Of a stretch of 64,000 nucleotides of DNA, positions 1 to 64,000 are shown piece by piece. The translations under genes were made by a program, and so were the position numbers. Each line of letters starts with the position of its first letter. Within the stretch, counting starts at the first letter, position 1. This stretch comes from a virus, in IMG/VR virus record IMGVR_UViG_3300037110_000087, positions 124,001 through 188,000 of that record. One strand, 5' to 3'. The notes under the pieces are model-generated. The model saw only the letters and a list, made by a program, of their open reading frames with translations. It searched no databases and was not told the DNA's origin.

Positions 1-13
1 TGGGAGAACAGAA

Positions 14-559
14 ATGAACCTTTTCAAGAAATATCTAGACAGACTCATGGGTCGGTCCATGACCATTCAGGCCAACAATGTCTTCCTCGATATAGACTAT
101 CGACAAGACGGCTTATTAATCACACGGACCACTGATGAGCGAATTGACTGTACTTTTCTTCTGTACAGACATTTAGTCCAGTTGATTCTCCTCCGTGGAC
201 AATTAGTAGAGAAAGATGTTTTGCCTGTTATTAACAACATCAGGAGTATTGATCTGAGTACCACCCTAGATTCAGTAAACTTTGCTGTTCGTTGGGAAAA
301 TAAAGAAGTCCAGTCTCAGGCAACCTGGAGGTTGGATTATGGAATGAAAAAGTCAGAATTTGAGGAATACGTCTTTTCCTGGTATGAAACTAGAGGCATC
401 AAAGTCCCTAAGTTGGATTATTTAATCACGAGAGATAAGACCACACGACAGACCAAAAGAGCGGAACCAGATCCTAATCTTGGACACAAATTAGTGGAAC
501 GACTTGATGCAAAAAGAGATAGTATCATAGCTCGCAATGGATCCGGAGCCAATGCTTAA
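14..559 (+). CDS. Hypothetical phage protein, probably virion-associated
   Basis: This 181-residue protein matches no family I recognise. It is soluble, with no signal peptide or membrane segment. The middle alternates hydrophobic and charged residues and the last 45 residues are basic (many K/R, two DKT/KRA clusters). It starts at ATG after a GGAGAACAG ribosome site. It ends just inside the start of the next small gene, so the two are probably translationally coupled. Its place directly ahead of the tail and baseplate genes suggests a late structural or assembly role, but that rests on position only. Confidence 0.75.
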   Translation: MNLFKKYLDRLMGRSMTIQANNVFLDIDYRQDGLLITRTTDERIDCTFLLYRHLVQLILLRGQLVEKDVLPVINNIRSIDLSTTLDSVNFAVRWENKEVQSQATWRLDYGMKKSEFEEYVFSWYETRGIKVPKLDYLITRDKTTRQTKRAEPDPNLGHKLVERLDAKRDSIIARNGSGANA

Positions 560-568
560 GCATTGGCT
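547..568. repeat. 22-bp perfect palindrome over a stop/start junction
   Basis: The 22 bases are a perfect palindrome (arms AGCCAATGC and GCATTGGCT around TTAA). They contain the end of the first gene and the ATG of the 51-residue gene. In RNA they could fold into a 9-bp hairpin with a TTAA loop and hide the start codon, which would favour coupled translation. It may also be chance. Confidence 0.5.
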
Positions 569-707
569 AAAGCAATTATTCTGCAAGCACATTTTTGTTT
601 TTGAGAGCAATATTCATGGCGATATGATCAATTACTTCGGAGGAGCTAGGAGTATCTGGATCTGCTCTAAGTGTCGAAAGACCAAGTTTGAGAAATTTCT
701 CCATTAA
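552..707 (+). CDS. Small CxxC/CxH phage protein (51 aa)
   Basis: This short gene begins at an ATG that overlaps the stop of the gene before it and ends just before a hairpin terminator. The 51-residue product has a Cys-x-His pair near residue 11, a GD-x-IN segment in the middle, and a W-x-C-x-x-C pair near residues 37-41. This spacing resembles small zinc-binding phage proteins of the type KQLFCKH...RSIWxCxxCxK, which I have seen as unnamed proteins in large phages. Cys11, His13, Cys38 and Cys41 could hold one zinc. The function is unknown. The conserved-looking layout makes it a real gene despite its size. Confidence 0.7.
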   Translation: MLKHWLKQLFCKHIFVFESNIHGDMINYFGGARSIWICSKCRKTKFEKFLH

Positions 708-711
708 GATA

Positions 712-737
712 ATGAGAGGGGCCGAATGGCCCCTCAT
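712..737 (+). terminator. Rho-independent-type hairpin
   Basis: The arms ATGAGAGGGGCC and GGCCCCTCAT pair around a GAAT loop, with a two-base bulge on the left arm. The T-tract after it is weak (TTGTTAT). It sits between the small zinc-type gene and the first large tail gene, where an operon boundary is reasonable. Confidence 0.6.
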
Positions 738-765
738 TGTTATACTAGTATAGAGATACACACAC

Positions 766-2922
766 ATGGCCGCTTTTACTGTACCTACTCCACAAAGTCT
801 AGATCAGACTCGCTTACAAAATATTTCCCAGAATCCACCTGTTCCTACTGATCCTCAATTAGTAGCCCTGGCTCAGCAGCAGCAGTTGATTGGGATTGCG
901 CAGCCTGCCCAGCCATTGACCTCAGCTACCACTGGTCTATATAGTCTACTGGGAGGAGTATCCCAGCTTCAGCAGACAGTCGCTCAGCCCATTCAGCAGG
1001 TCCAGACCGTTATTCAGACCGCGCAAAGAGCCGGTCGTGATATTAGTGGTGTGATCAACAACTTCAATACCCTCAAGAACAGTATCTTCGGTTCTCCAGA
1101 TAATGCTAAACAAAATGCAGCTATTGCCACGGCTCCAATCAAAGGAAACCCTACTGTAACCTATTCCCCGACTGTTGAGTCTGCGGACTATATTAAGGAT
1201 CACAACAAACAGATCAACCAGTCTCAACTAGCTACAAAACCTCCTGCAGCTACTGCTAGATCGATTATTGCCGGGTCCTCAGTAGCATGGGTCCTTACGA
1301 CATCAGAACGACAGGCCCTTTGTGGTCAGGATAAATCACACATATATGATCCCATTCAGTTTTATGTTAATCCTAGCCATATTATTTATGATTTTGAGTT
1401 GAATGAGTCTCTCGAATTCAGTCAGAAAGGATATTTCTATAGCAATTGGGTTGCTACCGATGTAGCGAATCGTATTCCCGCGATCAAGATTAATTTTACC
1501 TTCCAATCCAGTAATATCCTCCCTGAGACCTATGCTACTGATACCACTATTCATTTAAATGGTAAAGCGATCAATAATGTAAGTGATTATAAGGAACCAC
1601 CAGGAATAGACAATTTCTATCGCATTCTTGATATATTCAATAGTGATCAGACTATGGATGGATCAATATTCAATGATACCAATTTAGGTAAAAAACTAGA
1701 TGGTCAACCCAACTTTTGTATCCTACAAATTTCTACTAGAATCTTCCCTCTACTGACGCTTTATGGATTCTTTACTACTGGATTGAATTTACAGGAAGAA
1801 GCTATTAATCCTTTGGGTTTTGAGACCCAATTGAGTTTTATTGCTCTTAAATCTGATCCAAATTGGTGGGAATTTCAAAAGATCAGTGATAGATATAATA
1901 ATTTCTACAAATCTTGGATCAGCGGATCCCAATTAGCAGGAACAACTTCTTCTCAGATTCAATTTAGTATAAATGCAGCATTGAACACAGCCAATACTCT
2001 CAAAAATCCAGTGGATATGAAACAAGCTGCTCTTAGGGACACTTCCATCCCGGCTCCAGTTGTTCCCTCACTCCCTGCTGGAGATACTACAGCTAATTTA
2101 TTTAAATCTGCTTATGCCCCTGATCCCAAATTTGAACTTGGTCTAGCGACTGGTACCTTGAATCTTCCTAGTTATTCAAGTCTATCTAGTCCTAATTACA
2201 CTCCCGGTGCTGTCAGTACCTCGTCCCAGAGTCTTTTGGCTGATGGTACTTCAGCCAGCACTGATACCTTGAAATTACCTACTTCTGATGGATCCGGAAT
2301 AATAGCATCTTCCACTTCTGTTATAGACCCGAGTACCGGAGCTACTGCTACTTACACCAAGTATGGTTCATTGGATTCACAATGGTCTGGTATTGCCTAT
2401 AATCTAGGTGGTTCAACCACAGCTATAGCTACTGGAAGTTCTGGAACTAACAATGGTACCCTATTGGATACCACCTCTCAGAATGGGGGTAGCGTCAGTA
2501 CTACCGCTAGTGGTATCACTGTCCCTGGAGGGAATTTAGCTGCTATTACTCAAGCGAATAATCCAGTCAATAATTTAGATAATGCTAATGCCTTCCTTAA
2601 CTCTCCTGCTGGTCAAGGGAATGCCACTTATTCGAGCGGTTCAACCACGGAAAATGGTGTTGTTACCGCTTCTTTCTCTACTGGATCCAGTGCTGTTGCA
2701 GACCCAGAGGCCCTGAAAGCCGCTGTCGCCGCAAAGGTTACTCCTAATACACCGGCTCCTGTGACCGCAGCATCGACTCCCGTTGCTGCTTCACCAGCAA
2801 CTCCTGTAGCACCAGATGTAACCCCAGCCACTGGGAAAGGTACTACTGGCTCTTATGGAGATGCGCAAGCTGGAGCAGATCTTAATAAAAATATGAATGC
2901 TGTGTTTGCTGGGATTAAATAA
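766..2922 (+). CDS. Tail/baseplate virion protein (718 aa)
   Basis: This is a large virion protein without a named family that I can assign. Residues 1-150 are Gln/Pro/Ala-rich and look flexible. Residues about 185-400 form a compact region with many aromatic residues (FYVNPSHI, ESLEFSQKGYFYSNW) that is probably a folded beta-rich domain. Residues 430-718 are low-complexity Ser/Thr/Gly/Ala/Pro repeats, typical of extended tail proteins. It starts at ATG shortly after the hairpin terminator and its stop overlaps the ATG of the spike gene (TAATG). The context points to a baseplate or tail-tip component upstream of the spike. Confidence 0.7.
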   Translation: MAAFTVPTPQSLDQTRLQNISQNPPVPTDPQLVALAQQQQLIGIAQPAQPLTSATTGLYSLLGGVSQLQQTVAQPIQQVQTVIQTAQRAGRDISGVINNFNTLKNSIFGSPDNAKQNAAIATAPIKGNPTVTYSPTVESADYIKDHNKQINQSQLATKPPAATARSIIAGSSVAWVLTTSERQALCGQDKSHIYDPIQFYVNPSHIIYDFELNESLEFSQKGYFYSNWVATDVANRIPAIKINFTFQSSNILPETYATDTTIHLNGKAINNVSDYKEPPGIDNFYRILDIFNSDQTMDGSIFNDTNLGKKLDGQPNFCILQISTRIFPLLTLYGFFTTGLNLQEEAINPLGFETQLSFIALKSDPNWWEFQKISDRYNNFYKSWISGSQLAGTTSSQIQFSINAALNTANTLKNPVDMKQAALRDTSIPAPVVPSLPAGDTTANLFKSAYAPDPKFELGLATGTLNLPSYSSLSSPNYTPGAVSTSSQSLLADGTSASTDTLKLPTSDGSGIIASSTSVIDPSTGATATYTKYGSLDSQWSGIAYNLGGSTTAIATGSSGTNNGTLLDTTSQNGGSVSTTASGITVPGGNLAAITQANNPVNNLDNANAFLNSPAGQGNATYSSGSTTENGVVTASFSTGSSAVADPEALKAAVAAKVTPNTPAPVTAASTPVAASPATPVAPDVTPATGKGTTGSYGDAQAGADLNKNMNAVFAGIK

Positions 2923-4727
2923 TGGGTGATAGAAGTAAAGTAACTTCGGATACCGAGAAGTTCACTAATTTAATTGATCAGAAGCTGATCCTTGGAGTCA
3001 TCGAGGCGATCGATGAGGATGCTGGGACTGTATCTGTCAAATATCTTACACAGGCTGGTAAATTTACCTTTAATATGCCTGCTCCCTTCTTTGGGAGAAC
3101 TAGTTGGATTAGAGCCTACCCAGCCCAGTCGTCTTATGTCCTGATTGGTAGAACCAAGAACGATCAAGACCCTTATATTATTGGGGTGGTGGATCAGTCA
3201 GAGCAGACTCGCTTGATGCTCAATGACGCAACGGGAGTAAATGCTACAGGAACTCCAGGAACTCTGGCTCCTGTGGATAAAGTTGCTACAGCAGCAGCTC
3301 CTCCTGGTGGCCTTCCATTTAGGAAGCTCACGGCAGGAGAGATAGAAGCCTCTAGTTCTGGAAAAGCCCAATGGTGGATGGCAGAGAATGGTGATTTTTA
3401 TACCAAGGCCGGAATACCCAGACATGTGATGTACTCGGGAGGTTCCTTTGATGAAGTCCATGCTGCCGGTCATTATCAGCTTGGTCTGGATACAACTATT
3501 GATACTGATGCTGATCAGACCTATTTTGGTGTTGTGAAAAGGGCTGTTGACTCAACTAGTTTCCAGGTCGGCCAACAGATTCAGGCCAGCCAAATCAGTA
3601 CTGAGATTGACGCCTTGCTGGCAAATAACTCAAATATTTCAGACGCTTGGAATAAACTAACAGCGGCAGGCAATACAGCTGCTTCCCTCTATACTTCGGC
3701 CCTGACGCAAGCAGTCAATAAGATCAATGGAATCAAGCTAATTAAGAACAATCTGGCTAGCTACAATCAGTTGAGTGCCTGCCTACCCTTCTTGACCTCT
3801 GCAATCAATAATTTGTATAGCTATCGAACTGCCCTATCCGCAGAAGAATTATTTGGTCAGCGATATGGTTATAGTCAGATAGATTTCGAGAACGCCTTGG
3901 TATCTCTAATGACTCAGCAAAGTGAACTCCAGTCTTTGGTCGATTATATTACAGGCCCGATTGCCAACGGATCAACGGATTTTGACACTGCTAATACTCA
4001 GGTCATGGGCGTTTCAGATCAGTCAGCAATCCAGGTTCCTTCTCTTAATTTTTCTGCGATCCTGGGAAAGACAGTTACGGATTTGAAGAACAAGCAGGCT
4101 AATGTTCAGAATACTCTGACCACTTTATTTGATGCCCTGGCCGTTCCCAAACAAGAGATTGACTCTAAATATGTCTACAAATCTTATATCTTGGAGCAGA
4201 ATTACTTTACTAAGGAATATCGAGTGGATGTTTCTTGGAAGGGATCACCGAATAAATTGTATCAGAAAGTATCTGGGAATGTTTACAATAATGTGGGTAT
4301 TAAGGAAACCAATCCTTCTACAGGTATTGGCTTAAGATCTAGAGAATCTTTTTTCTGTACTGATGGGACCGCTACGGTAATCTTCGTTGATAGCGATGGC
4401 AATGTCTCCCATATCCTAAGTCCTTCTGCCACCAATGGATACACTTTGACAGTCCCTAAGGGAGATGCCAAAGTGACACTGGGCGGAGATCTCAGTCTTA
4501 CTACAGGTGAGGCTACAATCCATATTACCAAAAATCTCACCCTAATGGTTGACAAAATGGTGGAGATTAATGCTCAAATTATTAAATTGAATGCTTCATC
4601 AAGAATGCAATTCGATAGTGATTTCATGGAAATTAATGCCAACGTTCTTAATGTGAACACCACTTCTACCACACTGCAGAGTAATGCTAGCGTGACTATA
4701 GCGACACCTAGCTTCATTCATCCATAA
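2922..4727 (+). CDS. Baseplate central spike protein (gpV/gp5-like)
   Basis: This protein probably forms the membrane-piercing tip of the contractile tail. The N-terminus (about residues 15-100) reads as an OB-fold like that of gpV, gp5 and VgrG: it has LGVIEAIDEDAGTVSVKY followed later by AYPAQSSYVLIG and DPYIIGVVD. The middle is helical and Gln/Asn-rich. The last 120 residues (GGDLSLTTGEATIHITKN and following) are short regular beta repeats as in triple-stranded beta-helix spikes, ending in a hydrophobic PSFIHP tip. At 601 residues it is longer than P2 gpV, mainly through the helical insertion. It lies upstream of lysozyme-like, gp25-like and J genes, the usual myovirus order. Confidence 0.8.
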   Translation: MGDRSKVTSDTEKFTNLIDQKLILGVIEAIDEDAGTVSVKYLTQAGKFTFNMPAPFFGRTSWIRAYPAQSSYVLIGRTKNDQDPYIIGVVDQSEQTRLMLNDATGVNATGTPGTLAPVDKVATAAAPPGGLPFRKLTAGEIEASSSGKAQWWMAENGDFYTKAGIPRHVMYSGGSFDEVHAAGHYQLGLDTTIDTDADQTYFGVVKRAVDSTSFQVGQQIQASQISTEIDALLANNSNISDAWNKLTAAGNTAASLYTSALTQAVNKINGIKLIKNNLASYNQLSACLPFLTSAINNLYSYRTALSAEELFGQRYGYSQIDFENALVSLMTQQSELQSLVDYITGPIANGSTDFDTANTQVMGVSDQSAIQVPSLNFSAILGKTVTDLKNKQANVQNTLTTLFDALAVPKQEIDSKYVYKSYILEQNYFTKEYRVDVSWKGSPNKLYQKVSGNVYNNVGIKETNPSTGIGLRSRESFFCTDGTATVIFVDSDGNVSHILSPSATNGYTLTVPKGDAKVTLGGDLSLTTGEATIHITKNLTLMVDKMVEINAQIIKLNASSRMQFDSDFMEINANVLNVNTTSTTLQSNASVTIATPSFIHP

Positions 4728-4737
4728 GGAGATAAAA

Positions 4738-5208
4738 ATGTCAGCACTTCCTGTCAGTGATTGGGCACTCACCATGAAGCAATATGCCGACAATATCTCA
4801 CCCTGGATCACTACAGATCCAGCTGCCCTTGCTAAATTGGCGGCTAACACTACTGCTGTCAAATCGGCTATCAGTAGCATCAAGGAATCTGCCATTGCTC
4901 ACTTAAGTCCGACCCTCACTCCAGGAGTCCCTCACACTCCAAGTGCCGGTGCGATCATGATGACTAATATTGCTTCAGCGGCCAATACCACTAAGAAATA
5001 TGTCACCACCATTATGGGTACCGTCAATAAGATTGTTGCCGAAAAGACCGCCGCAGTAAACGGTACTACTGGATTGGCCGCGCATATTGCTACCCTTGAT
5101 GCTCAGGACATGAAAGTCCATGGGCTTGACCTGATGAAGACTGTTAAGACAAACACCAGCGCAATTGTGGATAATTATTCTAAAAAGTTAGATCTCTTGA
5201 AGGGCTAA
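4738..5208 (+). CDS. Hypothetical baseplate-region protein (156 aa)
   Basis: The gene has a good ribosome site (AAGGAGATAAAA) and follows the spike gene by ten bases. The protein is Ala/Thr-rich and mostly helical, with a His/Pro-rich hinge near residue 60 (SPTLTPGVPHTP) and no membrane segment. I recognise no family. Its position between the spike and the hydrophobic 524-residue protein suggests a tail-tip part or a small chaperone. Confidence 0.65.
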   Translation: MSALPVSDWALTMKQYADNISPWITTDPAALAKLAANTTAVKSAISSIKESAIAHLSPTLTPGVPHTPSAGAIMMTNIASAANTTKKYVTTIMGTVNKIVAEKTAAVNGTTGLAAHIATLDAQDMKVHGLDLMKTVKTNTSAIVDNYSKKLDLLKG

Positions 5209-5209
5209 T

Positions 5210-6784
5210 ATGGCATTGACAGACGACCAAATTGCTGCAATAATTGCGACGATTGGAGATGCTCCATTAACGGATCTCCAGAGCGAAGCCATGGATGCTC
5301 TTAATTCCGAGGCATCTATTCAGGATGTCGCAGCCGCATCAGCTGAAGTGGCTAACGCTGCAACGGAAGCTACCGCTCAAAATGATGCAATCAATGCAGC
5401 AACAGCCGCAGCTGCGTTTATTGCATCAATCGACTCTACTTCGTTAGATCCGGATGTAATAGCCGCAGCAATAAAGGAAGCAGCAACCCAGGCAGCAACC
5501 CAGGCCATTCAAGACAATGATAATACCTTGGATCCCGCGACCCAAGCTGTTGTCATTGCAAACGCGGTAGATCAGGCTATTGCCGCTGTTACAGGGTCTG
5601 CTGGGGCCACTTCAGTCAATTGGCTCTATTATAAGGATCAGTTTACTTCAATTTCGATCCCTACGCCGACTCAGGCAACCCTCATGGATCCCAATTCTGT
5701 GGCTGGTGCGACGGATCCAGATATCCAAGAAGCCAGAGACCTGAAACAGCAGGCGGATGCTGCCTTGGTTCCTCTATTGGATGCACTTAGCCCCGCTGCC
5801 CTACAAACAGTATTTCCTGATCTTACCTTCGCAACTCCAGTATCTATTGATACTTCAAACCCTTTATATCCATTTACCACTGATCCAATGACCTTGGCAC
5901 AGAAAATGTCTCTGCCCTTCCCTCAGCAGATTGAAATGTGCTCTACTTATGCCCAGGGTCCCAATCCAATGTTACCTTCCATTGCTGCTCTCCCAGACCC
6001 TTATAATGATCCCACGATTTATGCTGATCATAAATCCCTTCTCGATATGATACTGAGTTTCATTGCAAATCTGGCCACATTACTTGCAAAGATCGCAAAG
6101 ATTATTGCAATTATCTCTGCGGCTATCACTTTCATTAAAGGTCTAATTGCTGCCTATAATAAGTACTCAAAAGCTCTTTCTAGGTATCGTGAGAAGATGG
6201 ATGAAATGACTTCTAAGAGCCCTACTCAGTCAGTGAAAGACATGTGGAATGCCAATAAACAGTCTCTCAATGTGGGCCAGGAAGCTAGTGCCAAATTTAA
6301 TACCTGCATGCAGACGACCGTTTATGAAGGTGCTGTCAATCTGGTTGATAAGAAATGGATGGGACTTATTCAGCAACCTCTAGATTTTACTAAACAAGCA
6401 CTAACTCAGCAGGGTGCCACTTTGAATTCTTCCTTGACTGGGAGTACAGCTAGTCTAACTCAAGCTATGAAAGTAGCAGACGCTGCTACCACCCAGACTA
6501 CCAATACTGCAGCTGCTCAAGCCGCTGCTCTTGTCCCAGCAGGGAATCCAGTATCCTCTATAGCATCTCTGACAGCCGCCCTGCCCAGTGTAGCTAGCGC
6601 AGGTGCTTTGACCGGCGCTGCACAGACAGCTACCTCAAGCTTGTCTAATGCCACTAGTGATATACAATCTAGACTAAGTGCTATGCCTACAAATACCACG
6701 GATCAATATTCTGCTGGTAACTCCAGTGCTTCTGTGGCGGATGTTGCTGCCTTCCAAAAAGTAATGTCGAAGATTCCAGGATAA
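5210..6784 (+). CDS. Ala-rich virion protein with a long hydrophobic helix
   Basis: This 524-residue protein has Ala-rich helical ends (residues 1-140 and 380-524) and a hydrophobic stretch of about 40 residues around position 285 (MILSFIANLATLLAKIAKI and on). That stretch could be a membrane-spanning or amphipathic helix pair. Such segments occur in tape-measure and tail-tip proteins that touch the host membrane during ejection. The start ATG is two bases after the previous stop. No family is recognised. The neighbouring spike and transglycosylase fit a role in cell-envelope penetration, which is inference. Confidence 0.65.
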   Translation: MALTDDQIAAIIATIGDAPLTDLQSEAMDALNSEASIQDVAAASAEVANAATEATAQNDAINAATAAAAFIASIDSTSLDPDVIAAAIKEAATQAATQAIQDNDNTLDPATQAVVIANAVDQAIAAVTGSAGATSVNWLYYKDQFTSISIPTPTQATLMDPNSVAGATDPDIQEARDLKQQADAALVPLLDALSPAALQTVFPDLTFATPVSIDTSNPLYPFTTDPMTLAQKMSLPFPQQIEMCSTYAQGPNPMLPSIAALPDPYNDPTIYADHKSLLDMILSFIANLATLLAKIAKIIAIISAAITFIKGLIAAYNKYSKALSRYREKMDEMTSKSPTQSVKDMWNANKQSLNVGQEASAKFNTCMQTTVYEGAVNLVDKKWMGLIQQPLDFTKQALTQQGATLNSSLTGSTASLTQAMKVADAATTQTTNTAAAQAAALVPAGNPVSSIASLTAALPSVASAGALTGAAQTATSSLSNATSDIQSRLSAMPTNTTDQYSAGNSSASVADVAAFQKVMSKIPG

Positions 6785-6787
6785 ACA

Positions 6788-7984
6788 ATGAGAGCCTATA
6801 CTGTAGATGAACTAAATATCCTGGGTCAAAATAGGAAGACACCTAAACCAATTCTCAACCTACCGGCACCGGCTGGAGCCTCACCCATATCTCAGAATGT
6901 AGAGGATTGGTTGATCTTGATGCCAAATCCTGTCAAACAATTGTTTGTCTGGACAATCGATTATATTGTGAACAACCATGCTGGTACCTCAGTTATCGAA
7001 GCAAGATTAATGAGGGAATTGGCTGATAATCAGAATATTATCTGCAAGCAGAAGCTATGGGTGCTGGATAATCAGGTCGGCAGTATCTCTTATTTGTATG
7101 GACTAGCCCAGAATGGTATTAGCGTGACTGGAACGGCGGGACTCACGGCTCCGGATGAGGTGATACCAGTAATGAATCTCATCAGATACCCAGTCAAAGA
7201 ATCCCTTGGTGAAAGAGATAGTCTAGACTACGAATATCGTCTAAACAACTATATTTGTTCAATGGTGGCTAATACTAATTTCTTAGACTATGACAAAAAG
7301 GTATTATTAGCCTGGAAACAAGTGATATCAGATTATACAACTGGTTCACTCTCAGCCGCTCCTTCTACCATCGCTAATATGTCTGCAGGTGGAGCAGCTG
7401 CTATAGCATCGTCACCCCTGTTCTTCTCAATGACCCCGGATCCCAACGGATTAGCCTGGGGTACTAAGTTCCCGAAGCCTGCAGAATATCCAGCGTTCAA
7501 GGCTAGGATGATCCAGATCTGCGGCTCCTTGGGTATTAATCCGGATTGGCTAATGGCGGTGATGTGGGCTGAGAGTAACCTTCGTGCAGACATTGTGAAC
7601 CCAAAGGGTGGTGCCACTGGACTTATCCAATTCATGCCCTCAACAGCCATAGGTCTGGGGACCACTACCGGTGCTCTCCGTGTCATGACGGCCACTCAGC
7701 AATTGGACTACGTGTACAAATATTTCCAATCTTTTGCAGGAAAGATGCACAGCGTAGGTGATGTTTACGCTGTGATCTTTATGCCGATTGCATTAGGGAA
7801 AGATTCAAACACAACCCTAGGACAGAAAGGTAATTACTCTTATCTATCGGGAAAGCTGACCTACAACGCAGTCTATGAAGGCAATCCAGGATTGGATTTG
7901 AATAGAGATGGAATAATCACTGCGGCTGAGTTAACCTCAAGAGCGACCACCTCTCTGACGATTGGATCCAGAAACAGGGCATAA
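6788..7984 (+). CDS. Baseplate lytic transglycosylase (SLT-like, GH23 type)
   Basis: This protein probably cuts peptidoglycan during DNA entry. Residues about 240-345 hold a lysozyme-fold transglycosylase signature: LMAVMWAESN with the likely catalytic Glu262, then GATGLIQFMPSTA, the usual second SLT motif. The first 200 residues are a separate tail-attachment region. After the catalytic domain, residues about 370-381 (DLNRDGIITAAE) match a calcium-binding EF-hand loop, as in several phage peptidoglycan hydrolases. The gene lies between spike-region and baseplate-wedge genes, so it is a virion lysin and not the holin-partner endolysin. Confidence 0.85.
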   Translation: MRAYTVDELNILGQNRKTPKPILNLPAPAGASPISQNVEDWLILMPNPVKQLFVWTIDYIVNNHAGTSVIEARLMRELADNQNIICKQKLWVLDNQVGSISYLYGLAQNGISVTGTAGLTAPDEVIPVMNLIRYPVKESLGERDSLDYEYRLNNYICSMVANTNFLDYDKKVLLAWKQVISDYTTGSLSAAPSTIANMSAGGAAAIASSPLFFSMTPDPNGLAWGTKFPKPAEYPAFKARMIQICGSLGINPDWLMAVMWAESNLRADIVNPKGGATGLIQFMPSTAIGLGTTTGALRVMTATQQLDYVYKYFQSFAGKMHSVGDVYAVIFMPIALGKDSNTTLGQKGNYSYLSGKLTYNAVYEGNPGLDLNRDGIITAAELTSRATTSLTIGSRNRA

Positions 7985-8038
7985 ATCCTGTTGGAATTTG
8001 TGGTTTCCAGTATTGATACAATTGAGTAGGAGATAGAA

Positions 8039-8416
8039 GTGACCTATTCGCTCATGATAGTAGATGGAGACATGGTAGCCGATAGTAGAGGTAGGTGTAT
8101 TACTACTACCTCTCGTGAGAAGGTCGCTAACGCGGTCAATTATTATCTGAGCAATTCTCCTTATTTCTCTGGAATTATGAATTCGGTACAAGCGGATCCA
8201 ATTTCGAACGAATTCCTGGTTCGGACTGCAGTCACTAATACTATGGATGATATAGTTGCAAAATACAGCTCAATGACATGGTTACCTGATGATGAAAGAA
8301 TCAAGAGTGTCAGTGACCTTCAGATTTTCGCAATAGATGCTACTGGATTCGCCTTCACAGTGAGTGTTATTACTTATGCAGGCACAATATTCTCGCTGAA
8401 TTTACAGAGGTATTAA
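8039..8416 (+). CDS. Baseplate wedge protein, gp25/W-like (tentative)
   Basis: The start is GTG behind the strong site GTAGGAGATAGAA. The 125-residue product has the size of the T4 gp25/P2 W family and the C-terminal helix-then-strand pattern (FLVRTAVTNTMDDIVAK, then two beta strands). Key gp25 residues cannot be confirmed by eye. The best argument is order: it lies after the spike and lysozyme genes and two bases before the J gene, where W sits in P2-like phages. Confidence 0.45.
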   Translation: MTYSLMIVDGDMVADSRGRCITTTSREKVANAVNYYLSNSPYFSGIMNSVQADPISNEFLVRTAVTNTMDDIVAKYSSMTWLPDDERIKSVSDLQIFAIDATGFAFTVSVITYAGTIFSLNLQRY

Positions 8417-8417
8417 G

Positions 8418-9731
8418 TTGGATACTACGAATCAGATTATTAGTAATCTTCAGCAAACACTGAATCAGATCAATCCCTCTATTGATGTAGATGATCCCAT
8501 CATCCAGGATATCGCTATCAATTTTGGGGCAAATATCACTTATGATATCCAAACTAGAGTTAACAATATTCAGACCAAGTTCGGAGGTAGCACACTCTCT
8601 GCCATGTCTGATTCTGAATTAGATCAGTATGCAGCGGCTACTTATGGACTCCAACGCGACCCAGGGACTTCAGCAGTAGGATCAGTGTTCATCCTAACCA
8701 CAGACAGTAGTCAGGATATTAGTATCCCAGCCGGTTCTATCGTAAGTACTAATGATGGGGTTTGGATGTTTTCTATTACTAGTCCAGTCTATATCCCACA
8801 GGCTAGTGTTCAGAATTTTTTCAATCCCGCTACTGGATATTACGAGTTCCTTTGTAATATCCAGGCTACCTCACCCGGAACAGATTATAGAGTAGCTGCT
8901 TACCGAATTGGAACTCTGGGTAGTCCATTGTCTTTTAATGCTACAGTAGTAAATCGAGAACCCACTTCTGGTGGGACCGATCCCGAAACCACTGCTGATT
9001 TGATCCAAAAGATTCAATATTACAGGGCTGCTTTTGATGTTAATTCGGAATATGACCTTAAATCGACAATTATTAATAATATTCCTACAATTACAGATGT
9101 GGTATTCAATAAACCCCATAGGGAAGCAAACCTGATTGAAGCATACTATATTGGTATTGATGCAACATCGGCCACCTATCAGACTACCATTGGAACTAAT
9201 CTATTAACAATTTTCCAGCTTCCTAATGCTCCTATTAGAGAAGTGGACTCCGTGGTTCTTGATGGGGTTTTGCTAAACCCTTCCGATTATGCTTATAATA
9301 CTACCTCCTTGGCTCTTAGTAATAATGTTTCAGTGGCAGCCGGTCAGAACTTGTATGTCTTGTATCAGTATAACCAGATTAATACCGAATTGAGCGCTTT
9401 CTTCGCTAGTCAAGCGGATATCCATCAGACTCTCTGGATCCCCAAAGAAGCCATACCAGTATCAATCTCAATTGATTGTCAGGTGAAATTATCCAGTTTG
9501 ATCCTAGCTGAAGAAACCACCGGAGATATCGTGGATGCTTTGATGAGTTTGATCAATACCCAATCATTCATCGCCAGCATCAGTGGAGAAACCCTCGCCA
9601 CCCAATTGAAACAGAGTATGTCTAATTTGTTAAAGGTGACAATCACTATTAATGATCTTCCCTATATTGCCTTTAGTCTCGGTCAATATCCCGTTCTGAC
9701 CATAGATAACATCACCGTGGAGCAGACCTAA
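8418..9731 (+). CDS. Baseplate J-like protein
   Basis: This is a baseplate wedge protein of the P2 gpJ/Mu gp47 family. The sequence shows the family pattern: an N-terminal helical start with a LSAMSDSELDQYAAATYGLQR segment, a beta-rich GSVFILTT...ISIPAGSIVSTNDG domain (PAGT-like motif), then GTDYRVAA and TSGGTDPETTADLIQKI, which matches the typical GGxDxEsdeelr region. The C-terminus carries the smaller wedge domain. The start is TTG one base after the upstream stop, with ACAGAGG as ribosome site. At 437 residues it is slightly longer than P2 J. Confidence 0.85.
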   Translation: MDTTNQIISNLQQTLNQINPSIDVDDPIIQDIAINFGANITYDIQTRVNNIQTKFGGSTLSAMSDSELDQYAAATYGLQRDPGTSAVGSVFILTTDSSQDISIPAGSIVSTNDGVWMFSITSPVYIPQASVQNFFNPATGYYEFLCNIQATSPGTDYRVAAYRIGTLGSPLSFNATVVNREPTSGGTDPETTADLIQKIQYYRAAFDVNSEYDLKSTIINNIPTITDVVFNKPHREANLIEAYYIGIDATSATYQTTIGTNLLTIFQLPNAPIREVDSVVLDGVLLNPSDYAYNTTSLALSNNVSVAAGQNLYVLYQYNQINTELSAFFASQADIHQTLWIPKEAIPVSISIDCQVKLSSLILAEETTGDIVDALMSLINTQSFIASISGETLATQLKQSMSNLLKVTITINDLPYIAFSLGQYPVLTIDNITVEQT

Positions 9732-11846
9732 TTGACTCTAATTATTTATCCCCCTCTATTAGACACTGTTGGGCAGGAAGTGAGAGACATAGGGACCAAC
9801 ACTCTCCCCACGTCCAACAACTTCTGGTATGAGAATATTGCCCAGATCCCAACTGTCCTCAATCCGATCGTCTTCAAGATAGTATCCGATCAGGTTGGTG
9901 TTGAACATAGTTTGTCGTTAGATGGTGTATTCGTACAATATGTGATACCACAAAGTACAACGGACACCTTCTCTCTGCTACTAAATCCAGGGATCTACGA
10001 GATAGTTGTTCAGAATAGCATAGAAAGTTATTCCTTGGTCTTCCAAATTTCTCTAAAAGAACTGATCTGGTGGATGTGGATCCAGCAGTTAAAGGGCCAT
10101 TATCAAAATCTTGAAGTGATAGAAGCCAGAGCTAATAGTCCTCTCTTCATCTACCCCTTTGAGATGGCCTGTCCCGATGAACTAAAGGAAATCAACAATT
10201 CACAATGGGCCTTGAGGTCATACTGTGGATCATCGAATAGCACAGGGATAGCATCGAACCTGATGAAAATGGCATCAGGTTTAATTGATGCTCCAGTTCA
10301 GGATATGCCGAGATCCGATGAAATCATTAATCCTTGGGATAATTTTAGTCATTTAAGAATCTCACTGGTCGATCCTACTTTTGCTAGACGATCGGCATTT
10401 CTAGCTAAGCAGATTCCAGAAACTGTCGTTGATACTTCTAATAATCACGCTTTGATTAACTATGATAATCCCACTTACCAGACAGCCATCTCTGATCTCG
10501 GTCTAAGTAGAATCATAGTGAATTTGTCCTTGGCCCCCACGACTAACGCGGCTGGTGTGCAATTACCTCCTAATACTCAAATAGGGTATGTCTACGAACC
10601 AACTGGATGGATCAGTTCAGATTGGGTCACTCCTGATTGGGTCAATGAAGGATCAGATTGGGTCCAAGTGGTATTGAATGGGCTGAGTGCTAATTGCACT
10701 TCTCTTTCCATTTACAATTCGAATGGCATAATGATGTATTCCAGCAATGACACTGATAGTGCATTGTATTCTGGGAATTCCACCCCTTCTATTACAGTTG
10801 GGGAAATAAGAGATTGGTTTGTTAACCCAATTACAGGAGATTGCTTCCAAAAAGATCCACAGGATGCTGATTCTCAGGATGCAGCCACTTCTCCTTGGGT
10901 CTTCGAGTATAACTTGTTCTCACGAGTTGGATCAGTCTATTCAGCTACTAATTCTACAGGAACTATTAAGTATTTCAACACCTATAATGAAGCTGTCATT
11001 TCTCTCGGGTCAAATCTTTCGTCTTGGACAGTCTTGCCAGTGGCTGGATCATCAATCCTGGTTGATTCAATTACTCCAGGACTACTAGTGAATTGGCTGG
11101 GATCATGGAATGTTGCTGGCAAGTGGAATACCATGATAATTGTTAATGGTAAACAGGGTGCTTATGTACCCTATGTAATCAATGACGCAGTTTCTTACAA
11201 AGGAATCACTTATACTAAAGTTTCGAATATAAATCCAACAATGACTCCAGATATAAGTGCCGATTGGGTGTCTAATGTAGGTGATATCTACGTAAATTCA
11301 ACCAATGGAAAAGTATATAAGAATTTACCAGGGTACGACGCTGCTGGCAATTTGTATATCTTCTGGAGTTATCAGTTCAATATTAAAGACTTCTTCACTC
11401 AGGTTCTCACCGATACCGGGATCACCTACATATCAAATTGGTATGCACCACTTGTAGGGTCTTCCTTAGAAATTTCTTTCTTCGGAGATAACGCTTTCCT
11501 TTTGCCACCTCCTCCTCAGAAATTGTCTTCTCTTTCGGGGGACCAGATTTTTAATTATATCCTATCAACTATCACCAATGTTATCACCATTGATTCATTA
11601 GATTGCTACAATTGGACTCTACAAGCTAGTAATTCCTTAACTTCTGCGGTTGATCCCATCAATATCTTTGATTATACAAATCAAAGTCGAAGCATTGATG
11701 TAACCGGAATTCTTTTACAAGGCTATGATGTCTTCACCTTATCAGGAATAGGTTTCCCTTCCATTAATAATGGTGCTACTCCAGCATCCAGTACCGTTCA
11801 ATTAAGTCTGGGCAATCCGGTGCATACTACAATGGTAATGAGATAA
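9732..11846 (+). CDS. Baseplate or tail-fibre connector protein (704 aa)
   Basis: The TTG start directly abuts the J stop codon, so the two are coupled. The N-terminal 200 residues, with WWMWIQQLKGHYQNLEVIEA, are unusual for a fibre and may anchor to the baseplate like gpI proteins. The rest is Ser/Asn/Trp-rich beta structure (repeated SDWVTPDWVNEGSDW) and includes short carbohydrate-binding-like repeats. No catalytic motif is visible. From position after J, this gene is where gpI or a fibre-attachment protein would be expected. Confidence 0.6.
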   Translation: MTLIIYPPLLDTVGQEVRDIGTNTLPTSNNFWYENIAQIPTVLNPIVFKIVSDQVGVEHSLSLDGVFVQYVIPQSTTDTFSLLLNPGIYEIVVQNSIESYSLVFQISLKELIWWMWIQQLKGHYQNLEVIEARANSPLFIYPFEMACPDELKEINNSQWALRSYCGSSNSTGIASNLMKMASGLIDAPVQDMPRSDEIINPWDNFSHLRISLVDPTFARRSAFLAKQIPETVVDTSNNHALINYDNPTYQTAISDLGLSRIIVNLSLAPTTNAAGVQLPPNTQIGYVYEPTGWISSDWVTPDWVNEGSDWVQVVLNGLSANCTSLSIYNSNGIMMYSSNDTDSALYSGNSTPSITVGEIRDWFVNPITGDCFQKDPQDADSQDAATSPWVFEYNLFSRVGSVYSATNSTGTIKYFNTYNEAVISLGSNLSSWTVLPVAGSSILVDSITPGLLVNWLGSWNVAGKWNTMIIVNGKQGAYVPYVINDAVSYKGITYTKVSNINPTMTPDISADWVSNVGDIYVNSTNGKVYKNLPGYDAAGNLYIFWSYQFNIKDFFTQVLTDTGITYISNWYAPLVGSSLEISFFGDNAFLLPPPPQKLSSLSGDQIFNYILSTITNVITIDSLDCYNWTLQASNSLTSAVDPINIFDYTNQSRSIDVTGILLQGYDVFTLSGIGFPSINNGATPASSTVQLSLGNPVHTTMVMR

Positions 11847-11847
11847 T

Positions 11848-13986
11848 ATGAGCATTCACGTTTTCGATACCACGGCAGACAAACCCTGGGCACTATCCAG
11901 AGAAACTATTAACGGCAATGATGCTGGATATGAGAGCATTCTATCCATTTCGACGAGTGGATCTGGTGTAACCCAGTGTTCAGCTTCTTTCCCACTCCTT
12001 AATGCAGATAACCACTTGGATAGATATCCAAATCTGAACTTGTATAATATCTATCCATCGCTTAATCAGCTTGCTGCGATGAGCTATCAGTATTGTGCAG
12101 ACGGGACCACAGTGCAAGTGGGATCCCAGTTTTTTCGTTATAGTGCATCCTCCACTGGAACTCCGGATGGAACGGTGATCATCATCCCCTTTGATGATCA
12201 TAATGGATCAACTCTTCTCCCAGGTAGATGGATTTTAGTCACTGATACTTACTCCTTGGATCAATATGGAGCATTGGGACCAGGGGCTAGATTCATTAAT
12301 CTCCCCTACACGAGGATGGATGAAGGGGTAGATTTTGGTTTTGATCTCGATAGTATTAATTCCAATTTCCAAGATGATAGTATCACCAATATGGCTCCTC
12401 AGAGCTATAGACAGGCTCCTGTTTTCTATTTCCAGGGGCTTCTGGATACAGAAAATGCTGCTACTTCTAGTCAGTACGGTCAATATAGTCTATGGACATG
12501 GTATCGGGTCAAGTCAACTTATACAATTGATCCAAATAATCAATCACAGGTAGTCTCCTCAGTTGGTGATGACACCACCCCCACTCCTATATCATTCTGG
12601 CAAGGACTTGGCAGTTTTGAGATCACTCTCCTATCTGATCAGTCAAATGACTCAGTAGAGATGGACTCAGTAGATCTAGATCTATCTGGTCCAGTCTTCT
12701 ATCCACAATTTCAAGCCAATCCTCTCGTGGCTCGTACTGCTGCAGAAATTGTTGCATTCTCCAATTACTATGGGTTCTCTCCCACACATTGGGCATATCC
12801 TTTCGCTGCCTCTTATGACTTTGTGATGGACCCAGTTCTGGATTCACAGCTGCAGACCCCAAGAAAGATCGGGTTTGCTAACTTGCTAACTTCAACGACC
12901 CTGGCTAGTCTGGAATTGACCAATCCATCGCTTAATGCAGCTATAATCTATGAAACTCCTACTATTTTAGATTTTCCAGATACTGGGCCAGATAGCCAAA
13001 ACTTCCCTACAGATATTGTTTGGAACCCGCTAGATATGGACTCCGACCCAACCGGTGGAATTAGCGCAACCGTTGATGGCTCACCCACTTGGGGAAAGAC
13101 CAGCTTAACTATGGATCAAACAGATCCTCTTCCGATTGTGATCCGTTGTTACTTCTCAGCAGTCAGTCAGTATACCCTTGATAGCTTTGATCTCGTTCAG
13201 ATCGCTCCTGTCAATTTAAGCTATGCTGATCCCGGAGTATGTATTCTAGGGGCTTCGTTCCTAGAATATCCAGTTATAACTGGTATTGTTGATAACTACA
13301 CGGTTTCTGGTCTTCCGAATGGTTTGAGTATTGATCCTCTTACAGGTATCATCTCTGGGTCCTATACCCTTATTGGGGCTTTTGATGCAACAATTACGGC
13401 TACTAATAATGGTGGAAGCTGTACAACCTCAGTGACATTTAATGTCACATTGCCAATTCCATCTAGCCTTAGTTATGCCACCCCATCTCTTGCTGCAGTT
13501 GGAAGTTCCTTCTCGGGAGTTCCAACTGTAGTAGGGACTTATTTGACTTTTACTGCCACCAATCTACCTCCTGGATTAACTATTGATTCTTCCACAGGTA
13601 TTATCTCCGGTGTTTATTCTGCTGCCGATGTCAGTAATGCCACTGTCACCGCTACCAATTCTTCCGGTAGTATCTCCACTCAAATACCCTTTGATGTAAT
13701 CTCCACTGCTTCCGTCTCTATCTCACCAAATGCTCCCTTCAGTTTGATGAGTGGGGCCATTCAATCAGTTACCGGAACAGTTACCGGCACTGGCAATACC
13801 GCGATCATTTGGACCGTTGATGGTATTACTGGTGGTAATTCCACAGTTGGAACGATTACCGGAACAGGGAGTATTGTGGTTTATACTGCTCCAGTTGTGA
13901 CTATTTTAGAAACCCATACCATTTCCGCCACTAGTGTGGTAGATTCCTCTAAGTCAGCTTCTGTCGTCGTAACGATTAATCCGTAG
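11848..13986 (+). CDS. Tail protein with Ig-like domains
   Basis: The first 430 residues are a unique beta-rich region starting MSIHVFDTTADKPW. Residues about 450-625 hold two putative Ig-like (He_PIG type) modules, each with the signature GLPNGLSIDPLTGIISG or NLPPGLTIDSSTGIISG followed by ATNxxG. The last 90 residues (SVSISPNAPF ... VVVTINP) look like a third, bacterial Ig-2 type module. Ig-like modules on phage virions usually give weak binding to cell surfaces or polysaccharide. The gene sits between the baseplate genes and the main fibre, matching an exposed tail protein. Confidence 0.75.
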   Translation: MSIHVFDTTADKPWALSRETINGNDAGYESILSISTSGSGVTQCSASFPLLNADNHLDRYPNLNLYNIYPSLNQLAAMSYQYCADGTTVQVGSQFFRYSASSTGTPDGTVIIIPFDDHNGSTLLPGRWILVTDTYSLDQYGALGPGARFINLPYTRMDEGVDFGFDLDSINSNFQDDSITNMAPQSYRQAPVFYFQGLLDTENAATSSQYGQYSLWTWYRVKSTYTIDPNNQSQVVSSVGDDTTPTPISFWQGLGSFEITLLSDQSNDSVEMDSVDLDLSGPVFYPQFQANPLVARTAAEIVAFSNYYGFSPTHWAYPFAASYDFVMDPVLDSQLQTPRKIGFANLLTSTTLASLELTNPSLNAAIIYETPTILDFPDTGPDSQNFPTDIVWNPLDMDSDPTGGISATVDGSPTWGKTSLTMDQTDPLPIVIRCYFSAVSQYTLDSFDLVQIAPVNLSYADPGVCILGASFLEYPVITGIVDNYTVSGLPNGLSIDPLTGIISGSYTLIGAFDATITATNNGGSCTTSVTFNVTLPIPSSLSYATPSLAAVGSSFSGVPTVVGTYLTFTATNLPPGLTIDSSTGIISGVYSAADVSNATVTATNSSGSISTQIPFDVISTASVSISPNAPFSLMSGAIQSVTGTVTGTGNTAIIWTVDGITGGNSTVGTITGTGSIVVYTAPVVTILETHTISATSVVDSSKSASVVVTINP

Positions 13987-14018
13987 AAATGATAAAATCG
14001 AAAATAAGGAAATAGAAC

Positions 14019-15980
14019 ATGCCGATTACAGTTACTACCAGACAAGGAAATGGAGCCCCATTAACAGCTGCCCAGGCTGATGCCGACCTAACTGTCCTTT
14101 GTGATAGCCTGAATGCTGTTGCAGAAGAGCAAGCTCAGCTTGATACTCAAATAGTCTCTCTCGCTACGACAGTGACAACAGTTCAGGAACAGGTAGCTAC
14201 CGTAGGTCTGCAAGTCTCTGGTCTGCAAACTAGTGTTAGCACAATAGGCGGTCTTGTAGCTATCGAGCAGAGCGCGGTTGTAGCAGTGCAGATCGTAGCG
14301 CAAAGTGCATCAACCGCAGCACAGACAGCACAGACAGCAGTTGATACTACTAATGCTGCACTGGTCACAACAAACGCTAATTTAGCAGCCCTAACTAGTG
14401 AGGTTGGGAATTCCTCTACTGGGTTGGGAGCGCTGGCATCCTCTCTTACTACTATTCATTCCACTCTCGCCACTGATATTTCCACAGTAGCAGATTCTCT
14501 TACTACATTGACTTCACAGGTCAATAATCCAACCACTGGTCTAGCTGCTTCAGTATCCACTCTTACTGAGGAAATTACCACTAATGCTACAGCGACGACA
14601 GCTAATGCTACAGCGATAACTAATTTGACTGCCCAGGTCAACAACTCTACTACTGGTTTGCCTGCGTCAGTAGCTTCCCTCTCTTCAGCAATAACAGCTA
14701 ATGCTACAGCGACGACAGCTAATGCTACAGCGATAACTAATTTGACTGCCCAGGTCAATGATCCAACCAGTGGCCTAGCCGCTTCTGTTGCGACAATTAA
14801 CGGAACTTTAGCTACTGATGCTACGGCAATAACAGCTAATGCTACAGCGATTTCCACCCTGTCCGCTCAGGTCAACAACTCGACTACCGGTTTACCAGCA
14901 TCTGTGGCATCCTTGACTCAAACAGACATTGCTCAGGCTGCTGCCACGACTGCGTTAGCTACTAGAACCACAGATCTAGAATTGACTGTAAATGATCCAA
15001 CCACTGGCTTGGCCCATACCGTTGGTCTTGTTGAATCATTGCAGACTCAGATAGATGATCTCGGTACCGCAAGCGCTGAATGGAAGATTCAGGCTGACGT
15101 AAATGGAAATATTTCTGGCCTAGATTTTACTGCTTCATCACCTGTTAATGGTGGAACTCCACAATCCGCATTTAAGGTCTTAGCTAGCACTTTTACCGTG
15201 ATAGATCCAACTAATCCAACTGTCGGCGTTAGCCCCTTCACTGTGACCGGCGGTAATGTTTTTGTAAATAATATTCAATCTTCTAACTATGTTACCCCTA
15301 CTTCATCGACACCACCTGTCGGGTACAAATTGTTCTCTGTGCCTTATACCACTACCTTCCTCGATGGCACCACTGCTAGTGTCGATTTCGAGCTTGGGAC
15401 TACTGCTAACTTCGGTGGATATCAGGTAGCGGATATCACAAATGGAATCAAACTAAATATCACCGAGTATAATGGAGTCATTACTTCCACCGGAAATCCA
15501 ACGACTTCAGCCACTGTTGTCTGGGTGAAAAGCTATATAGGGAGTGGTGCCACCAATATAAGTGTCGGGACTACAGTCACTATAGTCAATGATATATCCG
15601 GGTCCACGAAGGCAGTACTAGGTTTCATGCCAGTGGTCTGTAATAGAACTGGTTATTATCAAATTTTCCCCTCTCTCGGTAGTTCTACCGGTAATGTATC
15701 TTTGAGTTTTACACCCTCTCAGAATGTGGGTGTCTTGAATACAATGACTGCCAAGGGTAGTATATTCTTACCTGCTGCTTCAAATTATTATTATTTAATT
15801 GCCGGTACAACCTATTATCTGTGCCTTCCTTTGGGTAGTATGGTATCTTCAGGAGGTGGTTGGGGTATTATAGGATATCATAATGGTGATCCTGAATATG
15901 GCCCCACTGATGTCGTGACAACATACACACCTGTCTCCCCTTTGTACACTGATGTAGTATTCCAATTCGGTGGTCTGTAA
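14019..15980 (+). CDS. Tail fibre with coiled-coil repeats and J-type fibre domain
   Basis: Residues 25-350 are Ala/Thr-rich heptad-like sequence that should form a trimeric coiled coil; part of it is an exact 39-residue repeat (TTANATAITNLTAQVN unit). Residues about 365-430 (AEWKIQADVNGNISGLDFTA, then FKVLASTFTVID) match the DUF1983 central-fibre domain of lambda J-type tip proteins. The C-terminal 200 residues are a Gly/Ser/Thr-rich beta domain that is the likely receptor-binding end. It has a normal ATG and ribosome site AATAAGGAAATAG. Function: host recognition. Confidence 0.8.
   Translation: MPITVTTRQGNGAPLTAAQADADLTVLCDSLNAVAEEQAQLDTQIVSLATTVTTVQEQVATVGLQVSGLQTSVSTIGGLVAIEQSAVVAVQIVAQSASTAAQTAQTAVDTTNAALVTTNANLAALTSEVGNSSTGLGALASSLTTIHSTLATDISTVADSLTTLTSQVNNPTTGLAASVSTLTEEITTNATATTANATAITNLTAQVNNSTTGLPASVASLSSAITANATATTANATAITNLTAQVNDPTSGLAASVATINGTLATDATAITANATAISTLSAQVNNSTTGLPASVASLTQTDIAQAAATTALATRTTDLELTVNDPTTGLAHTVGLVESLQTQIDDLGTASAEWKIQADVNGNISGLDFTASSPVNGGTPQSAFKVLASTFTVIDPTNPTVGVSPFTVTGGNVFVNNIQSSNYVTPTSSTPPVGYKLFSVPYTTTFLDGTTASVDFELGTTANFGGYQVADITNGIKLNITEYNGVITSTGNPTTSATVVWVKSYIGSGATNISVGTTVTIVNDISGSTKAVLGFMPVVCNRTGYYQIFPSLGSSTGNVSLSFTPSQNVGVLNTMTAKGSIFLPAASNYYYLIAGTTYYLCLPLGSMVSSGGGWGIIGYHNGDPEYGPTDVVTTYTPVSPLYTDVVFQFGGL
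14581..14931 (+). repeat. 117-bp tandem repeat in the fibre gene
   Basis: Three tandem units of 117 bp (39 residues) start near 14581, 14698 and 14815. The first 61 bases of units one and two are identical; the third unit is degenerate. An earlier divergent unit precedes them. Loss or gain of whole units keeps the reading frame and would change coiled-coil length. Confidence 0.8.
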
Positions 15981-16006
15981 AAGTTATAGACTGAAATGAG
16001 GAATTA

Positions 16007-16843
16007 TTGTCCACACTTGATTTATTACTGACCCCAACTCTTGAGAAATTAAAGGGACTCTATGGAACTAGCTCATCAGATAATCTGCTAAAAGTAGTTC
16101 TGAAGCCTGAGTATGATTACTTCTACAATGTAGTGATAGGAGATCATGATCAAGCAGGTAGAGCCATGGATTATAAAGAATATGGATTAGGATATTCTGA
16201 ACTGGACAAAGTGGAAGTTAGGAAATTAATTGGTAAACCCCTTTTAGAAGTGGCGGAGGTTTGTTTACATTCCCCTTCTCATCGGGAGCGTAGTATTGGA
16301 ATAGCCGCTTTGGCTGCTGCTTCCAAACCGTTCATGACTCAAGAGGTATTGGCCCTTCGTGGTATTAGTCTAGTGGCTCCTTATATGAGCCAACTGAACA
16401 AAGAAGATAAAATAGTAATAGTCGGATTCGGATTTTGTGGTGCGGATGAATTGAGGAGATTCCCTAATCTGCATATCACTGATCTGCGCAAGACCGAGAA
16501 TTTGATACCATTCTCCATTGATAATATTTCCACTGGGTATGATCAATTAGACTATCGTCTGCACGGTCCAAAAGATAATAAAATCCTACTAGAGAATGCG
16601 GATATTGTATCTATAACTGGTAGTTCTATGACGAATGGCTCATTTTGGGATTTATTTGAGTATGCAAAGAATGCCAAAGAGAAAATAGTGTACGGGGAAT
16701 CTATCTTCATTCCTGATATACTGTTAGATCTGGGGATAACAAGCGTTGAATCCGTCGAATATTCTTATGATTATCTTATCGGGGAATATGATCGGACAAA
16801 AATCCCCTTTCAACGCAAAACAATGAGAAGGATTAATGGTTGA
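16007..16843 (+). CDS. DUF4213/DUF364-family protein
   Basis: The start is TTG after ATGAGGAATTA. The 278-residue protein matches the two-part family often called putative heavy-metal chelation. The N-terminal part ends in HRERSIGIAALAA, as in DUF4213. The C-terminal part has a Rossmann-like KIVIVGFGFCGADELRR, then ADIVSITGSSMTNGSFWDLFEYA and the Y/GPS-like VYGESIFIPDIL expected of DUF364. Bacterial members sit near metal or cofactor genes and their chemistry is not settled. Finding one between a tail fibre and the terminase, overlapping the terminase start by eight bases, is unusual. Confidence 0.7.
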   Translation: MSTLDLLLTPTLEKLKGLYGTSSSDNLLKVVLKPEYDYFYNVVIGDHDQAGRAMDYKEYGLGYSELDKVEVRKLIGKPLLEVAEVCLHSPSHRERSIGIAALAAASKPFMTQEVLALRGISLVAPYMSQLNKEDKIVIVGFGFCGADELRRFPNLHITDLRKTENLIPFSIDNISTGYDQLDYRLHGPKDNKILLENADIVSITGSSMTNGSFWDLFEYAKNAKEKIVYGESIFIPDILLDLGITSVESVEYSYDYLIGEYDRTKIPFQRKTMRRING

Positions 16844-19196
16844 CATTAAGTTAGGAAGTTTAGTCGATGAAGTACTAGAAAATAACTGGGACCTTGGTAG
16901 TTTAGAACTCAGACAATATAATGTAACAAAGGCCGCTAATTCCATCGAATGGGCGACTAATCCGGCTTATATCAATTTTGAGCCTTGGCCGCGCCAGATT
17001 CAGATTCTGACAGAATTCTTTGAGGACTATTGCCCCCGTTGTTCCAATATGTCAGTAGTAAGGGACATGTGGGGTATGCCTTTTAGAGAAATAGAGAATA
17101 ATGTTTCCTTTCTTAGATACGGAAAATGTCCTAATTGTGGAGGAACACGTGGGGAATTCAGAGCAGAGGGATTACATAGAGGTATCCAGGAGATCATTGG
17201 TATCGCAGGCCAGAGATGTCTAGACCCAGAGACCTGCATTCTTTTAGCAAATGGGACCCCAATTCTCATCCAGGATGTAATCATTGGAGACATTCTTAAA
17301 GATAAACATGGGACCTTTACTTCCGTCCTAAAGAAGGAAGTCAATAAACAACCTGGATATTTCAAGATTTTCTTGAGATTACCAGATGGAAATTCAGCCG
17401 AAGTCAAATGTGGTCATGAACATCTGTGGATCACACCCACCGGGGAACGAGTTTCTACTGAGTTGCTCAGTAGGGACTTAATCATGCATGAAGATGGGTG
17501 GTGTGAGATTCTCGGAATAGAGAAGATCCGTGTACCCAAGAGAATGGTAGATATTGAGACTGAATCAAAGACCTTCTTAGGGACTAACGGAGTCGTTTAT
17601 CACAATTCTGGTAAGACTCTTCTCACCGGAATCATAAGTACTTATATTGGGCATCGGTATCTCTGTCTCGATGGAATTTGTGCTAACAACTTCGCTGGAT
17701 TGAGAGATACTGTACTTAATGCTACCTTCGTAGCTAGTGACAGGAGTCAGGTCAAAGATACCACTTGGGAATACTTTGTTAATGAAGTCAATAAATCCTC
17801 TTGGTTCCAAAATTACTTACAATATCTGAAGGACGAGGGGAAGAGATTAGGCGTGGAACTTTATGCGTTCAAGGAGGACCTCCATCTGATCTTTAAGCAT
17901 AAAAAATTGATGTTTGAGTTCAAGGTGGCCGATGGAACTACCTTGAGAGGCAAGACCCGGTTCTTGTGCGGAATTGACGAATTAGGCTGGTTCTCTAACC
18001 GTGAAGATGCCAAGGTAAGATCCGGAAAGAAGACTTACGCAGCTTTATCAAACTCTCTTAGAACTGTTCGTACTGGCTGTGAGGCCAGATGGGGAGATGG
18101 TTACTATGATCTCCCTACTGGCTATATGATCTCTGTGTCTAGTCCTCAGGCAGAGGATGATCCAATTATGACTTTGGCCTCTAATGCCAGAGATGATAAG
18201 CAGACCTATAACTTCCACTATGCCACGTGGGAAATAGCTCCACATATCACTAGAGAGAGCCTCAGATCTGATTTCATCAAAGATCCCATGGCCGCTCAAA
18301 GAGATTTTGCAGCAATCCCAGGAACCGGTAAAGACATCTTCCTACCTAATGTGGAGATGATGCATGCAAATATTGATGATGATAAGAACAATATCATTCA
18401 ATATACCCATGAAACTTTCCATCAGGTAGTCAAAGGGACTGTCTATAACTACGTTAAGGCCATCCTCCAGGGATTACCCATTGATCGCACCGTCCCTTAT
18501 TGCTTAGCTCTCGATGCAGGAGAAGTCCAGAACTCCTTTGCCATCATTCTGACTAGCATGAGAGATGATAAGACCTCCATTGACGGTCTGATCCAGATCA
18601 AACCAGTAATGGTAAACACAGTTGGTAGTATTGCTGCAGTACATTTCCCAAGCGTAACCGATTTGATCAAGGAGATGGCTAGAAAGGTCAGTATCCAGGA
18701 AGTAATCATTGATCGATGGCAATCGGCTAGTATTGTTCATGAATTGAGGGATGTGGGAATCAAGGCAGAACGATATAGCTTGAAATATGCTGATCTAGTT
18801 AATTTCAAGAATCGTTATCTAGCCAATTTGGTAATTTATCCAGCACCAGAGATCAGATTTCAACTTTTGATGTTGGAACATTTGACTGATAAGATGCCAA
18901 TTGCTCAGCTTCTGAAACAGACTAGAACCGTTAGAGACAACGGTAAGCAGGTCCTAAAACCAGCACAGGGAGATGATGATCTGTTCCGCTGTTCCGTATT
19001 GGCTGATTATATTATGAACCGCGACAAGAAGGATTACCAGATGCGCCTTGGTATCTCTCGCGCCCTTGAGAACGGAATGAAAGCATTTTTTGTCAACGGA
19101 CAGATCATGAGAGATCTAATTACCAAGATCCAATCTAGAGCAGCCAGTGGGATAGGTAACGTGGTATCCGTTGCGAGAAGAAACTCAAATAGATAG
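16836..19196 (+). CDS. terL: Large terminase subunit containing a mini-intein
   Basis: This is the DNA-packaging motor. The N-extein (residues 1-127) has a zinc-ribbon-like CPRC...CPNC pair near residues 68-105 and ends IAGQR. After a 130-residue intein the C-extein resumes at SGKTLL, giving a spliced Walker A of AGQRSGKT. Downstream are Walker B-like FLCGIDELG, and RNase H-fold nuclease features ALDAGEVQNSFA, EVIIDRW and a late DDDLFRCSVLADYI. The spliced enzyme would have 656 residues, a normal TerL length. The start GTG/ATG region overlaps the DUF364-like gene. Without splicing the ATPase cannot form, so splicing is presumably required for packaging. Confidence 0.9.
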   Translation: MVDIKLGSLVDEVLENNWDLGSLELRQYNVTKAANSIEWATNPAYINFEPWPRQIQILTEFFEDYCPRCSNMSVVRDMWGMPFREIENNVSFLRYGKCPNCGGTRGEFRAEGLHRGIQEIIGIAGQRCLDPETCILLANGTPILIQDVIIGDILKDKHGTFTSVLKKEVNKQPGYFKIFLRLPDGNSAEVKCGHEHLWITPTGERVSTELLSRDLIMHEDGWCEILGIEKIRVPKRMVDIETESKTFLGTNGVVYHNSGKTLLTGIISTYIGHRYLCLDGICANNFAGLRDTVLNATFVASDRSQVKDTTWEYFVNEVNKSSWFQNYLQYLKDEGKRLGVELYAFKEDLHLIFKHKKLMFEFKVADGTTLRGKTRFLCGIDELGWFSNREDAKVRSGKKTYAALSNSLRTVRTGCEARWGDGYYDLPTGYMISVSSPQAEDDPIMTLASNARDDKQTYNFHYATWEIAPHITRESLRSDFIKDPMAAQRDFAAIPGTGKDIFLPNVEMMHANIDDDKNNIIQYTHETFHQVVKGTVYNYVKAILQGLPIDRTVPYCLALDAGEVQNSFAIILTSMRDDKTSIDGLIQIKPVMVNTVGSIAAVHFPSVTDLIKEMARKVSIQEVIIDRWQSASIVHELRDVGIKAERYSLKYADLVNFKNRYLANLVIYPAPEIRFQLLMLEHLTDKMPIAQLLKQTRTVRDNGKQVLKPAQGDDDLFRCSVLADYIMNRDKKDYQMRLGISRALENGMKAFFVNGQIMRDLITKIQSRAASGIGNVVSVARRNSNR
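17217..17606 (+). other. Mini-intein in the TerL Walker A motif
   Basis: The 130-residue insert (TerL residues 128-257) has the marks of a class 1 intein: Cys1 at the start (CLDPETCILLANG, block A), GHEHLWITPTG as block B, a C-terminal TFLGTNGVVYHN with the final His-Asn, and Ser as the +1 residue. There is no room for a homing endonuclease, so it is a mini-intein that is probably vertically inherited or remnant. It interrupts the P-loop between Arg127 and Ser258, a favoured insertion point for inteins because the site is conserved. Confidence 0.92.
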
Positions 19197-19219
19197 TAAA
19201 ATGGAAAAAGAGGTATCAC

Positions 19220-19660
19220 ATGCTACTAATCGATGCTGTAAAAGTCGCCAGGAAGACCAACAATGACGCAACCCTAGAGAGTGTCGCACTAGAGGCATTC
19301 AATGCCGGAAAGATTGTTTCCATCAGAGGGAAGGCCGTAACCAGCTTCATCGCTCTCTTGGCCGCTTCTGATCTAGTTACCGCCAAGATCGATGAGAAAC
19401 CCACTGTGAAAACAGCTTCCATGAACAAGACCGCTGGTCTTTTCGATACCGTTACCTCTATCACTGAATGCCCACATTGCCAGACCAAGATGAAATCCAT
19501 TAAACTAGCTGAGGCTCAAGCTGCTATGTATTGCCCACAGTGTCGCCACTGTGACTATGACAACAAGGACAAGAGCCGCATCAATGCCGGTACCCCCAGC
19601 AGGGATAAGCACTTAGAAATGAAACTGTCTGATCCCGGTCACTGTGAAATCAAGGGATAA
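19220..19660 (+). CDS. Small protein with four-Cys zinc ribbon
   Basis: The 146-residue product has a helical N-terminal half (MLLIDAVKVARKTNND...) and a zinc-ribbon pattern CPHC ... CPQCRHCDYD at about residues 83-112. It follows the terminase with a short gap and a ribosome site AAAAGAGGTATCAC. It could bind DNA or the packaging machine as a small terminase-like partner, but no helix-turn-helix is evident, so this is only suggested by position. Confidence 0.65.
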   Translation: MLLIDAVKVARKTNNDATLESVALEAFNAGKIVSIRGKAVTSFIALLAASDLVTAKIDEKPTVKTASMNKTAGLFDTVTSITECPHCQTKMKSIKLAEAQAAMYCPQCRHCDYDNKDKSRINAGTPSRDKHLEMKLSDPGHCEIKG

Positions 19661-19662
19661 TT

Positions 19663-19914
19663 ATGAAACTGCTCCTGAGAGCATTCGTCAAAAAATCCAA
19701 TACCAAAGCTGAGGAAATCTATCAGTCTGAGGAATTACAGGGATTGTTCGATGAGGTGAGGGGGATCTATCCCAATTACAATTCTGACATGGTAGAGGCC
19801 GAGATTGCCACGGAATGGATTTTAGATAACTATGAGATCAGGTTCTGTAATGATGAGTTACCACTATTACTTAGAGAGGAATTATGTGGGATGGTCTTTG
19901 ACGGCCTGACCTAG
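19663..19914 (+). CDS. Leader-bearing small acidic protein (copy A)
   Basis: This 83-residue protein starts MKLLLRAFVKK, the N-terminal leader shared with several unrelated proteins in the window. The body is acidic and helical. It is a paralogue of the next gene: AEEIYQSEELQGLFDE aligns with AEKLFQSKEIDDLVIR, and EIATEWILDNYE with EAAEWVIERYE. It starts two bases after the previous stop. The function is unknown. Its place in the late cluster would fit a packaged protein. Confidence 0.7.
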   Translation: MKLLLRAFVKKSNTKAEEIYQSEELQGLFDEVRGIYPNYNSDMVEAEIATEWILDNYEIRFCNDELPLLLREELCGMVFDGLT

Positions 19915-19923
19915 GAGAACACC

Positions 19924-20205
19924 ATGAAGCTTCATCTAAAGGCATTCATTAAGGTCCAGGCAGGCCATAAGGAAGAGGCTGAGAAGCTATTTCAATCCAA
20001 GGAGATAGATGATCTCGTCATCCGAGCAAGCGAGAATTGGGAAGAATGCTATTCAGATGAGGCTCAAGCTAGAGAAGCTGCTGAGTGGGTCATTGAGAGA
20101 TACGAGGCAGAGACCAATCAGATTCTACATGTCGAGATGAAAGACGAGTTGATGAAGTTAATCGAAGATCATTTCACCAGGACTTCTTACCCGAAGGTTA
20201 AATAA
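19924..20205 (+). CDS. Leader-bearing small acidic protein (copy B)
   Basis: This 93-residue protein begins MKLHLKAFIKV and is the tandem paralogue of the gene before it, with the same helix order and a shared xxAAEWVIExYE block. It ends in a basic tail (TRTSYPKVK). The two copies differ at most positions, so the duplication is old. Ribosome site: TAGGAGAACACC. No family is recognised. Confidence 0.7.
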   Translation: MKLHLKAFIKVQAGHKEEAEKLFQSKEIDDLVIRASENWEECYSDEAQAREAAEWVIERYEAETNQILHVEMKDELMKLIEDHFTRTSYPKVK

Positions 20206-20415
20206 ATGAAACTTCATCTCATCGCCTATGTCAAGAAAGCTTCTGATTTCCCTGGTGCTGTAGAAGCAAATAAACGGTTTAATTCTGAACAATTTGATAA
20301 ATATAATATGACGGATGAAGCAGATAATGCGGAATTCGAAGACCAAGTTAGAAAAACGAACAAAAGCTTGGAAGATTATCGCAATAACCCCGAAGATTCT
20401 GAAGACGAGGACTAA
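20206..20415 (+). CDS. Leader-bearing small acidic protein (69 aa)
   Basis: The protein starts MKLHLIAYVKK and carries a short charged body with Phe/Tyr and Asn-rich segments, ending DSEDED. Its ATG is directly at the previous stop (TAAATG). It does not clearly align with copies A and B beyond the leader, which is why the shared start is notable. Unknown function. Confidence 0.65.
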   Translation: MKLHLIAYVKKASDFPGAVEANKRFNSEQFDKYNMTDEADNAEFEDQVRKTNKSLEDYRNNPEDSEDED

Positions 20416-20835
20416 ATGGCAGATTTTGAAGAGAAAATTGTAATCACCAACGTAGCCAAGGCAACGCTTAGCTCCATTATTGCCTCTGGTTCCCCTACCT
20501 TCCAGATCTCTGCATTCTCTGTAGGGACCGGTGGCTATCTACCCAGGAATCCTTTCATTGCGGTTCCCCCTGATCCCAATGCTACAGGACTTACCAATGA
20601 GATTTTTAGATCCCAGAATGTACCAACGGAAAATATTGGTAATTCCACTAAGGTTTATGTCTGCGCAATTCAGCCGGGTGATGCAGTTGGCGCTCTAGGA
20701 GAGCTTGGACTCTGGGCCACTTATCTATCTGGCCCAAATGCCGGTCAGGTATTTTTATTCGCTATCCAGAATTTTCCAGTCATTTCTATTACCGGAAATG
20801 GAAGTTACACCTGGAGAATGGTCGTGCCCATTTAA
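20416..20835 (+). CDS. Tail-collar/fibre-like attachment protein
   Basis: The 139 residues follow the pattern of phage tail-collar and fibre N-terminal domains: KATLSSIIASGSPTFQISAFSVGTGGYLP early, then PNATGLTNEIFR and GALGELGLWATYL near residues 90-105. In other phages this part links a fibre to the baseplate. Here it stands alone without a fibre shaft, so it may be an adaptor. It is unusual that it lies directly before the portal. Confidence 0.6.
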   Translation: MADFEEKIVITNVAKATLSSIIASGSPTFQISAFSVGTGGYLPRNPFIAVPPDPNATGLTNEIFRSQNVPTENIGNSTKVYVCAIQPGDAVGALGELGLWATYLSGPNAGQVFLFAIQNFPVISITGNGSYTWRMVVPI

Positions 20836-20851
20836 CTTAAAATAGGAAGCT

Positions 20852-22888
20852 ATGAGATCCCCACTATCAAAAAACGCAGTCTTCTCATTGGAAGATCTGA
20901 AGGAAATTGAGAGCAAAAAGGCTTTTAGAGCTTCTATGGGTGGTGATCCTGGGGGAATGGGTAACAGAAACACTCCAGGGATCTCAGCATTCACACCTCA
21001 GTACCACGACTTATTGTATAACAATCTGGCACAGTTCCATACTCCAAAGGCCAGAAATCTTTACAATATGCTCATGTCTCAGATCTATAATTATGACACC
21101 ATCGCTGGACCTGCGGTTGATCTCTATGCTGAGATGCCATGGTCGAGCTTTGAGTTAACTGGGATCCAGGATAGATATGTTCTCCAGAAATATGAAGATG
21201 CCCTAGCCAATCTGAAGCTAGAGTATTATATGCCAATGATTAGTGCCACTTATCTGGTATTTGGTAGAGTCTGTCTCCATTTCCTGTTCGATCAGACTCA
21301 AGGTATTTGGTCCAACCTGATCATTCATGACGATTCAAACCTGTCAGTCAAACCTGTACCTTTCCTGAATGAAGAACCCTTGGTTGACCTGATCCCCAGT
21401 AAGGCTCTATTGGATTTCGTTAGCTCTAAAGATCCGAGAACTGAGGTCTATAAACAATATCTGTCTGACGACCTGATGGCTCAGATTAAAGCTGGCCGAT
21501 CGATCCCACTTGATCCGGCCAACACTTTATATCTACCAAAGCGCAGACTGCCTTCTGATTTTATCGGTACCAGTATTTTCTCAAGAATCATTGGTTTAGT
21601 CGTATTAGAGCGAGCACTTTTCAATGCCAGTACGGCTAAGGCACAGAGAGGTGCCGGTTCGATCCGTTTGGTGAAAGTCGGTAGAACTGGTGCAGATGGC
21701 TGGATGCCTACTGATGATGAAGTGAATAGTATCATTCAGTCAATGATGGTTGCAGAAGAGGATCCCGCTGCTTCTATCGTGGGTGTGAAGACTCAGGATG
21801 TGACTGTCGAGACTATCGCCGGTTCAGGTAAGGAAGCTCTGTGGAGCATTGCTGACGACGCTGATTATATTCAGAACGCGAAATTTAAGGCTCTTGGAAT
21901 CAACGAGGAATTAATCAATGGCAGTGCTACCTACAACAATATGGAACAGGCACTATCAGTATTCCTGGATAAGATCAGACATTTCAGGGATTATCTAACT
22001 AGAAAGGTCATCGTAGAGAAGGCTCTTGAACCTATCGCGAAGGCTCATGGCTTCTATCATAAAGACACCAAGGGTTTTAACCCCTCAAGTGTATATAACA
22101 GGCGTGGTGATGATAGCAGAAGTCTAAAGGATATTCAGGATTCCAAGTTGATGTTGCCAACGATTCAATGGCATAAACCCCTTGAGCCAAGAATGGATCA
22201 GAGCTTGATTGATCTGTACAAGGTGGCAGAGGAAGTTGGTCTTCCTATTAGCTTAAGAAGATGGTCCGTTGCGGTTGGTGCCAACTTATCCGATATCAAG
22301 AAAGAAGCTCATGAAGATCTCCGCGATCGCAAAGAGATGGCTAAGATCCTCCAGGAAAGAGAAGCTCTTGGAGTTGGTGATAGTTCTAGTCTATCCGAAG
22401 ATGATATGGGAGAAGATTTCGGTGGACCCGGTGGACCCGGTGGCGCTCCTGGTGGTGACGAAGGCGGCGGTACCATGGAAGAGTCTCCTGTCGAGATGGA
22501 CAAGGTTTCTCCTTCTGACCATTCCGTAGTTGATGGAGTTCCTCCACCTCCAGGTGGCGAGCCTGCTGCTACTAAGAACCGCTTGAACATCAATACCCAT
22601 CCTCTAGCTACTAAGACCGGCTTCTGTGGGGTCAACTGGACCAAGATCAGAGCATTCTCTAAGCTTGACAGTGTGGAGAGAAGAGAAATTCTTAGAGCTA
22701 TGACCGTGAAAGATCGAGCAGTCATCAAATACGCTCTTACTTATTCTGGAGATGAGACTCTAAACCAGGAAGAGATTGGTATTATTGCTAAATTGTTCCC
22801 GAAAAATGCTTCAATGAATAAGGCACATATTGCTCACTTGTACGCTAACAAGAGTCACGATGCGAGTTTATTGACGGGAATCGAATGA
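20852..22888 (+). CDS. Portal protein
   Basis: This 678-residue protein builds the dodecameric DNA channel at one capsid vertex. It has the portal-type features of large phages: an N-terminal TPKARNLYNMLMSQIYNYDTIAGPAVDLYAEMPW clip/wing region, AQRGAGSIRLVKVG, a helix-rich stem with AALWSIADDADYIQNAK, LGINEELINGSATYNNMEQALSVF, and a C-terminal Gly/Pro-rich linker near residue 545. The gene follows the terminase by 1.6 kb and precedes the prohead protease, the classical order. Its last four bases overlap the start of the next gene. Confidence 0.85.
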   Translation: MRSPLSKNAVFSLEDLKEIESKKAFRASMGGDPGGMGNRNTPGISAFTPQYHDLLYNNLAQFHTPKARNLYNMLMSQIYNYDTIAGPAVDLYAEMPWSSFELTGIQDRYVLQKYEDALANLKLEYYMPMISATYLVFGRVCLHFLFDQTQGIWSNLIIHDDSNLSVKPVPFLNEEPLVDLIPSKALLDFVSSKDPRTEVYKQYLSDDLMAQIKAGRSIPLDPANTLYLPKRRLPSDFIGTSIFSRIIGLVVLERALFNASTAKAQRGAGSIRLVKVGRTGADGWMPTDDEVNSIIQSMMVAEEDPAASIVGVKTQDVTVETIAGSGKEALWSIADDADYIQNAKFKALGINEELINGSATYNNMEQALSVFLDKIRHFRDYLTRKVIVEKALEPIAKAHGFYHKDTKGFNPSSVYNRRGDDSRSLKDIQDSKLMLPTIQWHKPLEPRMDQSLIDLYKVAEEVGLPISLRRWSVAVGANLSDIKKEAHEDLRDRKEMAKILQEREALGVGDSSSLSEDDMGEDFGGPGGPGGAPGGDEGGGTMEESPVEMDKVSPSDHSVVDGVPPPPGGEPAATKNRLNINTHPLATKTGFCGVNWTKIRAFSKLDSVERREILRAMTVKDRAVIKYALTYSGDETLNQEEIGIIAKLFPKNASMNKAHIAHLYANKSHDASLLTGIE

Positions 22889-23322
22889 GAGAAAAGGATA
22901 TCAAAGGAATAATCACAACAGCTTTCCTAGTAGGTGATCTAGAGACTACTAGGGAATATATGAAGGTCCTGGCAGTCTCCAGGACCTCAGTCATCGCTGA
23001 TGAAAATTGGACTAAAGAGGATATAGAGAATGTCCTCAAAATCATGCATGGAGATGAATTCATTTCTAGCTTGATGCTCGTTTGCAAGGGATTTAACGAT
23101 GATCGGATTTATCAGGCATTGAAGACCGCACTAGCCGATTCTGATTTCTTGAACACCTATCGAGATAAGGTCCAATATTACATTGATCAGAATGTCTGGA
23201 TTGATTCATTAGTTAAGGTATGGATTGCAGAGAACGATAAATTAGGCATTCCCAGCGATGGACAAGAAAAATATTTGAGTGACTTAATTCATCAAATCCT
23301 TGGTGGATGCAAAGAGGAGTAA
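22885..23322 (+). CDS. Hypothetical protein coupled to the portal
   Basis: The start ATG overlaps the portal stop (ATGA), so it is translated with the portal. The 145-residue product is helical and acidic with a leucine-rich middle (SLMLVCKGFNDDRIYQALKTALAD). No family is recognised. Small head-completion or adaptor proteins often sit here, which is the only hint to a role. Confidence 0.65.
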   Translation: MREKDIKGIITTAFLVGDLETTREYMKVLAVSRTSVIADENWTKEDIENVLKIMHGDEFISSLMLVCKGFNDDRIYQALKTALADSDFLNTYRDKVQYYIDQNVWIDSLVKVWIAENDKLGIPSDGQEKYLSDLIHQILGGCKEE

Positions 23323-23324
23323 TT

Positions 23325-23459
23325 ATGTTCCAGAGATTTGGAACTCCTGCAGTACAGAGTAAAACATTTGAGGCGAAGGACATTGAGTTCGTCCGCAACA
23401 ATGTGAAGCCAGAAGATGACAAACTACCGGAAAAGAAAGAAAAGGAAGACTCAGAGTAA
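23325..23459 (+). CDS. Small protein with prohead-protease-like N-terminus (44 aa)
   Basis: This short gene starts ATG two bases after the previous stop and encodes a charged peptide ending in a Lys/Glu tail. Its first residues MFQRFG closely match the start MFQRTG of the prohead protease 180 bases downstream, and the ribosome sites also match (GTAATTATG and GTAAATTATG). It may be a small scaffold-type protein or a remnant of a duplicated 5' end. No domain is recognisable. Confidence 0.5.
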   Translation: MFQRFGTPAVQSKTFEAKDIEFVRNNVKPEDDKLPEKKEKEDSE

Positions 23460-23504
23460 TAACTTCCTTAAGAGATGTTTTAATTGAAATAGATGGAGTA
23501 AATT

Positions 23505-24212
23505 ATGTTTCAGAGAACCGGTGGCTATGGCTTAAAGCAGATAGAGACTTTCTCTAATGCCCGTATTGCTGGAGTTAATCGTTATGCGGCCCTTAACACT
23601 CCCGTAGGTGTGATAGATATTTCTTGGCTAGAAGCTGCTGCAGCATTTCATGATGTTAGTCCCGATCCAAATGATTATGTATTCTCCATTCAGAGAGCCG
23701 TGGTTGCTGACATCCCCAATAGAAATTCGGATGCTTTTACCAAGGCTGAACTTCATCGTTACAATCCAAATCTTTCCCTTCCAGTCTGGGCTACCTTCAA
23801 TCGTCGCCCGATCTATTTCGAACATAATCAGGTCCCTAAGGATGCAAGAGGTATGCTCTTTAAGTCCTTCGTAGATGTGGAAGGCCCTTATCAGTTGGTC
23901 ACTACCCTTTCCGGTATTTCCAAACGTAAGGACGCTGATCTTGCGGCTGCAGTTAAGAATAACACCAGACCCTACTGGTCCATGGGTTGCGTCGCGGATA
24001 CTGTCACCTGTTCATTCTGCAAAAAGAAGGCTGCGGATACCAGAGAATTCTGCACCCATATTGCCAAGCAGCTTGGCTCCCTGATTGGGAACCAATTGGT
24101 ATATGAAATTCTGGGAGGGGTTACTTATATTGAATTAAGCAATGTCTCAGATCCTGCTGCCCTGATTGCTGGTAATGGTATTCTCAATATCGTCAATGGA
24201 ATTGCTATCTAA
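23505..24212 (+). CDS. Prohead maturation protease (HK97/S78-like)
   Basis: This protease should cut the scaffold and capsid proteins during head maturation. The likely catalytic His107 lies in RPIYFEHNQV and Ser159 in PYWSMGC, the positions expected for the S78-type protease fold, which also uses a Gly-rich ARGMLF turn after the His. Just behind the Ser is a zinc-binding cluster (Cys169, Cys172, Cys183, His185: CSFC ... FCTHI). That cluster is uncommon in small prohead proteases but occurs in several large phages. The gene lies directly after the portal block. Confidence 0.75.
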   Translation: MFQRTGGYGLKQIETFSNARIAGVNRYAALNTPVGVIDISWLEAAAAFHDVSPDPNDYVFSIQRAVVADIPNRNSDAFTKAELHRYNPNLSLPVWATFNRRPIYFEHNQVPKDARGMLFKSFVDVEGPYQLVTTLSGISKRKDADLAAAVKNNTRPYWSMGCVADTVTCSFCKKKAADTREFCTHIAKQLGSLIGNQLVYEILGGVTYIELSNVSDPAALIAGNGILNIVNGIAI

Positions 24213-24221
24213 GAGGTAACT

Positions 24222-25694
24222 ATGAAGCCAATGTTTTATTTTACTGGAGCGGCAAAAAACACTGTGAATTTTGCCGAGTTCAAGAAAGCAGCAGGATCCC
24301 TTCTTGCGAACGACAACACCCTCGTGGATGGTGATAATTATGCGCATGTCGAAACTGCTGATGGGAATGTCATTGGTCTAGTAGCATATGGCAAGAATCA
24401 GATCACCGAAGGAATGCTCAAGGCAGTTGGATCAATCGCTAGTTCTCAGTTGAAGGAAAAAGTAGAACCAAAGAAGTTTTCTGTCAATATTGCATTTGTG
24501 AAAAAGTCACATGAAGATCCCCCAATGCTCCCACAGGGCGTAGAGGATGAAGAACCAAAGGAAAAATCGAAAGGGGCTCCGGAGAAGCCAGAAGAAAAAG
24601 AGCCAAAAACTCCCTCCGTCAAGAATGGAGGAGAAACTGCCGAGTTTGAAAGAGAAGCTGATGAACCTGCTTCTACTGCTCAGGCTTTCCCAACCACAGG
24701 CACAGTAGAGAAAACCGCTGAACCGAGTCCGGAGTCCATCATTGAACAGCGTGAGATGGGTGGTGAGATTAGAGAAGCTACCGGTCCTGAGGATTCTAGT
24801 ACCTCAGTGAACATGCCCATGTATCCAAAACCACCAGATATGAAGGAAAAAATTGGTCTGGATCCCAATAAGTACACGACAGAGAACATGGTAAAGGTTT
24901 TATCAGATTTTATCTACAAAGAGATCCATGGTACTAAGGTCGATGGTATTAATTTGGCGGAATATATCAAACAACATGGCTGGGAAGGGACTCTTACCAA
25001 TGAAGACGTAAAGGTTCGTCAGGCAACCAGAGATCTGAGAGGGAAAATCCTCGAAAGATTTAACCAGTTTACCCCAGAGCAGCAGGAAGCCTTTAAGACA
25101 GCGTATAAGAGCAATTTGTCTCAGTGGTTGATGCGTGGTCCTCTGAACATTCAAGCTAAGCTCAGACGTAAGTCAATGGTCAAGAATGAAGTTGGCATTA
25201 TTTGGTTTGCCAAGTATCCCAAGGCTGCTTCGGCTACTCCAGAATCCTTGGTTTTCTATGCCAATCCAATCAACCTGATGCTGAAGACCGCCTCAGGTCA
25301 GATCAATGCTGCAGATATCGCGGCTACTTTCCATGGTGAGGGTGCGGAACAGAGAGCATTAAAGACCGCCAAGAGTCTGGTCAAGAAATACCCAGAGATT
25401 ACCTTTAATCATCATTGTGAGAATGACAAGGGCAAGGTTGAAGGTGCTAAGGATGTCAAGGAAGATCGTGTCATTAGTGAGGACGCTGGTAAGGAAGTAG
25501 ATCCTAAGGTTGAGGCCGCTGGTAAAGAAGTTGATAAACCCGTTGCTGAGATGGCTCAGGGTGAAGTGGTTGACAAGAAAGTAGTCGCTGCAGGTAAGCC
25601 TGACTTCCTGAAAAAGGAATGCAAGGAATGCAAGAAAGATCCTTGTATCTGCAAGAAAAAGAAAGAAGTTCCTTCTAGGGATATTAAAAGTTAG
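24222..25694 (+). CDS. Acidic late protein, possible scaffold or internal protein
   Basis: This 490-residue protein is rich in Glu, Lys and Pro from residues 85 to 240 and is likely disordered there. A folded helical section follows (residues about 215-330, ending RGPLNIQAKLRRK). The C-terminus is Lys-rich with a Cys pair pattern KKECKECKKDPCICKK. Position right after the prohead protease is where scaffold or capsid genes usually lie, but the fold does not resemble a major capsid protein. A role as scaffold or internal head protein is inference. Confidence 0.5.
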   Translation: MKPMFYFTGAAKNTVNFAEFKKAAGSLLANDNTLVDGDNYAHVETADGNVIGLVAYGKNQITEGMLKAVGSIASSQLKEKVEPKKFSVNIAFVKKSHEDPPMLPQGVEDEEPKEKSKGAPEKPEEKEPKTPSVKNGGETAEFEREADEPASTAQAFPTTGTVEKTAEPSPESIIEQREMGGEIREATGPEDSSTSVNMPMYPKPPDMKEKIGLDPNKYTTENMVKVLSDFIYKEIHGTKVDGINLAEYIKQHGWEGTLTNEDVKVRQATRDLRGKILERFNQFTPEQQEAFKTAYKSNLSQWLMRGPLNIQAKLRRKSMVKNEVGIIWFAKYPKAASATPESLVFYANPINLMLKTASGQINAADIAATFHGEGAEQRALKTAKSLVKKYPEITFNHHCENDKGKVEGAKDVKEDRVISEDAGKEVDPKVEAAGKEVDKPVAEMAQGEVVDKKVVAAGKPDFLKKECKECKKDPCICKKKKEVPSRDIKS

Positions 25695-25712
25695 AACATC
25701 TGAGGGTGTTCT

Positions 25713-26045
25713 ATGAAATGGATCAAAACTGAATATTTAGATTCAGAAGCTCTGTATAATACTTGGTTTGAAGTAGATCAGCCCCTCTTGGTGGTCTTTC
25801 ATAATGACAAGGTTCAACTGAGCCGGGATTTTATCAGACAGCTTGAGTATTTGGTGACCTCAGGATCAATGTTTGATAAACTCCTGGTGATTTGTATGCA
25901 GATTACTAAAGAAGACGAACCCAACCTGATTAAGGAATATAAGGTGAATCGTTATCCTGCTCTGATAGTGTTTGATGGAAGAGAAGTAGATCGCATCAAT
26001 GATGTAATGTCTACTGAAGATTTAGGTAAGAGGATTCGTCCGTAA
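25713..26045 (+). CDS. Thioredoxin-fold protein lacking CxxC
   Basis: The 110 residues follow a thioredoxin layout: a VFH beta strand (LLVVFHNDK), a long helix, then LLVICMQITKEDEPNLIKEYKVNRYPALIVFDGREVDRI. The YPALIVFDG segment is the cis-proline motif with the strand after it. The expected CxxC (after LLVVFH) is missing, so it cannot be a disulfide oxidoreductase. It may be a structural or chaperone version. ATG start with GAGGGTG as ribosome site. Confidence 0.6.
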   Translation: MKWIKTEYLDSEALYNTWFEVDQPLLVVFHNDKVQLSRDFIRQLEYLVTSGSMFDKLLVICMQITKEDEPNLIKEYKVNRYPALIVFDGREVDRINDVMSTEDLGKRIRP

Positions 26046-26060
26046 TAAACTGGAAAATAA

Positions 26061-29000
26061 ATGGCTGATCTAGACGATCTCAAACTACAGAGAGCAAACC
26101 TCGCATCTGCAATATATGATGCCAAAAGCGATCTTGCTTTCCAACAGAAACACTTGGATCCTAATGATTCAACTTCAATAGTTGAAGCTGCTAGAAATGC
26201 AATTGCCAAGGATCAGCGAATTATTGCTGATGGTAATGTACAATTCCAGGCGCTTACTGATCAGATCAACGCCCAGACGGCAGCTAATGCCAATGCCGAG
26301 TCAACCCCGGCAGCAACAGCCCCCACACCAGCTCCGGTTGTACCCCCTCCTGTAGTTGCCCAGGCAGCACCAGCAGTGACTCCGACTTCTACAGTGGCGA
26401 CTCCCGTTGGACCCTCTGTAAGTATCGCAGGTACGAGTACAGACACTAGCACTGTCATATCTCCAAGTGATCTCAAACTTTTACCCAAGGCTGATCAGAA
26501 TGCCTATCAGGGACTCCAACAATCAACTGACCCTGATGCGGTTTTTCAACAGAAATTGTTTCAAGCTCAAGCGAATGTAAAGATTAAGATTGCAAAGGCC
26601 AAGGGGATAACTCCAACAAAGACGGGAACTCCGAGTAGTGTAAACAGAGATCTGATCCCTTTCATGTTTGCTCAGAGTGATGCCCCTGGTATTGTCCAAA
26701 ATCACCCAAACATCGCGGCTGGTGTACAATCTAATATCCAGTTCAGAATATTCATCATGGGTGTCGAGGTATCTGATTATATTAGCTCACTGGAGTGGAG
26801 TACAAATGCATCCTCTGAGGTAGTCGGGGCCATGGCTGCTGTGACCCTATCTTGCAGGAGAAATACCTTTACACTTACCCAGGATAATCTTCAGCCATTG
26901 GTTGCTGGAGAGGTAAATTGGGTAATATCTGATGATAGCCAGTACTCAGAAGAAGCCAAGAGAGATCTCTATAATTACAAGCAAGGTTTAAACTTTTTCG
27001 AAGCTACTACCGCAATTCCCCGATGGAACCTCGCCCCGAACACTTGTATTATCCACTCCGGGGACACGATCAGAATCTTCTCTCAAATCCCTTGGACAAA
27101 GACTGACGCATGGTTGCCGGTGTTCAATGGTTACGTAGAGGATGTAACATTGACTAGAACTCTACAAGGTATTGACACGATTTCCTTCCAGTGCAATACC
27201 TTAGTTCATAAGTTGACTTTCGCTAGAGTGTTCAGTGAATTTCCTGCTGCAGTTGCTGATGTAAGTGGCCCAACTTCCCATGGTCTATCCACTAACGAGA
27301 TCATTGGCAAGACAAACGTTCCATTGATTGATGCGAATACCTTGATTGCTGATTCCTTCATGGGATTATTTAGTAGTACTTTGTTAAATACCACCCTGGA
27401 AGGAATGATCAGGTTTGTATTCTTTGGTGATATTAGTCAGATTAATACCCACGAGCCTTCCAATATTGAAACGGTAGATGCAGCTAATCAGGCAGTCCTT
27501 GCCCAATATCTTGCCTTGCAGAATCAATTGGTATCCCTTCAGTATAAGGCTCAGGTTCTAAATAGCCCTAATGCTGTTCAGATTGCTTCAGTTCAGGCAC
27601 AACTGGCCACTCTTGCCAGTAATCCTGCGGTCCTTGAGGCCAAGGGGATCAATCCTAAAGATAAGACTATAAGTCAGTTGCAGACCGAATTATCAAATTT
27701 ACAAACTTCACAGTCTACGACTCAGAATTTAATAAATAATCTGAATAACTCCATTACGGCAGATAATGCCGCTGTAGCAGCGGCTCCAACAGCATATACC
27801 ATGTCTGCTCAGGATATCACCATGGCTATTGCTAATGAACCTAGAACCGGGGTGAAAATCTCTCCAACTAGTGCTCTAGCAAAAGCTCAGGCTAACCTTG
27901 CTGCGGATACTGACGCCTTAGCAAAGGCCAAAACATCGTTAGCCGATATCACCAGTCAGATTAATGCTAAGAATGCTGCTATCGTTCAGGCTACTGCTGC
28001 AGCCCAATTGGCAAGTGGTAAGCCAATTCAGGAAAAGGATAAGAGAGGAGTTGGATTCCTATCAATGGACAACTTCATTATCCAGAATTTCCCGGCCACA
28101 GGGTCAATAATTACGACTACCACGACAGTTCCGACGACTACCTCTCCTACCAGCACTGCAACTACTACTTCCTATAGTGATGGAGGAGTAACTGCAGCTA
28201 CCACCATTGGGGTGTTCAACGCTGGTAATGACGTTGGTGTCAGTACACCAAGAACTCCGCTTGAAAGTCTGCGGCTTAGGGTTAGTAGTGCCCAAGTAAC
28301 ACTCAACAATGCTCAGAGAGCCTATAATACAACTGCATTGGTAAGATCAGGAGTCTATCTTCAACCTTTGGAGGAAACCCTTAAAGCAGCCAAGGCTAAT
28401 TTGGCAACATTACAACAGCAATTAGATATAGCCTCCTCACAAAGCAATGATGCTGGCGCTTCAGGGGTTGCTGGCGTTACTAATCCCACCACTGTTGTAA
28501 CAAAGACAGTTGATACATCCACTGTCGATTGGGATATGGAGATTGGGTATCTTGAGGATGCTAAAAAGTCCATGTTGACTGGATTCTGCTCTGGAGTGCC
28601 AGATCTCAACGTCAGAACGGATGTGATTGATTACACTGAATTCAGCGTCAAGGCTTGCCGGGATCTAGCTTCGGCTCGCACTACCTACCTCAATAGTACG
28701 GAAGTGACCATCATTGGTAAGAATAGTGGTTGGCTTGGACAATATAGCCCCCATGGTGAGTGTGTCAGTGTTTACATGAGAAGACCTGCCATTGGTTGGG
28801 GTCACAATAACGGATTGGCTGACGAGTGGAGAGTGGTTGGACCCAGCTGGCAATTAAATGACCAGTCTAAGGCCCAGATGATCACTGAGTTGCTGAAGAA
28901 GCTCGACTATTACTGGTGGGTAACCGGCAATGGTGATATTATCTTCGAATTCCCTCTTTATGAATTTCTGCCCCATCACTTCGGGGAATTTGTAAATGAA

Positions 29001-30776
29001 TACTCGATTAGCGGATTATATAGCACTGATACCATCCGAGAGAATTTTACTGATCTAGCCTCTACCTATATGTTCAGAGGATCCGTAATCGGAGCATACG
29101 AGAATAGTGCTGGTAATGTCGGTATGTCATACATGAGATCAAAAGTATTCAAGATCCCTAGTGTGATGGTCCGAAAAGGTGTTGAGGTACATCAGGAATT
29201 CTGGCCTTATATCACTAGCCCAGTCAGTTTAGAGATCCTAGGGTCATTGTTTATTCGGAAACACTTAGCTAATTGTTATACCTACGACATGGGTCCTCTA
29301 CCCCCACTGTTGTATATGACTCCAAACACTCCAGTATATCTAAATGATATAGATGCATTTGCCCTAGCGGATAAAACCTCTTTCCATTACACAGCGAAAC
29401 CAATTTCATTCAGATCAAATATTGAATTTACTAGTATAAGAATGAAGCTGACGGATGAACAGTATTATTTAAAGTTCGTGCTCGCTAGTCAAATAGCTGC
29501 AGACCAGAAAAAACTAACTACTGGAGTTGCTACTCCGGGTCAAACCAGAGATTCCACTCTAATTAATGTCACAGCATCGCAAATGGCTTCAGCAATGGCA
29601 GCTATTAAAGAAGCCAATTATAGCTCGTCTACCCCATTAAATGCCAACGCACGAGGTAATACTGCTTTTGTTGGTAATCTTTCTTCATCCACTAACATGC
29701 AACAGCTTATTGTTACTCTTCGGTCCCGATATGGCTGGATTATTGGATCCGACCTGATGATCAATTACGATCAGGCATTTGCTGCTAATTATTTAAATCT
29801 AAAAGCTAATGAAGTACCAGCTGCTGCAAGAAATGATGATGGAGGAGGAACTAATGACAGTTATAAATCGGGCAACATTTTTACCTTTTCCTCAGATCCA
29901 AACCGTTTGATCTCTACCCCAGATATCCCAGATGAGAATGGTACAACTGCTGTTCCTGCAGGTGGAATTAGTACCGCCAGTGCTCCCAATCCTGATCAGA
30001 AGGCAGCAATTAAAGCTGCTATAGGACAGGCTGGTAACAATGCTGGAGTGGGACAGGCTGTGGCTACACACGGCAATGTGGTATCTGGATTCCAAAACAT
30101 GTGGAATTCTTTTATCAATTCAGCCAAGAATACCACATTTGGAGCAGGTTTCTTGGATATTCCAATGAAATTCCTTGCTGATACTGGCAAGTCAATAAGC
30201 TCTGTGGTTGCTATCTCCAATCAGATGGGTTTCCTCACCAATTCCGCTTATGCTGCAGCCGGTTCAATAAGCGCTACTGGTAATGCTGTAAGTACCCTCA
30301 TCAGTCCCACCAGTACAACACCTGCCGCAATATCCGCTACTCCTGCTACTGTCAATGTCCTATCAGGAGTTGGACCCAGACCTAGCTCAGGTCCTATAGA
30401 AGGAGTTTCACTCACGGATCCCCGTTACAATCCAGGAGTATCAGCGGTAATGGCAATGGTTATCATCGAGGATATGATCACTAGACTAAACTCAGTAAGA
30501 GGACTTCCCCCGAAGACTATCCAATCCAATGATATTAATCCGGACCTATGTGCCTTTACCCTCAGACTTGGGTCAACTGACTATGCCTTACATCAGACCA
30601 TGGCGCAGATGGATATTTTGAACCAAGATTCGAGTTATGGTGATCAGATAGCTAGACGGCTTCAGAATAATATGTATAACTTAGGTGGATATGCTCAGAA
30701 GCACCTTGATTATATCGACTCCTATACTAGTGTCAAAGCTCAGGCTGCTAATACTGGGTTGCACAATATGCAATAA
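26061..30776 (+). CDS. Very large tail-hub-type virion protein (1571 aa)
   Basis: The N-terminal 200 residues are Ala/Pro/Thr-rich. From about residue 225 a folded region begins NIQFRIFIMGVEVSDYISSLEWSTNASSEV, followed by WLPVFNGYVEDVTLTRTLQGIDTISF, as in gpD/gp27-like tail-hub proteins. A long Gln/Ala coiled-coil (residues 475-650) follows, with a second hub-like unit near residues 900-1050 (GHNNGLADEW, HHFGEFVNEYS). The C-terminus is Ala/Gly-rich. A single long polypeptide with hub-like parts and coiled coils suggests a central tail hub fused to a plug or arm. The hub assignment is by pattern only. Confidence 0.55.
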   Translation: MADLDDLKLQRANLASAIYDAKSDLAFQQKHLDPNDSTSIVEAARNAIAKDQRIIADGNVQFQALTDQINAQTAANANAESTPAATAPTPAPVVPPPVVAQAAPAVTPTSTVATPVGPSVSIAGTSTDTSTVISPSDLKLLPKADQNAYQGLQQSTDPDAVFQQKLFQAQANVKIKIAKAKGITPTKTGTPSSVNRDLIPFMFAQSDAPGIVQNHPNIAAGVQSNIQFRIFIMGVEVSDYISSLEWSTNASSEVVGAMAAVTLSCRRNTFTLTQDNLQPLVAGEVNWVISDDSQYSEEAKRDLYNYKQGLNFFEATTAIPRWNLAPNTCIIHSGDTIRIFSQIPWTKTDAWLPVFNGYVEDVTLTRTLQGIDTISFQCNTLVHKLTFARVFSEFPAAVADVSGPTSHGLSTNEIIGKTNVPLIDANTLIADSFMGLFSSTLLNTTLEGMIRFVFFGDISQINTHEPSNIETVDAANQAVLAQYLALQNQLVSLQYKAQVLNSPNAVQIASVQAQLATLASNPAVLEAKGINPKDKTISQLQTELSNLQTSQSTTQNLINNLNNSITADNAAVAAAPTAYTMSAQDITMAIANEPRTGVKISPTSALAKAQANLAADTDALAKAKTSLADITSQINAKNAAIVQATAAAQLASGKPIQEKDKRGVGFLSMDNFIIQNFPATGSIITTTTTVPTTTSPTSTATTTSYSDGGVTAATTIGVFNAGNDVGVSTPRTPLESLRLRVSSAQVTLNNAQRAYNTTALVRSGVYLQPLEETLKAAKANLATLQQQLDIASSQSNDAGASGVAGVTNPTTVVTKTVDTSTVDWDMEIGYLEDAKKSMLTGFCSGVPDLNVRTDVIDYTEFSVKACRDLASARTTYLNSTEVTIIGKNSGWLGQYSPHGECVSVYMRRPAIGWGHNNGLADEWRVVGPSWQLNDQSKAQMITELLKKLDYYWWVTGNGDIIFEFPLYEFLPHHFGEFVNEYSISGLYSTDTIRENFTDLASTYMFRGSVIGAYENSAGNVGMSYMRSKVFKIPSVMVRKGVEVHQEFWPYITSPVSLEILGSLFIRKHLANCYTYDMGPLPPLLYMTPNTPVYLNDIDAFALADKTSFHYTAKPISFRSNIEFTSIRMKLTDEQYYLKFVLASQIAADQKKLTTGVATPGQTRDSTLINVTASQMASAMAAIKEANYSSSTPLNANARGNTAFVGNLSSSTNMQQLIVTLRSRYGWIIGSDLMINYDQAFAANYLNLKANEVPAAARNDDGGGTNDSYKSGNIFTFSSDPNRLISTPDIPDENGTTAVPAGGISTASAPNPDQKAAIKAAIGQAGNNAGVGQAVATHGNVVSGFQNMWNSFINSAKNTTFGAGFLDIPMKFLADTGKSISSVVAISNQMGFLTNSAYAAAGSISATGNAVSTLISPTSTTPAAISATPATVNVLSGVGPRPSSGPIEGVSLTDPRYNPGVSAVMAMVIIEDMITRLNSVRGLPPKTIQSNDINPDLCAFTLRLGSTDYALHQTMAQMDILNQDSSYGDQIARRLQNNMYNLGGYAQKHLDYIDSYTSVKAQAANTGLHNMQ

Positions 30777-30841
30777 AAGGAGCAGAAGGTTTTGTCCCAA
30801 CAAACCGTCATTGGCATGATAAACTAGACTAGAGGTCCTGA

Positions 30842-31762
30842 GTGAACAATAATATCAAATATGTCAGCAGTGGAAATATTAAACCGAAGCAACAGGTTTT
30901 AAGAGATTCTACTGTTACCAGATCTTTTGCGGAGTGGGTAATTCCCATGATCGCAGAAAGGCAAAAGCAGGCCAATAATGTGGTTCCAGCCAAGTTCTGG
31001 CAGTATAATCAGGTCAAGACCAGACTGTGTTCCTGTTTTGCGAACCAGAATGACCCAGATGCTACCTGTAAGGCTTGTTTTGGTACTGGATATCTCCCTG
31101 GCTATGTCCCGGTTGGATATTACACGATTGTGACTTTGGATATCTCCGATCCTGGTCTACTCCTAGTCAATACCGAACCAGACTTTACCTCTGGTATGAA
31201 TCCCAAACCAATCAAATTGGTAGATACCGCATTAGCCGGTTATGTAGAGTCCAGCTTCATTGGCATTTCTAAGAACATGGGAATTCCTTTTGTTAGACAT
31301 TTTGCTTCTACTTTTGGTGTGGGCTATCAATACACGGTGGATAATATCACCTGGAGGGATCTGATCCCAGATAAGCTGGATCCTATCATCGCTGCGGCGA
31401 CTAAGATTAAGTTTAGAGCTTTCTTATATAGAAACCTGATAACCGATCCTGTTCCTTATGTAAGCGATCTCTACGTTAGACTACAGGTCCAAGATGACCC
31501 ACAAATTAGCCTTGATGTCCCAAGATGGGTAACCAGTCTAAGTGGTAATGACGCCGGTATGGTTCCCTTACTGAATGTGTTCAATGCCTATGCAGATGCT
31601 GGTTATAAACTACAACAGACTTCCATCCTTCTGCATGTGGATAGCAAGAGAAAGTTTAAAGTCCTTAGTCTCAACCCTAATGCCCCTATGGGAATTTTGA
31701 CCAGCTGGGATATGGAACTAAGATTGATTCAGCCCGACGAACCGCAGAATAGCATTCCTTAA
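30842..31762 (+). CDS. Virion protein with four-Cys knuckle
   Basis: The start is GTG behind AGAGGTCCTGA. The 306-residue protein has a four-Cys cluster near residues 62-80 (CSC ... CKAC, DnaJ-like spacing) and a beta-rich remainder with two long strands-and-loop regions. It shows no enzyme motif. It follows the giant tail protein and probably belongs to the tail or baseplate, with the zinc site stabilising a loop. Confidence 0.65.
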   Translation: MNNNIKYVSSGNIKPKQQVLRDSTVTRSFAEWVIPMIAERQKQANNVVPAKFWQYNQVKTRLCSCFANQNDPDATCKACFGTGYLPGYVPVGYYTIVTLDISDPGLLLVNTEPDFTSGMNPKPIKLVDTALAGYVESSFIGISKNMGIPFVRHFASTFGVGYQYTVDNITWRDLIPDKLDPIIAAATKIKFRAFLYRNLITDPVPYVSDLYVRLQVQDDPQISLDVPRWVTSLSGNDAGMVPLLNVFNAYADAGYKLQQTSILLHVDSKRKFKVLSLNPNAPMGILTSWDMELRLIQPDEPQNSIP

Positions 31763-31771
31763 GAGGTACAC

Positions 31772-32656
31772 ATGAAAGTAGCGTTCCCATATAAATCACC
31801 AATGTCTTCAGCCCTTATGAATTTTGCCTTTACTGACATTATTCCTGAAGGTGTGTATGTAGCCCCTCAAATGGCTGCTTCATTGACTACCTCTTCAGTC
31901 ACTATCTCCCCAGGCTGGGTAATTAGAAGTGTTGACGGGATGACGGTTTCTGAGGATACCGCTACTATTACATTGACTCTTCCTGGCGTTGGATTGTATT
32001 GGGTTGGTGTCGATGCTGAGTATTCCGTGGCAAATGACCCAATGATCAATATCCAAGCTATTCCCATCAGCTCCTATGTTACCTGGAATGCCACTCAACA
32101 GGCAGCGTTCATTATTTTCGCCCAGGTCAATGTTACTCCCACGGCAATCCAGATTGATCAGACCCAGGCAACTCTTCCCCGAGGAGTCTTCGCCCTTCAG
32201 CAGGATCTAATTGCAAAGGTGAACGGAGTTACTGTCACTTCAGTATCCAACTCTGCTGGTCTAAGCCAGAGCATGTCCCCCAACTCCGTTGTTTACGTTC
32301 AGGATAGCAATAAACTGTCTATCTTCCTGAATGGTACTCAGTGGACACAGATTGGACAGAATATTGTCGGGGGTGGCGTCTTCAATAGTACCACCGGAAC
32401 CAATGTAGCACTTCCCGCCTCTGTTCCTCTGGCGGTCAAGAATGACATTACTAAGTATATGGTGTTCATTAGTCAAACAGCCAATTCTGGTGGACATGTT
32501 GGTGAAACCTGGGTTTTGAAGGGTCAGAGATATGATCAACCCACTAATTCAATTGTAGCTGATCCCAACTATTTCTTGGTTATGTGCTCTGGTACTGTTC
32601 CTACACCTGGAGCAGTCGGACAGGTGACTTTCGACTGGCTTGTGACGCTTGTATAA
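31772..32656 (+). CDS. Beta-rich tail/fibre-like protein (294 aa)
   Basis: Residues 20-140 are a beta-sandwich-like sequence with repeated Ser/Thr strands (SLTTSSVTISPGWVIRSV). Residues 180-290 contain NSVVYVQDSNKLSIFLNGTQWTQIGQN, a pattern seen in fibre and adhesin proteins. It lacks coiled-coil repeats, so it may be a tail-tip or fibre-accessory protein. The stop overlaps the next start (TAATG). Confidence 0.6.
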   Translation: MKVAFPYKSPMSSALMNFAFTDIIPEGVYVAPQMAASLTTSSVTISPGWVIRSVDGMTVSEDTATITLTLPGVGLYWVGVDAEYSVANDPMINIQAIPISSYVTWNATQQAAFIIFAQVNVTPTAIQIDQTQATLPRGVFALQQDLIAKVNGVTVTSVSNSAGLSQSMSPNSVVYVQDSNKLSIFLNGTQWTQIGQNIVGGGVFNSTTGTNVALPASVPLAVKNDITKYMVFISQTANSGGHVGETWVLKGQRYDQPTNSIVADPNYFLVMCSGTVPTPGAVGQVTFDWLVTLV

Positions 32657-33045
32657 TGAAACCCAAAGCTAAAGTGACCGATGAGGCTATCCAAATGCTT
32701 AATGCGTTTGGGTACTCGATTACAGAAACAGTTGAAATTGGATCTTATGATCTTTGTTTGGTTTATCATATGATGGGCTTCTATCAATTGGCGATGCAAC
32801 GCCATGGATATGATTGGACAAACCTAGATCAACAGGGAACTATTTTTCCTAATTTCCCTGCGGGATCAGTTAAACCTTTCGTTTCTACACTTAAGAAATG
32901 GTCTGAAGAATATGGTGACCTCTATATCAAATCGCATAATGACGACAGGACCGAACAATACTACCGAATCTTGAAAAGACTTGGATTTAAAATTATCCAA
33001 CGTAATTTGATGGGTGAAGATCTTCTAGTAATCGAGGGGTGTTAA
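32656..33045 (+). CDS. Hypothetical protein, possibly GNAT-like
   Basis: The ATG overlaps the upstream stop by one base (TAATG). The 129-residue product has helix-strand alternation and ends YYRILKRLGFKIIQRNLMGEDLLVI, which is faintly like the last helix and strand of an N-acetyltransferase, but acetyl-CoA-binding Q/RxxGxG is not evident. I treat it as unknown. It is the first gene of a run of small non-structural proteins. Confidence 0.6.
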   Translation: MKPKAKVTDEAIQMLNAFGYSITETVEIGSYDLCLVYHMMGFYQLAMQRHGYDWTNLDQQGTIFPNFPAGSVKPFVSTLKKWSEEYGDLYIKSHNDDRTEQYYRILKRLGFKIIQRNLMGEDLLVIEGC

Positions 33046-33263
33046 TGAAATTGGATCTAAAAGCAACTCCGGTAACTTCTGAAATGATTAATGAACTTTT
33101 ATCAGATGTTATGGATGGACTCAAGGAATCATATAAGAGAGTGGTTGTAGCTGAGAGTGAACTAGCAAAACGTCCGACCTTACAGGGAATGTTACGGGAA
33201 GCCGAAGAACTAATTCTCAAAGCTAGTCAGAAGATCACCGGGGTTAAAAATTCCCTGGAGTAG
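33045..33263 (+). CDS. Leader-bearing small protein (72 aa)
   Basis: The ATG at 33045 is preferred over the upstream GTG at 33039 because GAGGGG is well spaced from it and because it yields MKLDLKATPV, the shared leader. The rest is a single helical segment with Lys/Glu pattern (SDVMDGLKESYKRVVVAESELAKR) and could form a coiled coil. Unknown function. Confidence 0.65.
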   Translation: MKLDLKATPVTSEMINELLSDVMDGLKESYKRVVVAESELAKRPTLQGMLREAEELILKASQKITGVKNSLE

Positions 33264-33269
33264 CTGTAA

Positions 33270-33911
33270 ATGTTCATGAAATTATGCGCGATTTCGGACA
33301 TGCATGGTCAGTATGAGCGGATTACCATCCCCGAAGATGTGGATATTTTGATTTGTGCTGGTGATGCGACTATGGATCACGACTACCAGGACGCAGAACG
33401 TTTCATTCGGTGGTTCTCAACCCGTAAAGCTCGTTACCACGTGTACACGCCGGGTAATCACGACTTCTGCTTCCGGGACATGCCAGAGCTAAAGGATACC
33501 TGCCGTGGCGCAGGTATTTTCTATCTTGAACATAACTACACCGAGATCATGGGATTGAAAATCTTTGGATCTCCTCATACCCCAAAGTTCGGAGATTATG
33601 CTTGGATGTATCGGCCAGATGAATCTGATCGAATTTGGAGTCAAGTTCCTGATTGTGACATACTTATCACTCATGGTCCTCCGTATGGAATCTTGGACAG
33701 GAACCAGAACAACGAACATTGTGGATCTAAACGCTTGCTAGCCAGGGTTGAACAGATTCGGCCCAAGCTTCATATCTTCGGTCATATTCATGAATGCGGT
33801 GGTCAACGTCAAACAATGATCTGGTCAAAATACTTTGATACTGAGACTATCTTCTGGAATGCCGGGATTTACCATGGAACCGCTGGGGTAGCACATGTTA
33901 CACTGGATTGA
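33270..33911 (+). CDS. Metallophosphoesterase (calcineurin-like)
   Basis: This 213-residue protein has all five metal-site motifs of the family: SDMHG near residue 10 (D-x-H), AGDATMDHD near residue 31 (GD), YTPGNHDFC near residue 60 (GNHD), ILITHGPPYG near residue 133 (H), and IFGHIHECGG near residue 169 (GH-x-H). It should bind two metals and cleave phosphodiesters or monoesters. The substrate cannot be told. Phage members may act on cyclic or branched nucleotides or on DNA or RNA ends. Soluble, cytoplasmic. Confidence 0.85.
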   Translation: MFMKLCAISDMHGQYERITIPEDVDILICAGDATMDHDYQDAERFIRWFSTRKARYHVYTPGNHDFCFRDMPELKDTCRGAGIFYLEHNYTEIMGLKIFGSPHTPKFGDYAWMYRPDESDRIWSQVPDCDILITHGPPYGILDRNQNNEHCGSKRLLARVEQIRPKLHIFGHIHECGGQRQTMIWSKYFDTETIFWNAGIYHGTAGVAHVTLD

Positions 33912-33928
33912 AGGAGACGAGGAATAAT

Positions 33929-34339
33929 ATGGCCGAGCTTAGACTAATAGCAAGAATCAAAAAGGCTGGTTGGGGCCAGGGTAAAGAGGTTCATTATACT
34001 CATAACTATGCCTTGATAATAGAATTCAATAATGATCATTCTGATGCGTTTGAAAACTTCTTACACAGAACATTAGGAATCTGTATTGATGATGGTTTTA
34101 AGTATGATATTGCGCGTCCTGAAGGGGTAGGAATCATAAGTCCAATACTCAATCGCTTGAAGGACCTCATCCCAGATATCCTGAGAATCCCAGATTCACA
34201 CCGATATATTAAGGGGTATTTCTTCGAAAATAAACTAGGAAGAAGAATCGAGACAATCTGGGAAGCTCCTGAAATCACTGAAGAAGACAAGGAAATCTTA
34301 CATGGAATGGGCATTAAGGGCAGACATAAAAAGAAATGA
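33929..34339 (+). CDS. Leader-bearing protein (136 aa)
   Basis: The ATG at 33929 is preferred over the TTG at 33908 because GACGAGGAA is correctly spaced and it gives MAELRLIARIKK, a variant of the shared leader. The body has helix-strand alternation (HNYALIIEFNNDHSDAFENFLHRTL) and a basic C-terminus (KGRHKKK). No family is recognised. It overlaps the start of the following 53-residue gene. Confidence 0.65.
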   Translation: MAELRLIARIKKAGWGQGKEVHYTHNYALIIEFNNDHSDAFENFLHRTLGICIDDGFKYDIARPEGVGIISPILNRLKDLIPDILRIPDSHRYIKGYFFENKLGRRIETIWEAPEITEEDKEILHGMGIKGRHKKK

Positions 34340-34497
34340 AAGATCCGATGGAGTGGTACCGAAAGAGGGAGGAACGCGAAAGAGACATGGTATTCGCATC
34401 GATCTTATGGAGGATCACCACCGGAACAATCATTGATCCTGACACACTACGTATCTTGTTTGAAGCATCAGAAGAAGCAAAAAATTTCCAGGATTAA
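34336..34497 (+). CDS. Small charged protein (53 aa)
   Basis: The gene starts in the stop of the preceding one (ATGA). The product is a Glu/Arg-rich helix (MEWYRKREERERDMVF) followed by a hydrophobic ILWRITTGTIIDP segment and an acidic helix. No domain is recognised. It ends two bases before the next ATG, so it is probably coupled to both neighbours. Confidence 0.55.
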   Translation: MKDPMEWYRKREERERDMVFASILWRITTGTIIDPDTLRILFEASEEAKNFQD

Positions 34498-34499
34498 TC

Positions 34500-36737
34500 A
34501 TGAGTTTTAGATTCTCAGCCACGATGTCACAGTCCAAACGCGATTTCCTGATGAATAAATATTCTGTGGATGAATCAGTGATGGACACTGTGGAATATAT
34601 TGACCCAACGCCAAACTACGATTATGCGGATTGGGTGATTAAGAATCTTCAGAACGGGAAGATCACGAAGACTGACTATGAGAAGAACAACAAGCACCTG
34701 GATAAATTCCACCGTTTGAAGAACTCTCCCAAGTTTAAGGAATATCTTAAGGCTGCGGGACACACCACGGATATCAACAGATATGAACCGAATCAATTAT
34801 TCGATGTGTTAGATAACTTTGGTGATTCCAAGAAACAGGAAAAGAGAGATGTCTTTGAAGGGATTGGAGGGGCCGAGATCAAATATAGAGATGCTACCTG
34901 GGTAGTGTACAAGGTGACATCAGTGGAAGCAGCCATGACTCTAGGATCGAACACCAATTGGTGTACGGCTAATCATGGTCATGCTTCTAGTTATATTGGT
35001 CGTGGTGATTTATGGATCTTCTATAAAAACGGGAAACCATATCTCCAATTACATCCAAAGGATCGCATGATCTGTGATCGTAAGGATAATTCATTTAGAG
35101 ATGGTTGTCACTTGAAAGATTCGCACATTTATGATCTGCTGGAGAAGTTATTGGATGATCCAGCAATCGCTGATTATTTTGAGACTATCATACCCTATGT
35201 TGAACCATCAGATCGATATATTCAGATCTTGAGCAGGAAAAATCCGAAAATGATTATGGACATCCTTCGAAAACTGATGATCCGGAGATACCCAGAGCTA
35301 GAGCCTAAGATATTTGAGGTAGACCCTGAGAAAGTGGGAGCGGAAGGGGATGATGAAGGGGATGGTGAGGGCATCAATATAGCTAGAGATTATATGGCGG
35401 CGTTTGGTCCTAGAGATCCAGCAATGGAACCCTATATTATCAAATTTGGTACTTGGGCTGCAGCCTATGCCTTATTTGTGATGAATGGCCCTTGGCCGGA
35501 AGCTGAAGAGAAGATTCATAAACTGAAGAAATCAGAATTGAAGTCTCAGTATCTCAATACTCTTGGCCAGCATATGATTACTTATAATGACTTTATTGAT
35601 ATGCTGGAGGCGGAAGAAGTCAAACATAGATATGAACCTTTTGAGGAAAAATTACTTAACTTCCACAAAAAGAATACTGTCCATCGTAATGATATTTCAA
35701 CTTTACTTGATTATTGCGAACAGGCTAAATATTGGTGGCCTGAAGTAGTGTCCCTGGTCGTAGATGATTTCAAGAGGTCTGCGCTTAAATCAAATCCAAA
35801 AGGTCTAACAGGTTTTGCCGTTGCTAATCTAAAACAGTTATTAGAATTAGCAAATAAATTGAAGCTAGAAGATCCAAAGATAACCCAATTGAATGCAGTA
35901 AAAAATCTTGCCATCAAGGGTTCTGTTGAATATATGATTAGGATTAAAGGTACTGATTGGATCCCTGATGATTGTAAGAATTGTGGACCCTGGATTGAGA
36001 ATAATTTAACGACACTTCTGGATAAGAAGATTCCATTAGTCAAAATTTTAGATGCTATTCAAAAAATGGCCTACAGCAACAAGACACTTGTGATTAAGGA
36101 TTTTGATAGAATCATGCCCTTAATTTCCGTAGCCCCAAATAAACTTAAATCAGAAGCCCTAGAATATCTCAAAGATTATCTGGTATCACGTAATCTGTTT
36201 TATCCGGAGCTTTTTGAAACAGAAAAAACAATAGATATTTCTGAATTATCTGAGCCCTATGCGAAAGAGCACTTACTCCCTTATCTTTCTAAACTAGACT
36301 TTGATTATTGTGACGGTGACTCGACCCTCGAATTATTTGGTGATCAATGGAAACAGCTTTCTAATGATCAGAAAATGAGTATATTAGGGAACTGCAGCTT
36401 GGATGAGGATGATGCTGATAAAATATTACCCAAATTGAATGATGTTGATATCAAAGTATTACGTTCCTCCACAACAGGTAAAGTTTCATTAAATGTTGGC
36501 TATATTATTTCTCAGCTGAGTAGTAGTACTTTAATATGGCCCAAATTTAACGAGTGGATCATAGCTAATGCTAAGAAACCATTCTTTTCTCAGATAGTTG
36601 GTAATATAATTGGACAAGATGGACTTCTGAGATATATTAGAAATGCTGGGCTGGAGGATATTACAGGTGTTCCCAAGTTGAAGCCAAAGAGGCCAACAAG
36701 GCATTCTGGTCCTCATCGCGAACCAGTAGAAGAATAA
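34500..36737 (+). CDS. Large protein with WCTA motif and RWPEAE-type helical repeats
   Basis: The 745-residue protein starts MSFRFSATMSQ, a loose form of the shared leader. Residues 15-120 resemble a conserved phage helical region (YDYADWVIKNLQNGK). Residues about 135-205 contain GSNTNWCTANHGHASSY and LWIFYKNGKPYLQ, a domain with an invariant WCTA core that recurs in large phages with no known function. The C-terminal 450 residues are helix repeats with WPEAEEKI and WPEVVSLV, related to the 305-residue repeat protein at 50518. The fold is probably alpha-solenoid. The whole may be a large virion-packaged protein. Confidence 0.6.
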   Translation: MSFRFSATMSQSKRDFLMNKYSVDESVMDTVEYIDPTPNYDYADWVIKNLQNGKITKTDYEKNNKHLDKFHRLKNSPKFKEYLKAAGHTTDINRYEPNQLFDVLDNFGDSKKQEKRDVFEGIGGAEIKYRDATWVVYKVTSVEAAMTLGSNTNWCTANHGHASSYIGRGDLWIFYKNGKPYLQLHPKDRMICDRKDNSFRDGCHLKDSHIYDLLEKLLDDPAIADYFETIIPYVEPSDRYIQILSRKNPKMIMDILRKLMIRRYPELEPKIFEVDPEKVGAEGDDEGDGEGINIARDYMAAFGPRDPAMEPYIIKFGTWAAAYALFVMNGPWPEAEEKIHKLKKSELKSQYLNTLGQHMITYNDFIDMLEAEEVKHRYEPFEEKLLNFHKKNTVHRNDISTLLDYCEQAKYWWPEVVSLVVDDFKRSALKSNPKGLTGFAVANLKQLLELANKLKLEDPKITQLNAVKNLAIKGSVEYMIRIKGTDWIPDDCKNCGPWIENNLTTLLDKKIPLVKILDAIQKMAYSNKTLVIKDFDRIMPLISVAPNKLKSEALEYLKDYLVSRNLFYPELFETEKTIDISELSEPYAKEHLLPYLSKLDFDYCDGDSTLELFGDQWKQLSNDQKMSILGNCSLDEDDADKILPKLNDVDIKVLRSSTTGKVSLNVGYIISQLSSSTLIWPKFNEWIIANAKKPFFSQIVGNIIGQDGLLRYIRNAGLEDITGVPKLKPKRPTRHSGPHREPVEE

Positions 36738-36740
36738 CAG

Positions 36741-36768
36741 TTCATATCAAATAAACACATGTTATAAT
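36741..36768 (+). promoter_or_regulatory. Sigma70-like promoter of the ssDNA-binding gene
   Basis: A perfect -10 TATAAT lies at 36763-36768, with TTCATA at 36741-36746 as a weaker -35 (16 bp apart). It follows the stop of the 745-residue gene and precedes the 36866 gene by 97 bp. This is the clearest plus-strand promoter in the window. Confidence 0.6.
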
Positions 36769-36865
36769 AGTATACAAATCAGCTCGTGCTAATTTGGGGT
36801 CTGGGACAAATGACCCGCTTTCGCGAAGTCCTCTGCTTGTGCAGTTTTTCATAGGAGACATTGAT

Positions 36866-38188
36866 ATGTCTGACGCTCCAAATTCTCTATTCGCAATCAC
36901 TGACTCGTTTGACCAAGCGGCTGAAAATGCTACTGGCTTCGGTGACCAAAAGAAACGCCGTGATAGCTGGCCCATTGTACGCCCTCGTAAAGTCCAGAAT
37001 GGTAACGAAGAAATGCTTCTGCGCATCCTTCCTTTCCAGACCTCTGAGGTAGCTGGTTATTGGCTCAAGACCCCCAAGAACAAAACCTTCTGGCTCGATA
37101 GCCCAGCGTGGGACCCCAAGACCAAGACCATGAATGGTCCGGATCCAATTGCTGAAGTCGGTGCAGCTAAGCTGACTCATCGCACGATCGCTTATGCAAT
37201 TGATATGTTCGCGGCCCAAGAACTCGCCAGTATGGGTGTCCAGCAGTGGACTCCGGCTAAGCCTGATGCTACCGTCATTCCTCATCCCCTCCGCGTTGCT
37301 GAATTCAGTGGCAGCGTCATGCAGCAGATTAAAGAAACTGCCGCAATGAAAGGTAAGGCTGGTGATAAGGATAAGGGATATATTATCAAAGTGGTCAAGT
37401 CGAGCAAAGGTGGGAACTCCAGCTATCAGGTCATCGCTGGTGATATCTATCCAATCACTGATCAGTTTATTGCGGCTCTGCCAACCTTGAACCTGCCCAA
37501 CGTGTCTGACTACCATGAGCCAGATTCCATTGATCGCTGCGTGATGACCCTTCTGTTCAACAATCACATCAGCTATGAGAAGGGTGTCGCGATGTTGGAG
37601 AAGTACAAAGAACAGAGTCTAATTTCTCAGGAAGCAGTCGCCACCACAGTCAAGGCTATGACCACCTTCGCTACCAAGCGTGGATTGATTGGAACTGCCC
37701 CTGTCGCCGGTCTGGGAACCCCCGGTCTTGCTGCCCCCGGCCTCCCGGCCCCAGGTCTTGCTGCCCCTGGCCTCCCGGCCCCTGGCATGATGGGTGTTCC
37801 GATGGGTATGCCCCCTGTAGGCTTCCCCGGAACTACTCCGATGGCCCCTCCCCAGGCTCCGGTGTTCCCTCAGATGCCCCTTTCTGGCGCTCCGATGGGT
37901 TTCCCTGGCGCTCCGATGGGTTTCCCTGGCGCTTCGATCACCGTGGGGGTATCTCAGGCCCCTGCCCAGGCCCCAGCGGCTCCGATGGCCCCTCCTGCCC
38001 CCTCCTTTGGCTTCCCTGGCTTACCACAGATGCCTTCGGTGTCCCAGGCCCCAGCGGCTCCCTTCGGACTGGCCCCTGCTCCTCCTCAGATCCCCGGTAT
38101 CCCCGTTCCTCAGATCCCCGGAGTCCAGATGCCACAGATGCCACAGATCCCTGTGACTCCGATTGGTAATATGGGCATTATCGAATAA
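36866..38188 (+). CDS. Single-stranded-DNA-binding-like protein with Pro/Ala/Gly tail
   Basis: The ATG at 36866 (site ATAGGAGACATTGAT) fits better than an upstream in-frame ATG. The N-terminal 240 residues resemble phage gp32-type ssDNA-binding cores: WPIVRPRKVQNGNEEMLLRILPFQ, then DKGYIIKVVKSSKG...YQVIAGDIYPI. The last 170 residues are low-complexity Pro/Gly/Ala/Met with exact 10-residue repeats (GLAAPGLPAP). The tail lacks the acidic tip of gp32. Own promoter and terminator make this a single-gene unit. A 90-bp leader separates the promoter from the ATG and could carry autoregulation. The family call is tentative. Confidence 0.45.
   Translation: MSDAPNSLFAITDSFDQAAENATGFGDQKKRRDSWPIVRPRKVQNGNEEMLLRILPFQTSEVAGYWLKTPKNKTFWLDSPAWDPKTKTMNGPDPIAEVGAAKLTHRTIAYAIDMFAAQELASMGVQQWTPAKPDATVIPHPLRVAEFSGSVMQQIKETAAMKGKAGDKDKGYIIKVVKSSKGGNSSYQVIAGDIYPITDQFIAALPTLNLPNVSDYHEPDSIDRCVMTLLFNNHISYEKGVAMLEKYKEQSLISQEAVATTVKAMTTFATKRGLIGTAPVAGLGTPGLAAPGLPAPGLAAPGLPAPGMMGVPMGMPPVGFPGTTPMAPPQAPVFPQMPLSGAPMGFPGAPMGFPGASITVGVSQAPAQAPAAPMAPPAPSFGFPGLPQMPSVSQAPAAPFGLAPAPPQIPGIPVPQIPGVQMPQMPQIPVTPIGNMGIIE
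37724..37783 (+). repeat. Two 30-bp tandem repeats in the low-complexity tail
   Basis: Two consecutive 30-bp units encode GLAAPGLPAP twice; they differ at two bases. About 100 bases downstream a 21-bp unit (GAPMGFP) is also repeated twice. These GC-rich repeats are prone to replication slippage and mark the tail as flexible. Confidence 0.8.
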
Positions 38189-38206
38189 CACGAGCAATAA
38201 AATCTA

Positions 38207-38240
38207 ATGGTTATGGCTCCTCTCATGGAGCCATAACCAT
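38207..38240 (+). terminator. Strong Rho-independent terminator
   Basis: A perfect 14-bp stem (arms ATGGTTATGGCTCC and GGAGCCATAACCAT around TCTCAT) is followed by ATTTCTTT. It ends transcription of the ssDNA-binding-like gene 18 bp after its stop. Confidence 0.88.
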
Positions 38241-38285
38241 ATTTCTTTGGCGAATTCAGCTGTCATTAATCCTCTTGAGTTTAGT

Positions 38286-38291
38286 TATAAT
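38286..38291 (+). promoter_or_regulatory. Probable -10 box of the next operon
   Basis: TATAAT at 38286-38291 follows the terminator. No good -35 lies 17 bp upstream (TCATTA), so a phage- or activator-dependent promoter is possible. Transcription would start about 38298, only a few bases before GGAGGTG. Confidence 0.4.
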
Positions 38292-38314
38292 AAAGGAGAT
38301 GATGGAGGTGTATC

Positions 38315-38767
38315 ATCGCTTTCCAATGGATTAATGGTATCTTCTCAGCCAATGTCAGAATAGATACAGTTGCCAGATTCGATCTAGCAACCTACAAGGG
38401 TTATATCAACAGTCCAGGGATTTTCAACTGGGATGTTAGCTGGGTGGAGAGTGATAGTGGCTCTCTCACAGTTAAAATTAGAGCCGGTGCGCAGAATCAA
38501 TTGCAATTCGCACGGTTCGTGAGTCAAGAATTCGTTCCCTTACTGAAGAATTATCTTATATTCAGGGCTAATGTCTTGAATATTCCTGCCCCAACTTTTG
38601 GGTCGTTCTATTTCGGAGTCCATCATGACGCCAAGATAGACAACATGTTCTCAACTCAGGTAGACCAAGCGTTCTTTGGTTTCCCCTACGAAGAGAATAG
38701 TCCATGGAACTCCATAGCAAGATATATGGATACTGGAATTGAACCGGATAAATTTGGTCAATGGTAA
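38315..38767 (+). CDS. Tail-region protein with apparent AUC start (150 aa)
   Basis: The reading frame is open from about 38303 and uses typical phage codons well upstream of the first conventional start, a GTG at 38444. No ATG, GTG or TTG lies in frame before that. An ATC at 38315 is six bases after a strong GGAGG and gives MAFQWINGIFSAN, a plausible N-terminus. I choose it. The product has a beta-rich middle and an aromatic C-terminus. It probably belongs to tail completion, as the first gene of the operon leading to the tape measure. A sequencing error at the start codon is also possible. Confidence 0.6.
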   Translation: MAFQWINGIFSANVRIDTVARFDLATYKGYINSPGIFNWDVSWVESDSGSLTVKIRAGAQNQLQFARFVSQEFVPLLKNYLIFRANVLNIPAPTFGSFYFGVHHDAKIDNMFSTQVDQAFFGFPYEENSPWNSIARYMDTGIEPDKFGQW

Positions 38768-38777
38768 GGAGACTTCA

Positions 38778-39248
38778 ATGTCAAGAACTATGTTCTCTGG
38801 TCTTCAGAGTATCCAGGATGCTATTTTCTGGGAAGATAGTGGTGTATTAGTGACGATTCCAAAGATCCAAAAGTCAAAACTTAAAGAATGTTGCTTCGTC
38901 CTAAACCACAATATTACATTAATCAATGGTTCGTACATTTTATCAACTGCGAAGCCAATTTTAGCCACTGGCAATATCAAGGTGGCCCCTTCTATTGGGA
39001 GGCGGTCCACGAGAATTTTTGATGTCCTTTTGCTTGGTGTAGAAAACGATAAGAGCAAGGATGCCATTGAATATTTCATGGGTAAGACTCAGAACTTTAA
39101 GGAATTGTTTAAGGTGATGTCCGGATTGTCCGGTTGGAGGCCCTATGGCAACCCATTTAGTAAGGAGGGTTATACTTATTGGGTGATGCTGCCCAAAGAA
39201 CTATCTCCTTATATTAAAATTAATGATTGGAACATGGAGGAAAACTAA
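38778..39248 (+). CDS. Hypothetical tail-region protein (156 aa)
   Basis: The ATG at 38778 (AAGGAGACTTCA) is preferred to an earlier in-frame ATG inside the previous gene. The protein has beta strands around residues 20-90 and a helical C-terminus. It overlaps the next start codon by one base (TAATG). I do not recognise a family. It lies in a run of small genes preceding the chaperone pair and tape measure. Confidence 0.65.
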   Translation: MSRTMFSGLQSIQDAIFWEDSGVLVTIPKIQKSKLKECCFVLNHNITLINGSYILSTAKPILATGNIKVAPSIGRRSTRIFDVLLLGVENDKSKDAIEYFMGKTQNFKELFKVMSGLSGWRPYGNPFSKEGYTYWVMLPKELSPYIKINDWNMEEN

Positions 39249-39595
39249 TGAAACGTACCTTTACTTTTGAAGTGGAAGATGGAGTAGTGACCTATATTAG
39301 AGATGGACTGGTAATTGGGACTCAGCCAGAGAGCCACTTCTCTTATTTAATGTCAAGAGCAGTAATTAGAGTCTATCGAGAGGGCGACCTAATCGATATC
39401 ATTCCTTCCGGCGACGAAATGAGAACGCTCAGATTTGGAACTATTCCCCCTGAGAGTTGTAAGTTTGATGAAGCTGGAGACCTCGTGGATGGTAGGGTGG
39501 CAATTTTAAAGTCGGATGAAGTCCTTCCAACAGATTGGGATGAACGTGTTAAATTTGTTTTGGCTCATAGTAAGGAGATAGTTAATGTCATTTAA
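39248..39595 (+). CDS. Hypothetical tail-region protein (115 aa)
   Basis: The ATG overlaps the previous stop (TAATG) and has GGAGGAAAACTA upstream. The protein is acidic and mostly beta (MKRTFTFEVEDGVVTYIRDGLVIGTQ). It overlaps the next start by 11 bases. No family is recognised. Confidence 0.65.
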   Translation: MKRTFTFEVEDGVVTYIRDGLVIGTQPESHFSYLMSRAVIRVYREGDLIDIIPSGDEMRTLRFGTIPPESCKFDEAGDLVDGRVAILKSDEVLPTDWDERVKFVLAHSKEIVNVI

Positions 39596-40220
39596 GAAAG
39601 CTATTAAATCTGCAAAGGCTATGCAGCAGACCTTTGATGTAGATATGTCTGTAGGTCCTGATATCGCCTTCACTGGGAGGTTTAGAACTCTTAGAGGAGA
39701 ACCAACTGTCTGGACCCTTAGGATTGATAATACCGAAGAGACTGGGGTTTCCTACGGTTTCCTATTGGATTTGAGAATCTTTTGTGCCAGTATCGTCAGT
39801 TTTACTGACGAGGATGGTGTGGCCCTCCCAATTCAGATCATCCAGAATATGTTCACCGATGGAGAACTTACCAATCCTAGTCGGCTGGTTAATCCTGACC
39901 GTAAAGACATCTTCACTGAAACAAAAATCTTTACCATGTGGCAAGAGCTATCCGCGAACTGTAAGAAAGAATCAGACTATGACAATCTTCCTCTGGTGGC
40001 CAAGGAATTGATCTGGGATCTTCTGCTAAGAGGTATGATCCTCACCTTCGACCGCGAATACAATATGATGTTCTTGGCCAAGTTCAATAATGAGCTTGAT
40101 AAGCTGGCTCCTAATTTAGTCGTATCGGAACTTGAGCGACAGGTGGATAAAATTAGACAATTGACTTTAGATAATCAGGAAAAGGCAGAGATTCAAGAAG
40201 CTCATGCAGAAGCCAAATAG
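39585..40220 (+). CDS. Putative tail assembly chaperone, first frame
   Basis: The 211-residue acidic protein lies directly before another protein and the tape measure, where tail-assembly chaperones (lambda G/GT type) are found. It begins with a helical MSFKKAIKSAKAMQQ and has a LTFDREYNMMFLAKF core. No motif proves it. Its C-terminus overlaps the next gene by 17 bases. Confidence 0.4.
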   Translation: MSFKKAIKSAKAMQQTFDVDMSVGPDIAFTGRFRTLRGEPTVWTLRIDNTEETGVSYGFLLDLRIFCASIVSFTDEDGVALPIQIIQNMFTDGELTNPSRLVNPDRKDIFTETKIFTMWQELSANCKKESDYDNLPLVAKELIWDLLLRGMILTFDREYNMMFLAKFNNELDKLAPNLVVSELERQVDKIRQLTLDNQEKAEIQEAHAEAK

Positions 40221-41130
40221 GATCGAGATAGACCTTGGATTTAGATATCCGAGATCCTTTGTCCTCAGATTAGGAGGGGATGTCCTTGTATTTAAGGAAC
40301 CCTCCTTGTCCTATTTAGACGAGTGTGGTGCTTTCCATCTTGATAATGTCTATGCCAAGGAGCTGATCAAATATCTCCAATATGACTCTCTTGAGGAATT
40401 TCTAGATCTGATTGATTGGCTCCCGGTTGACTTACTGAAGCAATTGGTTCATTTATGTGCATTGGTTTTTGAATGTGATGAAACCCCGCTTGTAGAGGCG
40501 TTGAATCTGATCCAAGAGCCTATTGGGAGGGGAGAATTAAGAAAAGCTACTAGTAAATATTCAGCTAGTCTGAATATTAAACACAACAAAGAATCCCTTG
40601 ATTATTTGTTGGAACGACTTGGTGTATTGGTTAAGGCTACCCCTAATTATCAAAGACAGGAGATGGAGGATACTTCTAGGAGGACTGAAGCCTGGATTCC
40701 CCTGACTGCAGCAATTAATCCAGAGTCCTATAGGAAAATCAGGAATGCCCTTTCCTATGATCCAGAAACCTTTGACGAAGAGCAGAATAAAAACTTATCC
40801 GAACATGCACTTATTCAGCGCAATAAGACAGTATCCAAGAAGGACAAGGAAAAGCTTGGTGCTGATGAGAAGGACAAGCTCACCATGGCTTATTCCGGGG
40901 ATACTGGAGTTTCAATGACTCAGTTGTCCAAGGAAGCCTTTGCCAAGCTCTGGCATTCTGATCCTGCAGGCTTCCTAAAGGCATCCAAAGAAGGCATTGA
41001 TCTTACTACTTATCGTAAGGCAGGGGAACAGGGAGTAGATCCTACTATCTTGGCAGAAAGGCAGAAGGAGACACCTGATCAACCCACTGTTACCATAAAA
41101 AGTAGATGGCGTAGTAAGAAGGAACAATAA
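40204..41130 (+). CDS. Putative tail assembly chaperone, second gene
   Basis: The 308-residue product is helical, with a Leu-rich N-terminal half (QLVHLCALVFECDETPLVEALNLIQ) and a Lys-rich second half (KTVSKKDKEKLGADEKDKL). It starts by ATG within the first gene's coding sequence and ends on the base that begins the tape-measure ATG. The frame relation to the upstream gene is +1 (or -2). I see no classical slippery heptamer in the overlap. Position ahead of a tape measure is the main support. Confidence 0.4.
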   Translation: MQKPNRIEIDLGFRYPRSFVLRLGGDVLVFKEPSLSYLDECGAFHLDNVYAKELIKYLQYDSLEEFLDLIDWLPVDLLKQLVHLCALVFECDETPLVEALNLIQEPIGRGELRKATSKYSASLNIKHNKESLDYLLERLGVLVKATPNYQRQEMEDTSRRTEAWIPLTAAINPESYRKIRNALSYDPETFDEEQNKNLSEHALIQRNKTVSKKDKEKLGADEKDKLTMAYSGDTGVSMTQLSKEAFAKLWHSDPAGFLKASKEGIDLTTYRKAGEQGVDPTILAERQKETPDQPTVTIKSRWRSKKEQ

Positions 41131-44100
41131 TGACCGCTTTTGACATCAAAAAATTCTCGGAGATGACAGCAGGGGATTTCAAAAGAGCTATCCAAGAAGG
41201 CATGGGCGGGAGGGGGGATCCTTTAAGAGGTTCTAGTTTTAGACCTACAAGACCTGAAGGGGATGACAGGACTATTCCTCGTAGTGATCATCCAGCTGAA
41301 TTAAATCAGGGGAATGAAACTGACGCCCTTGAACGTGTAAAACAAGCTAAGATTAGGGCCGCTTCAGATCTAGAAGGTTTGATAAAATCCGTAAATACGG
41401 AATTGGACTTCATAGACAAAGAATTGAAAAAGTCTATGATGGGTAGAACCGATAAATTAAAAGCCTTAAGTAAGAAAACCCAACTATTTGAGAAATTAGT
41501 TGGTGAATTAACTAGTAGCCGAGATGAATTCGTTGGAAAGTTGATGCAGGGTGGATTAACCCAAGCCGAATGGATGGGTATTATCAAAATGACAAAAGAA
41601 GCCTGTAAGGGTAATACTGAACAAGCTGCTAAAGAAGTAGAAAAAGTTCGGAAACAAATAGAAGGTCTTAAGGGATACGGTGGTTTGGCTCTGGAAAAAT
41701 TGGCTGGGGATATTGTTGATAATCTAAAGATCACTGGCGATAAGTGTTTAGAGCATATGTCTGATATGGCTGGGGTAGCTTTAAGGACGAAACAAGAAAT
41801 GGATCTTAAACTCCAGGATATGAAAATCAGAGGAGTCAAAGGTTGGCGCATGGCTGCAGCTAAGATGCAGGCTGCTATGAAGCACAATGGTGGTTCTGGC
41901 ATGTTTGTAGAGGGTGCGGAAGCTCTCAGACAACAGGAAAGACACAACACTGGAGTAGGTGCCTTGAGTAAGGTGACTGGTGCTGGTAATTTTATGGGTA
42001 GATATGTAACCGATGAGGGGAAGTTCGATAAAGCTGAATTCTATAAAGGAATGTTGGATAAACTTCAGAAGGTAGCCGAGACTGGGTTCAGTGCCTATAG
42101 GGAAACCGGTAGACAGTTCGGTGGTGAGAATCGAGGCATGGGTGAAATTTATAGTGCCTATCAGGATATGTCTGCTCAATATAATAAGGTCGGATTAAAA
42201 ACTGGTTATTCTGCAGAGGAAACCGCTAAGAATCATCGAATTATTAGCGATGCGATTCGTGATACCAGTAGTTCCTTAGAAGAAAGATCAGCTGTTCAAC
42301 TGAAATCCACTGAAACTGCACAGAAATATTCATGGGCCTTAGGTATGGAAGTATCCAAGATCACTGCGGTGGCGAAAGCCTATCGTTTGTATCAAGGAGT
42401 TAATTCTAAGGATGCTGTTAAGACTGCCGCTTCCGCGATGCAATCAATGATGGAAGATATTAATCACACTGTTAGCGGGGATCTCAAGGTAAGCAGTGAT
42501 GATGTTGCTGAGAGAATGAAAGAAATTGCTGAAGAAGCCCAAAAATCCGGTATTGGGATGAAAGCCTTTTCGGAATATACCCAACAATCGATGGTTTATG
42601 CAGATAAACTGGGTATGACCTATGCTAGAGCTTGGGATATGGCAAAGAAATTATCAGATCTCCAAGCCGGTAAAACTACCACCGCTGGTGAATCAGTTGA
42701 ATCGCTAGCTTTGAATGGTACCTTAGACAAAATTAGATTGGGTTCCAATTCAGTCTTAGGTGGGGTCAATGCTAATCAAAATACAATGGGCTTTAGAAAG
42801 GATATGATTAGTGCTTTAGAAGCCAGTGGTTTACAGAAAAAGGACGTCGATGAAACTAAGAATATAGTAGATAATCCAGCAGTCCAAGCTGAGATGCTTA
42901 CAATGTTGCAGGCTATGAAAACTGGAAAACTTTTAGCATGGTCAGCGTCTACTGAGAACGGTGGTGCCAAGATTGCTCAATATACTAAGCAACTAGCGAC
43001 TACTGAAGGTGGTCGAAGACTCTTGGGTAATACCAATGTTAATGACATTTTCCGTGAAAACGCCCAAAAGAGCAATTATGGGGGCGATTGGATGAAAGCG
43101 ATGTTAGTGAGACGCGCTAAGGGTGAAACAGGAGAGCAAGCATCTCTTGAAATGAATCAAGCAGAGCAAAACGATACTAATACACAGATAAAGAAGGAAA
43201 CAAAAGACCAAAAGAAGGAAACAGAAGAGGAACATCAAAAGCGTTTAGAGGCAGAGGCAGAATCTTCCAACAATACTGGTGCCGCAATTACTGCTTTAAT
43301 TCACCCCATGGAAGCCTTCAGCAAAGCCTGTAATATGTTCGTTGGATCAGTTAATATGTTCGGTATAATCATGGGTGCGAAAGCTGGCTTAGATATTGTC
43401 GATAGTATGGGTGGTCTTGGAAAGCTAGGTGGTCTTGGTAAAGGTCTAGTAGGCAAGTTGATGGGTAAAGGTGCTGCAGGGGTTATGGAAAGAGGCGCTA
43501 TTGGTGTGGCTGAAAACTTAGCTCCAAAAGCCCTTACTCCAGCTGCCCAGTATGTAGCCGATTTGGCTTTATCTACTGGCGGGGCCGGTGCCGGGGGTGC
43601 CGGGCTAACTGCTGCTACTGGGGAATTGACCGCTGCCGCTACGGAATTGACCGCTTCTACCACAGGTTTGACCGCTGCCGCTACTACTATCCCAGAGGCT
43701 CTAGCACCTGAGGTTGCTGCCGGTGGCCTTGGTGCTGCTGCTACGACAGCTGCATCTGCTGCCGGTATTGCTGCTGCCATTGCTGCCATGGCAGATATTG
43801 GTTATGGGGCGACTCGTGGTATGGTTCATGCTACCCAGCAGAGTGATTACTTTGAATCTAAGCATGCTGGGGAAGCTACTGCCGAAGATACACAAAAGAT
43901 GTTTTCAAGTGAAACCGGATTCTGGGGTAAAATCGGAGCCGGTATTGGTCTATTGGCAGATCTCGCTGAGGAGTCCTATCGGCAGCAGGGTAACGAATTA
44001 AAGGGTGGAGACTACATTTCAGAAAAAGCCTACCAAACCGGAGTGAAGGCAAGTAGTGGTAAAACTCCTGATACTGGTGCCACAAAGGATCCCAATAAGG

Positions 44101-44222
44101 AATATCTTGCTACAAAGGATCCTAATAGTAGTGATCTGCTGATTAGGATTAAAGGAGAGGATATCGGAAAGACCTCCCTCAATACTCTAGTCCGTCAATA
44201 CAAGGATGCCGGTGTTGGTTAA
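41130..44222 (+). CDS. Tape measure protein
   Basis: The length (1030 residues), long Lys/Glu-rich helices from residue 60 to 700, and hydrophobic Ala/Gly-rich stretch near residues 760-900 (GAGAGGAGLTAATGELTAAATELTA, several LTAAATxLTA repeats) are typical of tape measures, which set tail length and span the inner tube. It lies next to the chaperone-like pair. The C-terminal 100 residues are more polar and could contact the tail tip. Its size predicts a tail of roughly 150 nm by the usual 1.5 angstrom per residue rule. That last figure is inference. Confidence 0.8.
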   Translation: MTAFDIKKFSEMTAGDFKRAIQEGMGGRGDPLRGSSFRPTRPEGDDRTIPRSDHPAELNQGNETDALERVKQAKIRAASDLEGLIKSVNTELDFIDKELKKSMMGRTDKLKALSKKTQLFEKLVGELTSSRDEFVGKLMQGGLTQAEWMGIIKMTKEACKGNTEQAAKEVEKVRKQIEGLKGYGGLALEKLAGDIVDNLKITGDKCLEHMSDMAGVALRTKQEMDLKLQDMKIRGVKGWRMAAAKMQAAMKHNGGSGMFVEGAEALRQQERHNTGVGALSKVTGAGNFMGRYVTDEGKFDKAEFYKGMLDKLQKVAETGFSAYRETGRQFGGENRGMGEIYSAYQDMSAQYNKVGLKTGYSAEETAKNHRIISDAIRDTSSSLEERSAVQLKSTETAQKYSWALGMEVSKITAVAKAYRLYQGVNSKDAVKTAASAMQSMMEDINHTVSGDLKVSSDDVAERMKEIAEEAQKSGIGMKAFSEYTQQSMVYADKLGMTYARAWDMAKKLSDLQAGKTTTAGESVESLALNGTLDKIRLGSNSVLGGVNANQNTMGFRKDMISALEASGLQKKDVDETKNIVDNPAVQAEMLTMLQAMKTGKLLAWSASTENGGAKIAQYTKQLATTEGGRRLLGNTNVNDIFRENAQKSNYGGDWMKAMLVRRAKGETGEQASLEMNQAEQNDTNTQIKKETKDQKKETEEEHQKRLEAEAESSNNTGAAITALIHPMEAFSKACNMFVGSVNMFGIIMGAKAGLDIVDSMGGLGKLGGLGKGLVGKLMGKGAAGVMERGAIGVAENLAPKALTPAAQYVADLALSTGGAGAGGAGLTAATGELTAAATELTASTTGLTAAATTIPEALAPEVAAGGLGAAATTAASAAGIAAAIAAMADIGYGATRGMVHATQQSDYFESKHAGEATAEDTQKMFSSETGFWGKIGAGIGLLADLAEESYRQQGNELKGGDYISEKAYQTGVKASSGKTPDTGATKDPNKEYLATKDPNSSDLLIRIKGEDIGKTSLNTLVRQYKDAGVG

Positions 44223-44249
44223 GGTTATAATTTTAACAAGGAGTAATCA

Positions 44250-44465
44250 ATGTACGAATTAATACAGAAACTCAAGACTGGACACCTGACAGTGATGATG
44301 TCTCCAAAACATGTGGGACAATATTTACTGACTATTAATGGTATTCCTATTACCCTATCTAGTGGTATCCGTGTGGAATTGACGAAGATTTTCACTGTTG
44401 AGCAGTTGAAGATTTCCAAGAATCTGATTGACGCTATTGCTAAGGGTCAGATTGTCATAATCTAA
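44250..44465 (+). CDS. Hypothetical small protein (71 aa)
   Basis: ATG with AAGGAGTAATCA. The product has two beta strands and a helix (VMMSPKHVGQYLLTINGIPITLSSGIRVE). No family is recognised. It abuts the next gene's ATG. Confidence 0.65.
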   Translation: MYELIQKLKTGHLTVMMSPKHVGQYLLTINGIPITLSSGIRVELTKIFTVEQLKISKNLIDAIAKGQIVII

Positions 44466-44938
44466 TGCAATATTTTTGTGATTGCTGTCATAAATCAGCA
44501 AGCATAGATGGATTGGACACTCATCACAGGAAACCACAGAATGTAAGTGGATCTGATGACCCATCCAATCTGGTTAAGATTTGTGCCACCTGCCATTCTA
44601 ATACCCACAAATTGGTTCACAAACTCCGAAAAGGAAATATGGGAGCAATTTACAGCTTCCTGGAAGAAAATTATCCCGGTGATTTTGACGTCCATAAGCT
44701 AATGATTGATATGGCTCAGACAGTGGTACTTGAAGAAGAGAATGGAGAAAAGACTGAGGTTAATGTCATGTATAAACCGACTGTCGAAGTTCATAAGAAG
44801 TTAAAAGATCTAGCAAAACAGTCAAAGGTTTCTTTGGTTCATCTCATCGACGAGTTAATTGAAGCCGAGTATAGACGAAGAAATTTTTCAAAACCAAATG
44901 GATTGAATCCACTGAGGGCGAAACGTGACCAGACCTAA
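44465..44938 (+). CDS. HNH nuclease-like protein with RHH-like C-terminus
   Basis: Residues 1-56 form an HNH-type zinc-finger nuclease pattern: a CDCC pair at residues 5-8, the THH at residues 19-21, SDDPSNLVKICATCH with Asn35 and a second CxxC ending in His. Residues about 103-145 (VMYKPTVEVHKKLKDLAKQSKVSLVHLIDELIEAEYRRR) look like a ribbon-helix-helix DNA-binding module. The fusion suggests a sequence-targeted nuclease, or a nuclease-dead regulator. It may be a free-standing homing endonuclease or a packaging HNH factor. The stop overlaps the ClpP-like gene. Confidence 0.7.
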   Translation: MQYFCDCCHKSASIDGLDTHHRKPQNVSGSDDPSNLVKICATCHSNTHKLVHKLRKGNMGAIYSFLEENYPGDFDVHKLMIDMAQTVVLEEENGEKTEVNVMYKPTVEVHKKLKDLAKQSKVSLVHLIDELIEAEYRRRNFSKPNGLNPLRAKRDQT

Positions 44939-45641
44939 TCAGAAGAAGGATAACCTGATGGACCTCCTTGGTCCTATGAATGAAATGCTTAGCCCCCATG
45001 GACCAATCATTTATATTAGAGATGAAATTGATATGGAAACCGCTGCCGGTTTCCGTGAGGCTGTGGAAATTCTGGAATACGAGCGTTATTGTGAATTCGC
45101 TATGATTGAGATCAACAGCCCTGGTGGCGAAGTTGATGCAACTCTAGAAATCATCAATATCATGAGGGGTTCTTCCCTGGAATTCGCTACCTACAATGTT
45201 GGACAGGCTTGTAGTGGTGCGGCTCTGATTCTTTCTGCCGGTACTCCTGGGAAGCGATTTATGTCTCCCCTCTCAACTGCTATGGTCCATGACCTATCTA
45301 CGGGTAGTGGGTATGATAATATTGCTGAACTTAAGAGTCGGACCAACTACCTTGATGCCCTAAATGGTATGCTAAGGAACCTATTGGCAAGTAACTGCGG
45401 AATCTCTGTAAAAGAGTTAGAAAAGCGATTCAAGGCTAGTGAATCCCATGACCTGTTCTTGTTACCTCAGGAAGCTAAGGACTTTGGACTGGTGGATTTT
45501 GTCGCTATTGCCTCAATGGCCGAGACTCAGGGATATCAGATCGAGTTAGATTATGTTGAAGCCAAACCTGATGAGAAGCCTGTAAAACCACAGAAGAAGG
45601 CCCCTACCAAGAAACCTGCCAGAACACCCAGGAAGAAATAG
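44925..45641 (+). CDS. ClpP-like serine protease
   Basis: The start is GTG after GAGGGCGAAAC and overlaps the preceding gene by 14 bases. The 238-residue sequence has the ClpP triad: Ser97 in GQACSGAALIL, His122 in AMVHDLSTG, and Asp176 in SHDLFLLPQEAKDFGLVD. The oxyanion GG (SPGGEV) is also present. The C-terminus (residues 205-238) is a Lys/Pro/Thr-rich tail not found in bacterial ClpP. In phages such proteins process capsid proteins or act on host proteins. Which is unclear because a separate prohead protease is also present here. Confidence 0.85.
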   Translation: MTRPNQKKDNLMDLLGPMNEMLSPHGPIIYIRDEIDMETAAGFREAVEILEYERYCEFAMIEINSPGGEVDATLEIINIMRGSSLEFATYNVGQACSGAALILSAGTPGKRFMSPLSTAMVHDLSTGSGYDNIAELKSRTNYLDALNGMLRNLLASNCGISVKELEKRFKASESHDLFLLPQEAKDFGLVDFVAIASMAETQGYQIELDYVEAKPDEKPVKPQKKAPTKKPARTPRKK

Positions 45642-45667
45642 GGTAAAATAGAGGTAAGGTGATATGG

Positions 45668-46867
45668 ATGGGCAAGCTTAGATTAGCTTTCAAGACAGTC
45701 GTAAAGACCGAGCCGGAAAAGACTGAAACAAAGGTAGTACCGGACGCTCTTGAGAAGCTGACTAAGCTTGTTTACGGGATTGAAACGGGACAGGCAACAA
45801 TGGGTCCTGAGTTAAATCTCTACATTAAAGATTATGTATGGGTTTATAACACGATCAAAGAGAGATCTCTGGCTATAGCAATCGATGAAAGTCGTCATAT
45901 CCAGAACCTGATCAGCAAGCAGGAGATGTTGGAGAATGAATTCACCAATTTCCTTGAGGCTCTAAGGGAATCACTCAGGCAGCAACGTAATGATTTCGAG
46001 TTGAATAAGATCGAAGGGAGTCTGCTGGACAAGGAAAGTGTTTATAGTAGCCTCCTTTATACTCATATCGAAGGTCAGATTAAGAAAATTCATGAAGTAG
46101 TTCGTACCCCCTATAATGCTGCAGTCGAGAAGATTGAAAACTCCTCAGTTATTGAGTGCCTTACTAAGACCGTACAGGACTTTGCGAAAAGTGATGAATC
46201 GCCTGATTGGTTTGTCCCTAAGGATAAGTTCTGTCCTCACCATCTGTTACAGCAAATCAATGACCATAGTGGTGGATTGCCTGATCGATATAACCATATC
46301 ATCGATCTAGTAAAGTATTTATGTGAACTGCAGCCCGAACCTATTGAGATCACAAATGAGAAATATGAGCAGACCTATGAGGTCGATACCGGCTATAGAT
46401 ATCCAATCGTAGATGATCCTATTCTAGCCAAGATCACAATCAATGGTGAATTGATCAATGGGACTTGGGAATGCCGGATGACCAAGATTGATTGCGATGG
46501 TCATGATTCGAGTCAGGCAGAAATGGCCGCTAAGAAGCTATTTGAGAGTGATTTGCGCTATAAAGTGTCTGAAAGGGCCGGTACCTCCGAGGAACCTTGT
46601 TTGTGGAAAACAGAGACAACGGTAAAGGCATCCCTTTGTAAACAGTCCTATCTTGAACGACATGCTAATCTACTGGCTATTGCAGCTATGGAGCCAATGG
46701 AAACCCTAGATGAAATGATAAAAATACAATGCGCTGAGGGCAATTGGAACTACGATCCCTATATGCATGGTATGGCTAATGGTCTGCTCTTGGCCAAGTC
46801 AGTATTTGACGAAACCCACGAGCCAAAATTTCTCGAAGCACCGGAGAAGTGGTTATATGATAAATAA
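45668..46867 (+). CDS. Leader-bearing protein (399 aa)
   Basis: The ATG at 45668 is preferred over the GTG at 45659 because AAGGTG is correctly spaced, and it gives MGKLRLAFKTVVK, the shared leader. The rest is mostly helical with a beta region at residues 240-310. It has scattered Cys residues but no clear metal cluster. No family is recognised. Its stop region overlaps the following exported protein's start by 11 bases. Confidence 0.6.
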   Translation: MGKLRLAFKTVVKTEPEKTETKVVPDALEKLTKLVYGIETGQATMGPELNLYIKDYVWVYNTIKERSLAIAIDESRHIQNLISKQEMLENEFTNFLEALRESLRQQRNDFELNKIEGSLLDKESVYSSLLYTHIEGQIKKIHEVVRTPYNAAVEKIENSSVIECLTKTVQDFAKSDESPDWFVPKDKFCPHHLLQQINDHSGGLPDRYNHIIDLVKYLCELQPEPIEITNEKYEQTYEVDTGYRYPIVDDPILAKITINGELINGTWECRMTKIDCDGHDSSQAEMAAKKLFESDLRYKVSERAGTSEEPCLWKTETTVKASLCKQSYLERHANLLAIAAMEPMETLDEMIKIQCAEGNWNYDPYMHGMANGLLLAKSVFDETHEPKFLEAPEKWLYDK

Positions 46868-47312
46868 TCTAGTCCTATCAGTTCTGCTTGGGTCTGCATC
46901 TCTGACCCTTTGCCTAGCGAGCCCAGTCACCCAGCAGGCCCCCTCCCAGCCGCCTCAGGAGATGAAGTCAGTGCTGCAGCAGGCCATCCCCCTGCCCAAG
47001 GAGATGCCCATCCAGTATCTGCTTGGACCGGTCTCCTGGATGAGCCGAGAACAGGTGGACTACGTGGTGGAGCAGGCGGCCAACATTGCGTTCAATGCAG
47101 ATAAGCTAATAGAAGCCGTCAAGGTCGATGGGGGCGAGCACACTTTCGTAATTGAGCTGGAGGACGGGAATTTCCTCAAGGAGAAGAAGGAATTCTACAA
47201 CAGCTTCAGACTGCTGATGTACACTCTGCAGGGGTATTACCTCAGCGAGGGCTACCGCGCCGTCATGTCCGTCGATAAGCCCAAGGTCTACCTCACCATC
47301 ACGTGGGACTAA
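46857..47312 (+). CDS. Exported protein with signal peptide (151 aa)
   Basis: The ATG lies in the end of the preceding gene. Residues 1-22 (MINNLVLSVLLGSASLTLCLAS) are a signal peptide with a likely cut after CLA; the lipobox is imperfect (LTLC), so a lipoprotein is less likely. The mature part is acidic with a beta-rich C-terminus. Codons are GC-rich (CTG, CCC, AAG) in contrast to the neighbouring genes, which hints at recent acquisition. Function is unknown. An exported phage protein could affect the envelope or superinfection. Confidence 0.65.
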   Translation: MINNLVLSVLLGSASLTLCLASPVTQQAPSQPPQEMKSVLQQAIPLPKEMPIQYLLGPVSWMSREQVDYVVEQAANIAFNADKLIEAVKVDGGEHTFVIELEDGNFLKEKKEFYNSFRLLMYTLQGYYLSEGYRAVMSVDKPKVYLTITWD

Positions 47313-47331
47313 CCCACCCGGCTTATAAAGG

Positions 47332-47352
47332 TTAAATCCGAAAAGGATTTAA
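47332..47352 (+). promoter_or_regulatory. Ribosome-site hairpin before the resolvase
   Basis: The arms TTAAATCC and GGATTTAA form an 8-bp stem around GAAAA. The AAAAGGA ribosome site of the resolvase gene is inside the loop and right arm, two bases before the ATG. Pairing could lower translation. Confidence 0.45.
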
Positions 47353-47353
47353 T

Positions 47354-47797
47354 ATGGTTAAACTTTTCTATTACAAAGAACCCATTAGTGTCAATAAACT
47401 ATATATCAATGTTAAGGGCCAATCTAGAAAATTCCTTTCGAAAGAAGGAAAAGAGTTTAAAGCCTACATTAACAAAATGACCAGTGAACAGCTGGTAGGA
47501 TTAGATGACCTTTTGCGCGATTGGGTCGAAGAGAATCAGAAGCTAGTTGTAATGGTTACGGTATCCTCCCCTACTTGGTTATTAAAGGATCGTAAGACCC
47601 CACGTAAGAAGGACATTAGTAATATTGAGAAGGCGTTACTCGACTCAGTATTTGATGCGATTAAAGAATCTGGGTTTGATCTGGACGATTGTCTGATTTG
47701 GTCGGTGACCCTCCTCAAGCAGTTTAGCCTAGAAAGCAAAATAGAAGTTTTAATCTCTCCCTACACTGGTATAATGGGAGTAGGATGTCAAAATTAA
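47354..47797 (+). CDS. rusA: RusA-like Holliday junction resolvase
   Basis: This 147-residue nuclease should cut Holliday junctions and branched DNA before packaging. The RusA pattern is visible: EPISVNKLYINV near residues 9-20, KKDISNIEKALLDSVFDAI around residues 86-103 with acidic Asp87, Asn90, Lys93 and Asp97, and DLDDCLIW with Asp111 and Asp112. It has one copy per phage operon here, next to the helicase and exported protein. The C-terminus GIMGVGCQN is not conserved. Its ribosome site sits in a small hairpin. Confidence 0.8.
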   Translation: MVKLFYYKEPISVNKLYINVKGQSRKFLSKEGKEFKAYINKMTSEQLVGLDDLLRDWVEENQKLVVMVTVSSPTWLLKDRKTPRKKDISNIEKALLDSVFDAIKESGFDLDDCLIWSVTLLKQFSLESKIEVLISPYTGIMGVGCQN

Positions 47798-47815
47798 CAC
47801 CAATTCGAGGTCCAA

Positions 47816-49576
47816 ATGACTGATCACACAGCTACGAAGAAGACTACTAGTAAATCAAAGATCTACTTTAAGTTTTCAACCAATCCACAGAACCCACGTG
47901 AACTTAATGTGGCTTACTGGAATAATGAATACAAACTACATAATGATACTCCTTTTAAATTGTCCATCAGTAAGGAAGATGGCGACGGTGATGATTGGAA
48001 GAGCAGGGATACCATCAAGGGATGGAAAGCTATGGGTCCCTATATGAAGTCTCATGGTGATGAGAACGCCTTCCCAATGATTGAAGCCTTCATGGCCGAT
48101 AAAGAAACCTGGAGAATCATCAGTGAGGAGGCTTTGCAGCCCTACATGGAAGCCCAGGGCAAAGCCAAACTGGGATTCAATCGGGTGATTAGATTTGATG
48201 TGACCACGATTGAAACCTATGAATTCGAAGTGGATAGATCCAAACCTGCTACCAATGTTAAACCGCTTCAGAAGGCAGAAGAAAAAGAACAACTGCCAAT
48301 GGCTGCATCGGTGAAAACTGGATCAACGAGCTTCGGTCCTACTTTCTTCTTCACCTCTTTGCTGGTGGAAGAATTTGAGAACACCTCGCCCAGAGAAATG
48401 ATCGCCAAGGCTGCTGAAGGTGATGATCTACAGAGAGAAGCTGCTGCTTACGTCAAAACAGCTATCGACAGCTTTGACAACTATATGAGAGGGATGGAAG
48501 GTCAAGATCCCCTTGGTGGCGGAAACGACGGTGTTGGTGTAAACACTGGTGAAGCCGACGTACCAGCCGCACCTATTATCAATATCCCGGCTGTTGATGT
48601 GGTACAGCTGAATGGTCCCATTAGTCCCTATACCTTTGGGGATTCCATGGAAGACTTCAACATGCTTCTGGATCATCAGGAGACTGAGAAGAACGAAGCG
48701 GAGCTTGAGAAGAGATCTGAGGATTATAACGAAATTGCAGAAGAGCTAGAATATCTTGTGGCTTTTGTTCCTGAAGGTTATGTGAGCAGCTTCCGTGACA
48801 AAGCCGCTGCAATCCGCGCTGGTGATAGAAGTGTGATCTTCACCCTGAAGGACGACCTCATGGGTCTATGGGGTAGCCTGACCGATGCTTACGCTTGGTT
48901 GCTCTGTGAATACATCATCATGCAGCTCGAGAACTTCAGCGTTGATCTTCCCCATAAGCTGGCCAGCAATCAGAGAATCTTCGAACTGCCCAGTTTTGAA
49001 GCCTCAAACCGATTCGTTATGCGAGTGGGAATGGATGAGGGTCGCGATTGCGTGAGACTGAGTGATACCAAGATCGCGGTGTTCATGGAAGAAGCATCTA
49101 CCGTGGATACTACCACAGTGGACCAGTTCGTTAAGATTTTCATGCCAACCACTGTTCTTGAGAAGCTGAAGCTCACCTTCAACGCCGACACCGAGCTAAT
49201 TCGCAGAGTCCAGAGCCATCTGAATAAAGAAGAGAACGTCAGCAATGATGAGCTTGCTAAGATGCAGGAAAACGATGAAGTCTTTGTCGTAGAGATCGAG
49301 AGCCTGTCATCCTTCGAATTCCCCTCTATCATCGCGGCTGGTCTAAAGATCCTTGACACCTACAAGGTGACCTACGGTCCTTATGATGTCACTACCGTGA
49401 TGTTCGGAATCTATCTGCCTGTGGAATCCTTCGTTGAACAAATCACTCAGGAAGAGGAATTACAGCCCAATGAAGAAGACGAGCCATTAGACCAGGAGAT
49501 CCCCAATCCTGCTAGCTTGACTCCTGAAATTCCGCTTGATAAACTGCCAGAGAACATGGAAGCCAAATCTAGCTAA
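47816..49576 (+). CDS. Unknown large protein (586 aa)
   Basis: The protein is acidic with a folded N-terminal half (residues 20-160, several Trp/Tyr-rich strands) and helical second half (EEKNEAELEKRSEDYNEIAEELEYL). The last 40 residues are Glu/Pro-rich and likely flexible. No motif is recognised. It lies between the resolvase and the leader-bearing ADP-ribosyltransferase-like gene. Confidence 0.65.
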   Translation: MTDHTATKKTTSKSKIYFKFSTNPQNPRELNVAYWNNEYKLHNDTPFKLSISKEDGDGDDWKSRDTIKGWKAMGPYMKSHGDENAFPMIEAFMADKETWRIISEEALQPYMEAQGKAKLGFNRVIRFDVTTIETYEFEVDRSKPATNVKPLQKAEEKEQLPMAASVKTGSTSFGPTFFFTSLLVEEFENTSPREMIAKAAEGDDLQREAAAYVKTAIDSFDNYMRGMEGQDPLGGGNDGVGVNTGEADVPAAPIINIPAVDVVQLNGPISPYTFGDSMEDFNMLLDHQETEKNEAELEKRSEDYNEIAEELEYLVAFVPEGYVSSFRDKAAAIRAGDRSVIFTLKDDLMGLWGSLTDAYAWLLCEYIIMQLENFSVDLPHKLASNQRIFELPSFEASNRFVMRVGMDEGRDCVRLSDTKIAVFMEEASTVDTTTVDQFVKIFMPTTVLEKLKLTFNADTELIRRVQSHLNKEENVSNDELAKMQENDEVFVVEIESLSSFEFPSIIAAGLKILDTYKVTYGPYDVTTVMFGIYLPVESFVEQITQEEELQPNEEDEPLDQEIPNPASLTPEIPLDKLPENMEAKSS

Positions 49577-49584
49577 GGAAATCA

Positions 49585-49851
49585 ATGCCCAGGGAATTTC
49601 TCTATGAGCCACTAACCATCGATTTTCTCCCTGAAGTAGCGGAGAAAATCGCAGTTATGCTAAGTATGGGCTACGAAACCCTAGATATATGGAATTGCCC
49701 TGGTGCTCCCAACGAATTTCAAGCCTTGGCCTACTTGCAGGACTATGTTAAAATCGAGTCGCTTCACCCAAGGCAGGTGAAGACCCTAAATTCCTGGATG
49801 TTGGGTGCAACGATCAGACAAGGAAAACTCGATGAACCAATTACACCTTAA
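49585..49851 (+). CDS. Hypothetical protein (88 aa)
   Basis: ATG with AAGGAAATCA. The product is compact and helical (LPEVAEKIAVMLSMGYETLD) with a Trp and a Cys. It overlaps the next gene by 20 bases, so translation is probably coupled. No family is recognised. Confidence 0.65.
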   Translation: MPREFLYEPLTIDFLPEVAEKIAVMLSMGYETLDIWNCPGAPNEFQALAYLQDYVKIESLHPRQVKTLNSWMLGATIRQGKLDEPITP

Positions 49852-50521
49852 AGCCTTCGTAAAAGAATCCACTTCCTTACCAAAGTATTTGCTTCCAAGC
49901 TCAGAGAAATACCAACTATCCCTGGTAGATGGGCATTACAATGAATTCCTTCAGTGGTTCAGGGAACCCTATTCCAAGAAGTTCTTGAAATCGTTGGGTA
50001 TCAAAGATATTCTTTGCTCCGATGGCGAGGTATTCGAGACTAACGAAAACGCATGGCAGAACCACAAGAAGAAATACATTCCTGATTCATACAAGCGTGT
50101 TGAATTGCAGTTGGACTACATCAGTGAAGTTCCTGAAGACTTGCTGATTAAAACCTGCCCCTTCCCACAATCGGAATTCCAGAATCTATGGTATCGAAGG
50201 GAAACAACTGAAAATGTCACTAAGTTCATCCGATATCCTTGGGGAATCTGGTTGAGTACATCTACCGAATATTGTGCAATGAACAACCCCAATTACAAGG
50301 ATGCTATTCCCCTTTGGATTGATATTAGGAAGCCTTACTTCCCATTAGTCAGAGGTCAGGATGAACACTATGGTGATATCGGCAAGAAATTCCAGAGGTT
50401 TGTCCATTCCTTGAAATTACGAGGGTACGATTGTTATGTCCAGGGGTGTGAGACTAACAGCATTACCGTGTTCGGCAGAAATACCAAAATACTGAACGCC
50501 ATGACCGGGGAGCTAATGTGA
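49832..50521 (+). CDS. Leader-bearing ADP-ribosyltransferase-like protein
   Basis: The ATG at 49832 is used because it follows AAGGAAAAC and gives MNQLHLKAFVKES, the shared leader. The C-terminal 110 residues match the late half of ART-like toxin folds found in phages: GIWLSTSTEYCAMNNP, PLWIDIRKPY, then LRGYDCYVQG with TNSITVFGRNTKIL, a pattern of GYDG-type turn followed by a strand and Ile/Lys. The classical R-S-E catalytic residues cannot be assigned with certainty (candidate Ser-Thr-Ser near residue 140). The call rests on the motif order and is tentative. Cytoplasmic or packaged. Confidence 0.35.
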   Translation: MNQLHLKAFVKESTSLPKYLLPSSEKYQLSLVDGHYNEFLQWFREPYSKKFLKSLGIKDILCSDGEVFETNENAWQNHKKKYIPDSYKRVELQLDYISEVPEDLLIKTCPFPQSEFQNLWYRRETTENVTKFIRYPWGIWLSTSTEYCAMNNPNYKDAIPLWIDIRKPYFPLVRGQDEHYGDIGKKFQRFVHSLKLRGYDCYVQGCETNSITVFGRNTKILNAMTGELM

Positions 50522-51435
50522 AGCTGCATCTAATAGCGACTCCTAAGGTGGAAGAGAAGTTTACATTGGCCCTGGTTATTGGGGATAACAGAGAGTATAT
50601 GCCCGACTGGGGCAGTTTCTCTTCAATTGAGAAGGCCAAAGAATTCCTAGAAACAACCGCAGCGGAGGGTCACCTTTGTGACTTAGAAGCTAGCATTGGC
50701 TACTTCGTGTCAGAAACCAAAAGACCTGGATGTCTTGGATATTTTCCAATCCTGGCACCCTATTTTGGCGACGATTGGAAAGATAAATCCTACTATGACC
50801 ACATGGCTGATGCGAAGGTCGAGGTCTACAAGGGGAACAATATAGAACGAAGATTGTTGAAGAGCAAGAATATTGATAAAATCATGGATTATGTCTTCAG
50901 CACAGGGAAAAATCGTTGGCCTGAGGCCGAACCCATCATAATTAAGACCCATGAGGCGATTGAGTATGCCAGCGAGGTAATCAAGGGCCGCTGGCCTGAA
51001 CTTGAGAGCTACCTCCTAAGCAGTGACTCAGCTCATGAAATTCTCGCCTACGCTTTGCATATCTTCAAGGGCCGTTGGCCCGAGGCTGAACCCATCGTGC
51101 TTAGAGATTACTCAGCCTCCTATCATTATGCTATAAATATTATCAAGGACCGTTGGCCTGAGGCTGAACCACTATTACTCAAGGAAGGTAGTTCACACAC
51201 ACTCGCAACTTATGCTAGAGTGTGTGTGAAAGGTCGTTGGCCCGAGGCTGAGTCAATAATCCAAAAAGATCCGAACGAATGGTTCAAATATCTGCAGTTC
51301 CTATCAGATCCGACACCAGAAGGATGGGATCGGGAACCGAACAAACGATATTTGAAAGACATCGGAATAAATCCCGTTTATCTTGATATCAAACCCATCC
51401 CTGGTAAATGGAACACTCCCAGAGGTTACGACTAG
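50518..51435 (+). CDS. Leader-bearing RWPEAE-repeat protein
   Basis: The start is GTG within ATGTGA and gives MKLHLIATPKV, the shared leader. Residues 1-125 are a separate domain. Residues 133-250 carry five repeats of 25-28 residues centred on RWPEAE (residues 133, 158, 186, 212, 240), each followed by an amphipathic helix with a YA or LA pattern. This looks like an alpha-helical repeat solenoid. A similar helix unit appears in the 745-residue protein at 34500. Function is unknown; protein binding is expected of such repeats. Confidence 0.7.
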   Translation: MKLHLIATPKVEEKFTLALVIGDNREYMPDWGSFSSIEKAKEFLETTAAEGHLCDLEASIGYFVSETKRPGCLGYFPILAPYFGDDWKDKSYYDHMADAKVEVYKGNNIERRLLKSKNIDKIMDYVFSTGKNRWPEAEPIIIKTHEAIEYASEVIKGRWPELESYLLSSDSAHEILAYALHIFKGRWPEAEPIVLRDYSASYHYAINIIKDRWPEAEPLLLKEGSSHTLATYARVCVKGRWPEAESIIQKDPNEWFKYLQFLSDPTPEGWDREPNKRYLKDIGINPVYLDIKPIPGKWNTPRGYD

Positions 51436-51502
51436 CCCCTCCCTGTTATCTTTCATATGGTGACCTTTGCCCGAGATTTCCGGCACACCCTAAGGGGAAG
51501 CA

Positions 51503-54500
51503 ATGAAAGAATACACGCAATGGCGATTGGATTTTCTGACTAATGTTCTGGCTGGTATCCCAGAAGAACTCAAAGACAGATTGAATGGCGAACAGAAAGC
51601 CAAGTATCATAATCGTGGTACCCTGCTCAAAGAGACTCCGGAGGGGTGGATTAAGTCCATTCTGGATTCTTGTCTTTGGTACTCCCACCTGTTCCCAGGT
51701 CTTAGGCAGTGTGTGGACGAAGACCAAAGAGAAAAATGGGGAAAGCTCAAGACAACCCTATTTGGCCTCTACAACCGATTCGAGGGTAACAAGCCCTACC
51801 AGGAGATTCTTGGGGTTGGTATTCGCGCCCTGGAGAACAATCGTTGGGCTAACGAATACCTGAGACCCGATCAGATCACCTGTGTGGATAGCACTCGAAA
51901 GAATCTATCCAGTCTTGGTATCGATTATGCCACGATTTACGAGGAGACCAAAGAGGACTACAACCAGCCACATGCCTTCAATTTCTTCCTTAATTCTGAG
52001 GTTTGGAACCAGGAACGTTCTGGAGGGCTGAAAGGCAACACCAACGTCAATCTCATGGATGCATGCACAGGCAGTGGTAAGACAAGAATGGGGCTTGTTG
52101 CGTCCTGCGGTCATCTTTGTTATTCGAACGAGGTCATTCCCTTCGCGGCTCAGCGGGTGGCTGTGTTCGTCAGGACCCGATCGCAGACAATGGCCTTCCT
52201 TAAGGAATCCAAACGAATGGACCTCAAAGTGGCCTGTCCTATCAGCATCTCTTTAGGTTGTCAGTGCCATGACTCTGTGAATAAAACCTTCCTAGATACC
52301 ATCTTTGCCTTATTTGGCGCTCTCCGAGATAGTTGCCAGGGAGGGATGAATTTATCCAAGAAAGAACTAAAACTACCTAAGATCTATCCGATGGAGTTAT
52401 ATAATAGTGTAGCAATCAGCCAGGAAACTTGTATCGGTCTATCGAACGCAGTGACCGCCTTCCATGACTACCTTCAGGATAGTCCTGATGTAATCTCTCT
52501 ACTCAACCGATGGAGCCGGGATAATAGAAACAGATGCCAAGAGGCTTGCTTCTTGGATCTGAAATCTTATGTTACCGCATCGGATCTGGATGCCGAGAAG
52601 GTTGATGCTTTCACCTATTTGATGAGTTCTAGGAAATGTGCTTCATGCCCGTCTAATATGAACTTCCTGCTCAAGTCGGGTATTAATCCCTATGAAGAGG
52701 CACGGCAATTCGAACAGGTTCCCAACAAATTCTTTTTCGATGAAGCACTGGACAAGAATGCTGACATCAACAAGGTGGCTCTGCTCTATCAGAATACCTT
52801 CGGTTGCTGCGGACGGACTGATTCAAAGAAGAATATGGAATCTGCTGATGTGGTGATCTTCACCTATAATTGGTTGATGGACCCAGATATCGCGATCCAT
52901 ACTGCAAAGAGTTTGCACAATCTCGGATCACTTAACTGGCAGATCTCCACTATCTGCGATGAGGCCCATTTCCTCTATGGGTTCAACCAGCGGTTCGACT
53001 TTAACTTCCCTATGACTATTAAGATCGCTGCCGAGATCTGGCATGCCAAGCTCCACTATCTTGACCAGAACCGGTTTGATGTCCCAGGGGTAGGAGTCAC
53101 CAGCGGACCAAATTGGGGTGAACTCCCACAGGAGTTCAAGCGCATGGATCTAGCGTTGAAGACTCTCAATAGCTTCCTTGAGAAGTTGTTCTTGATGGAC
53201 GAGCAGATCCCTACCCCATTGAGAGTATTTAGACTGGCTACCGGCCATGATTTTCCATGGTATCCCAAACAACTCTATAATCAGTTCAATCCAATGTTCG
53301 ATTTAGACATCCTGAGTAATCGCAATCAGATTGAGACAGTCTACAATACTCTTGGAGTCATGATCGAAGAATGGAATCGCATTATTGGTGTATGTGAGGC
53401 TCAGTATACCTCATGTGATGAAACAATGGATGCCCTGATGGATTCCAAGGAGGATGATGGAGATTCTGAGGATGAAGATGGAGAAGTTGGTAATCCCTGG
53501 GCTGCGCAGTTATTCAAGGAATGGAAGGCGAGTGGCTCCCAGTCAAAGGGCAAGTTCAAGAGAGCGTTTCATAAAGTGATTGATGCCTACAAGACCCTAT
53601 CGAATACTGCCCTATTCCTGCTCGAATGGACGCTGATCCTTAAGGAAACCGTCTATAGTATGAGTTCAGGGACTTTTGATGAGAGAATCCTCAGTGTCAG
53701 CATCGGGTCTGCCCAGTTTGATACAATCATTGGTAAGAACGTTCTTGAGGACACCATGAAGCCTCAGGATCCGATCGATCGGGCCAAAGTGGAAAAGTTG
53801 ATGCTCCCCTACTGCACCACTATTCAATCAGTGGGCTATGCGGAAACGGATAAGAGTGCGTGGCACAAGGCAACACCTACTGATTTTTTCCACTTCTTCG
53901 ACAGTCCTTACGCTTGGATGCGGAATGCCAAATGCAAACCAGCCTTTCAATCCCTGGCTGCTACCTTCAAGGTGAACAAGCCTTTCATTCAGACTGCACT
54001 CCGGCCTTATCCCTATATTACCTTCTTGACCGGCACACCTGCGGACAAGACCCTATGGCGGTCTAAGTCCGGATTCCGTTACTTTGCTAATTCGGACTAC
54101 CCGATTAAGCCCAATTCATTCGACTTTAAGATTGATAGCAGATTCGAACTGAAACAGGCCAACAAATCAGATATTCAGGATCGTGATGTGGCCATGGCAA
54201 TCCAGCACTACACAGCTGGCTCTAGCATGTCATTGGTCTGTTATCCCAGTAAGGCGACCATGAATCGAATCATGAAGTTCATGGGCAAGGGATACCTGGA
54301 TGAGGTCCTGATGGAGAAAGAGGGTGTTGAAATGGAGGATCTCCAGAATTACGCTGCCACTGAAGGTTCGATCCATGTGGTCTGCGGTGGACGGTTCGTT
54401 GAGGGAATTGAATGCACTGATGAGAATGGAAGTAGTCTCATCAAGCAGGTAATCATCGTCGGTGTCCCATTCAACCCACCCTCCGAGGAAAATAGACAAA

Positions 54501-54700
54501 TTGAAGCTCATTTCCAGAAGATCTACGGCTGGGACCAATGGGAATGCATGAAGATGTTGATGTATGCTCCGGTCTATCAGAAGGTTAGACAAGCTATGGG
54601 CCGGTGTGTTAGGAACCTGACCGATCGCGGTACCATTATCTTCCTCGATAAACGGTATGAAACGAGCAAGATGTTAAGACAAGCGTTAGGGTGTTTCTAG
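51503..54700 (+). CDS. DinG/XPD-like superfamily 2 helicase (1065 aa)
   Basis: This is a DNA helicase or translocase. Walker A is DACTGSGKT with Lys193; DEAH is CDEAHFL at Asp486-His489; motif V-VI appears as GRFVEGIECTD and QAMGRCVRNLTDRG near residues 970 and 1033. Between Walker A and DEAH, Cys residues near 348, 352, 384, 387 and 432-433 (RCQEACF, RKCASCP, FGCCGR) could bind a 4Fe-4S cluster as in XPD and DinG. It is larger than E. coli DinG (about 716 residues), because of an N-terminal 190-residue extension and a long insertion after DEAH. The acidic loop near residue 655 (DSEDEDGE) is probably flexible. Confidence 0.8.
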   Translation: MKEYTQWRLDFLTNVLAGIPEELKDRLNGEQKAKYHNRGTLLKETPEGWIKSILDSCLWYSHLFPGLRQCVDEDQREKWGKLKTTLFGLYNRFEGNKPYQEILGVGIRALENNRWANEYLRPDQITCVDSTRKNLSSLGIDYATIYEETKEDYNQPHAFNFFLNSEVWNQERSGGLKGNTNVNLMDACTGSGKTRMGLVASCGHLCYSNEVIPFAAQRVAVFVRTRSQTMAFLKESKRMDLKVACPISISLGCQCHDSVNKTFLDTIFALFGALRDSCQGGMNLSKKELKLPKIYPMELYNSVAISQETCIGLSNAVTAFHDYLQDSPDVISLLNRWSRDNRNRCQEACFLDLKSYVTASDLDAEKVDAFTYLMSSRKCASCPSNMNFLLKSGINPYEEARQFEQVPNKFFFDEALDKNADINKVALLYQNTFGCCGRTDSKKNMESADVVIFTYNWLMDPDIAIHTAKSLHNLGSLNWQISTICDEAHFLYGFNQRFDFNFPMTIKIAAEIWHAKLHYLDQNRFDVPGVGVTSGPNWGELPQEFKRMDLALKTLNSFLEKLFLMDEQIPTPLRVFRLATGHDFPWYPKQLYNQFNPMFDLDILSNRNQIETVYNTLGVMIEEWNRIIGVCEAQYTSCDETMDALMDSKEDDGDSEDEDGEVGNPWAAQLFKEWKASGSQSKGKFKRAFHKVIDAYKTLSNTALFLLEWTLILKETVYSMSSGTFDERILSVSIGSAQFDTIIGKNVLEDTMKPQDPIDRAKVEKLMLPYCTTIQSVGYAETDKSAWHKATPTDFFHFFDSPYAWMRNAKCKPAFQSLAATFKVNKPFIQTALRPYPYITFLTGTPADKTLWRSKSGFRYFANSDYPIKPNSFDFKIDSRFELKQANKSDIQDRDVAMAIQHYTAGSSMSLVCYPSKATMNRIMKFMGKGYLDEVLMEKEGVEMEDLQNYAATEGSIHVVCGGRFVEGIECTDENGSSLIKQVIIVGVPFNPPSEENRQIEAHFQKIYGWDQWECMKMLMYAPVYQKVRQAMGRCVRNLTDRGTIIFLDKRYETSKMLRQALGCF

Positions 54701-54710
54701 GAGGGTGATT

Positions 54711-54938
54711 CTGAAATTATTTTTGACTCTTATTATTTTATCTTCTTTTATGAATGCTCAGGAAGTAGATGATCCAGTCATGCGGATTAGACAGCAGAGA
54801 CTTGAGCAGGGATTAAATTATCCCCCTGTGATAAAAGGAATAATGAAACCCCCTCCGCTTCCTCCGATACAAACTCATCGAAAAGACTTACCAAAAAGTA
54901 AAAAGATACCGCGCCGAAGGAGACAAAATGGGACCTGA
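54711..54938 (+). CDS. Small exported protein with likely CTG start (75 aa)
   Basis: AGGAGG lies at 54699-54704. The in-frame GTG at 54705 touches it, which leaves no spacer, whereas CTG at 54711 is six bases away and gives MKLFLTLIILSSFMNAQ, a clean signal peptide with cleavage after MNA. The mature 58 residues are Pro- and Lys/Arg-rich (PPPLPPI, KKIPRRRRQ). It is not a spanin, since it lacks a lipobox Cys. Unknown function. Confidence 0.5.
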   Translation: MKLFLTLIILSSFMNAQEVDDPVMRIRQQRLEQGLNYPPVIKGIMKPPPLPPIQTHRKDLPKSKKIPRRRRQNGT

Positions 54939-55215
54939 TCATTTCATTTGGGGTAAACACGAAAAATCTTTGATCTGGCAACCTATGACTACTATCCCAG
55001 ATCGAATCAAAGGGGGCCAACCTTTCCTTGCGCGATGGAAGAATTTCCCCTTCGAAGAAGATTGGGAAGTGTGCATCGCTTATTTCGGACAATTTGGAGA
55101 TTGCTGGATTCATTATCCCCTTGGATTCGTGCTGATGGCTGAAGGTCCAGGTACCGAAACCCGCGAACCTAAACTATCACCGGAAGAATGGTGCGATATC
55201 CCTGGCAAGTCATGA
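54928..55215 (+). CDS. Small protein similar to DUF551-type phage proteins (95 aa)
   Basis: The ATG overlaps the preceding gene by 11 bases, with AAGGAGACAAA as ribosome site. The sequence resembles the small Trp-rich DUF551 pattern: IWQPMTTIPDRI near the start, then VCIAYFGQFGDCWIHYPLGFVLM. Those proteins are common in phages with no known role. It overlaps the next small membrane peptide by four bases. Confidence 0.6.
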   Translation: MGPDHFIWGKHEKSLIWQPMTTIPDRIKGGQPFLARWKNFPFEEDWEVCIAYFGQFGDCWIHYPLGFVLMAEGPGTETREPKLSPEEWCDIPGKS

Positions 55216-55292
55216 GTTGGTATTGGTGGGTTCTCTTAATCGTGTGTATTTTGTGGCTCTGGATTGGTGACGAGGACGTCACTTACCTCTAA
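55212..55292 (+). CDS. Single-span membrane peptide (26 aa)
   Basis: ATG overlaps the previous stop (ATGA). Residues 3-18 (WYWWVLLIVCILWLWI) are one transmembrane helix and the tail is acidic (GDEDVTYL). The size and layout fit small phage membrane regulators, but it overlaps the end of a convergent minus-strand gene, so expression is uncertain. Confidence 0.35.
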   Translation: MSWYWWVLLIVCILWLWIGDEDVTYL

Positions 55293-55646
55293 TTGAGAAT
55301 CCAGTTCCTTTAGTCGATCTTCTAGTTGCACTGAATTTCGTAACTCCACCAGAGGTTCCATCTTGAGAGGGGCTACGGACTGATGAGTGAGAAGAATCAG
55401 GCACAAGGACATGAGTATTTTTCCTGCCCCTAGTTTAACGGCTCTCCAACCATTATTGACCCAGGACAGGCGAAATCGTGTCGGCTTCATCCCTCTGGCC
55501 TGGACGATGATTATCTGGATCACACTCATCCCCACGGGGGTTACGATCCGATCGACCGGACCATCAAGAGTCAGAACAACATTGGCCAGACCCTGGTTGG
55601 CCAGATGCTGCTTGAACGCTTCCCTCACCTGGGAAGATTTCGGGAT
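55236..55646 (-). CDS. Membrane-type protein, start probably AUC (about 136 aa)
   Basis: The conventional GTG start at 55628 has no good ribosome site. An in-frame ATC at 55646 lies four to five bases after AAGAGG and gives MPKSSQVREAFKQHL. The protein has a hydrophobic segment (GVGMSVIQIIIV, then KILMSLCLILLT) and a Glu/Leu-rich C-terminus that could form a coiled coil (RNSVQLEDRLKELDSQLE). It is the last gene of the minus-strand cluster and ends inside the convergent membrane peptide. The start and the function are unsure. Confidence 0.45.
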   Translation of the reverse strand: MPKSSQVREAFKQHLANQGLANVVLTLDGPVDRIVTPVGMSVIQIIIVQARGMKPTRFRLSWVNNGWRAVKLGAGKILMSLCLILLTHQSVAPLKMEPLVELRNSVQLEDRLKELDSQLEVSDVLVTNPEPQNTHD

Positions 55647-55669
55647 TGGACCTCTTGATTGCGTTCATT

Positions 55670-55843
55670 TTAGTCGGCCAGGGGCAAGAAGTTGACAATG
55701 AAGCAGATGTGTCCACTTCGCTGACTCAGGACCTGCTCGAAATCCAACACCTGCTCAGCGGTCATCCTGGAGTCTCCTACAAGAATTGTGTTGCTCAGGT
55801 AGTAGAATCCCGTCATCTGATACACGATCAGCCACTTGATCAT
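55670..55843 (-). CDS. Small hypothetical protein (57 aa)
   Basis: ATG start overlapping the preceding gene's stop (ATATGA). The product MIKWLIVYQMTGFYYL... has a hydrophobic start and an acidic middle. The overlap with neighbours and normal codons support a real gene. Unknown function. Confidence 0.55.
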   Translation of the reverse strand: MIKWLIVYQMTGFYYLSNTILVGDSRMTAEQVLDFEQVLSQRSGHICFIVNFLPLAD

Positions 55844-55977
55844 ATGACCTCCAGATCAAAGAGACTACACCAATCTGAACTACCATCAGCCCATTGGACT
55901 CGGACACGACCATCTAGACCTTTGCTCCGTTCTACGATCCGTCCGATCAATTTTGAAGGACCTTTAAACTGGACCAT
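55840..55977 (-). CDS. Small SH3-like hypothetical protein (45 aa)
   Basis: ATG start near the stop of the zinc-type gene. The 45 residues MVQFKGPSKLIGRIVE ... VRVQWADGSSDWCSLFDLEVI have the strand pattern of a tiny SH3-like barrel (G-x-I, V-x-V-x-W-x-D-G). These appear in phage DNA-associated proteins. Overlap with both neighbours supports translation. Confidence 0.55.
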   Translation of the reverse strand: MVQFKGPSKLIGRIVERSKGLDGRVRVQWADGSSDWCSLFDLEVI

Positions 55978-55978
55978 T

Positions 55979-56215
55979 TTATCCCCCAGTCTTATGCCAT
56001 TTGCCATCAGCCTTCAGAGTGTATTCCTGGCCCTTGCCCGATCCTAGGCCGATGCCTTCGAAAGTGTGACAAGAGGAACAGGCACAGCCAGCGATGATCC
56101 CACCACTGGTTCTGATCCTGGCATCGTAGAACTTCCTAACGATCGGAGTCTCACAGAATTCACATTTGGTAGGGACCTCGCCTAACCAAGTCACTTCTTC
56201 CAGTTTGTTAGCCAT
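55979..56215 (-). CDS. Zinc-type small protein (78 aa)
   Basis: The ATG at 56215 has AAGGTGAAATCG before it and overlaps the upstream gene's stop. The protein has CEFC near residue 17 and CACSSCH near residue 44, a two-by-two Cys pattern for one zinc, then a Gly/Lys-rich tail. Unknown function; a nucleic-acid or protein-binding role is plausible. Confidence 0.65.
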   Translation of the reverse strand: MANKLEEVTWLGEVPTKCEFCETPIVRKFYDARIRTSGGIIAGCACSSCHTFEGIGLGSGKGQEYTLKADGKWHKTGG

Positions 56216-56885
56216 CGATTTCACCTTGGGTATTGGATTGGGTGACCCGCACCTTGGAGGCTTCGACTTCCTCGCGGCGAAGCGCACCACGGAGCATGTT
56301 GCCGATGTTCATCCGGATCATACCGGCGTTGAGGGTAGCATACTTCTTCTTGAGAGCCGAGACATCCAGATACTTCATGACCATCGGGACCTCCCAGATA
56401 TCCTCGATGGTGGCCGCGAACCGCAAGGCGGTAGCGATCTTGTCGCCGTTGTCCTGATGGCGAACCTTGTTGTCATCGCGGACGGTAGCGTTCTTCTGCC
56501 GGAAGGTGGAGAACCCCGCCAGGGTGTTGCGGGGTTCGGTCCGCTCAGCCTTCGGGGCCTTGGGCTGCTTCGGGGCCTTCTCCGCCTTGACCTTCTTGGT
56601 CGGAGCGGCATCATGAAGGCTAATGGGGAAAGCTTTCCCCGCTTCCACATCCTTGGTCTTGTCCGCTTCGATGGCCTCCACCATGGCTTCAGCGGTCATG
56701 GGCGCAGCAGGGGCCTGGGTCATGGGAGTGAAGCTCTTGACGAAGACCTGTTCGGTCATTTCACCTTCGGCAGCACCCTGGTAGCTGATGTAGGTCCACC
56801 GGCCCCGCTTCTCGACGGACTTGACGGTGATGGCCCTGGGGTCATTGCTCCTGGGGTCACGGAACTCGGAATTGACGGTGATCAT
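56208..56885 (-). CDS. Hypothetical early protein with Lys/Ala linker (225 aa)
   Basis: The ATG at 56885 follows AGGAGAAATCC. Residues 1-85 are a folded beta domain (SVEKRGRWTYISYQGAA), residues 100-150 a Lys/Ala/Pro-rich linker (KKVKAEKAPKQPKAPKAE), and residues 155-225 a helical C-terminal domain with Asn/Met-rich pattern that could bind nucleic acid. It lies under the P5 promoter. No family is recognised. Confidence 0.6.
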   Translation of the reverse strand: MITVNSEFRDPRSNDPRAITVKSVEKRGRWTYISYQGAAEGEMTEQVFVKSFTPMTQAPAAPMTAEAMVEAIEADKTKDVEAGKAFPISLHDAAPTKKVKAEKAPKQPKAPKAERTEPRNTLAGFSTFRQKNATVRDDNKVRHQDNGDKIATALRFAATIEDIWEVPMVMKYLDVSALKKKYATLNAGMIRMNIGNMLRGALRREEVEASKVRVTQSNTQGEIDG

Positions 56886-56925
56886 TGGATTTCTCCTGTC
56901 GAATGGCCCAATGGGCGATGTGAAA

Positions 56926-56954
56926 ATTCTAACATGATTGCTCATTTAGCGCAA
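56926..56954 (-). promoter_or_regulatory. Minus-strand promoter P5
   Basis: On the minus strand: TTGCGC (-35), 17 bp, TAGAAT (-10, with TGT before it). It is the weakest match of five similar promoters and drives the 225-residue gene. Confidence 0.5.
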
Positions 56955-56959
56955 TTATC

Positions 56960-57316
56960 CTAGCTGTGGTTGATGCGGCTCATCTGATATTCGATTTCGA
57001 ACTCATGCCATTGTTCGCGTTTCACCAGGGTTTCCTGCCTGACCTTGGCAGTGATTTCCGTGATGAACTTGCGGAGGTTGATGGTCCGGTGAGTAGGAGC
57101 AAGATGGGTGTAATTAGGAGAGTCCTGGCGAATCCAGCCCTCCACGCAGCCCTCTGCCTCACAAGGGAACCACTCTTCCCGGCCATTCCAGCCGCCCTGG
57201 CCATGGCACTCGCTGCACTCGCAGAAGCGGTGTTCCCGTTCGCCAGCCCAGGTGAGTTTCGGAGTGCGCTGGGTGGTCACAAGGCCGGTGGAGAAGGTCT
57301 GAGGGGTCATGGTCAT
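56960..57316 (-). CDS. Small zinc-knuckle protein (118 aa)
   Basis: ATG at 57316 with AGGAGAAATCCC upstream. Residues about 30-60 (CECSECHGQGGWNGREEW, CEAEGC) show a DnaJ-like four-Cys knuckle; the rest is a helical N- and C-terminal tail. It is the first gene after promoter P1. DnaJ-type knuckles bind zinc and unfolded protein or nucleic acid, but no J-domain is present. Confidence 0.6.
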   Translation of the reverse strand: MTMTPQTFSTGLVTTQRTPKLTWAGEREHRFCECSECHGQGGWNGREEWFPCEAEGCVEGWIRQDSPNYTHLAPTHRTINLRKFITEITAKVRQETLVKREQWHEFEIEYQMSRINHS

Positions 57317-57338
57317 GGGATTTCTCCTGTGTAATTCT

Positions 57339-57367
57339 ATTATACCACAGGGACAGATTTCACACAA
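57339..57367 (-). promoter_or_regulatory. Minus-strand promoter P1
   Basis: On the minus strand: TTGTGT (-35, 57362-57367), 17 bp of GAAATCTGTCCCTGTGG, TATAAT (-10, 57339-57344), extended by TG. The spacer is almost the same in P2 and P3, beyond what promoter function needs. Confidence 0.8.
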
Positions 57368-57388
57368 GTATTTCTCTCTATGAGGAGT

Positions 57389-57562
57389 TTATAGGTCCCT
57401 GAGGGTGGCTCGGGCTAAGGCAGCACAGGCCGGACCTTCCTTTCCCATTCTCCCAATCTTACGGAGAACACGCTGGAGGGCCAAGTTCTCGGTTTCCAGT
57501 CTATCCCTGGTTTCTATCAGGGCCAGGGCGACCGTCTTCCATTCCTTGCTGGTTCGTGCCAT
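57389..57562 (-). CDS. Small coiled-coil protein (57 aa)
   Basis: ATG at 57562 with TAGGAGCGAAC. The product is one long helix (ALIETRDRLETENLALQRVLRKI), a likely coiled coil, followed by a Gly/Pro turn and Ala/Arg helix. Unknown function. Confidence 0.6.
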   Translation of the reverse strand: MARTSKEWKTVALALIETRDRLETENLALQRVLRKIGRMGKEGPACAALARATLRDL

Positions 57563-57570
57563 GTTCGCTC

Positions 57571-57780
57571 CTAGAAGGGCAACCTGTCATCGTCGGGTTC
57601 CACGCGCTTCCTGGGTTTGAAGACTTCGCGGGTGAGCGACTTGATTGCGGAATGGGGGTTACCCAAGTGAGCGAATGGGAAATCATGTTCCGGGTGCCTT
57701 GCGATTCTACCGGCTTCGACGGTGAGACAGCGCAGGTTGAGGTTGAGGTAGAAATACTTGATGAAAAGATGATGGCGCAT
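57571..57780 (-). CDS. Small hypothetical protein (69 aa)
   Basis: I place the start at the ATG at 57780, after AGGGGATCTC, because an upstream in-frame ATG lacks a ribosome site. The product is basic, His/Arg-rich (MRHHLFIKYFYLNLN) and ends in an Arg/Asp-rich tail. No family is recognised. Confidence 0.5.
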   Translation of the reverse strand: MRHHLFIKYFYLNLNLRCLTVEAGRIARHPEHDFPFAHLGNPHSAIKSLTREVFKPRKRVEPDDDRLPF

Positions 57781-57788
57781 GAGATCCC

Positions 57789-57938
57789 CTACGCGGCTTG
57801 CAGCTTGTCGCAGTTGTCCAGGTCGCAGTTCCAGGAGTCGACCTCGTGCCAAGATGGACCCTGCTCCCGACCGGCGAAGCTGAGACAGGTCATGAGATCA
57901 CGGAAGGCGAGATAGAGGGAATTATAGAGTTCGTTCAT
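57789..57938 (-). CDS. Small hypothetical protein (49 aa)
   Basis: The ATG at 57938 overlaps the stop of the upstream 128-residue gene and has GAGGATGAA before it. The 49 residues have a helical start (MNELYNSLYLAFRDL) and a Cys/Asp-rich end with CDLDNCD. The overlap supports translation; the role is unknown. Confidence 0.5.
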   Translation of the reverse strand: MNELYNSLYLAFRDLMTCLSFAGREQGPSWHEVDSWNCDLDNCDKLQAA

Positions 57939-58321
57939 TTCATCCTCAGCAATTCGTTGGCACGGTTGACAGCGATCTTCCGATCGTCGCCCTTGTAATC
58001 GGGGATGGTTTCGAGAAGGGCCGACAGCGCGTCTTCCAGGTCTTCGATCCGCTTGGCATCGTCGACCACTTCGACCATAAGCTGCTCGAATTCCTCCCGG
58101 CTATCCGCAGCGGCATAGCAACCCTGCCGATGCCGATCGAAGGGAACCTTCTCAAGTTCCTTAATCGCGACCATCGCTGGTATATAGTCAGCCACCAGTC
58201 CGCTGTCACCGTGATCAAGGAAGACGAACACGTGGTTCGCACACACGAGGAGTCGATTTCGTGCCTGATACCTGAACTTGGTGCCATGGGGGAGATCGAA
58301 CAACCGATGGAGTTCGCTCAT
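57935..58321 (-). CDS. Hypothetical early protein (128 aa)
   Basis: ATG with TTAGGAGGATGAA. The N-terminal half has beta strands (RLLVCANHVFVFLD) and the C-terminal half a Glu/Leu-rich helix (REEFEQLMVEVVDDAKRIEDLEDALSALLE), a probable coiled coil. No known family. Confidence 0.65.
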   Translation of the reverse strand: MSELHRLFDLPHGTKFRYQARNRLLVCANHVFVFLDHGDSGLVADYIPAMVAIKELEKVPFDRHRQGCYAAADSREEFEQLMVEVVDDAKRIEDLEDALSALLETIPDYKGDDRKIAVNRANELLRMK

Positions 58322-58330
58322 TTCATCCTC

Positions 58331-58984
58331 CTAATTGGTCTGGCTGAGGTTCTTCATGGCACGGCGCACCTTGATCTGCCATGCCTGATTAGACTTCTCC
58401 CGGAAGAATGGCTCGAGGGTGCCCTGGGGGTCCTTGCCGACCAGCCCTTCGATTGCAGAGTCGTTCAGCTTGACGATTTCCTTGAACACCTTGGCCGGAT
58501 CGCGCTGGATGATACGAGCCAGCCAGAGTCCCTCTTCAATGACATAGTGGGACTCTACGTTAGTGGTGAGCCTGGGGAACATGCCAGCCAGAAGGACCTG
58601 ACGAGCCAAGAACGTCGATCCCAGCAGGAATTCAGAATCGAACACGCAGAGATCGAAGATGTAGAGGGTGTCCTTGATCTGCGGGGTCTTGGCATCAATC
58701 AACTCGCAGAGGAACACGGTCCACTTGCCAGGAGTGGCATACTTGACGAGCTTCCTAGTCCTGTCAGTCGGCTTCCACTGTTTGTGGACTTCACCATGCC
58801 GGTTCAGGTTGTGGATCTCGCCAGTCGGGGATACCCCGATAATGGAGTAAGTGCCGTTCATCTTGTATTGCCACAGCCAGCCCTTGCCGGTGTAGTGCGA
58901 GAACATCGCAGGAGCGACAGCGTATTCAGGCCGCGCTGGGAAGCGGAGGAAGGACGGTTTCCAGTCGGTGAAGGGCAGTGCCAT
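58331..58984 (-). CDS. Ligase-like nucleotidyltransferase domain (217 aa)
   Basis: This resembles a stand-alone adenylation domain of ATP-dependent DNA/RNA ligases. WQYKMNGTYSIIG holds the lysine motif (Lys41 of K-M-N-G, in place of the usual K-x-D-G). Then NRHGEVHKQW, LCELIDAK (a DGE-like position), TLYIFDLCVFD (motif IIIa) and IEGLVGKDPQ (motif IV, EG-x-V-x-K) follow in order, and KVRR near the end is a motif V candidate. No OB-fold domain follows, so it may act with a partner. It could instead be a capping-like or decoy enzyme. Strand joining is plausible, not certain. Confidence 0.65.
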   Translation of the reverse strand: MALPFTDWKPSFLRFPARPEYAVAPAMFSHYTGKGWLWQYKMNGTYSIIGVSPTGEIHNLNRHGEVHKQWKPTDRTRKLVKYATPGKWTVFLCELIDAKTPQIKDTLYIFDLCVFDSEFLLGSTFLARQVLLAGMFPRLTTNVESHYVIEEGLWLARIIQRDPAKVFKEIVKLNDSAIEGLVGKDPQGTLEPFFREKSNQAWQIKVRRAMKNLSQTN

Positions 58985-58992
58985 GGCATCCT

Positions 58993-59208
58993 CTACAGGT
59001 TGTTGTAGACGTTGACCGCACGGAAGAGGTCACAGCCCTGGTAGATGCTGGGGTCTTCCTGACCCGAACCAGCGACACCATGAGTGACCTTATATTCACT
59101 GGTCCCATTGAACCAGATTCGGCAAAGCATCCTTCCTCTGACTTCACTGGCGTAGAGGCTCCAGTGATTCTTCGCGTGTCGGATCACTTCGCTGACGCTG
59201 ATCTGCAT
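58993..59208 (-). CDS. Small hypothetical protein (71 aa)
   Basis: The ATG at 59208 follows GTAGGAGAAATCCCA. The product has a beta-rich middle (MLCRIWFNGTSEYKVTHGV) and no recognised motif. It is the first gene after promoter P2. Confidence 0.6.
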   Translation of the reverse strand: MQISVSEVIRHAKNHWSLYASEVRGRMLCRIWFNGTSEYKVTHGVAGSGQEDPSIYQGCDLFRAVNVYNNL

Positions 59209-59227
59209 TGGGATTTCTCCTACAACC

Positions 59228-59256
59228 AGTATACCATAGGGACGGATTTCACACAA
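59228..59256 (-). promoter_or_regulatory. Minus-strand promoter P2
   Basis: On the minus strand: TTGTGT (-35, 59251-59256), 17 bp of GAAATCCGTCCCTATGG, TATACT (-10, 59228-59233). Spacer differs from P1 by two bases. Confidence 0.75.
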
Positions 59257-59259
59257 TTC

Positions 59260-59586
59260 CTAGCTGCGAAGCCGCTCATCCCAGCAGCATTCACCAACCC
59301 AGCACCGAAGGTGGCCCAAGTTGGTCCGATGAGCAGTGACTATGCTGGTCTGCTTGTGGCAGATACCACACTCGACCTGGACGCGTTTGCGCGGCTTGGG
59401 AGTAGCCAGGGCCACACCGATCTCAGTCAGGAACCGGCCCAGGGCCACACGCTGTTCCTGGGTGCTGAGGGTGCCAGTCATGCCCTCTTCCTCAGCGCAC
59501 TGGATGGGTAGAGAGTCTAGGCGGTAGCAGCCTGATTCATCCAGTTCGAATCGGAACTGATCATTCTCGATCTTGATGGGTTTCAT
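59260..59586 (-). CDS. Small zinc-finger-type protein (108 aa)
   Basis: ATG with CGGAGGATCAG. The last 40 residues carry CGICHKQ and RCWVGECCW, a four-Cys plus His set for one zinc. The first 70 are an acidic helical region. No family is recognised; a nucleic-acid or protein contact is possible. Confidence 0.6.
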   Translation of the reverse strand: MKPIKIENDQFRFELDESGCYRLDSLPIQCAEEEGMTGTLSTQEQRVALGRFLTEIGVALATPKPRKRVQVECGICHKQTSIVTAHRTNLGHLRCWVGECCWDERLRS

Positions 59587-59607
59587 CTGATCCTCCGATA
59601 CCCCATT

Positions 59608-59623
59608 GGCCCCTTTCGGGGCC
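59608..59623 (-). terminator. GNRA-type hairpin between minus-strand genes
   Basis: On the minus strand GGCCCC-GAAA-GGGGCC forms a 6-bp stem with a stable tetraloop, between the 260-residue gene and the zinc-type gene. No T-run follows, so it may attenuate or protect RNA ends. Confidence 0.4.
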
Positions 59624-59675
59624 TTGGGCGGGTTCCTAACTTAGCAGAATTGCTCTATCTGCCTATTTCAGAACC

Positions 59676-60458
59676 CTATTTCTTCGCGATGGCCTTCTTG
59701 GGTTCTTCGGGAGCCAGGGAGATCCCATCGGCCTTGAGGATGCTGAACGCCAGGGCCAGCAGATCCTTGTCGTTGCCCTTCTCATCCTTCTCCGCGATGA
59801 GCATGGTCTTGATGGCCGGGGTGCACAGGATGTCGATGGCCTGTTCGATCTGTTCCTTGCTGGGCAGCTTGCAAGCCGCTTCGATGGCGTCATCGCTGGA
59901 GATCGCGATCTTGGCTTCGGCCTGATGCAGGATCACCGCGACACCCGCGAATTCGGGGATCTTGGCGATAACCGGGCTGATGGCTGCGCTCAGCTTGCTC
60001 ATCAGGACCTGATTGCCCATGATCTCCGGATTGAAGTAGAACTGGTCGGCGGTCTTGACGTTCTCGCCCAGCTTGGTGATCAGGTCGGCGCTCAGGGCCT
60101 TGAGGATATCCTGCTGATCGCTGGTGATCTCGATGCGCATATCCCGGCGCTTGATCTGGCAGTCAGCGCTGGAATGGTTGTCTTCGCCCTTGAAGTTGGC
60201 CGGACGGTTGTGGGTCAGGCTGGCGATGTTGGAGTAGGTGCTGACGATCTGCTGCTTGATGGACGCTTCCTTGGATTCCTTGAGTCCCTTGAGGGTGTTC
60301 ATCAGGGCATTGATGGAAGCCAGTTCGTCCAGACCCTCGATCTCGTAGCTGGCCTTCACGGCGGTCTTCGCCTTGGTGACGGGAGCGGCAACGATGGGAG
60401 CCGATCCAAAGGCATCGAAGGCGGGAGCGGTCTTGGTGGCGGTGGCGGTCTTGGCCAT
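59676..60458 (-). CDS. Hypothetical early protein (260 aa)
   Basis: The ATG at 60458 with TAGGAGAAATCCA is preferred. The first 40 residues are Ala/Thr/Lys-rich and flexible. Then a helical Lys/Glu pattern (KGLKESKEASIKQQIV), a Met-rich core and a Lys/Ala-rich end follow. No family is recognised. It is the largest gene of the P3 unit and may be a DNA- or host-interacting protein. Confidence 0.6.
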   Translation of the reverse strand: MAKTATATKTAPAFDAFGSAPIVAAPVTKAKTAVKASYEIEGLDELASINALMNTLKGLKESKEASIKQQIVSTYSNIASLTHNRPANFKGEDNHSSADCQIKRRDMRIEITSDQQDILKALSADLITKLGENVKTADQFYFNPEIMGNQVLMSKLSAAISPVIAKIPEFAGVAVILHQAEAKIAISSDDAIEAACKLPSKEQIEQAIDILCTPAIKTMLIAEKDEKGNDKDLLALAFSILKADGISLAPEEPKKAIAKK

Positions 60459-60491
60459 TGGATTTCTCCTAGCGGGATTGAACCCTAAAAA

Positions 60492-60520
60492 ATTATACCA
60501 CAGGGACAGATTTCGCACAA
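60492..60520 (-). promoter_or_regulatory. Minus-strand promoter P3
   Basis: On the minus strand: TTGTGC (-35, 60515-60520), 17 bp of GAAATCTGTCCCTGTGG (identical to P1), TATAAT (-10, 60492-60497). Confidence 0.8.
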
Positions 60521-60536
60521 GTATTTCCGTGAGGGT

Positions 60537-60701
60537 CTAGAAGTCCCGGCCCTCAACCCAGGTGGCGAACTGACGGGCATATCGGGCGGTCCGCTGTTCG
60601 GCCAGCTTCCGCTTCCGCTTGGTGGTCCAGGGACCGGCCTCCCGGAACGCCAGGAATACCTTCTTGCCCTTCTTCCGGATGGGCTTGGGGGTGTGTGCCA
60701 T
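60537..60701 (-). CDS. Small basic protein (54 aa)
   Basis: The ATG at 60701 has GGAGG at a five-base spacing and is preferred to an upstream in-frame TTG. The product is highly basic (KPIRKKGKKVFLAF, KRKRKLAEQRTARYARQ). It is a likely nucleic-acid binder. It is the first gene after promoter P4. Confidence 0.6.
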   Translation of the reverse strand: MAHTPKPIRKKGKKVFLAFREAGPWTTKRKRKLAEQRTARYARQFATWVEGRDF

Positions 60702-60727
60702 GGGGGCCTCCAGGGGTGGACTCAAAT

Positions 60728-60793
60728 CGGGATGGTGGTGTTTCAACCCAGTCTGGAGGGGATTACCCTCGTAGGACTATGACCACCATCCCG
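60728..60793 (-). promoter_or_regulatory. 12-bp inverted repeat in the P4 leader RNA
   Basis: A perfect 12-bp inverted repeat (60728-60739 and 60782-60793, CGGGATGGTGGT with its complement) encloses 42 bases that hold a smaller GAGGG...CCCTC stem. In the minus-strand leader RNA it should fold. A mini-ORF of eight codons (MVVIVLRG) with its own GGAGAAATCC site lies in it, which suggests attenuation or leader-peptide control. Confidence 0.5.
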
Positions 60794-60810
60794 GATTTCT
60801 CCATACCTAA

Positions 60811-60839
60811 ATTATAACATATCTTAGGATTTCACACAA
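60811..60839 (-). promoter_or_regulatory. Minus-strand promoter P4
   Basis: On the minus strand: TTGTGT (-35, 60834-60839), GAAATC then a divergent 11 bp, TATAAT (-10, 60811-60816). It shares the -35 and GAAATC with P1-P3 but not the rest of the spacer. Confidence 0.7.
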
Positions 60840-60905
60840 TAGGTAAATTTTGCCTATTACACAGGGGTCCCGGAACCCACCTTCCAGATATGGCTCCGGA
60901 CGGGT

Positions 60906-60911
60906 TATAAT
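60906..60911 (+). promoter_or_regulatory. Likely -10 box for the plus-strand pair
   Basis: TATAAT at 60906-60911 lies 23 bp before the ATG at 60934. The -35 region is poor (TCCAGA). It is divergent from P4 and would give a leader of about 16 bases. Confidence 0.45.
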
Positions 60912-60933
60912 TAGAAGGGGAGAGATCGTAGAG

Positions 60934-61479
60934 ATGCAGTTAGTTCTGACCGCCATAGTCGCGACATTCAACAAAGAGAAGGCCACAGCGAACCGGATCT
61001 GTGCCATGTTGAGGGAGTATAAGATCCCTTTCACCAAGAGCTACAATGGCATTTATGTCAAGTTTGCGCGTTTCATCATAAGAATCTCTAACCATAAGGC
61101 TCCAGTGTATAAGGATGATGCCCTTGCTCTACAGAGGAGACACAATCTGGATATTTCCCCAGGTAAGAACACCCTAGCAGAGGCATTTCATCTGATTGAG
61201 GATTTTCACAATGGGAGTGATAGTCTGGAGAACCGAGTTAAGAAAAGAACACATGAGGTCATAGATATCTTCAATGACTATGGAATTCCATTTACAATCG
61301 AGAAGATACCAAATTGTACTACTGTAATTCACTTTAATGACGGGTACAAGGTCAGAATATCAGATGCTCCCATGGGGGAACTGGATAAATACAACTGTGA
61401 TCTTGATCTATATCCGGGTAGTCCAGACAGCAAGCTAAGTGTAGTTGAATTACTATCTGAATTAACGAAGGTATCTTAA
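60934..61479 (+). CDS. Leader-bearing protein (181 aa)
   Basis: The ATG at 60934 is preferred over an upstream ATG at 60850 because the -10 at 60906 lies between them and because it gives MQLVLTAIVATF, the shared leader in a variant form. The body has two similar halves (REYKIPFTKSYNGIYVKF and DYGIPFTIEKIPNCTTVIHF), suggesting an internal duplication of about 90 residues. Unknown function. Confidence 0.65.
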   Translation: MQLVLTAIVATFNKEKATANRICAMLREYKIPFTKSYNGIYVKFARFIIRISNHKAPVYKDDALALQRRHNLDISPGKNTLAEAFHLIEDFHNGSDSLENRVKKRTHEVIDIFNDYGIPFTIEKIPNCTTVIHFNDGYKVRISDAPMGELDKYNCDLDLYPGSPDSKLSVVELLSELTKVS

Positions 61480-61716
61480 ATGGATGTCCCAGGATTATTA
61501 AGACTGATCGAGACTGATCTGGCAACAAAGGCCATCCAGCAGGGCATTGGTGCTTCGAACTGGGAACGGATATGCACTCCTGCGCTTCTGGATGCCATGA
61601 GGAAGGTCAGAGGTATCTCTAGCTATCAAGCCAAGGAAATCCTTGAAGTGTTAGGCGAGAATGGACAGAAGAGATTATCGACAGCTTCGTTAATGGCCCT
61701 GCAATCGATTGTATGA
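61480..61716 (+). CDS. Hypothetical small protein (78 aa)
   Basis: ATG directly after the previous stop (TAAATG). The protein is helical and Leu/Ala-rich, with a KRLSTASLMALQ end. No family is recognised. Its stop abuts the convergent nuclease gene. Confidence 0.65.
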   Translation: MDVPGLLRLIETDLATKAIQQGIGASNWERICTPALLDAMRKVRGISSYQAKEILEVLGENGQKRLSTASLMALQSIV

Positions 61717-63228
61717 TTATAAGCTTGCAGATAATTCTACCTTGAGTCGTGCTGTTTCTCTCAGATGACATGGTAGACATAGAGTACGCAGGTTATCCAA
61801 CATTCCCTTGATCAACAGAGAACCACCTAAAGCCTGACTGAATCCATGATCGCAATCCCAGAAGGTTCGTCTGTGTTGCCATTTGCAAAGAGGAATACCT
61901 TGCTCTTCAAACACCTTTTGGGCAATTAGCTCCTTTTGCTTGCCCTGAGTGCCCCTAGTTGCTGCTTTGACAAGCTTGAAAAATTTGGAACAATTAAGTC
62001 CACAGCTCTTGCAGACTCCTCTGTCTCTCTTGTATACGGCCTTTCTGGCAAAACTGGGGAACATAGCAATCTTGTAGTCTGTCTCACATTCTTTGGAACA
62101 ATAAACACTTCTGCGCTTCACTGTTATTGTCACTTTACATGCTTTGCAAATTTTGTTCTCGGATTTGGGTTCGCAAGCCTTGCAATACCATCTGCGATGA
62201 TTCCATATGACCCTTCCTAACACAGTAAACTGGTGTCCATTTTTGCATTCGGTAAGAAACTCTGATTGGCCGTCTTTCCATGTTCCCGATATAAGCTTTC
62301 CACCACAAGAGTTAATGTGCAATTCCAATTTGTCACGGTTGCTTGTAGTTCTGCTGGCTACCTGCATACCACAATCAAAACACCATCGGCCTTTCTTCAG
62401 ATTGGCATAGGTACCGTTCCATTTATGGCCTTGGCCACACTGGAATGTGTATTTCCCATGATGTCCGAGATAAACACTGGATAGACATTCACCACCATAT
62501 CGTCTTGCTAGTTCTTTGATCTCTATCATTTTGTCTTTGAATGTAGCACTAGCGAATTCTTCCACATTGTTGATCCTAAATGAGTCAGGGAGCAAGTTGT
62601 TGATGAACTTTGGCAAATCGTTTATTTTGATGTTGTAAGGGATTACCAAGAGTTTCACATTATGATTGTCGCATTGTTTCTGTTTAAGTTCATCATAGTT
62701 TGGATTCTCCCCCAGCCAAGTCGGTTTGTAATGTTGTTCTCCATTATGTTCGAAGGCTAATTTAAGTTCATCATTGAAACCATCAAGTTCTAATGAGTTG
62801 CCCTTCGGAGAAACAAGCCAATCGGGTCTGATTTTCGAAAAAGACTTTCCGGTGATATGTTCCAACACTGACCTACAAAGTTCTTCTCGCACATAATACA
62901 TCTTTGAGCATACAGTGCACCAACTATGGCCGGATACAACATTTGTATACGACGATTTCCATTGATGACCCAGATGACATTCCCAATCAAGAATGCTTTT
63001 TTCATTTTCGTAGTCTATGGATAAGCATTTGCCATTCTTTTGTTTCGCGAATGCTTGAGCGTTGGCCAAACTTTCTGTTTTTCGTATCCCCTTGCGCTCC
63101 TCTTTGCGCTTCGCAACAAGGTCCTGCCAATCCTTTTCTCTGAAATTCCTTCCGCAGTCCAAACATTTGAGTCTATGAACACCATTTCCAATTGCTCTCG
63201 TGCTCTTACAATCAGGACATTCTTCCAT
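61717..63228 (-). CDS. Homing-endonuclease-like protein with two nuclease modules
   Basis: The N-terminus (residues 1-35) is a zinc ribbon (CPDC ... CLDCGRNF). Then repeated CxLGHxW...CTVC treble-clef units flank a restriction-endonuclease-type core near residues 146-205: LELDGFNDELKLAFEHNGEQHY and LLVIPYNI, similar to EDxHD/Vsr-like homing enzymes. Residues about 430-490 add an HNH motif: WDCDHGFSQALGG ... NLRTLCLPCH with a Cys-rich CKSCGLNC before it. Such genes are mobile and cut phage DNA lacking them. It runs against the flanking plus-strand genes and lies alone between them. Confidence 0.75.
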   Translation of the reverse strand: MEECPDCKSTRAIGNGVHRLKCLDCGRNFREKDWQDLVAKRKEERKGIRKTESLANAQAFAKQKNGKCLSIDYENEKSILDWECHLGHQWKSSYTNVVSGHSWCTVCSKMYYVREELCRSVLEHITGKSFSKIRPDWLVSPKGNSLELDGFNDELKLAFEHNGEQHYKPTWLGENPNYDELKQKQCDNHNVKLLVIPYNIKINDLPKFINNLLPDSFRINNVEEFASATFKDKMIEIKELARRYGGECLSSVYLGHHGKYTFQCGQGHKWNGTYANLKKGRWCFDCGMQVASRTTSNRDKLELHINSCGGKLISGTWKDGQSEFLTECKNGHQFTVLGRVIWNHRRWYCKACEPKSENKICKACKVTITVKRRSVYCSKECETDYKIAMFPSFARKAVYKRDRGVCKSCGLNCSKFFKLVKAATRGTQGKQKELIAQKVFEEQGIPLCKWQHRRTFWDCDHGFSQALGGSLLIKGMLDNLRTLCLPCHLRETARLKVELSASL

Positions 63229-63313
63229 ATTTATACCTCTAGTTCATTTTATCATATTGACCATAATCCCTGTCGTGAGTGGTGGAGGGTTAAAGGATAT
63301 TTGGAGTAACCAA

Positions 63314-64000
63314 ATGTCGAAGAAGATCATGGTGGAAGTGTATAAAGACCACCCCGATGCGATCATGCCAAAGAAGGGTCGTACTGAAGGGATGTATGTG
63401 GATGCTTGCTATGATTTATTCACTCATGAGAACATCTGGATCCCGGCCCATTCTCAGGTGATGGTTGATACTGGCCTCAAGATACTGATCCCTACTGGCT
63501 ATTGGATCAAGTTCCATGAGCGCGGTGGTCTGGCTAGCAAGGCAATTAGTGTGGGTGCTGGGATCATTGATAACAATTATACTGGCAATTTCATAGTGAT
63601 TCTGCGCAACAACGATCCTGATGAAGATTTCAGTATCGCAGCGGGTAAGGCTATCGCCCAGTTTTCGCTAGAGAAGATCCGAGAAGTGAACTTTGTAGAA
63701 ATCAGCAAGGATATGCTTAACAGGATTAGTGAAGCTCGTAAGGAACGGGGTGAGAATGGATTTGGGTCATCTGACCGGATCGAATGCAAGGTTGTAGAAA
63801 AGCCTAGTGGGTACACGACTGATCACCATCCTGAGGAATGGGGTCCATCCAGTGATCGACATTTAACCTGTTCTTGTGGTGATACTGACCCAGATCACAT
63901 TCTACAAGTCCTGGGAGTACCAAAGGAACTCATTGAGGGTGGTAAACTATATGAACCAATCAATGGTGGACCACTTCCATTAGAAGCTCCGGAACAGATA
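63314..64000 (+). CDS. dut: dUTPase, truncated by the window end
   Basis: The start is ATG at 63314. All five dUTPase motifs are visible: DACYDL (near residue 30), ERGGLASK (residue 69), GAGIIDNNYTGNFIVILRN (residue 81), GKAIAQFSLEKI (residue 111) and ERGENGFGSS (residue 143). It hydrolyses dUTP to dUMP to keep uracil out of phage DNA. The usual AGYDL is ACYDL here. After motif 5 about 75 more residues with a CSC...DH pattern follow before the window ends, so the protein has an unusual C-terminal extension or fusion. Confidence 0.9.
   Translation, partial: MSKKIMVEVYKDHPDAIMPKKGRTEGMYVDACYDLFTHENIWIPAHSQVMVDTGLKILIPTGYWIKFHERGGLASKAISVGAGIIDNNYTGNFIVILRNNDPDEDFSIAAGKAIAQFSLEKIREVNFVEISKDMLNRISEARKERGENGFGSSDRIECKVVEKPSGYTTDHHPEEWGPSSDRHLTCSCGDTDPDHILQVLGVPKELIEGGKLYEPINGGPLPLEAPEQI

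What the first reader, a model, noticed from the sequence alone, without database searches (positions are those of the whole stretch)
19663..61479. A shared N-terminal leader on at least nine otherwise different proteins
Nine products start with M, zero to three residues, then [L]-x-[L]-x-A (or close), then basic residues: MKLLLRAFVKK (19663), MKLHLKAFIKV (19924), MKLHLIAYVKK (20206), MKLDLKATPV (33045), MAELRLIARIKK (33929), MGKLRLAFKTVVK (45668), MNQLHLKAFVKE (49832), MKLHLIATPK (50518), MQLVLTAIVAT (60934); MSFRFSATM (34500) is a looser case. Except 19663 and 19924, which are paralogues, the bodies look unrelated. T4 internal proteins and Alt share a similar short capsid-targeting sequence that the prohead protease removes. 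If this leader does the same, these are packaged, injected proteins. Four starts I assigned partly because of the leader, so the count carries some circularity.
Basis: partly seen in the sequence, partly recalled or inferred. Interest (0 to 1): 0.78.

Follow-up and report, generated by a model that had tools for sequence, protein, structure and literature searches.

The report
Shared N-terminal tag on phage effectors
A giant bacterial virus puts the same 11-residue start on about 33 otherwise mostly unrelated proteins, many of them enzymes that other phages inject into their host, so the tag probably works as a shipping label that loads them into the virus particle.

Summary
The leader is real and genome-wide. 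The window lies in a 307,124-bp phage record. About 33 of its ~374 genes start M-K-L-x-L-x-A-x-[VI]-K-K. A model trained only on leaders outside the window finds six of the nine listed (0.05 expected); 33045 is probable, 45668 and 60934 are not supported, and 34500 belongs to a separate paralogous family. Synonymous codons vary freely, so the peptide is what is conserved.

Three records related at core proteins (44-71% identity; two may be one phage) carry the tag on other bodies; eleven other phages do not. No tagged protein has an orthologue in the two large relatives, whose core genes match.

The cargo resembles injected effectors: five of six ART-PolyVal ADP-ribosyltransferase genes are tagged, plus NUDIX and SET proteins. 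NUDIX and ART homology begins well inside the protein. Tagged genes form tandem clusters, some beside the portal and capsid genes, and a head maturation protease gene follows the portal.

Best explanation: a capsid-targeting tag working like the T4 CTS, with unrelated sequence and more cargo. Cleavage is not supported: no acidic site, no clear enrichment of T4 or phiKZ protease motifs. Packaging is inferred, not shown. A second, C-terminal peptide occurs mainly on tagged proteins.

The parts
19663..19695 (+). Leader MKLLLRAFVKK of the 83-aa ORF 19663-19914
   Evidence: 20.9 bits with a model trained outside the window
19924..19956 (+). Leader MKLHLKAFIKV of the 93-aa ORF 19924-20205, a paralogue of 19663
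   Evidence: 23.3 bits; paralogy
20206..20238 (+). Leader MKLHLIAYVKK of the 69-aa ORF 20206-20415
   Evidence: 23.8 bits
33045..33077 (+). Probable leader MKLDLKATPVT of the 72-aa ORF 33045-33263
   Evidence: 9.4 bits; GAGG upstream of the ATG
33929..33964 (+). Leader MAELRLIARIKK of the 136-aa ORF 33929-34339
   Evidence: 15.1 bits; ribosome-binding-like AAGGAGACGAGG upstream
34268..34336 (+). C-terminal peptide PEITEEDKEILHGMGIKGRHKKK, shared with four other proteins of the genome
   Evidence: 5 occurrences against 0.065 expected, four of them in tagged proteins
49832..49867 (+). Leader MNQLHLKAFVKE of the 229-aa ORF 49832-50521; its body is homologous to the tagged ART-PolyVal-like protein 99202-99624
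   Evidence: 19.3 bits; homology 65 bits; the homologue matches PF18760 at 1.8e-05
50518..50550 (+). Leader MKLHLIATPKV (GTG start) of the 305-aa ORF 50518-51435
   Evidence: 17.8 bits
45668..45706 (+). Listed as a leader, not supported (MGKLRLAFKTVVK, out of register)
   Evidence: 7.6 bits, within background
60934..60966 (+). Listed as a leader, not supported (MQLVLTAIVAT, no basic residues)
   Evidence: not among the top 14 window starts
34500..36737 (+). 745-aa protein of a separate paralogous family; its N-terminus is not this leader
   Evidence: alignment of six paralogues
20852..22888 (+). Portal protein; three tagged genes lie 440-1190 bp upstream
   Evidence: phrog_16240, E 1.4e-98
23505..24212 (+). 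Head maturation protease, candidate processing enzyme
   Evidence: phrog_18299, E 1.4e-31
16836..19196 (+). Terminase large subunit, used to place the phage
   Evidence: homology to PaBG_00108, annotated terminase large subunit; 44% to G001

Best explanation
The leader is a capsid-targeting tag. Late in infection the tagged proteins are made, an amphipathic beta-strand-like N-terminus (alternating K-L-x-L-x-A-x-V, then basic K-K-[AS]) docks on a core or shell component of the prohead, and the cargo is enclosed with the DNA and delivered into the next host cell, where ADP-ribosyltransferase, NUDIX, SET and unknown effector domains act on the host. Shown here: the tag, its confinement to about 11 residues, selection on the peptide rather than the DNA, sharing between related phages on unrelated bodies, and the effector-like cargo. 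Inferred: late expression, docking partner, packaging and injection. Open: whether the tag is removed.
For: About 33 tagged genes; a model from the 8 window leaders finds 21 elsewhere above 12 bits against 0.4 expected. Conservation stops after about residue 12, and synonymous codons are free: same-codon fraction 0.345 against 0.325 +/- 0.017 simulated. The tag recurs in G001, G006 and G007/L071: pattern counts for G000, G001, G006 and G007 are 24, 7, 6 and 1 against 1, 1, 0 and 0 for the reversed control, and 7 against 6 in eleven other phages together. No tagged G000 protein has a detectable orthologue in G001/G006, although terminase, portal, protease, capsid and many other genes do. Five of six ART-PolyVal genes are tagged; NUDIX 5.6e-15 and SET 4.4e-13. 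NUDIX homology to 93 phage records begins mostly at residue 20 or later and ART homology of 28377 at residue 291 in most records, so the tag is an add-on there. Tagged genes are tandem-clustered: 12 adjacent pairs against 3.5, none of 20,000 shuffles as high; 7 against 3.1 near head genes, P 0.028. Head maturation protease present. [quoted passage not shown] 10 residues of IPIII suffice (PMC9026906); ARTs and NUDIX proteins are argued to be frequently packaged (PMC9503650).
Against: No virion data. No recognisable protease site follows the tag. Many tagged genes are far from head genes, and the P 0.028 proximity test is not independent of the clustering. G001/G006 cargo has no ART-PolyVal hit; one looks like an R-S-E ART (FRG..STS..ExE) by eye, but Pfam and PDB are silent. 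The window ART homologue 49832 has lost the histidine of the YHG motif. PaBG, a better studied relative, lacks the tag.
Confidence: 0.6

Rival explanations
1. The tag directs effectors to some other place or partner in the infected cell (membrane, nucleoid, replication site, or a chaperone or adaptor), not into the head.
For: Many tagged genes are not next to head genes; a short basic amphipathic strand could bind many partners.
Against: No phiKZ gp54 (nuclear shell protein) homologue in G000, G001 or G006, so a phage-nucleus import signal is unlikely. The cargo types are ones that other phages are inferred to package (PMC9503650, PMC5512222).
Confidence: 0.22
2. The conserved start helps expression: a translation-enhancing or mRNA-level element, or a stability signal at the N-terminus.
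For: Position at the extreme 5' end of the coding sequence; A-rich lysine codons.
Against: Codons vary as freely as genome codon usage predicts and upstream sequences differ; capsid and portal genes do not carry it.
Confidence: 0.08
3. The leader is the first strand of one widespread fold, so the proteins are diverged paralogues.
For: Two pairs of tagged proteins are paralogues, and class 3 proteins share a longer start.
Against: Bodies of 59-450 aa contain different known folds (ART, NUDIX, SET), and homology to untagged relatives begins after the leader.
Confidence: 0.05
4. A secretion or membrane signal that exports the proteins.
For: Short, basic N-terminus.
Against: No hydrophobic core of signal-peptide length: polar and apolar residues alternate over about 11 positions. 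NUDIX and ART enzymes generally use intracellular substrates.
Confidence: 0.03

Closest known systems
T4 capsid targeting sequence (CTS) of IPI, IPII, IPIII and Alt
   Same: A short N-terminal peptide on otherwise diverse, fast-changing proteins, including an ADP-ribosyltransferase; about 10 residues; the phage encodes a head maturation protease.
   Different: Sequence appears unrelated (recalled, not aligned); no Glu cleavage site after the tag; about 33 carriers in place of a handful; strand-like alternation of residues; encapsidation not demonstrated.
N-terminal propeptides of phiKZ/SPN3US head and ejection proteins
   Same: Giant phages; propeptides inferred to target proteins to the prohead (PMC5694885).
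   Different: Those are mostly over 100 residues and cleaved after AxE or SxE-like sites; here 11 residues and no such site evident.
Polyvalent proteins (Iyer et al. 2017, PMC5512222)
   Same: Same effector types, ART-PolyVal above all, predicted to be injected.
   Different: Polyvalent proteins fuse many domains in one chain; here mostly one recognisable effector domain per small protein, united by a peptide tag. No leader was found by text search of that paper.

Membership tests
T4-type capsid targeting sequence | Short conserved N-terminal peptide shared by otherwise unrelated proteins | tested here: met
T4-type capsid targeting sequence | Carriers are incorporated into the prohead | not testable with these tools
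   needs virion proteomics or fusions
T4-type capsid targeting sequence | Removed by the prohead protease after a (L/I/F)xE site | tested here: not met
   motif in 6% of tagged against 15% of other proteins in residues 9-20; the actual site preference of this protease is unknown
T4-type capsid targeting sequence | The phage encodes a prohead protease | tested here: met
   window 23505-24212, phrog_18299 E 1.4e-31
T4-type capsid targeting sequence | Sequence similarity to T4 CTS | not tested
   no alignment to T4 sequences was run
phiKZ/SPN3US propeptides | Cleavage after [SAG]xE | tested here: inconclusive
   14% against 9% in residues 9-20; 61% against 42% in residues 6-60
Polyvalent proteins | Several disparate domains in one polypeptide | tested here: not met
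   most tagged proteins are 59-300 aa with one recognisable domain or none; 228684 may combine a weak ParB-like match and ART
Polyvalent proteins | Presence of ART-PolyVal or related effector domains | tested here: met
   five tagged genes
Phage-nucleus import signal (chimalliviruses) | The phage encodes the nuclear shell protein | tested here: not met
   phiKZ gp54 finds nothing in G000, G001 or G006

The most novel reading that the evidence does not exclude
A cargo-loading system unlike the T4 CTS: an uncleaved strand-like N-terminal tag, sometimes combined with a C-terminal GMGIKGK peptide, docks some 30 different effectors into the head, so that effectors can be exchanged freely by acquiring the tag.
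Probability: 0.35. Interest if true: 0.85.

Novelty: new variant of a known kind. Interest (0 to 1): 0.72.

Why it matters
If right, the tag gives a sequence-readable list of about 30 candidate injected proteins of one phage, most with no recognisable domain, and a handle to find the docking site in the head. It would show that a short capsid-targeting peptide with freely exchanged cargo exists outside the T4 group, and it suggests a new address for loading proteins into large phage heads.

Tried and rejected
PaBG and Rctr197k as tag bearers: no excess. Leader pattern in the bacterial and archaeal genome collection: 3 single matches, no tagged ORF above 11 bits in those loci. Contigs caught by the first viral pattern scan (L026-L028) share one gene family with an isolated match; G003 as a whole has no further one. 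Tunturiibacter phage Tunturi_5, caught by the ART search, is unrelated by terminase and shows little excess (3 against 1). AlphaFold of 49832 with two sequences was useless (pLDDT 39.5). Homologues of 49832 and of the G001 ART-like protein for a better fold were not found in useful number. Search for a distinct late promoter gave only extended -10 boxes, upstream of two tagged genes, and was uninformative. ParB-like folds suspected by eye in 188786 and 32364 were not confirmed. A 'portal protein' PHROG match (phrog_15528, 1.9e-06) among the 37 tagged proteins could not be assigned to a member (family searches exhausted).

Full report
Setting. The window is bases 124001-188000 of a 307,124-bp virus record. 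It contains the terminase, portal (phrog_16240, 1.4e-98) and head maturation protease (phrog_18299, 1.4e-31); the major capsid protein lies outside it at 93154-94272 (phrog_2522). The portal is 25-33% identical to those of PaBG, Yoloswag, RHEph12 and similar large phages. Core proteins are 44-61% identical to those of two contigs of one metagenome (G001, G006, perhaps one virus in two pieces), and the capsid protein is 71% identical to that of G007.

Observation. All listed sequences exist. The whole record was read in pieces. A weight model of the ten residues after Met finds 33 starts at 15 bits or more after removal of one false hit; above 14 bits it finds 39 of 9,088 start codons against 9 of 70,387 internal positions, some of which are mis-called starts. 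To avoid training on the test set, a model from leaders outside the window was applied to the window: six starts above 12 bits, 0.05 expected. The reverse test, eight window leaders used on the rest, gave 21 against 0.4. A DNA pattern that needs no start assignment gives 24 matches against 1 for the reversed control. So the motif is far beyond chance, but 45668, 60934 and 34500 cannot be counted with it.

Anatomy. Consensus M-K-L-H-L-K-A-F-V-K-K-A. Leu3 (34 of 36), Leu/Phe5 and Ala7 (36 of 36, required by the pattern used to align them) are fixed, position 9 is mostly V/I/L, positions 10-11 are mostly basic, and position 12 is often A or S. After that nothing is conserved. Residues 2-12 are 27% K/R and 2.8% D/E, against 12% and 11.5% in other genes. 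Codons for conserved residues vary as genome usage predicts, so selection acts on the peptide.

Relatives. The tag occurs in G001, G006 and G007, in the first two more often as MKL[HR][IV]xA. It shows no excess in PaBG, Rctr197k, RHEph12, Yoloswag, GR11A, Tunturi_5 or five more distant contigs. Comparison of proteomes shows many shared core genes between G000 and G001/G006, but no tagged G000 protein has a match there. Tagged genes sit in similar slots: a short way behind the syntenic gene 116774-117286 in G000 (118035 on) and its counterpart in G006 (72407), and downstream of the capsid gene in G000 (91180) and L071 (4419, 6294). The tag is kept while the cargo turns over.

Cargo. Of 37 tagged or tag-like proteins scanned, five match ART-PolyVal, one NUDIX, one SET and one an ExoX-like C-terminal domain. 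Genome-wide, ART-PolyVal matches fall in six genes, counting one split gene once, and five of them are tagged. The window protein at 49832 is homologous to the tagged ART-like protein 99202-99624. In 37003-37497 homology to phage NUDIX proteins mostly begins at residue 20 or later; in 28377-29729 ART homology begins near residue 291 in most records. The genome also has an untagged SET-like homologue at 65483. In G001 a tagged protein (90936-91502) has FRG, STS-like and ExE motifs typical of R-S-E ADP-ribosyltransferases by eye; this was not confirmed by profile search. G007 has a tag-like start on a WG-repeat protein.

Second peptide. [DE]x[DE]KxFLxGMGIKG[KR] occurs in five proteins (0.065 expected), at or near the C-terminus in three tagged ones (91180, 228113, 157929 = window 33929). 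In 118035 a variant is followed at once by a second leader (MELHLVATIQKK) with a ribosome-binding-like sequence, as if two tagged proteins had been fused, or as an internal start. The regular expression was written after three of the five had been seen, so the expectation is indicative. T4 Alt is processed at both ends (PMC9026906), a possible parallel.

Mechanism. [quoted passage not shown] I therefore favour capsid targeting (0.6). Proteolytic removal is left open: a protease exists, but its site is unknown and no T4 or phiKZ type site follows the tag. A phage-nucleus signal is unlikely because no nuclear shell homologue was found. No step of packaging or injection has been shown.

Literature. 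Text searches of the paper library found no description of this leader; the library holds open-licence papers only, so an earlier description elsewhere cannot be excluded.

Noticed in passing
L014 9850-17141 (genome 282850-290144): Another N-terminal family, MKIRxGFVSNSSSSSF, on at least five different-looking proteins in one cluster; no family match in NCBIfam for the shared part.
   Followed up: partly
genome 25776, 119247, 120312, 90663-91175: A longer start, KLKFxAKKxKKYPTITFxKDNKSGNDKSAVKPL, on four proteins; it begins like the leader and part of it is repeated inside the 119247 protein.
   Followed up: partly
window 34500-36737 and five paralogues: Unknown 430-750 aa family with a GS[GN]TxWCT motif; no significant Pfam match.
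   Followed up: partly
genome 98400-98811: A tagged ART-PolyVal gene is split over two ORFs; the C-terminal part continues in another frame.
   Followed up: partly
window 16836-19196, residues about 128-257: The terminase of this phage and of G001 carries an intein-like insert ahead of the SGKT motif (seen in alignment; not tested with a profile).
   Followed up: no
window about 56000-60000: Block with 56% G+C in a genome of about 44%, with ORFs called mainly on the minus strand.
   Followed up: no
genome 245973-248018: Volactin-family actin-like protein with an intein domain.
   Followed up: no
window 5480-5552: A tRNA-Asp call inside a long ORF, probably false.
   Followed up: no

Follow-up and report, generated by a model that had tools for sequence, protein, structure and literature searches.

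A 12-bp box in place of the −35 element in a promoter-like class of a 307-kb virus record

Seven intergenic sites in a virus record of 307,124 bases share one promoter-like architecture, here called class A, in which a near-invariant 12-bp box (TTGTGYGAAATC) stands where the −35 element is expected and is followed by an extended −10 and a TATAAT-like −10. Our leading reading, held tentatively at a probability of about 0.45, is that these sites would be extended −10 promoters of the host polymerase in which the −35 has been replaced by a phage box and which are activated by a phage-coded protein. A second class in the same genome (class B) carries a perfect TTGACA, and the two differ mainly at the −35 region.

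Sites, leaders and the genes behind them

The window, the whole stretch of 64,000 nucleotides that was analysed, corresponds to bases 124001-188000 of the record, a metagenomic contig that is possibly incomplete. Its plus strand carries terminase, portal, head protease and tail genes, and the minus strand at about 56-61 kb carries small unknown genes, where the initial annotation described five near-identical promoters. This count was too generous, as three are near-identical, P4 is a partial match and P5 is not a member:

57339..57367, minus strand: P1, class A; box TTGTGTGAAATC at 57356-57367, extended −10 TGTGG at 57345-57349, −10 TATAAT at 57339-57344
59228..59256, minus strand: P2, class A; box TTGTGTGAAATC at 59245-59256, extended −10 TATGG, −10 TATACT
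60492..60520, minus strand: P3, class A; box TTGTGCGAAATC at 60509-60520, extended −10 TGTGG, −10 TATAAT
60811..60839, minus strand: P4, class A; box TTGTGTGAAATC at 60828-60839, unrelated mid-spacer, extended −10 TATGT, −10 TATAAT
56926..56954, minus strand: P5, sigma70-like and not class A; TTGCGC-17-TAGAAT with a TG extended −10 and no GAAATC

In the window search the 29-bp pattern is exact on the minus strand at P1, P2 and P3, each with a 17-bp spacer as first described, and allowing up to three mismatches yields 3 matches in the window versus 0 in 100 shuffles, which gauge chance and not function. P4 had been credited with only the −35 and GAAATC, which it does keep, and also has TATAAT and the extended −10 TATGT; P5 had been credited with only the spacing, and its 17-bp spacer without GAAATC agrees with this, except that it shares the leader AGGAGAAATCC as well. 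Extending the search to the whole record, with the middle of the spacer left free, returns P1-P4 and three sites outside the window (452+, 87322+ and 294127-), giving seven in 307 kb versus none for the reversed-pattern control. The minus-strand character of the group is incidental, with 452+ and 87322+ lying on the plus strand and the remainder on the minus strand, and the observation that no plus-strand structural gene has the pattern holds within the window. An eighth row of the genome-wide search, 259375+, has no −10 and was not taken as class A. Outside the window genes were called by a simple script, and for about 130 kb of the record pattern searches were the only coverage.

All seven sites are intergenic, none lying inside a gene, and occupy the leaders of non-structural genes, with a ribosome binding site and start codon downstream and mostly only a few bases separating them from the preceding stop codon (P1-P3 and P5 begin 3-21 bases 3′ of it). 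A spread of the pattern through the genome without promoters was checked for, and the finding that every site is intergenic and precedes a gene favours promoters, so that the proposal of promoters serving a co-regulated regulon is well supported. The near identity of P1-P3 over 29-36 bases is what would be expected if class A had arisen as chance repeats or belonged to a mobile repeat, a reading that is nonetheless very improbable given that shuffles and controls yield zero, that each site is properly spaced ahead of a start codon, and that the likeness between sites ends at the −10 and reappears only at the ribosome site.

The leaders, the open reading frames behind the sites and a near-palindrome beside P4 are as follows:

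57318..57328, minus strand: AGGAGAAATCC leader (ribosome site) of P1
59211..59221, minus strand: AGGAGAAATCC leader of P2
60460..60470, minus strand: AGGAGAAATCC leader of P3
60793..60803, minus strand: TGGAGAAATCC in the P4 leader
56887..56897, minus strand: AGGAGAAATCC leader of P5
60838..60858, minus strand: 21-bp near-palindrome AATAGGCAAAATTTACCTATT, abutting the P4 box, with 9 of 10 pairs
56960..57316, minus strand: 118-aa ORF behind P1, Cys-rich, no family
58993..59208, minus strand: 71-aa ORF behind P2, no family
59676..60458, minus strand: 260-aa ORF behind P3, no family and no relative found
60537..60701, minus strand: 54-aa basic ORF behind P4, preceded by a hairpin in the leader
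56208..56885, minus strand: 225-aa ORF behind P5, phrog_8941, function unassigned

The leader sequence AGGAGAAATCC or a variant of it before the start codon is common in both class A and class B. A single protein binding both the spacer GAAATC and the leader GAAATCC was considered and dropped, as the distance from the −10 to the leader ranges from 7 to 29 bases without a common phase. An Rfam search over the window and the P4 leader gave no match. P1 together with its leader seems to resemble the lac promoter region, a likeness that we take to be coincidence, and a DNA match to a Vibrio phage was set aside as low-complexity Lys/Thr/Ala codons.

Conservation within class A and the split from class B

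Mean pairwise identity among the seven class A sites is 0.92 in the −35, 0.95 in GAAATC, 0.44 in the mid-spacer, 0.85 in TRTGG, 0.90 in the −10 and 0.31 in the 8 bp upstream. P1 and P3 are almost identical across 36 bases, and leaving these near-twins out lowers the mid-spacer to 0.33 and GAAATC to 0.93. The spacer conservation of class A is therefore made up of two blocks, GAAATC and TRTGG, with the middle six bases near chance without P1/P3, and the shared operator-like spacer of the initial annotation is upheld for these blocks and not for the bases between them. Every class A site matches TATAAT at five or more of six positions and has an extended −10 (TRTGG or TATGT) of the sigma70 type. 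The extended −10 consensus is TGTG and is read by sigma region 3.0 (review, PMC7057261); the TRTGG beside the −10 is an ordinary extended −10, read by sigma. TTGTGY matches TTGACA at only three of six positions and is thus not a classical sigma70 −35, and P1-P5 all escape a generic TTGACA/TATAAT scanner, their −35 being too poor.

What still needs explanation is GAAATC together with the uniform non-consensus −35 TTGTGY, which jointly form the 12-bp box at −35 to −24, centred at about −29.5. The 12-mer is not palindromic, stands at one fixed distance from the −10 and in one orientation at each of the seven sites, and is intact in P4 and 294127- despite their changed mid-spacers, so that the box persists while its flanks diverge. 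A −35 that departs from the housekeeping consensus could indicate promoters for an alternative host sigma factor, but the combination of a TATAAT −10, a TG extension and 17-bp spacing marks housekeeping promoters, the known alternative sigmas use other −10 elements, and a stricter version of the 29-bp pattern was matched exactly in none of 84,980 bacterial and archaeal genomes; we regard this explanation as highly improbable.

Class B, defined by a perfect TTGACA, a 17-18 bp spacer and a TG-extended −10, has 16 matches in the whole record versus 0 in controls, drawn from a scan of about 180 kb and a whole-record pattern search, with a few of the 16 probably not promoters and about 15 taken. 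As these sites were gathered by TTGACA, their uniformity is by construction, and the unbiased comparison is provided by 30 extended −10 sites in intergenic leaders chosen with the −35 disregarded, among which 8 have TTGACA, 7 have TTGTGY and 15 have no shared form. The 7 TTGTGY sites all continue into GAAATC or GGAATC, and none of the 30 is intermediate between TTGTGY and TTGACA. The two classes are alike in −10, spacer length and leader. In class A the −35 differs uniformly from TTGACA and is not decayed, drift being argued against by the roughly 15 perfect-TTGACA promoters in the same phage. At one locus the classes are neighbours, with a class B promoter 75 bp downstream of 294127- and a helicase gene beyond it that both would drive.

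Words resembling GAAATC (at least five of six positions, either strand) occur in 7 of 15 class B spacers versus 1.1 expected, a level reached in none of 3000 shuffles, while in a fixed register the best word in these spacers is GAGAA(T/A) and GAAATC ranks about 43 of 4096. Their presence in class B suggests either a preference common to the promoters of this phage or a shared operator. The latter would fit a box that serves as the operator of a phage repressor over the −35 region, shutting the promoters off or holding them off in a cell that is already infected, with the class B words as weaker copies. The words occur in both classes and both orientations, GTGTGAAATC lies reversed across the −35 of the candidate promoter 259388-, and the 21-bp near-palindrome stands beside P4 and the class A site 294127- with no other full match in the genome. 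The palindrome at P4 was equalled by 3 of 200 shuffles, a test made on P4 alone, the 294127- copy having been recognised through its likeness to P4; being shared by just two of the seven sites, palindromes were rejected as a general class A feature. This and the fixed place and orientation of a non-palindromic 12-mer, which speaks more for a contact tied to the polymerase than for free operator binding, make repression a distinctly unlikely role for the box.

Polymerase, relatives and possible modes of action

The terminase is nearest to those of the jumbo phages PaBG, the Erwinia SNUABM phages, HRDY3 and Lu11, at no more than 32% identity, and for this reason the host is probably a proteobacterium; the terminase alignment likewise reached only distant kin, at 34% identity or less. 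Protein searches of viral contigs with the P3 gene, the helicase, the P5 gene and the terminase by itself returned no close relative, and class A was found in none of 29 related jumbo-phage records, Lu11 included. The sole match among viral contigs (L009) was discarded as chance, lying inside an apparent helicase gene and followed by neither a leader nor a start, and a literature search on the class A box found no relevant phage paper among those listed.

The record, which may be incomplete, gave no match to polymerase beta′ (RNA_pol_Rpb1_2) or to sigma70 region 2 (Sigma70_r2) in searches whose controls worked, although distant sigma relatives could be missed by the latter, and the enzyme is for this reason likely the sigma70 polymerase of the host. 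A divergent sigma encoded here is possible, since the sigma-like protein of PaBG was found only by profile-profile search (PMC7412058). The MotA domain PF09114 had no match in the record, a weak negative as no control genome matched either.

Class A most resembles the middle promoters of T4, in which a box centred at −30 replaces the −35, the −10 is good and TGn is present in half (PMC2988021). Both have a host sigma70 −10, often with TGn, and a phage box in the place of the −35, with centres at −29.5 and −30, both phages have a separate TTGACA class, and T4 has no phage polymerase, neither beta′ nor sigma70 region 2 having been detected here. The T4 box, (a/t)(a/t)TGCTT(t/c)a, differs from TTGTGYGAAATC, which is without the central CTT; it tolerates variation, whereas the class A box is 12 bp long and near-invariant, and T4 has nearly 60 sites compared with seven. 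Class A would accordingly work like a T4 middle promoter in its anatomy and, given the difference in box sequence and the lack of a MotA match, does not appear to be a family member on present evidence. T4 early promoters are resembled instead by class B, with a host-polymerase −35, TGn and −10 plus extra conserved bases, whereas class A lacks a consensus −35. Ordinary extended −10 sigma70 promoters (TGn/TRTGn) share with class A a TRTGG-TATAAT-like arrangement that can offset a poor −35, but not a conserved 12-bp box. For Lu11, the jumbo phage with a related terminase, the depositors annotated early promoters (TTGACA N15-17 TATAAT) and putative 16-bp middle/late promoters, hence a consensus-type early class and a second class as here, but the class A pattern was not found in its genome. 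The early regulon proposed initially is one option, as the class A architecture would fit a middle-type class as well as an early one.

In our leading reading, host RNA polymerase with its housekeeping sigma would use P1-P4 and the three sites elsewhere in the genome, with sigma contacting TATAAT as the −10 and TRTGG as its extension, and with the phage-specific 12-bp box in place of the normal contact between sigma region 4 and the −35. The phage-coded protein that binds the box would be made from the strong class B (TTGACA) promoters and would also contact sigma or core polymerase, so that the class A genes would come on in a second wave, in a manner resembling MotA/AsiA action at T4 middle promoters. 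A phage-coded regulator is favoured because the anatomy is what separates T4 middle from T4 early promoters. The sites, their two conserved blocks, the division into two classes and the failure to detect beta′ or sigma genes are observed, and promoter activity, its timing, the binding protein and the activating sign are inferred. The bound regulator of the initial annotation is retained as the leading, candidate explanation for GAAATC with TTGTGY, the TRTGG part being accounted for by sigma. It is unlikely, in our estimate, that the mechanism takes the form of a sigma appropriation unrelated in sequence to MotA/AsiA, in which a phage protein would read the box and redirect the host polymerase to a second-wave regulon with helpers such as a Gre-like protein made from class B.

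The sites may instead be ordinary strong promoters of the host type, tuned within this lineage and served by no dedicated regulator, with TRTGG offsetting the −35 and GAAATC either suiting the host polymerase, for example through contacts of the beta′ zinc-binding domain, or having spread by the copying of promoter cassettes. An activator is not strictly needed, since extended −10 promoters are able to function when a −35 is missing. The enrichment of GAAATC-like words in class B spacers and the near identity of P1 and P3 over 36 bases would both suit such tuning, and in four related jumbo phages (G004, G005, G024 and G025) TTGACA promoters are accompanied by repeated sequences peculiar to each phage, in the spacer or the leader (TGCCRTGTTATAAT in G024), so that extra promoter conservation without a known regulator is, to judge from these genomes, common among the relatives. 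T4 early promoters likewise carry extra consensus beyond the hexamers (PMC2988021), and the beta′ zinc-binding domain is reported to touch the spacer of promoters with a weak −35 contact (PMC11598898), which we also count for tuning. Left unexplained are the seven sites with the same TTGTGY beside TTGACA sites with none intermediate, and the whole 12-mer in P4 and 294127- next to an altered mid-spacer, and we consider this explanation somewhat unlikely.

Significance for phage gene timing

The timing of gene expression in jumbo phages without their own RNA polymerase has been little studied, and class A looks like a means by which this virus could switch on one set of its own genes. As the two classes are clean and differ mainly at the −35, a few synthetic promoters would be enough to test the question. 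If no phage protein binds the box, class A documents lineage-specific promoter tuning; if one does, the box would qualify as a candidate for a second −35-replacing box, outside the T4 group.

Leader elements at early-gene ribosome sites

Early-gene leaders of this virus carry GGA-N(2-5)-TCC immediately 5′ of the start codon, most often as AGGA[GAAA]TCC, with the GGA and TCC arms constant and the loop variable (GAGA, GAAC, GCA).

Window 57318-57328, 59211-59221 and 60460-60470, minus strand: example sequences, in the ribosome-site leaders of promoters P1, P2 and P3
Virus record (G000) 218481-, 273779+ and 293986-: further example sequences

The 89 Shine-Dalgarno spacers of early genes include 22 with TCC (expected 3.9; maximum 11 in 2000 shuffles), and one of 50 late genes has a leader of this type. 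The exact leader word was found in none of the 10 related records searched. The element is possibly a GNRA mini-hairpin or a translational operator at the ribosome site.

Sequences adjoining the class A promoters

The near-palindrome AATRGGYAARATTTRCCTATT is limited to two promoters, each time abutting the class A box (TTGTGY plus GAAATC), and is operator-like.

Window 60838-60858, minus strand: near-palindrome at P4
G000 294126-294146, minus strand: near-palindrome at 294127-
Window 60690-60804, minus strand: P4 leader; a putative leaderless 13-codon ORF overlaps a 12-bp hairpin, with a 54-aa basic ORF downstream
Window 61717-63228, minus strand: 503-aa HNH/homing-type endonuclease adjoining the class A cluster

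The P4 leader has a fold z of -1.8 and no match in Rfam, and leaderless translation of its 13-codon ORF is possible. At four predicted promoters (G000 86752+, 184839-, 259388- and 294127-) an ATG lies exactly 6 bases 3′ of the -10, the position at which the start codon of a leaderless message should fall.

A possible GreA/GreB-like protein and other genes

L023:6788-7309 (G000 86787-87308), plus strand: 173-aa protein, with a class B promoter (TTGACA -35) before the gene and class A site 87322+ just downstream
L025:5052-5510 (G000 211052-211510), minus strand: homologue of the anti-CBASS protein Acb1 (E 9e-14)
Window 51503-54700, plus strand: 1065-aa protein, C-terminus similar to Rad3-like helicases of Sulfolobus viruses

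The 173-aa protein weakly matches the GreA/GreB C-terminus (Pfam 1e-4, under the cut-off; NCBIfam greA 0.002). A two-helix N-terminus is predicted, and a fold search with the low-confidence structure model gave no significant match. The protein is a candidate polymerase-binding factor.
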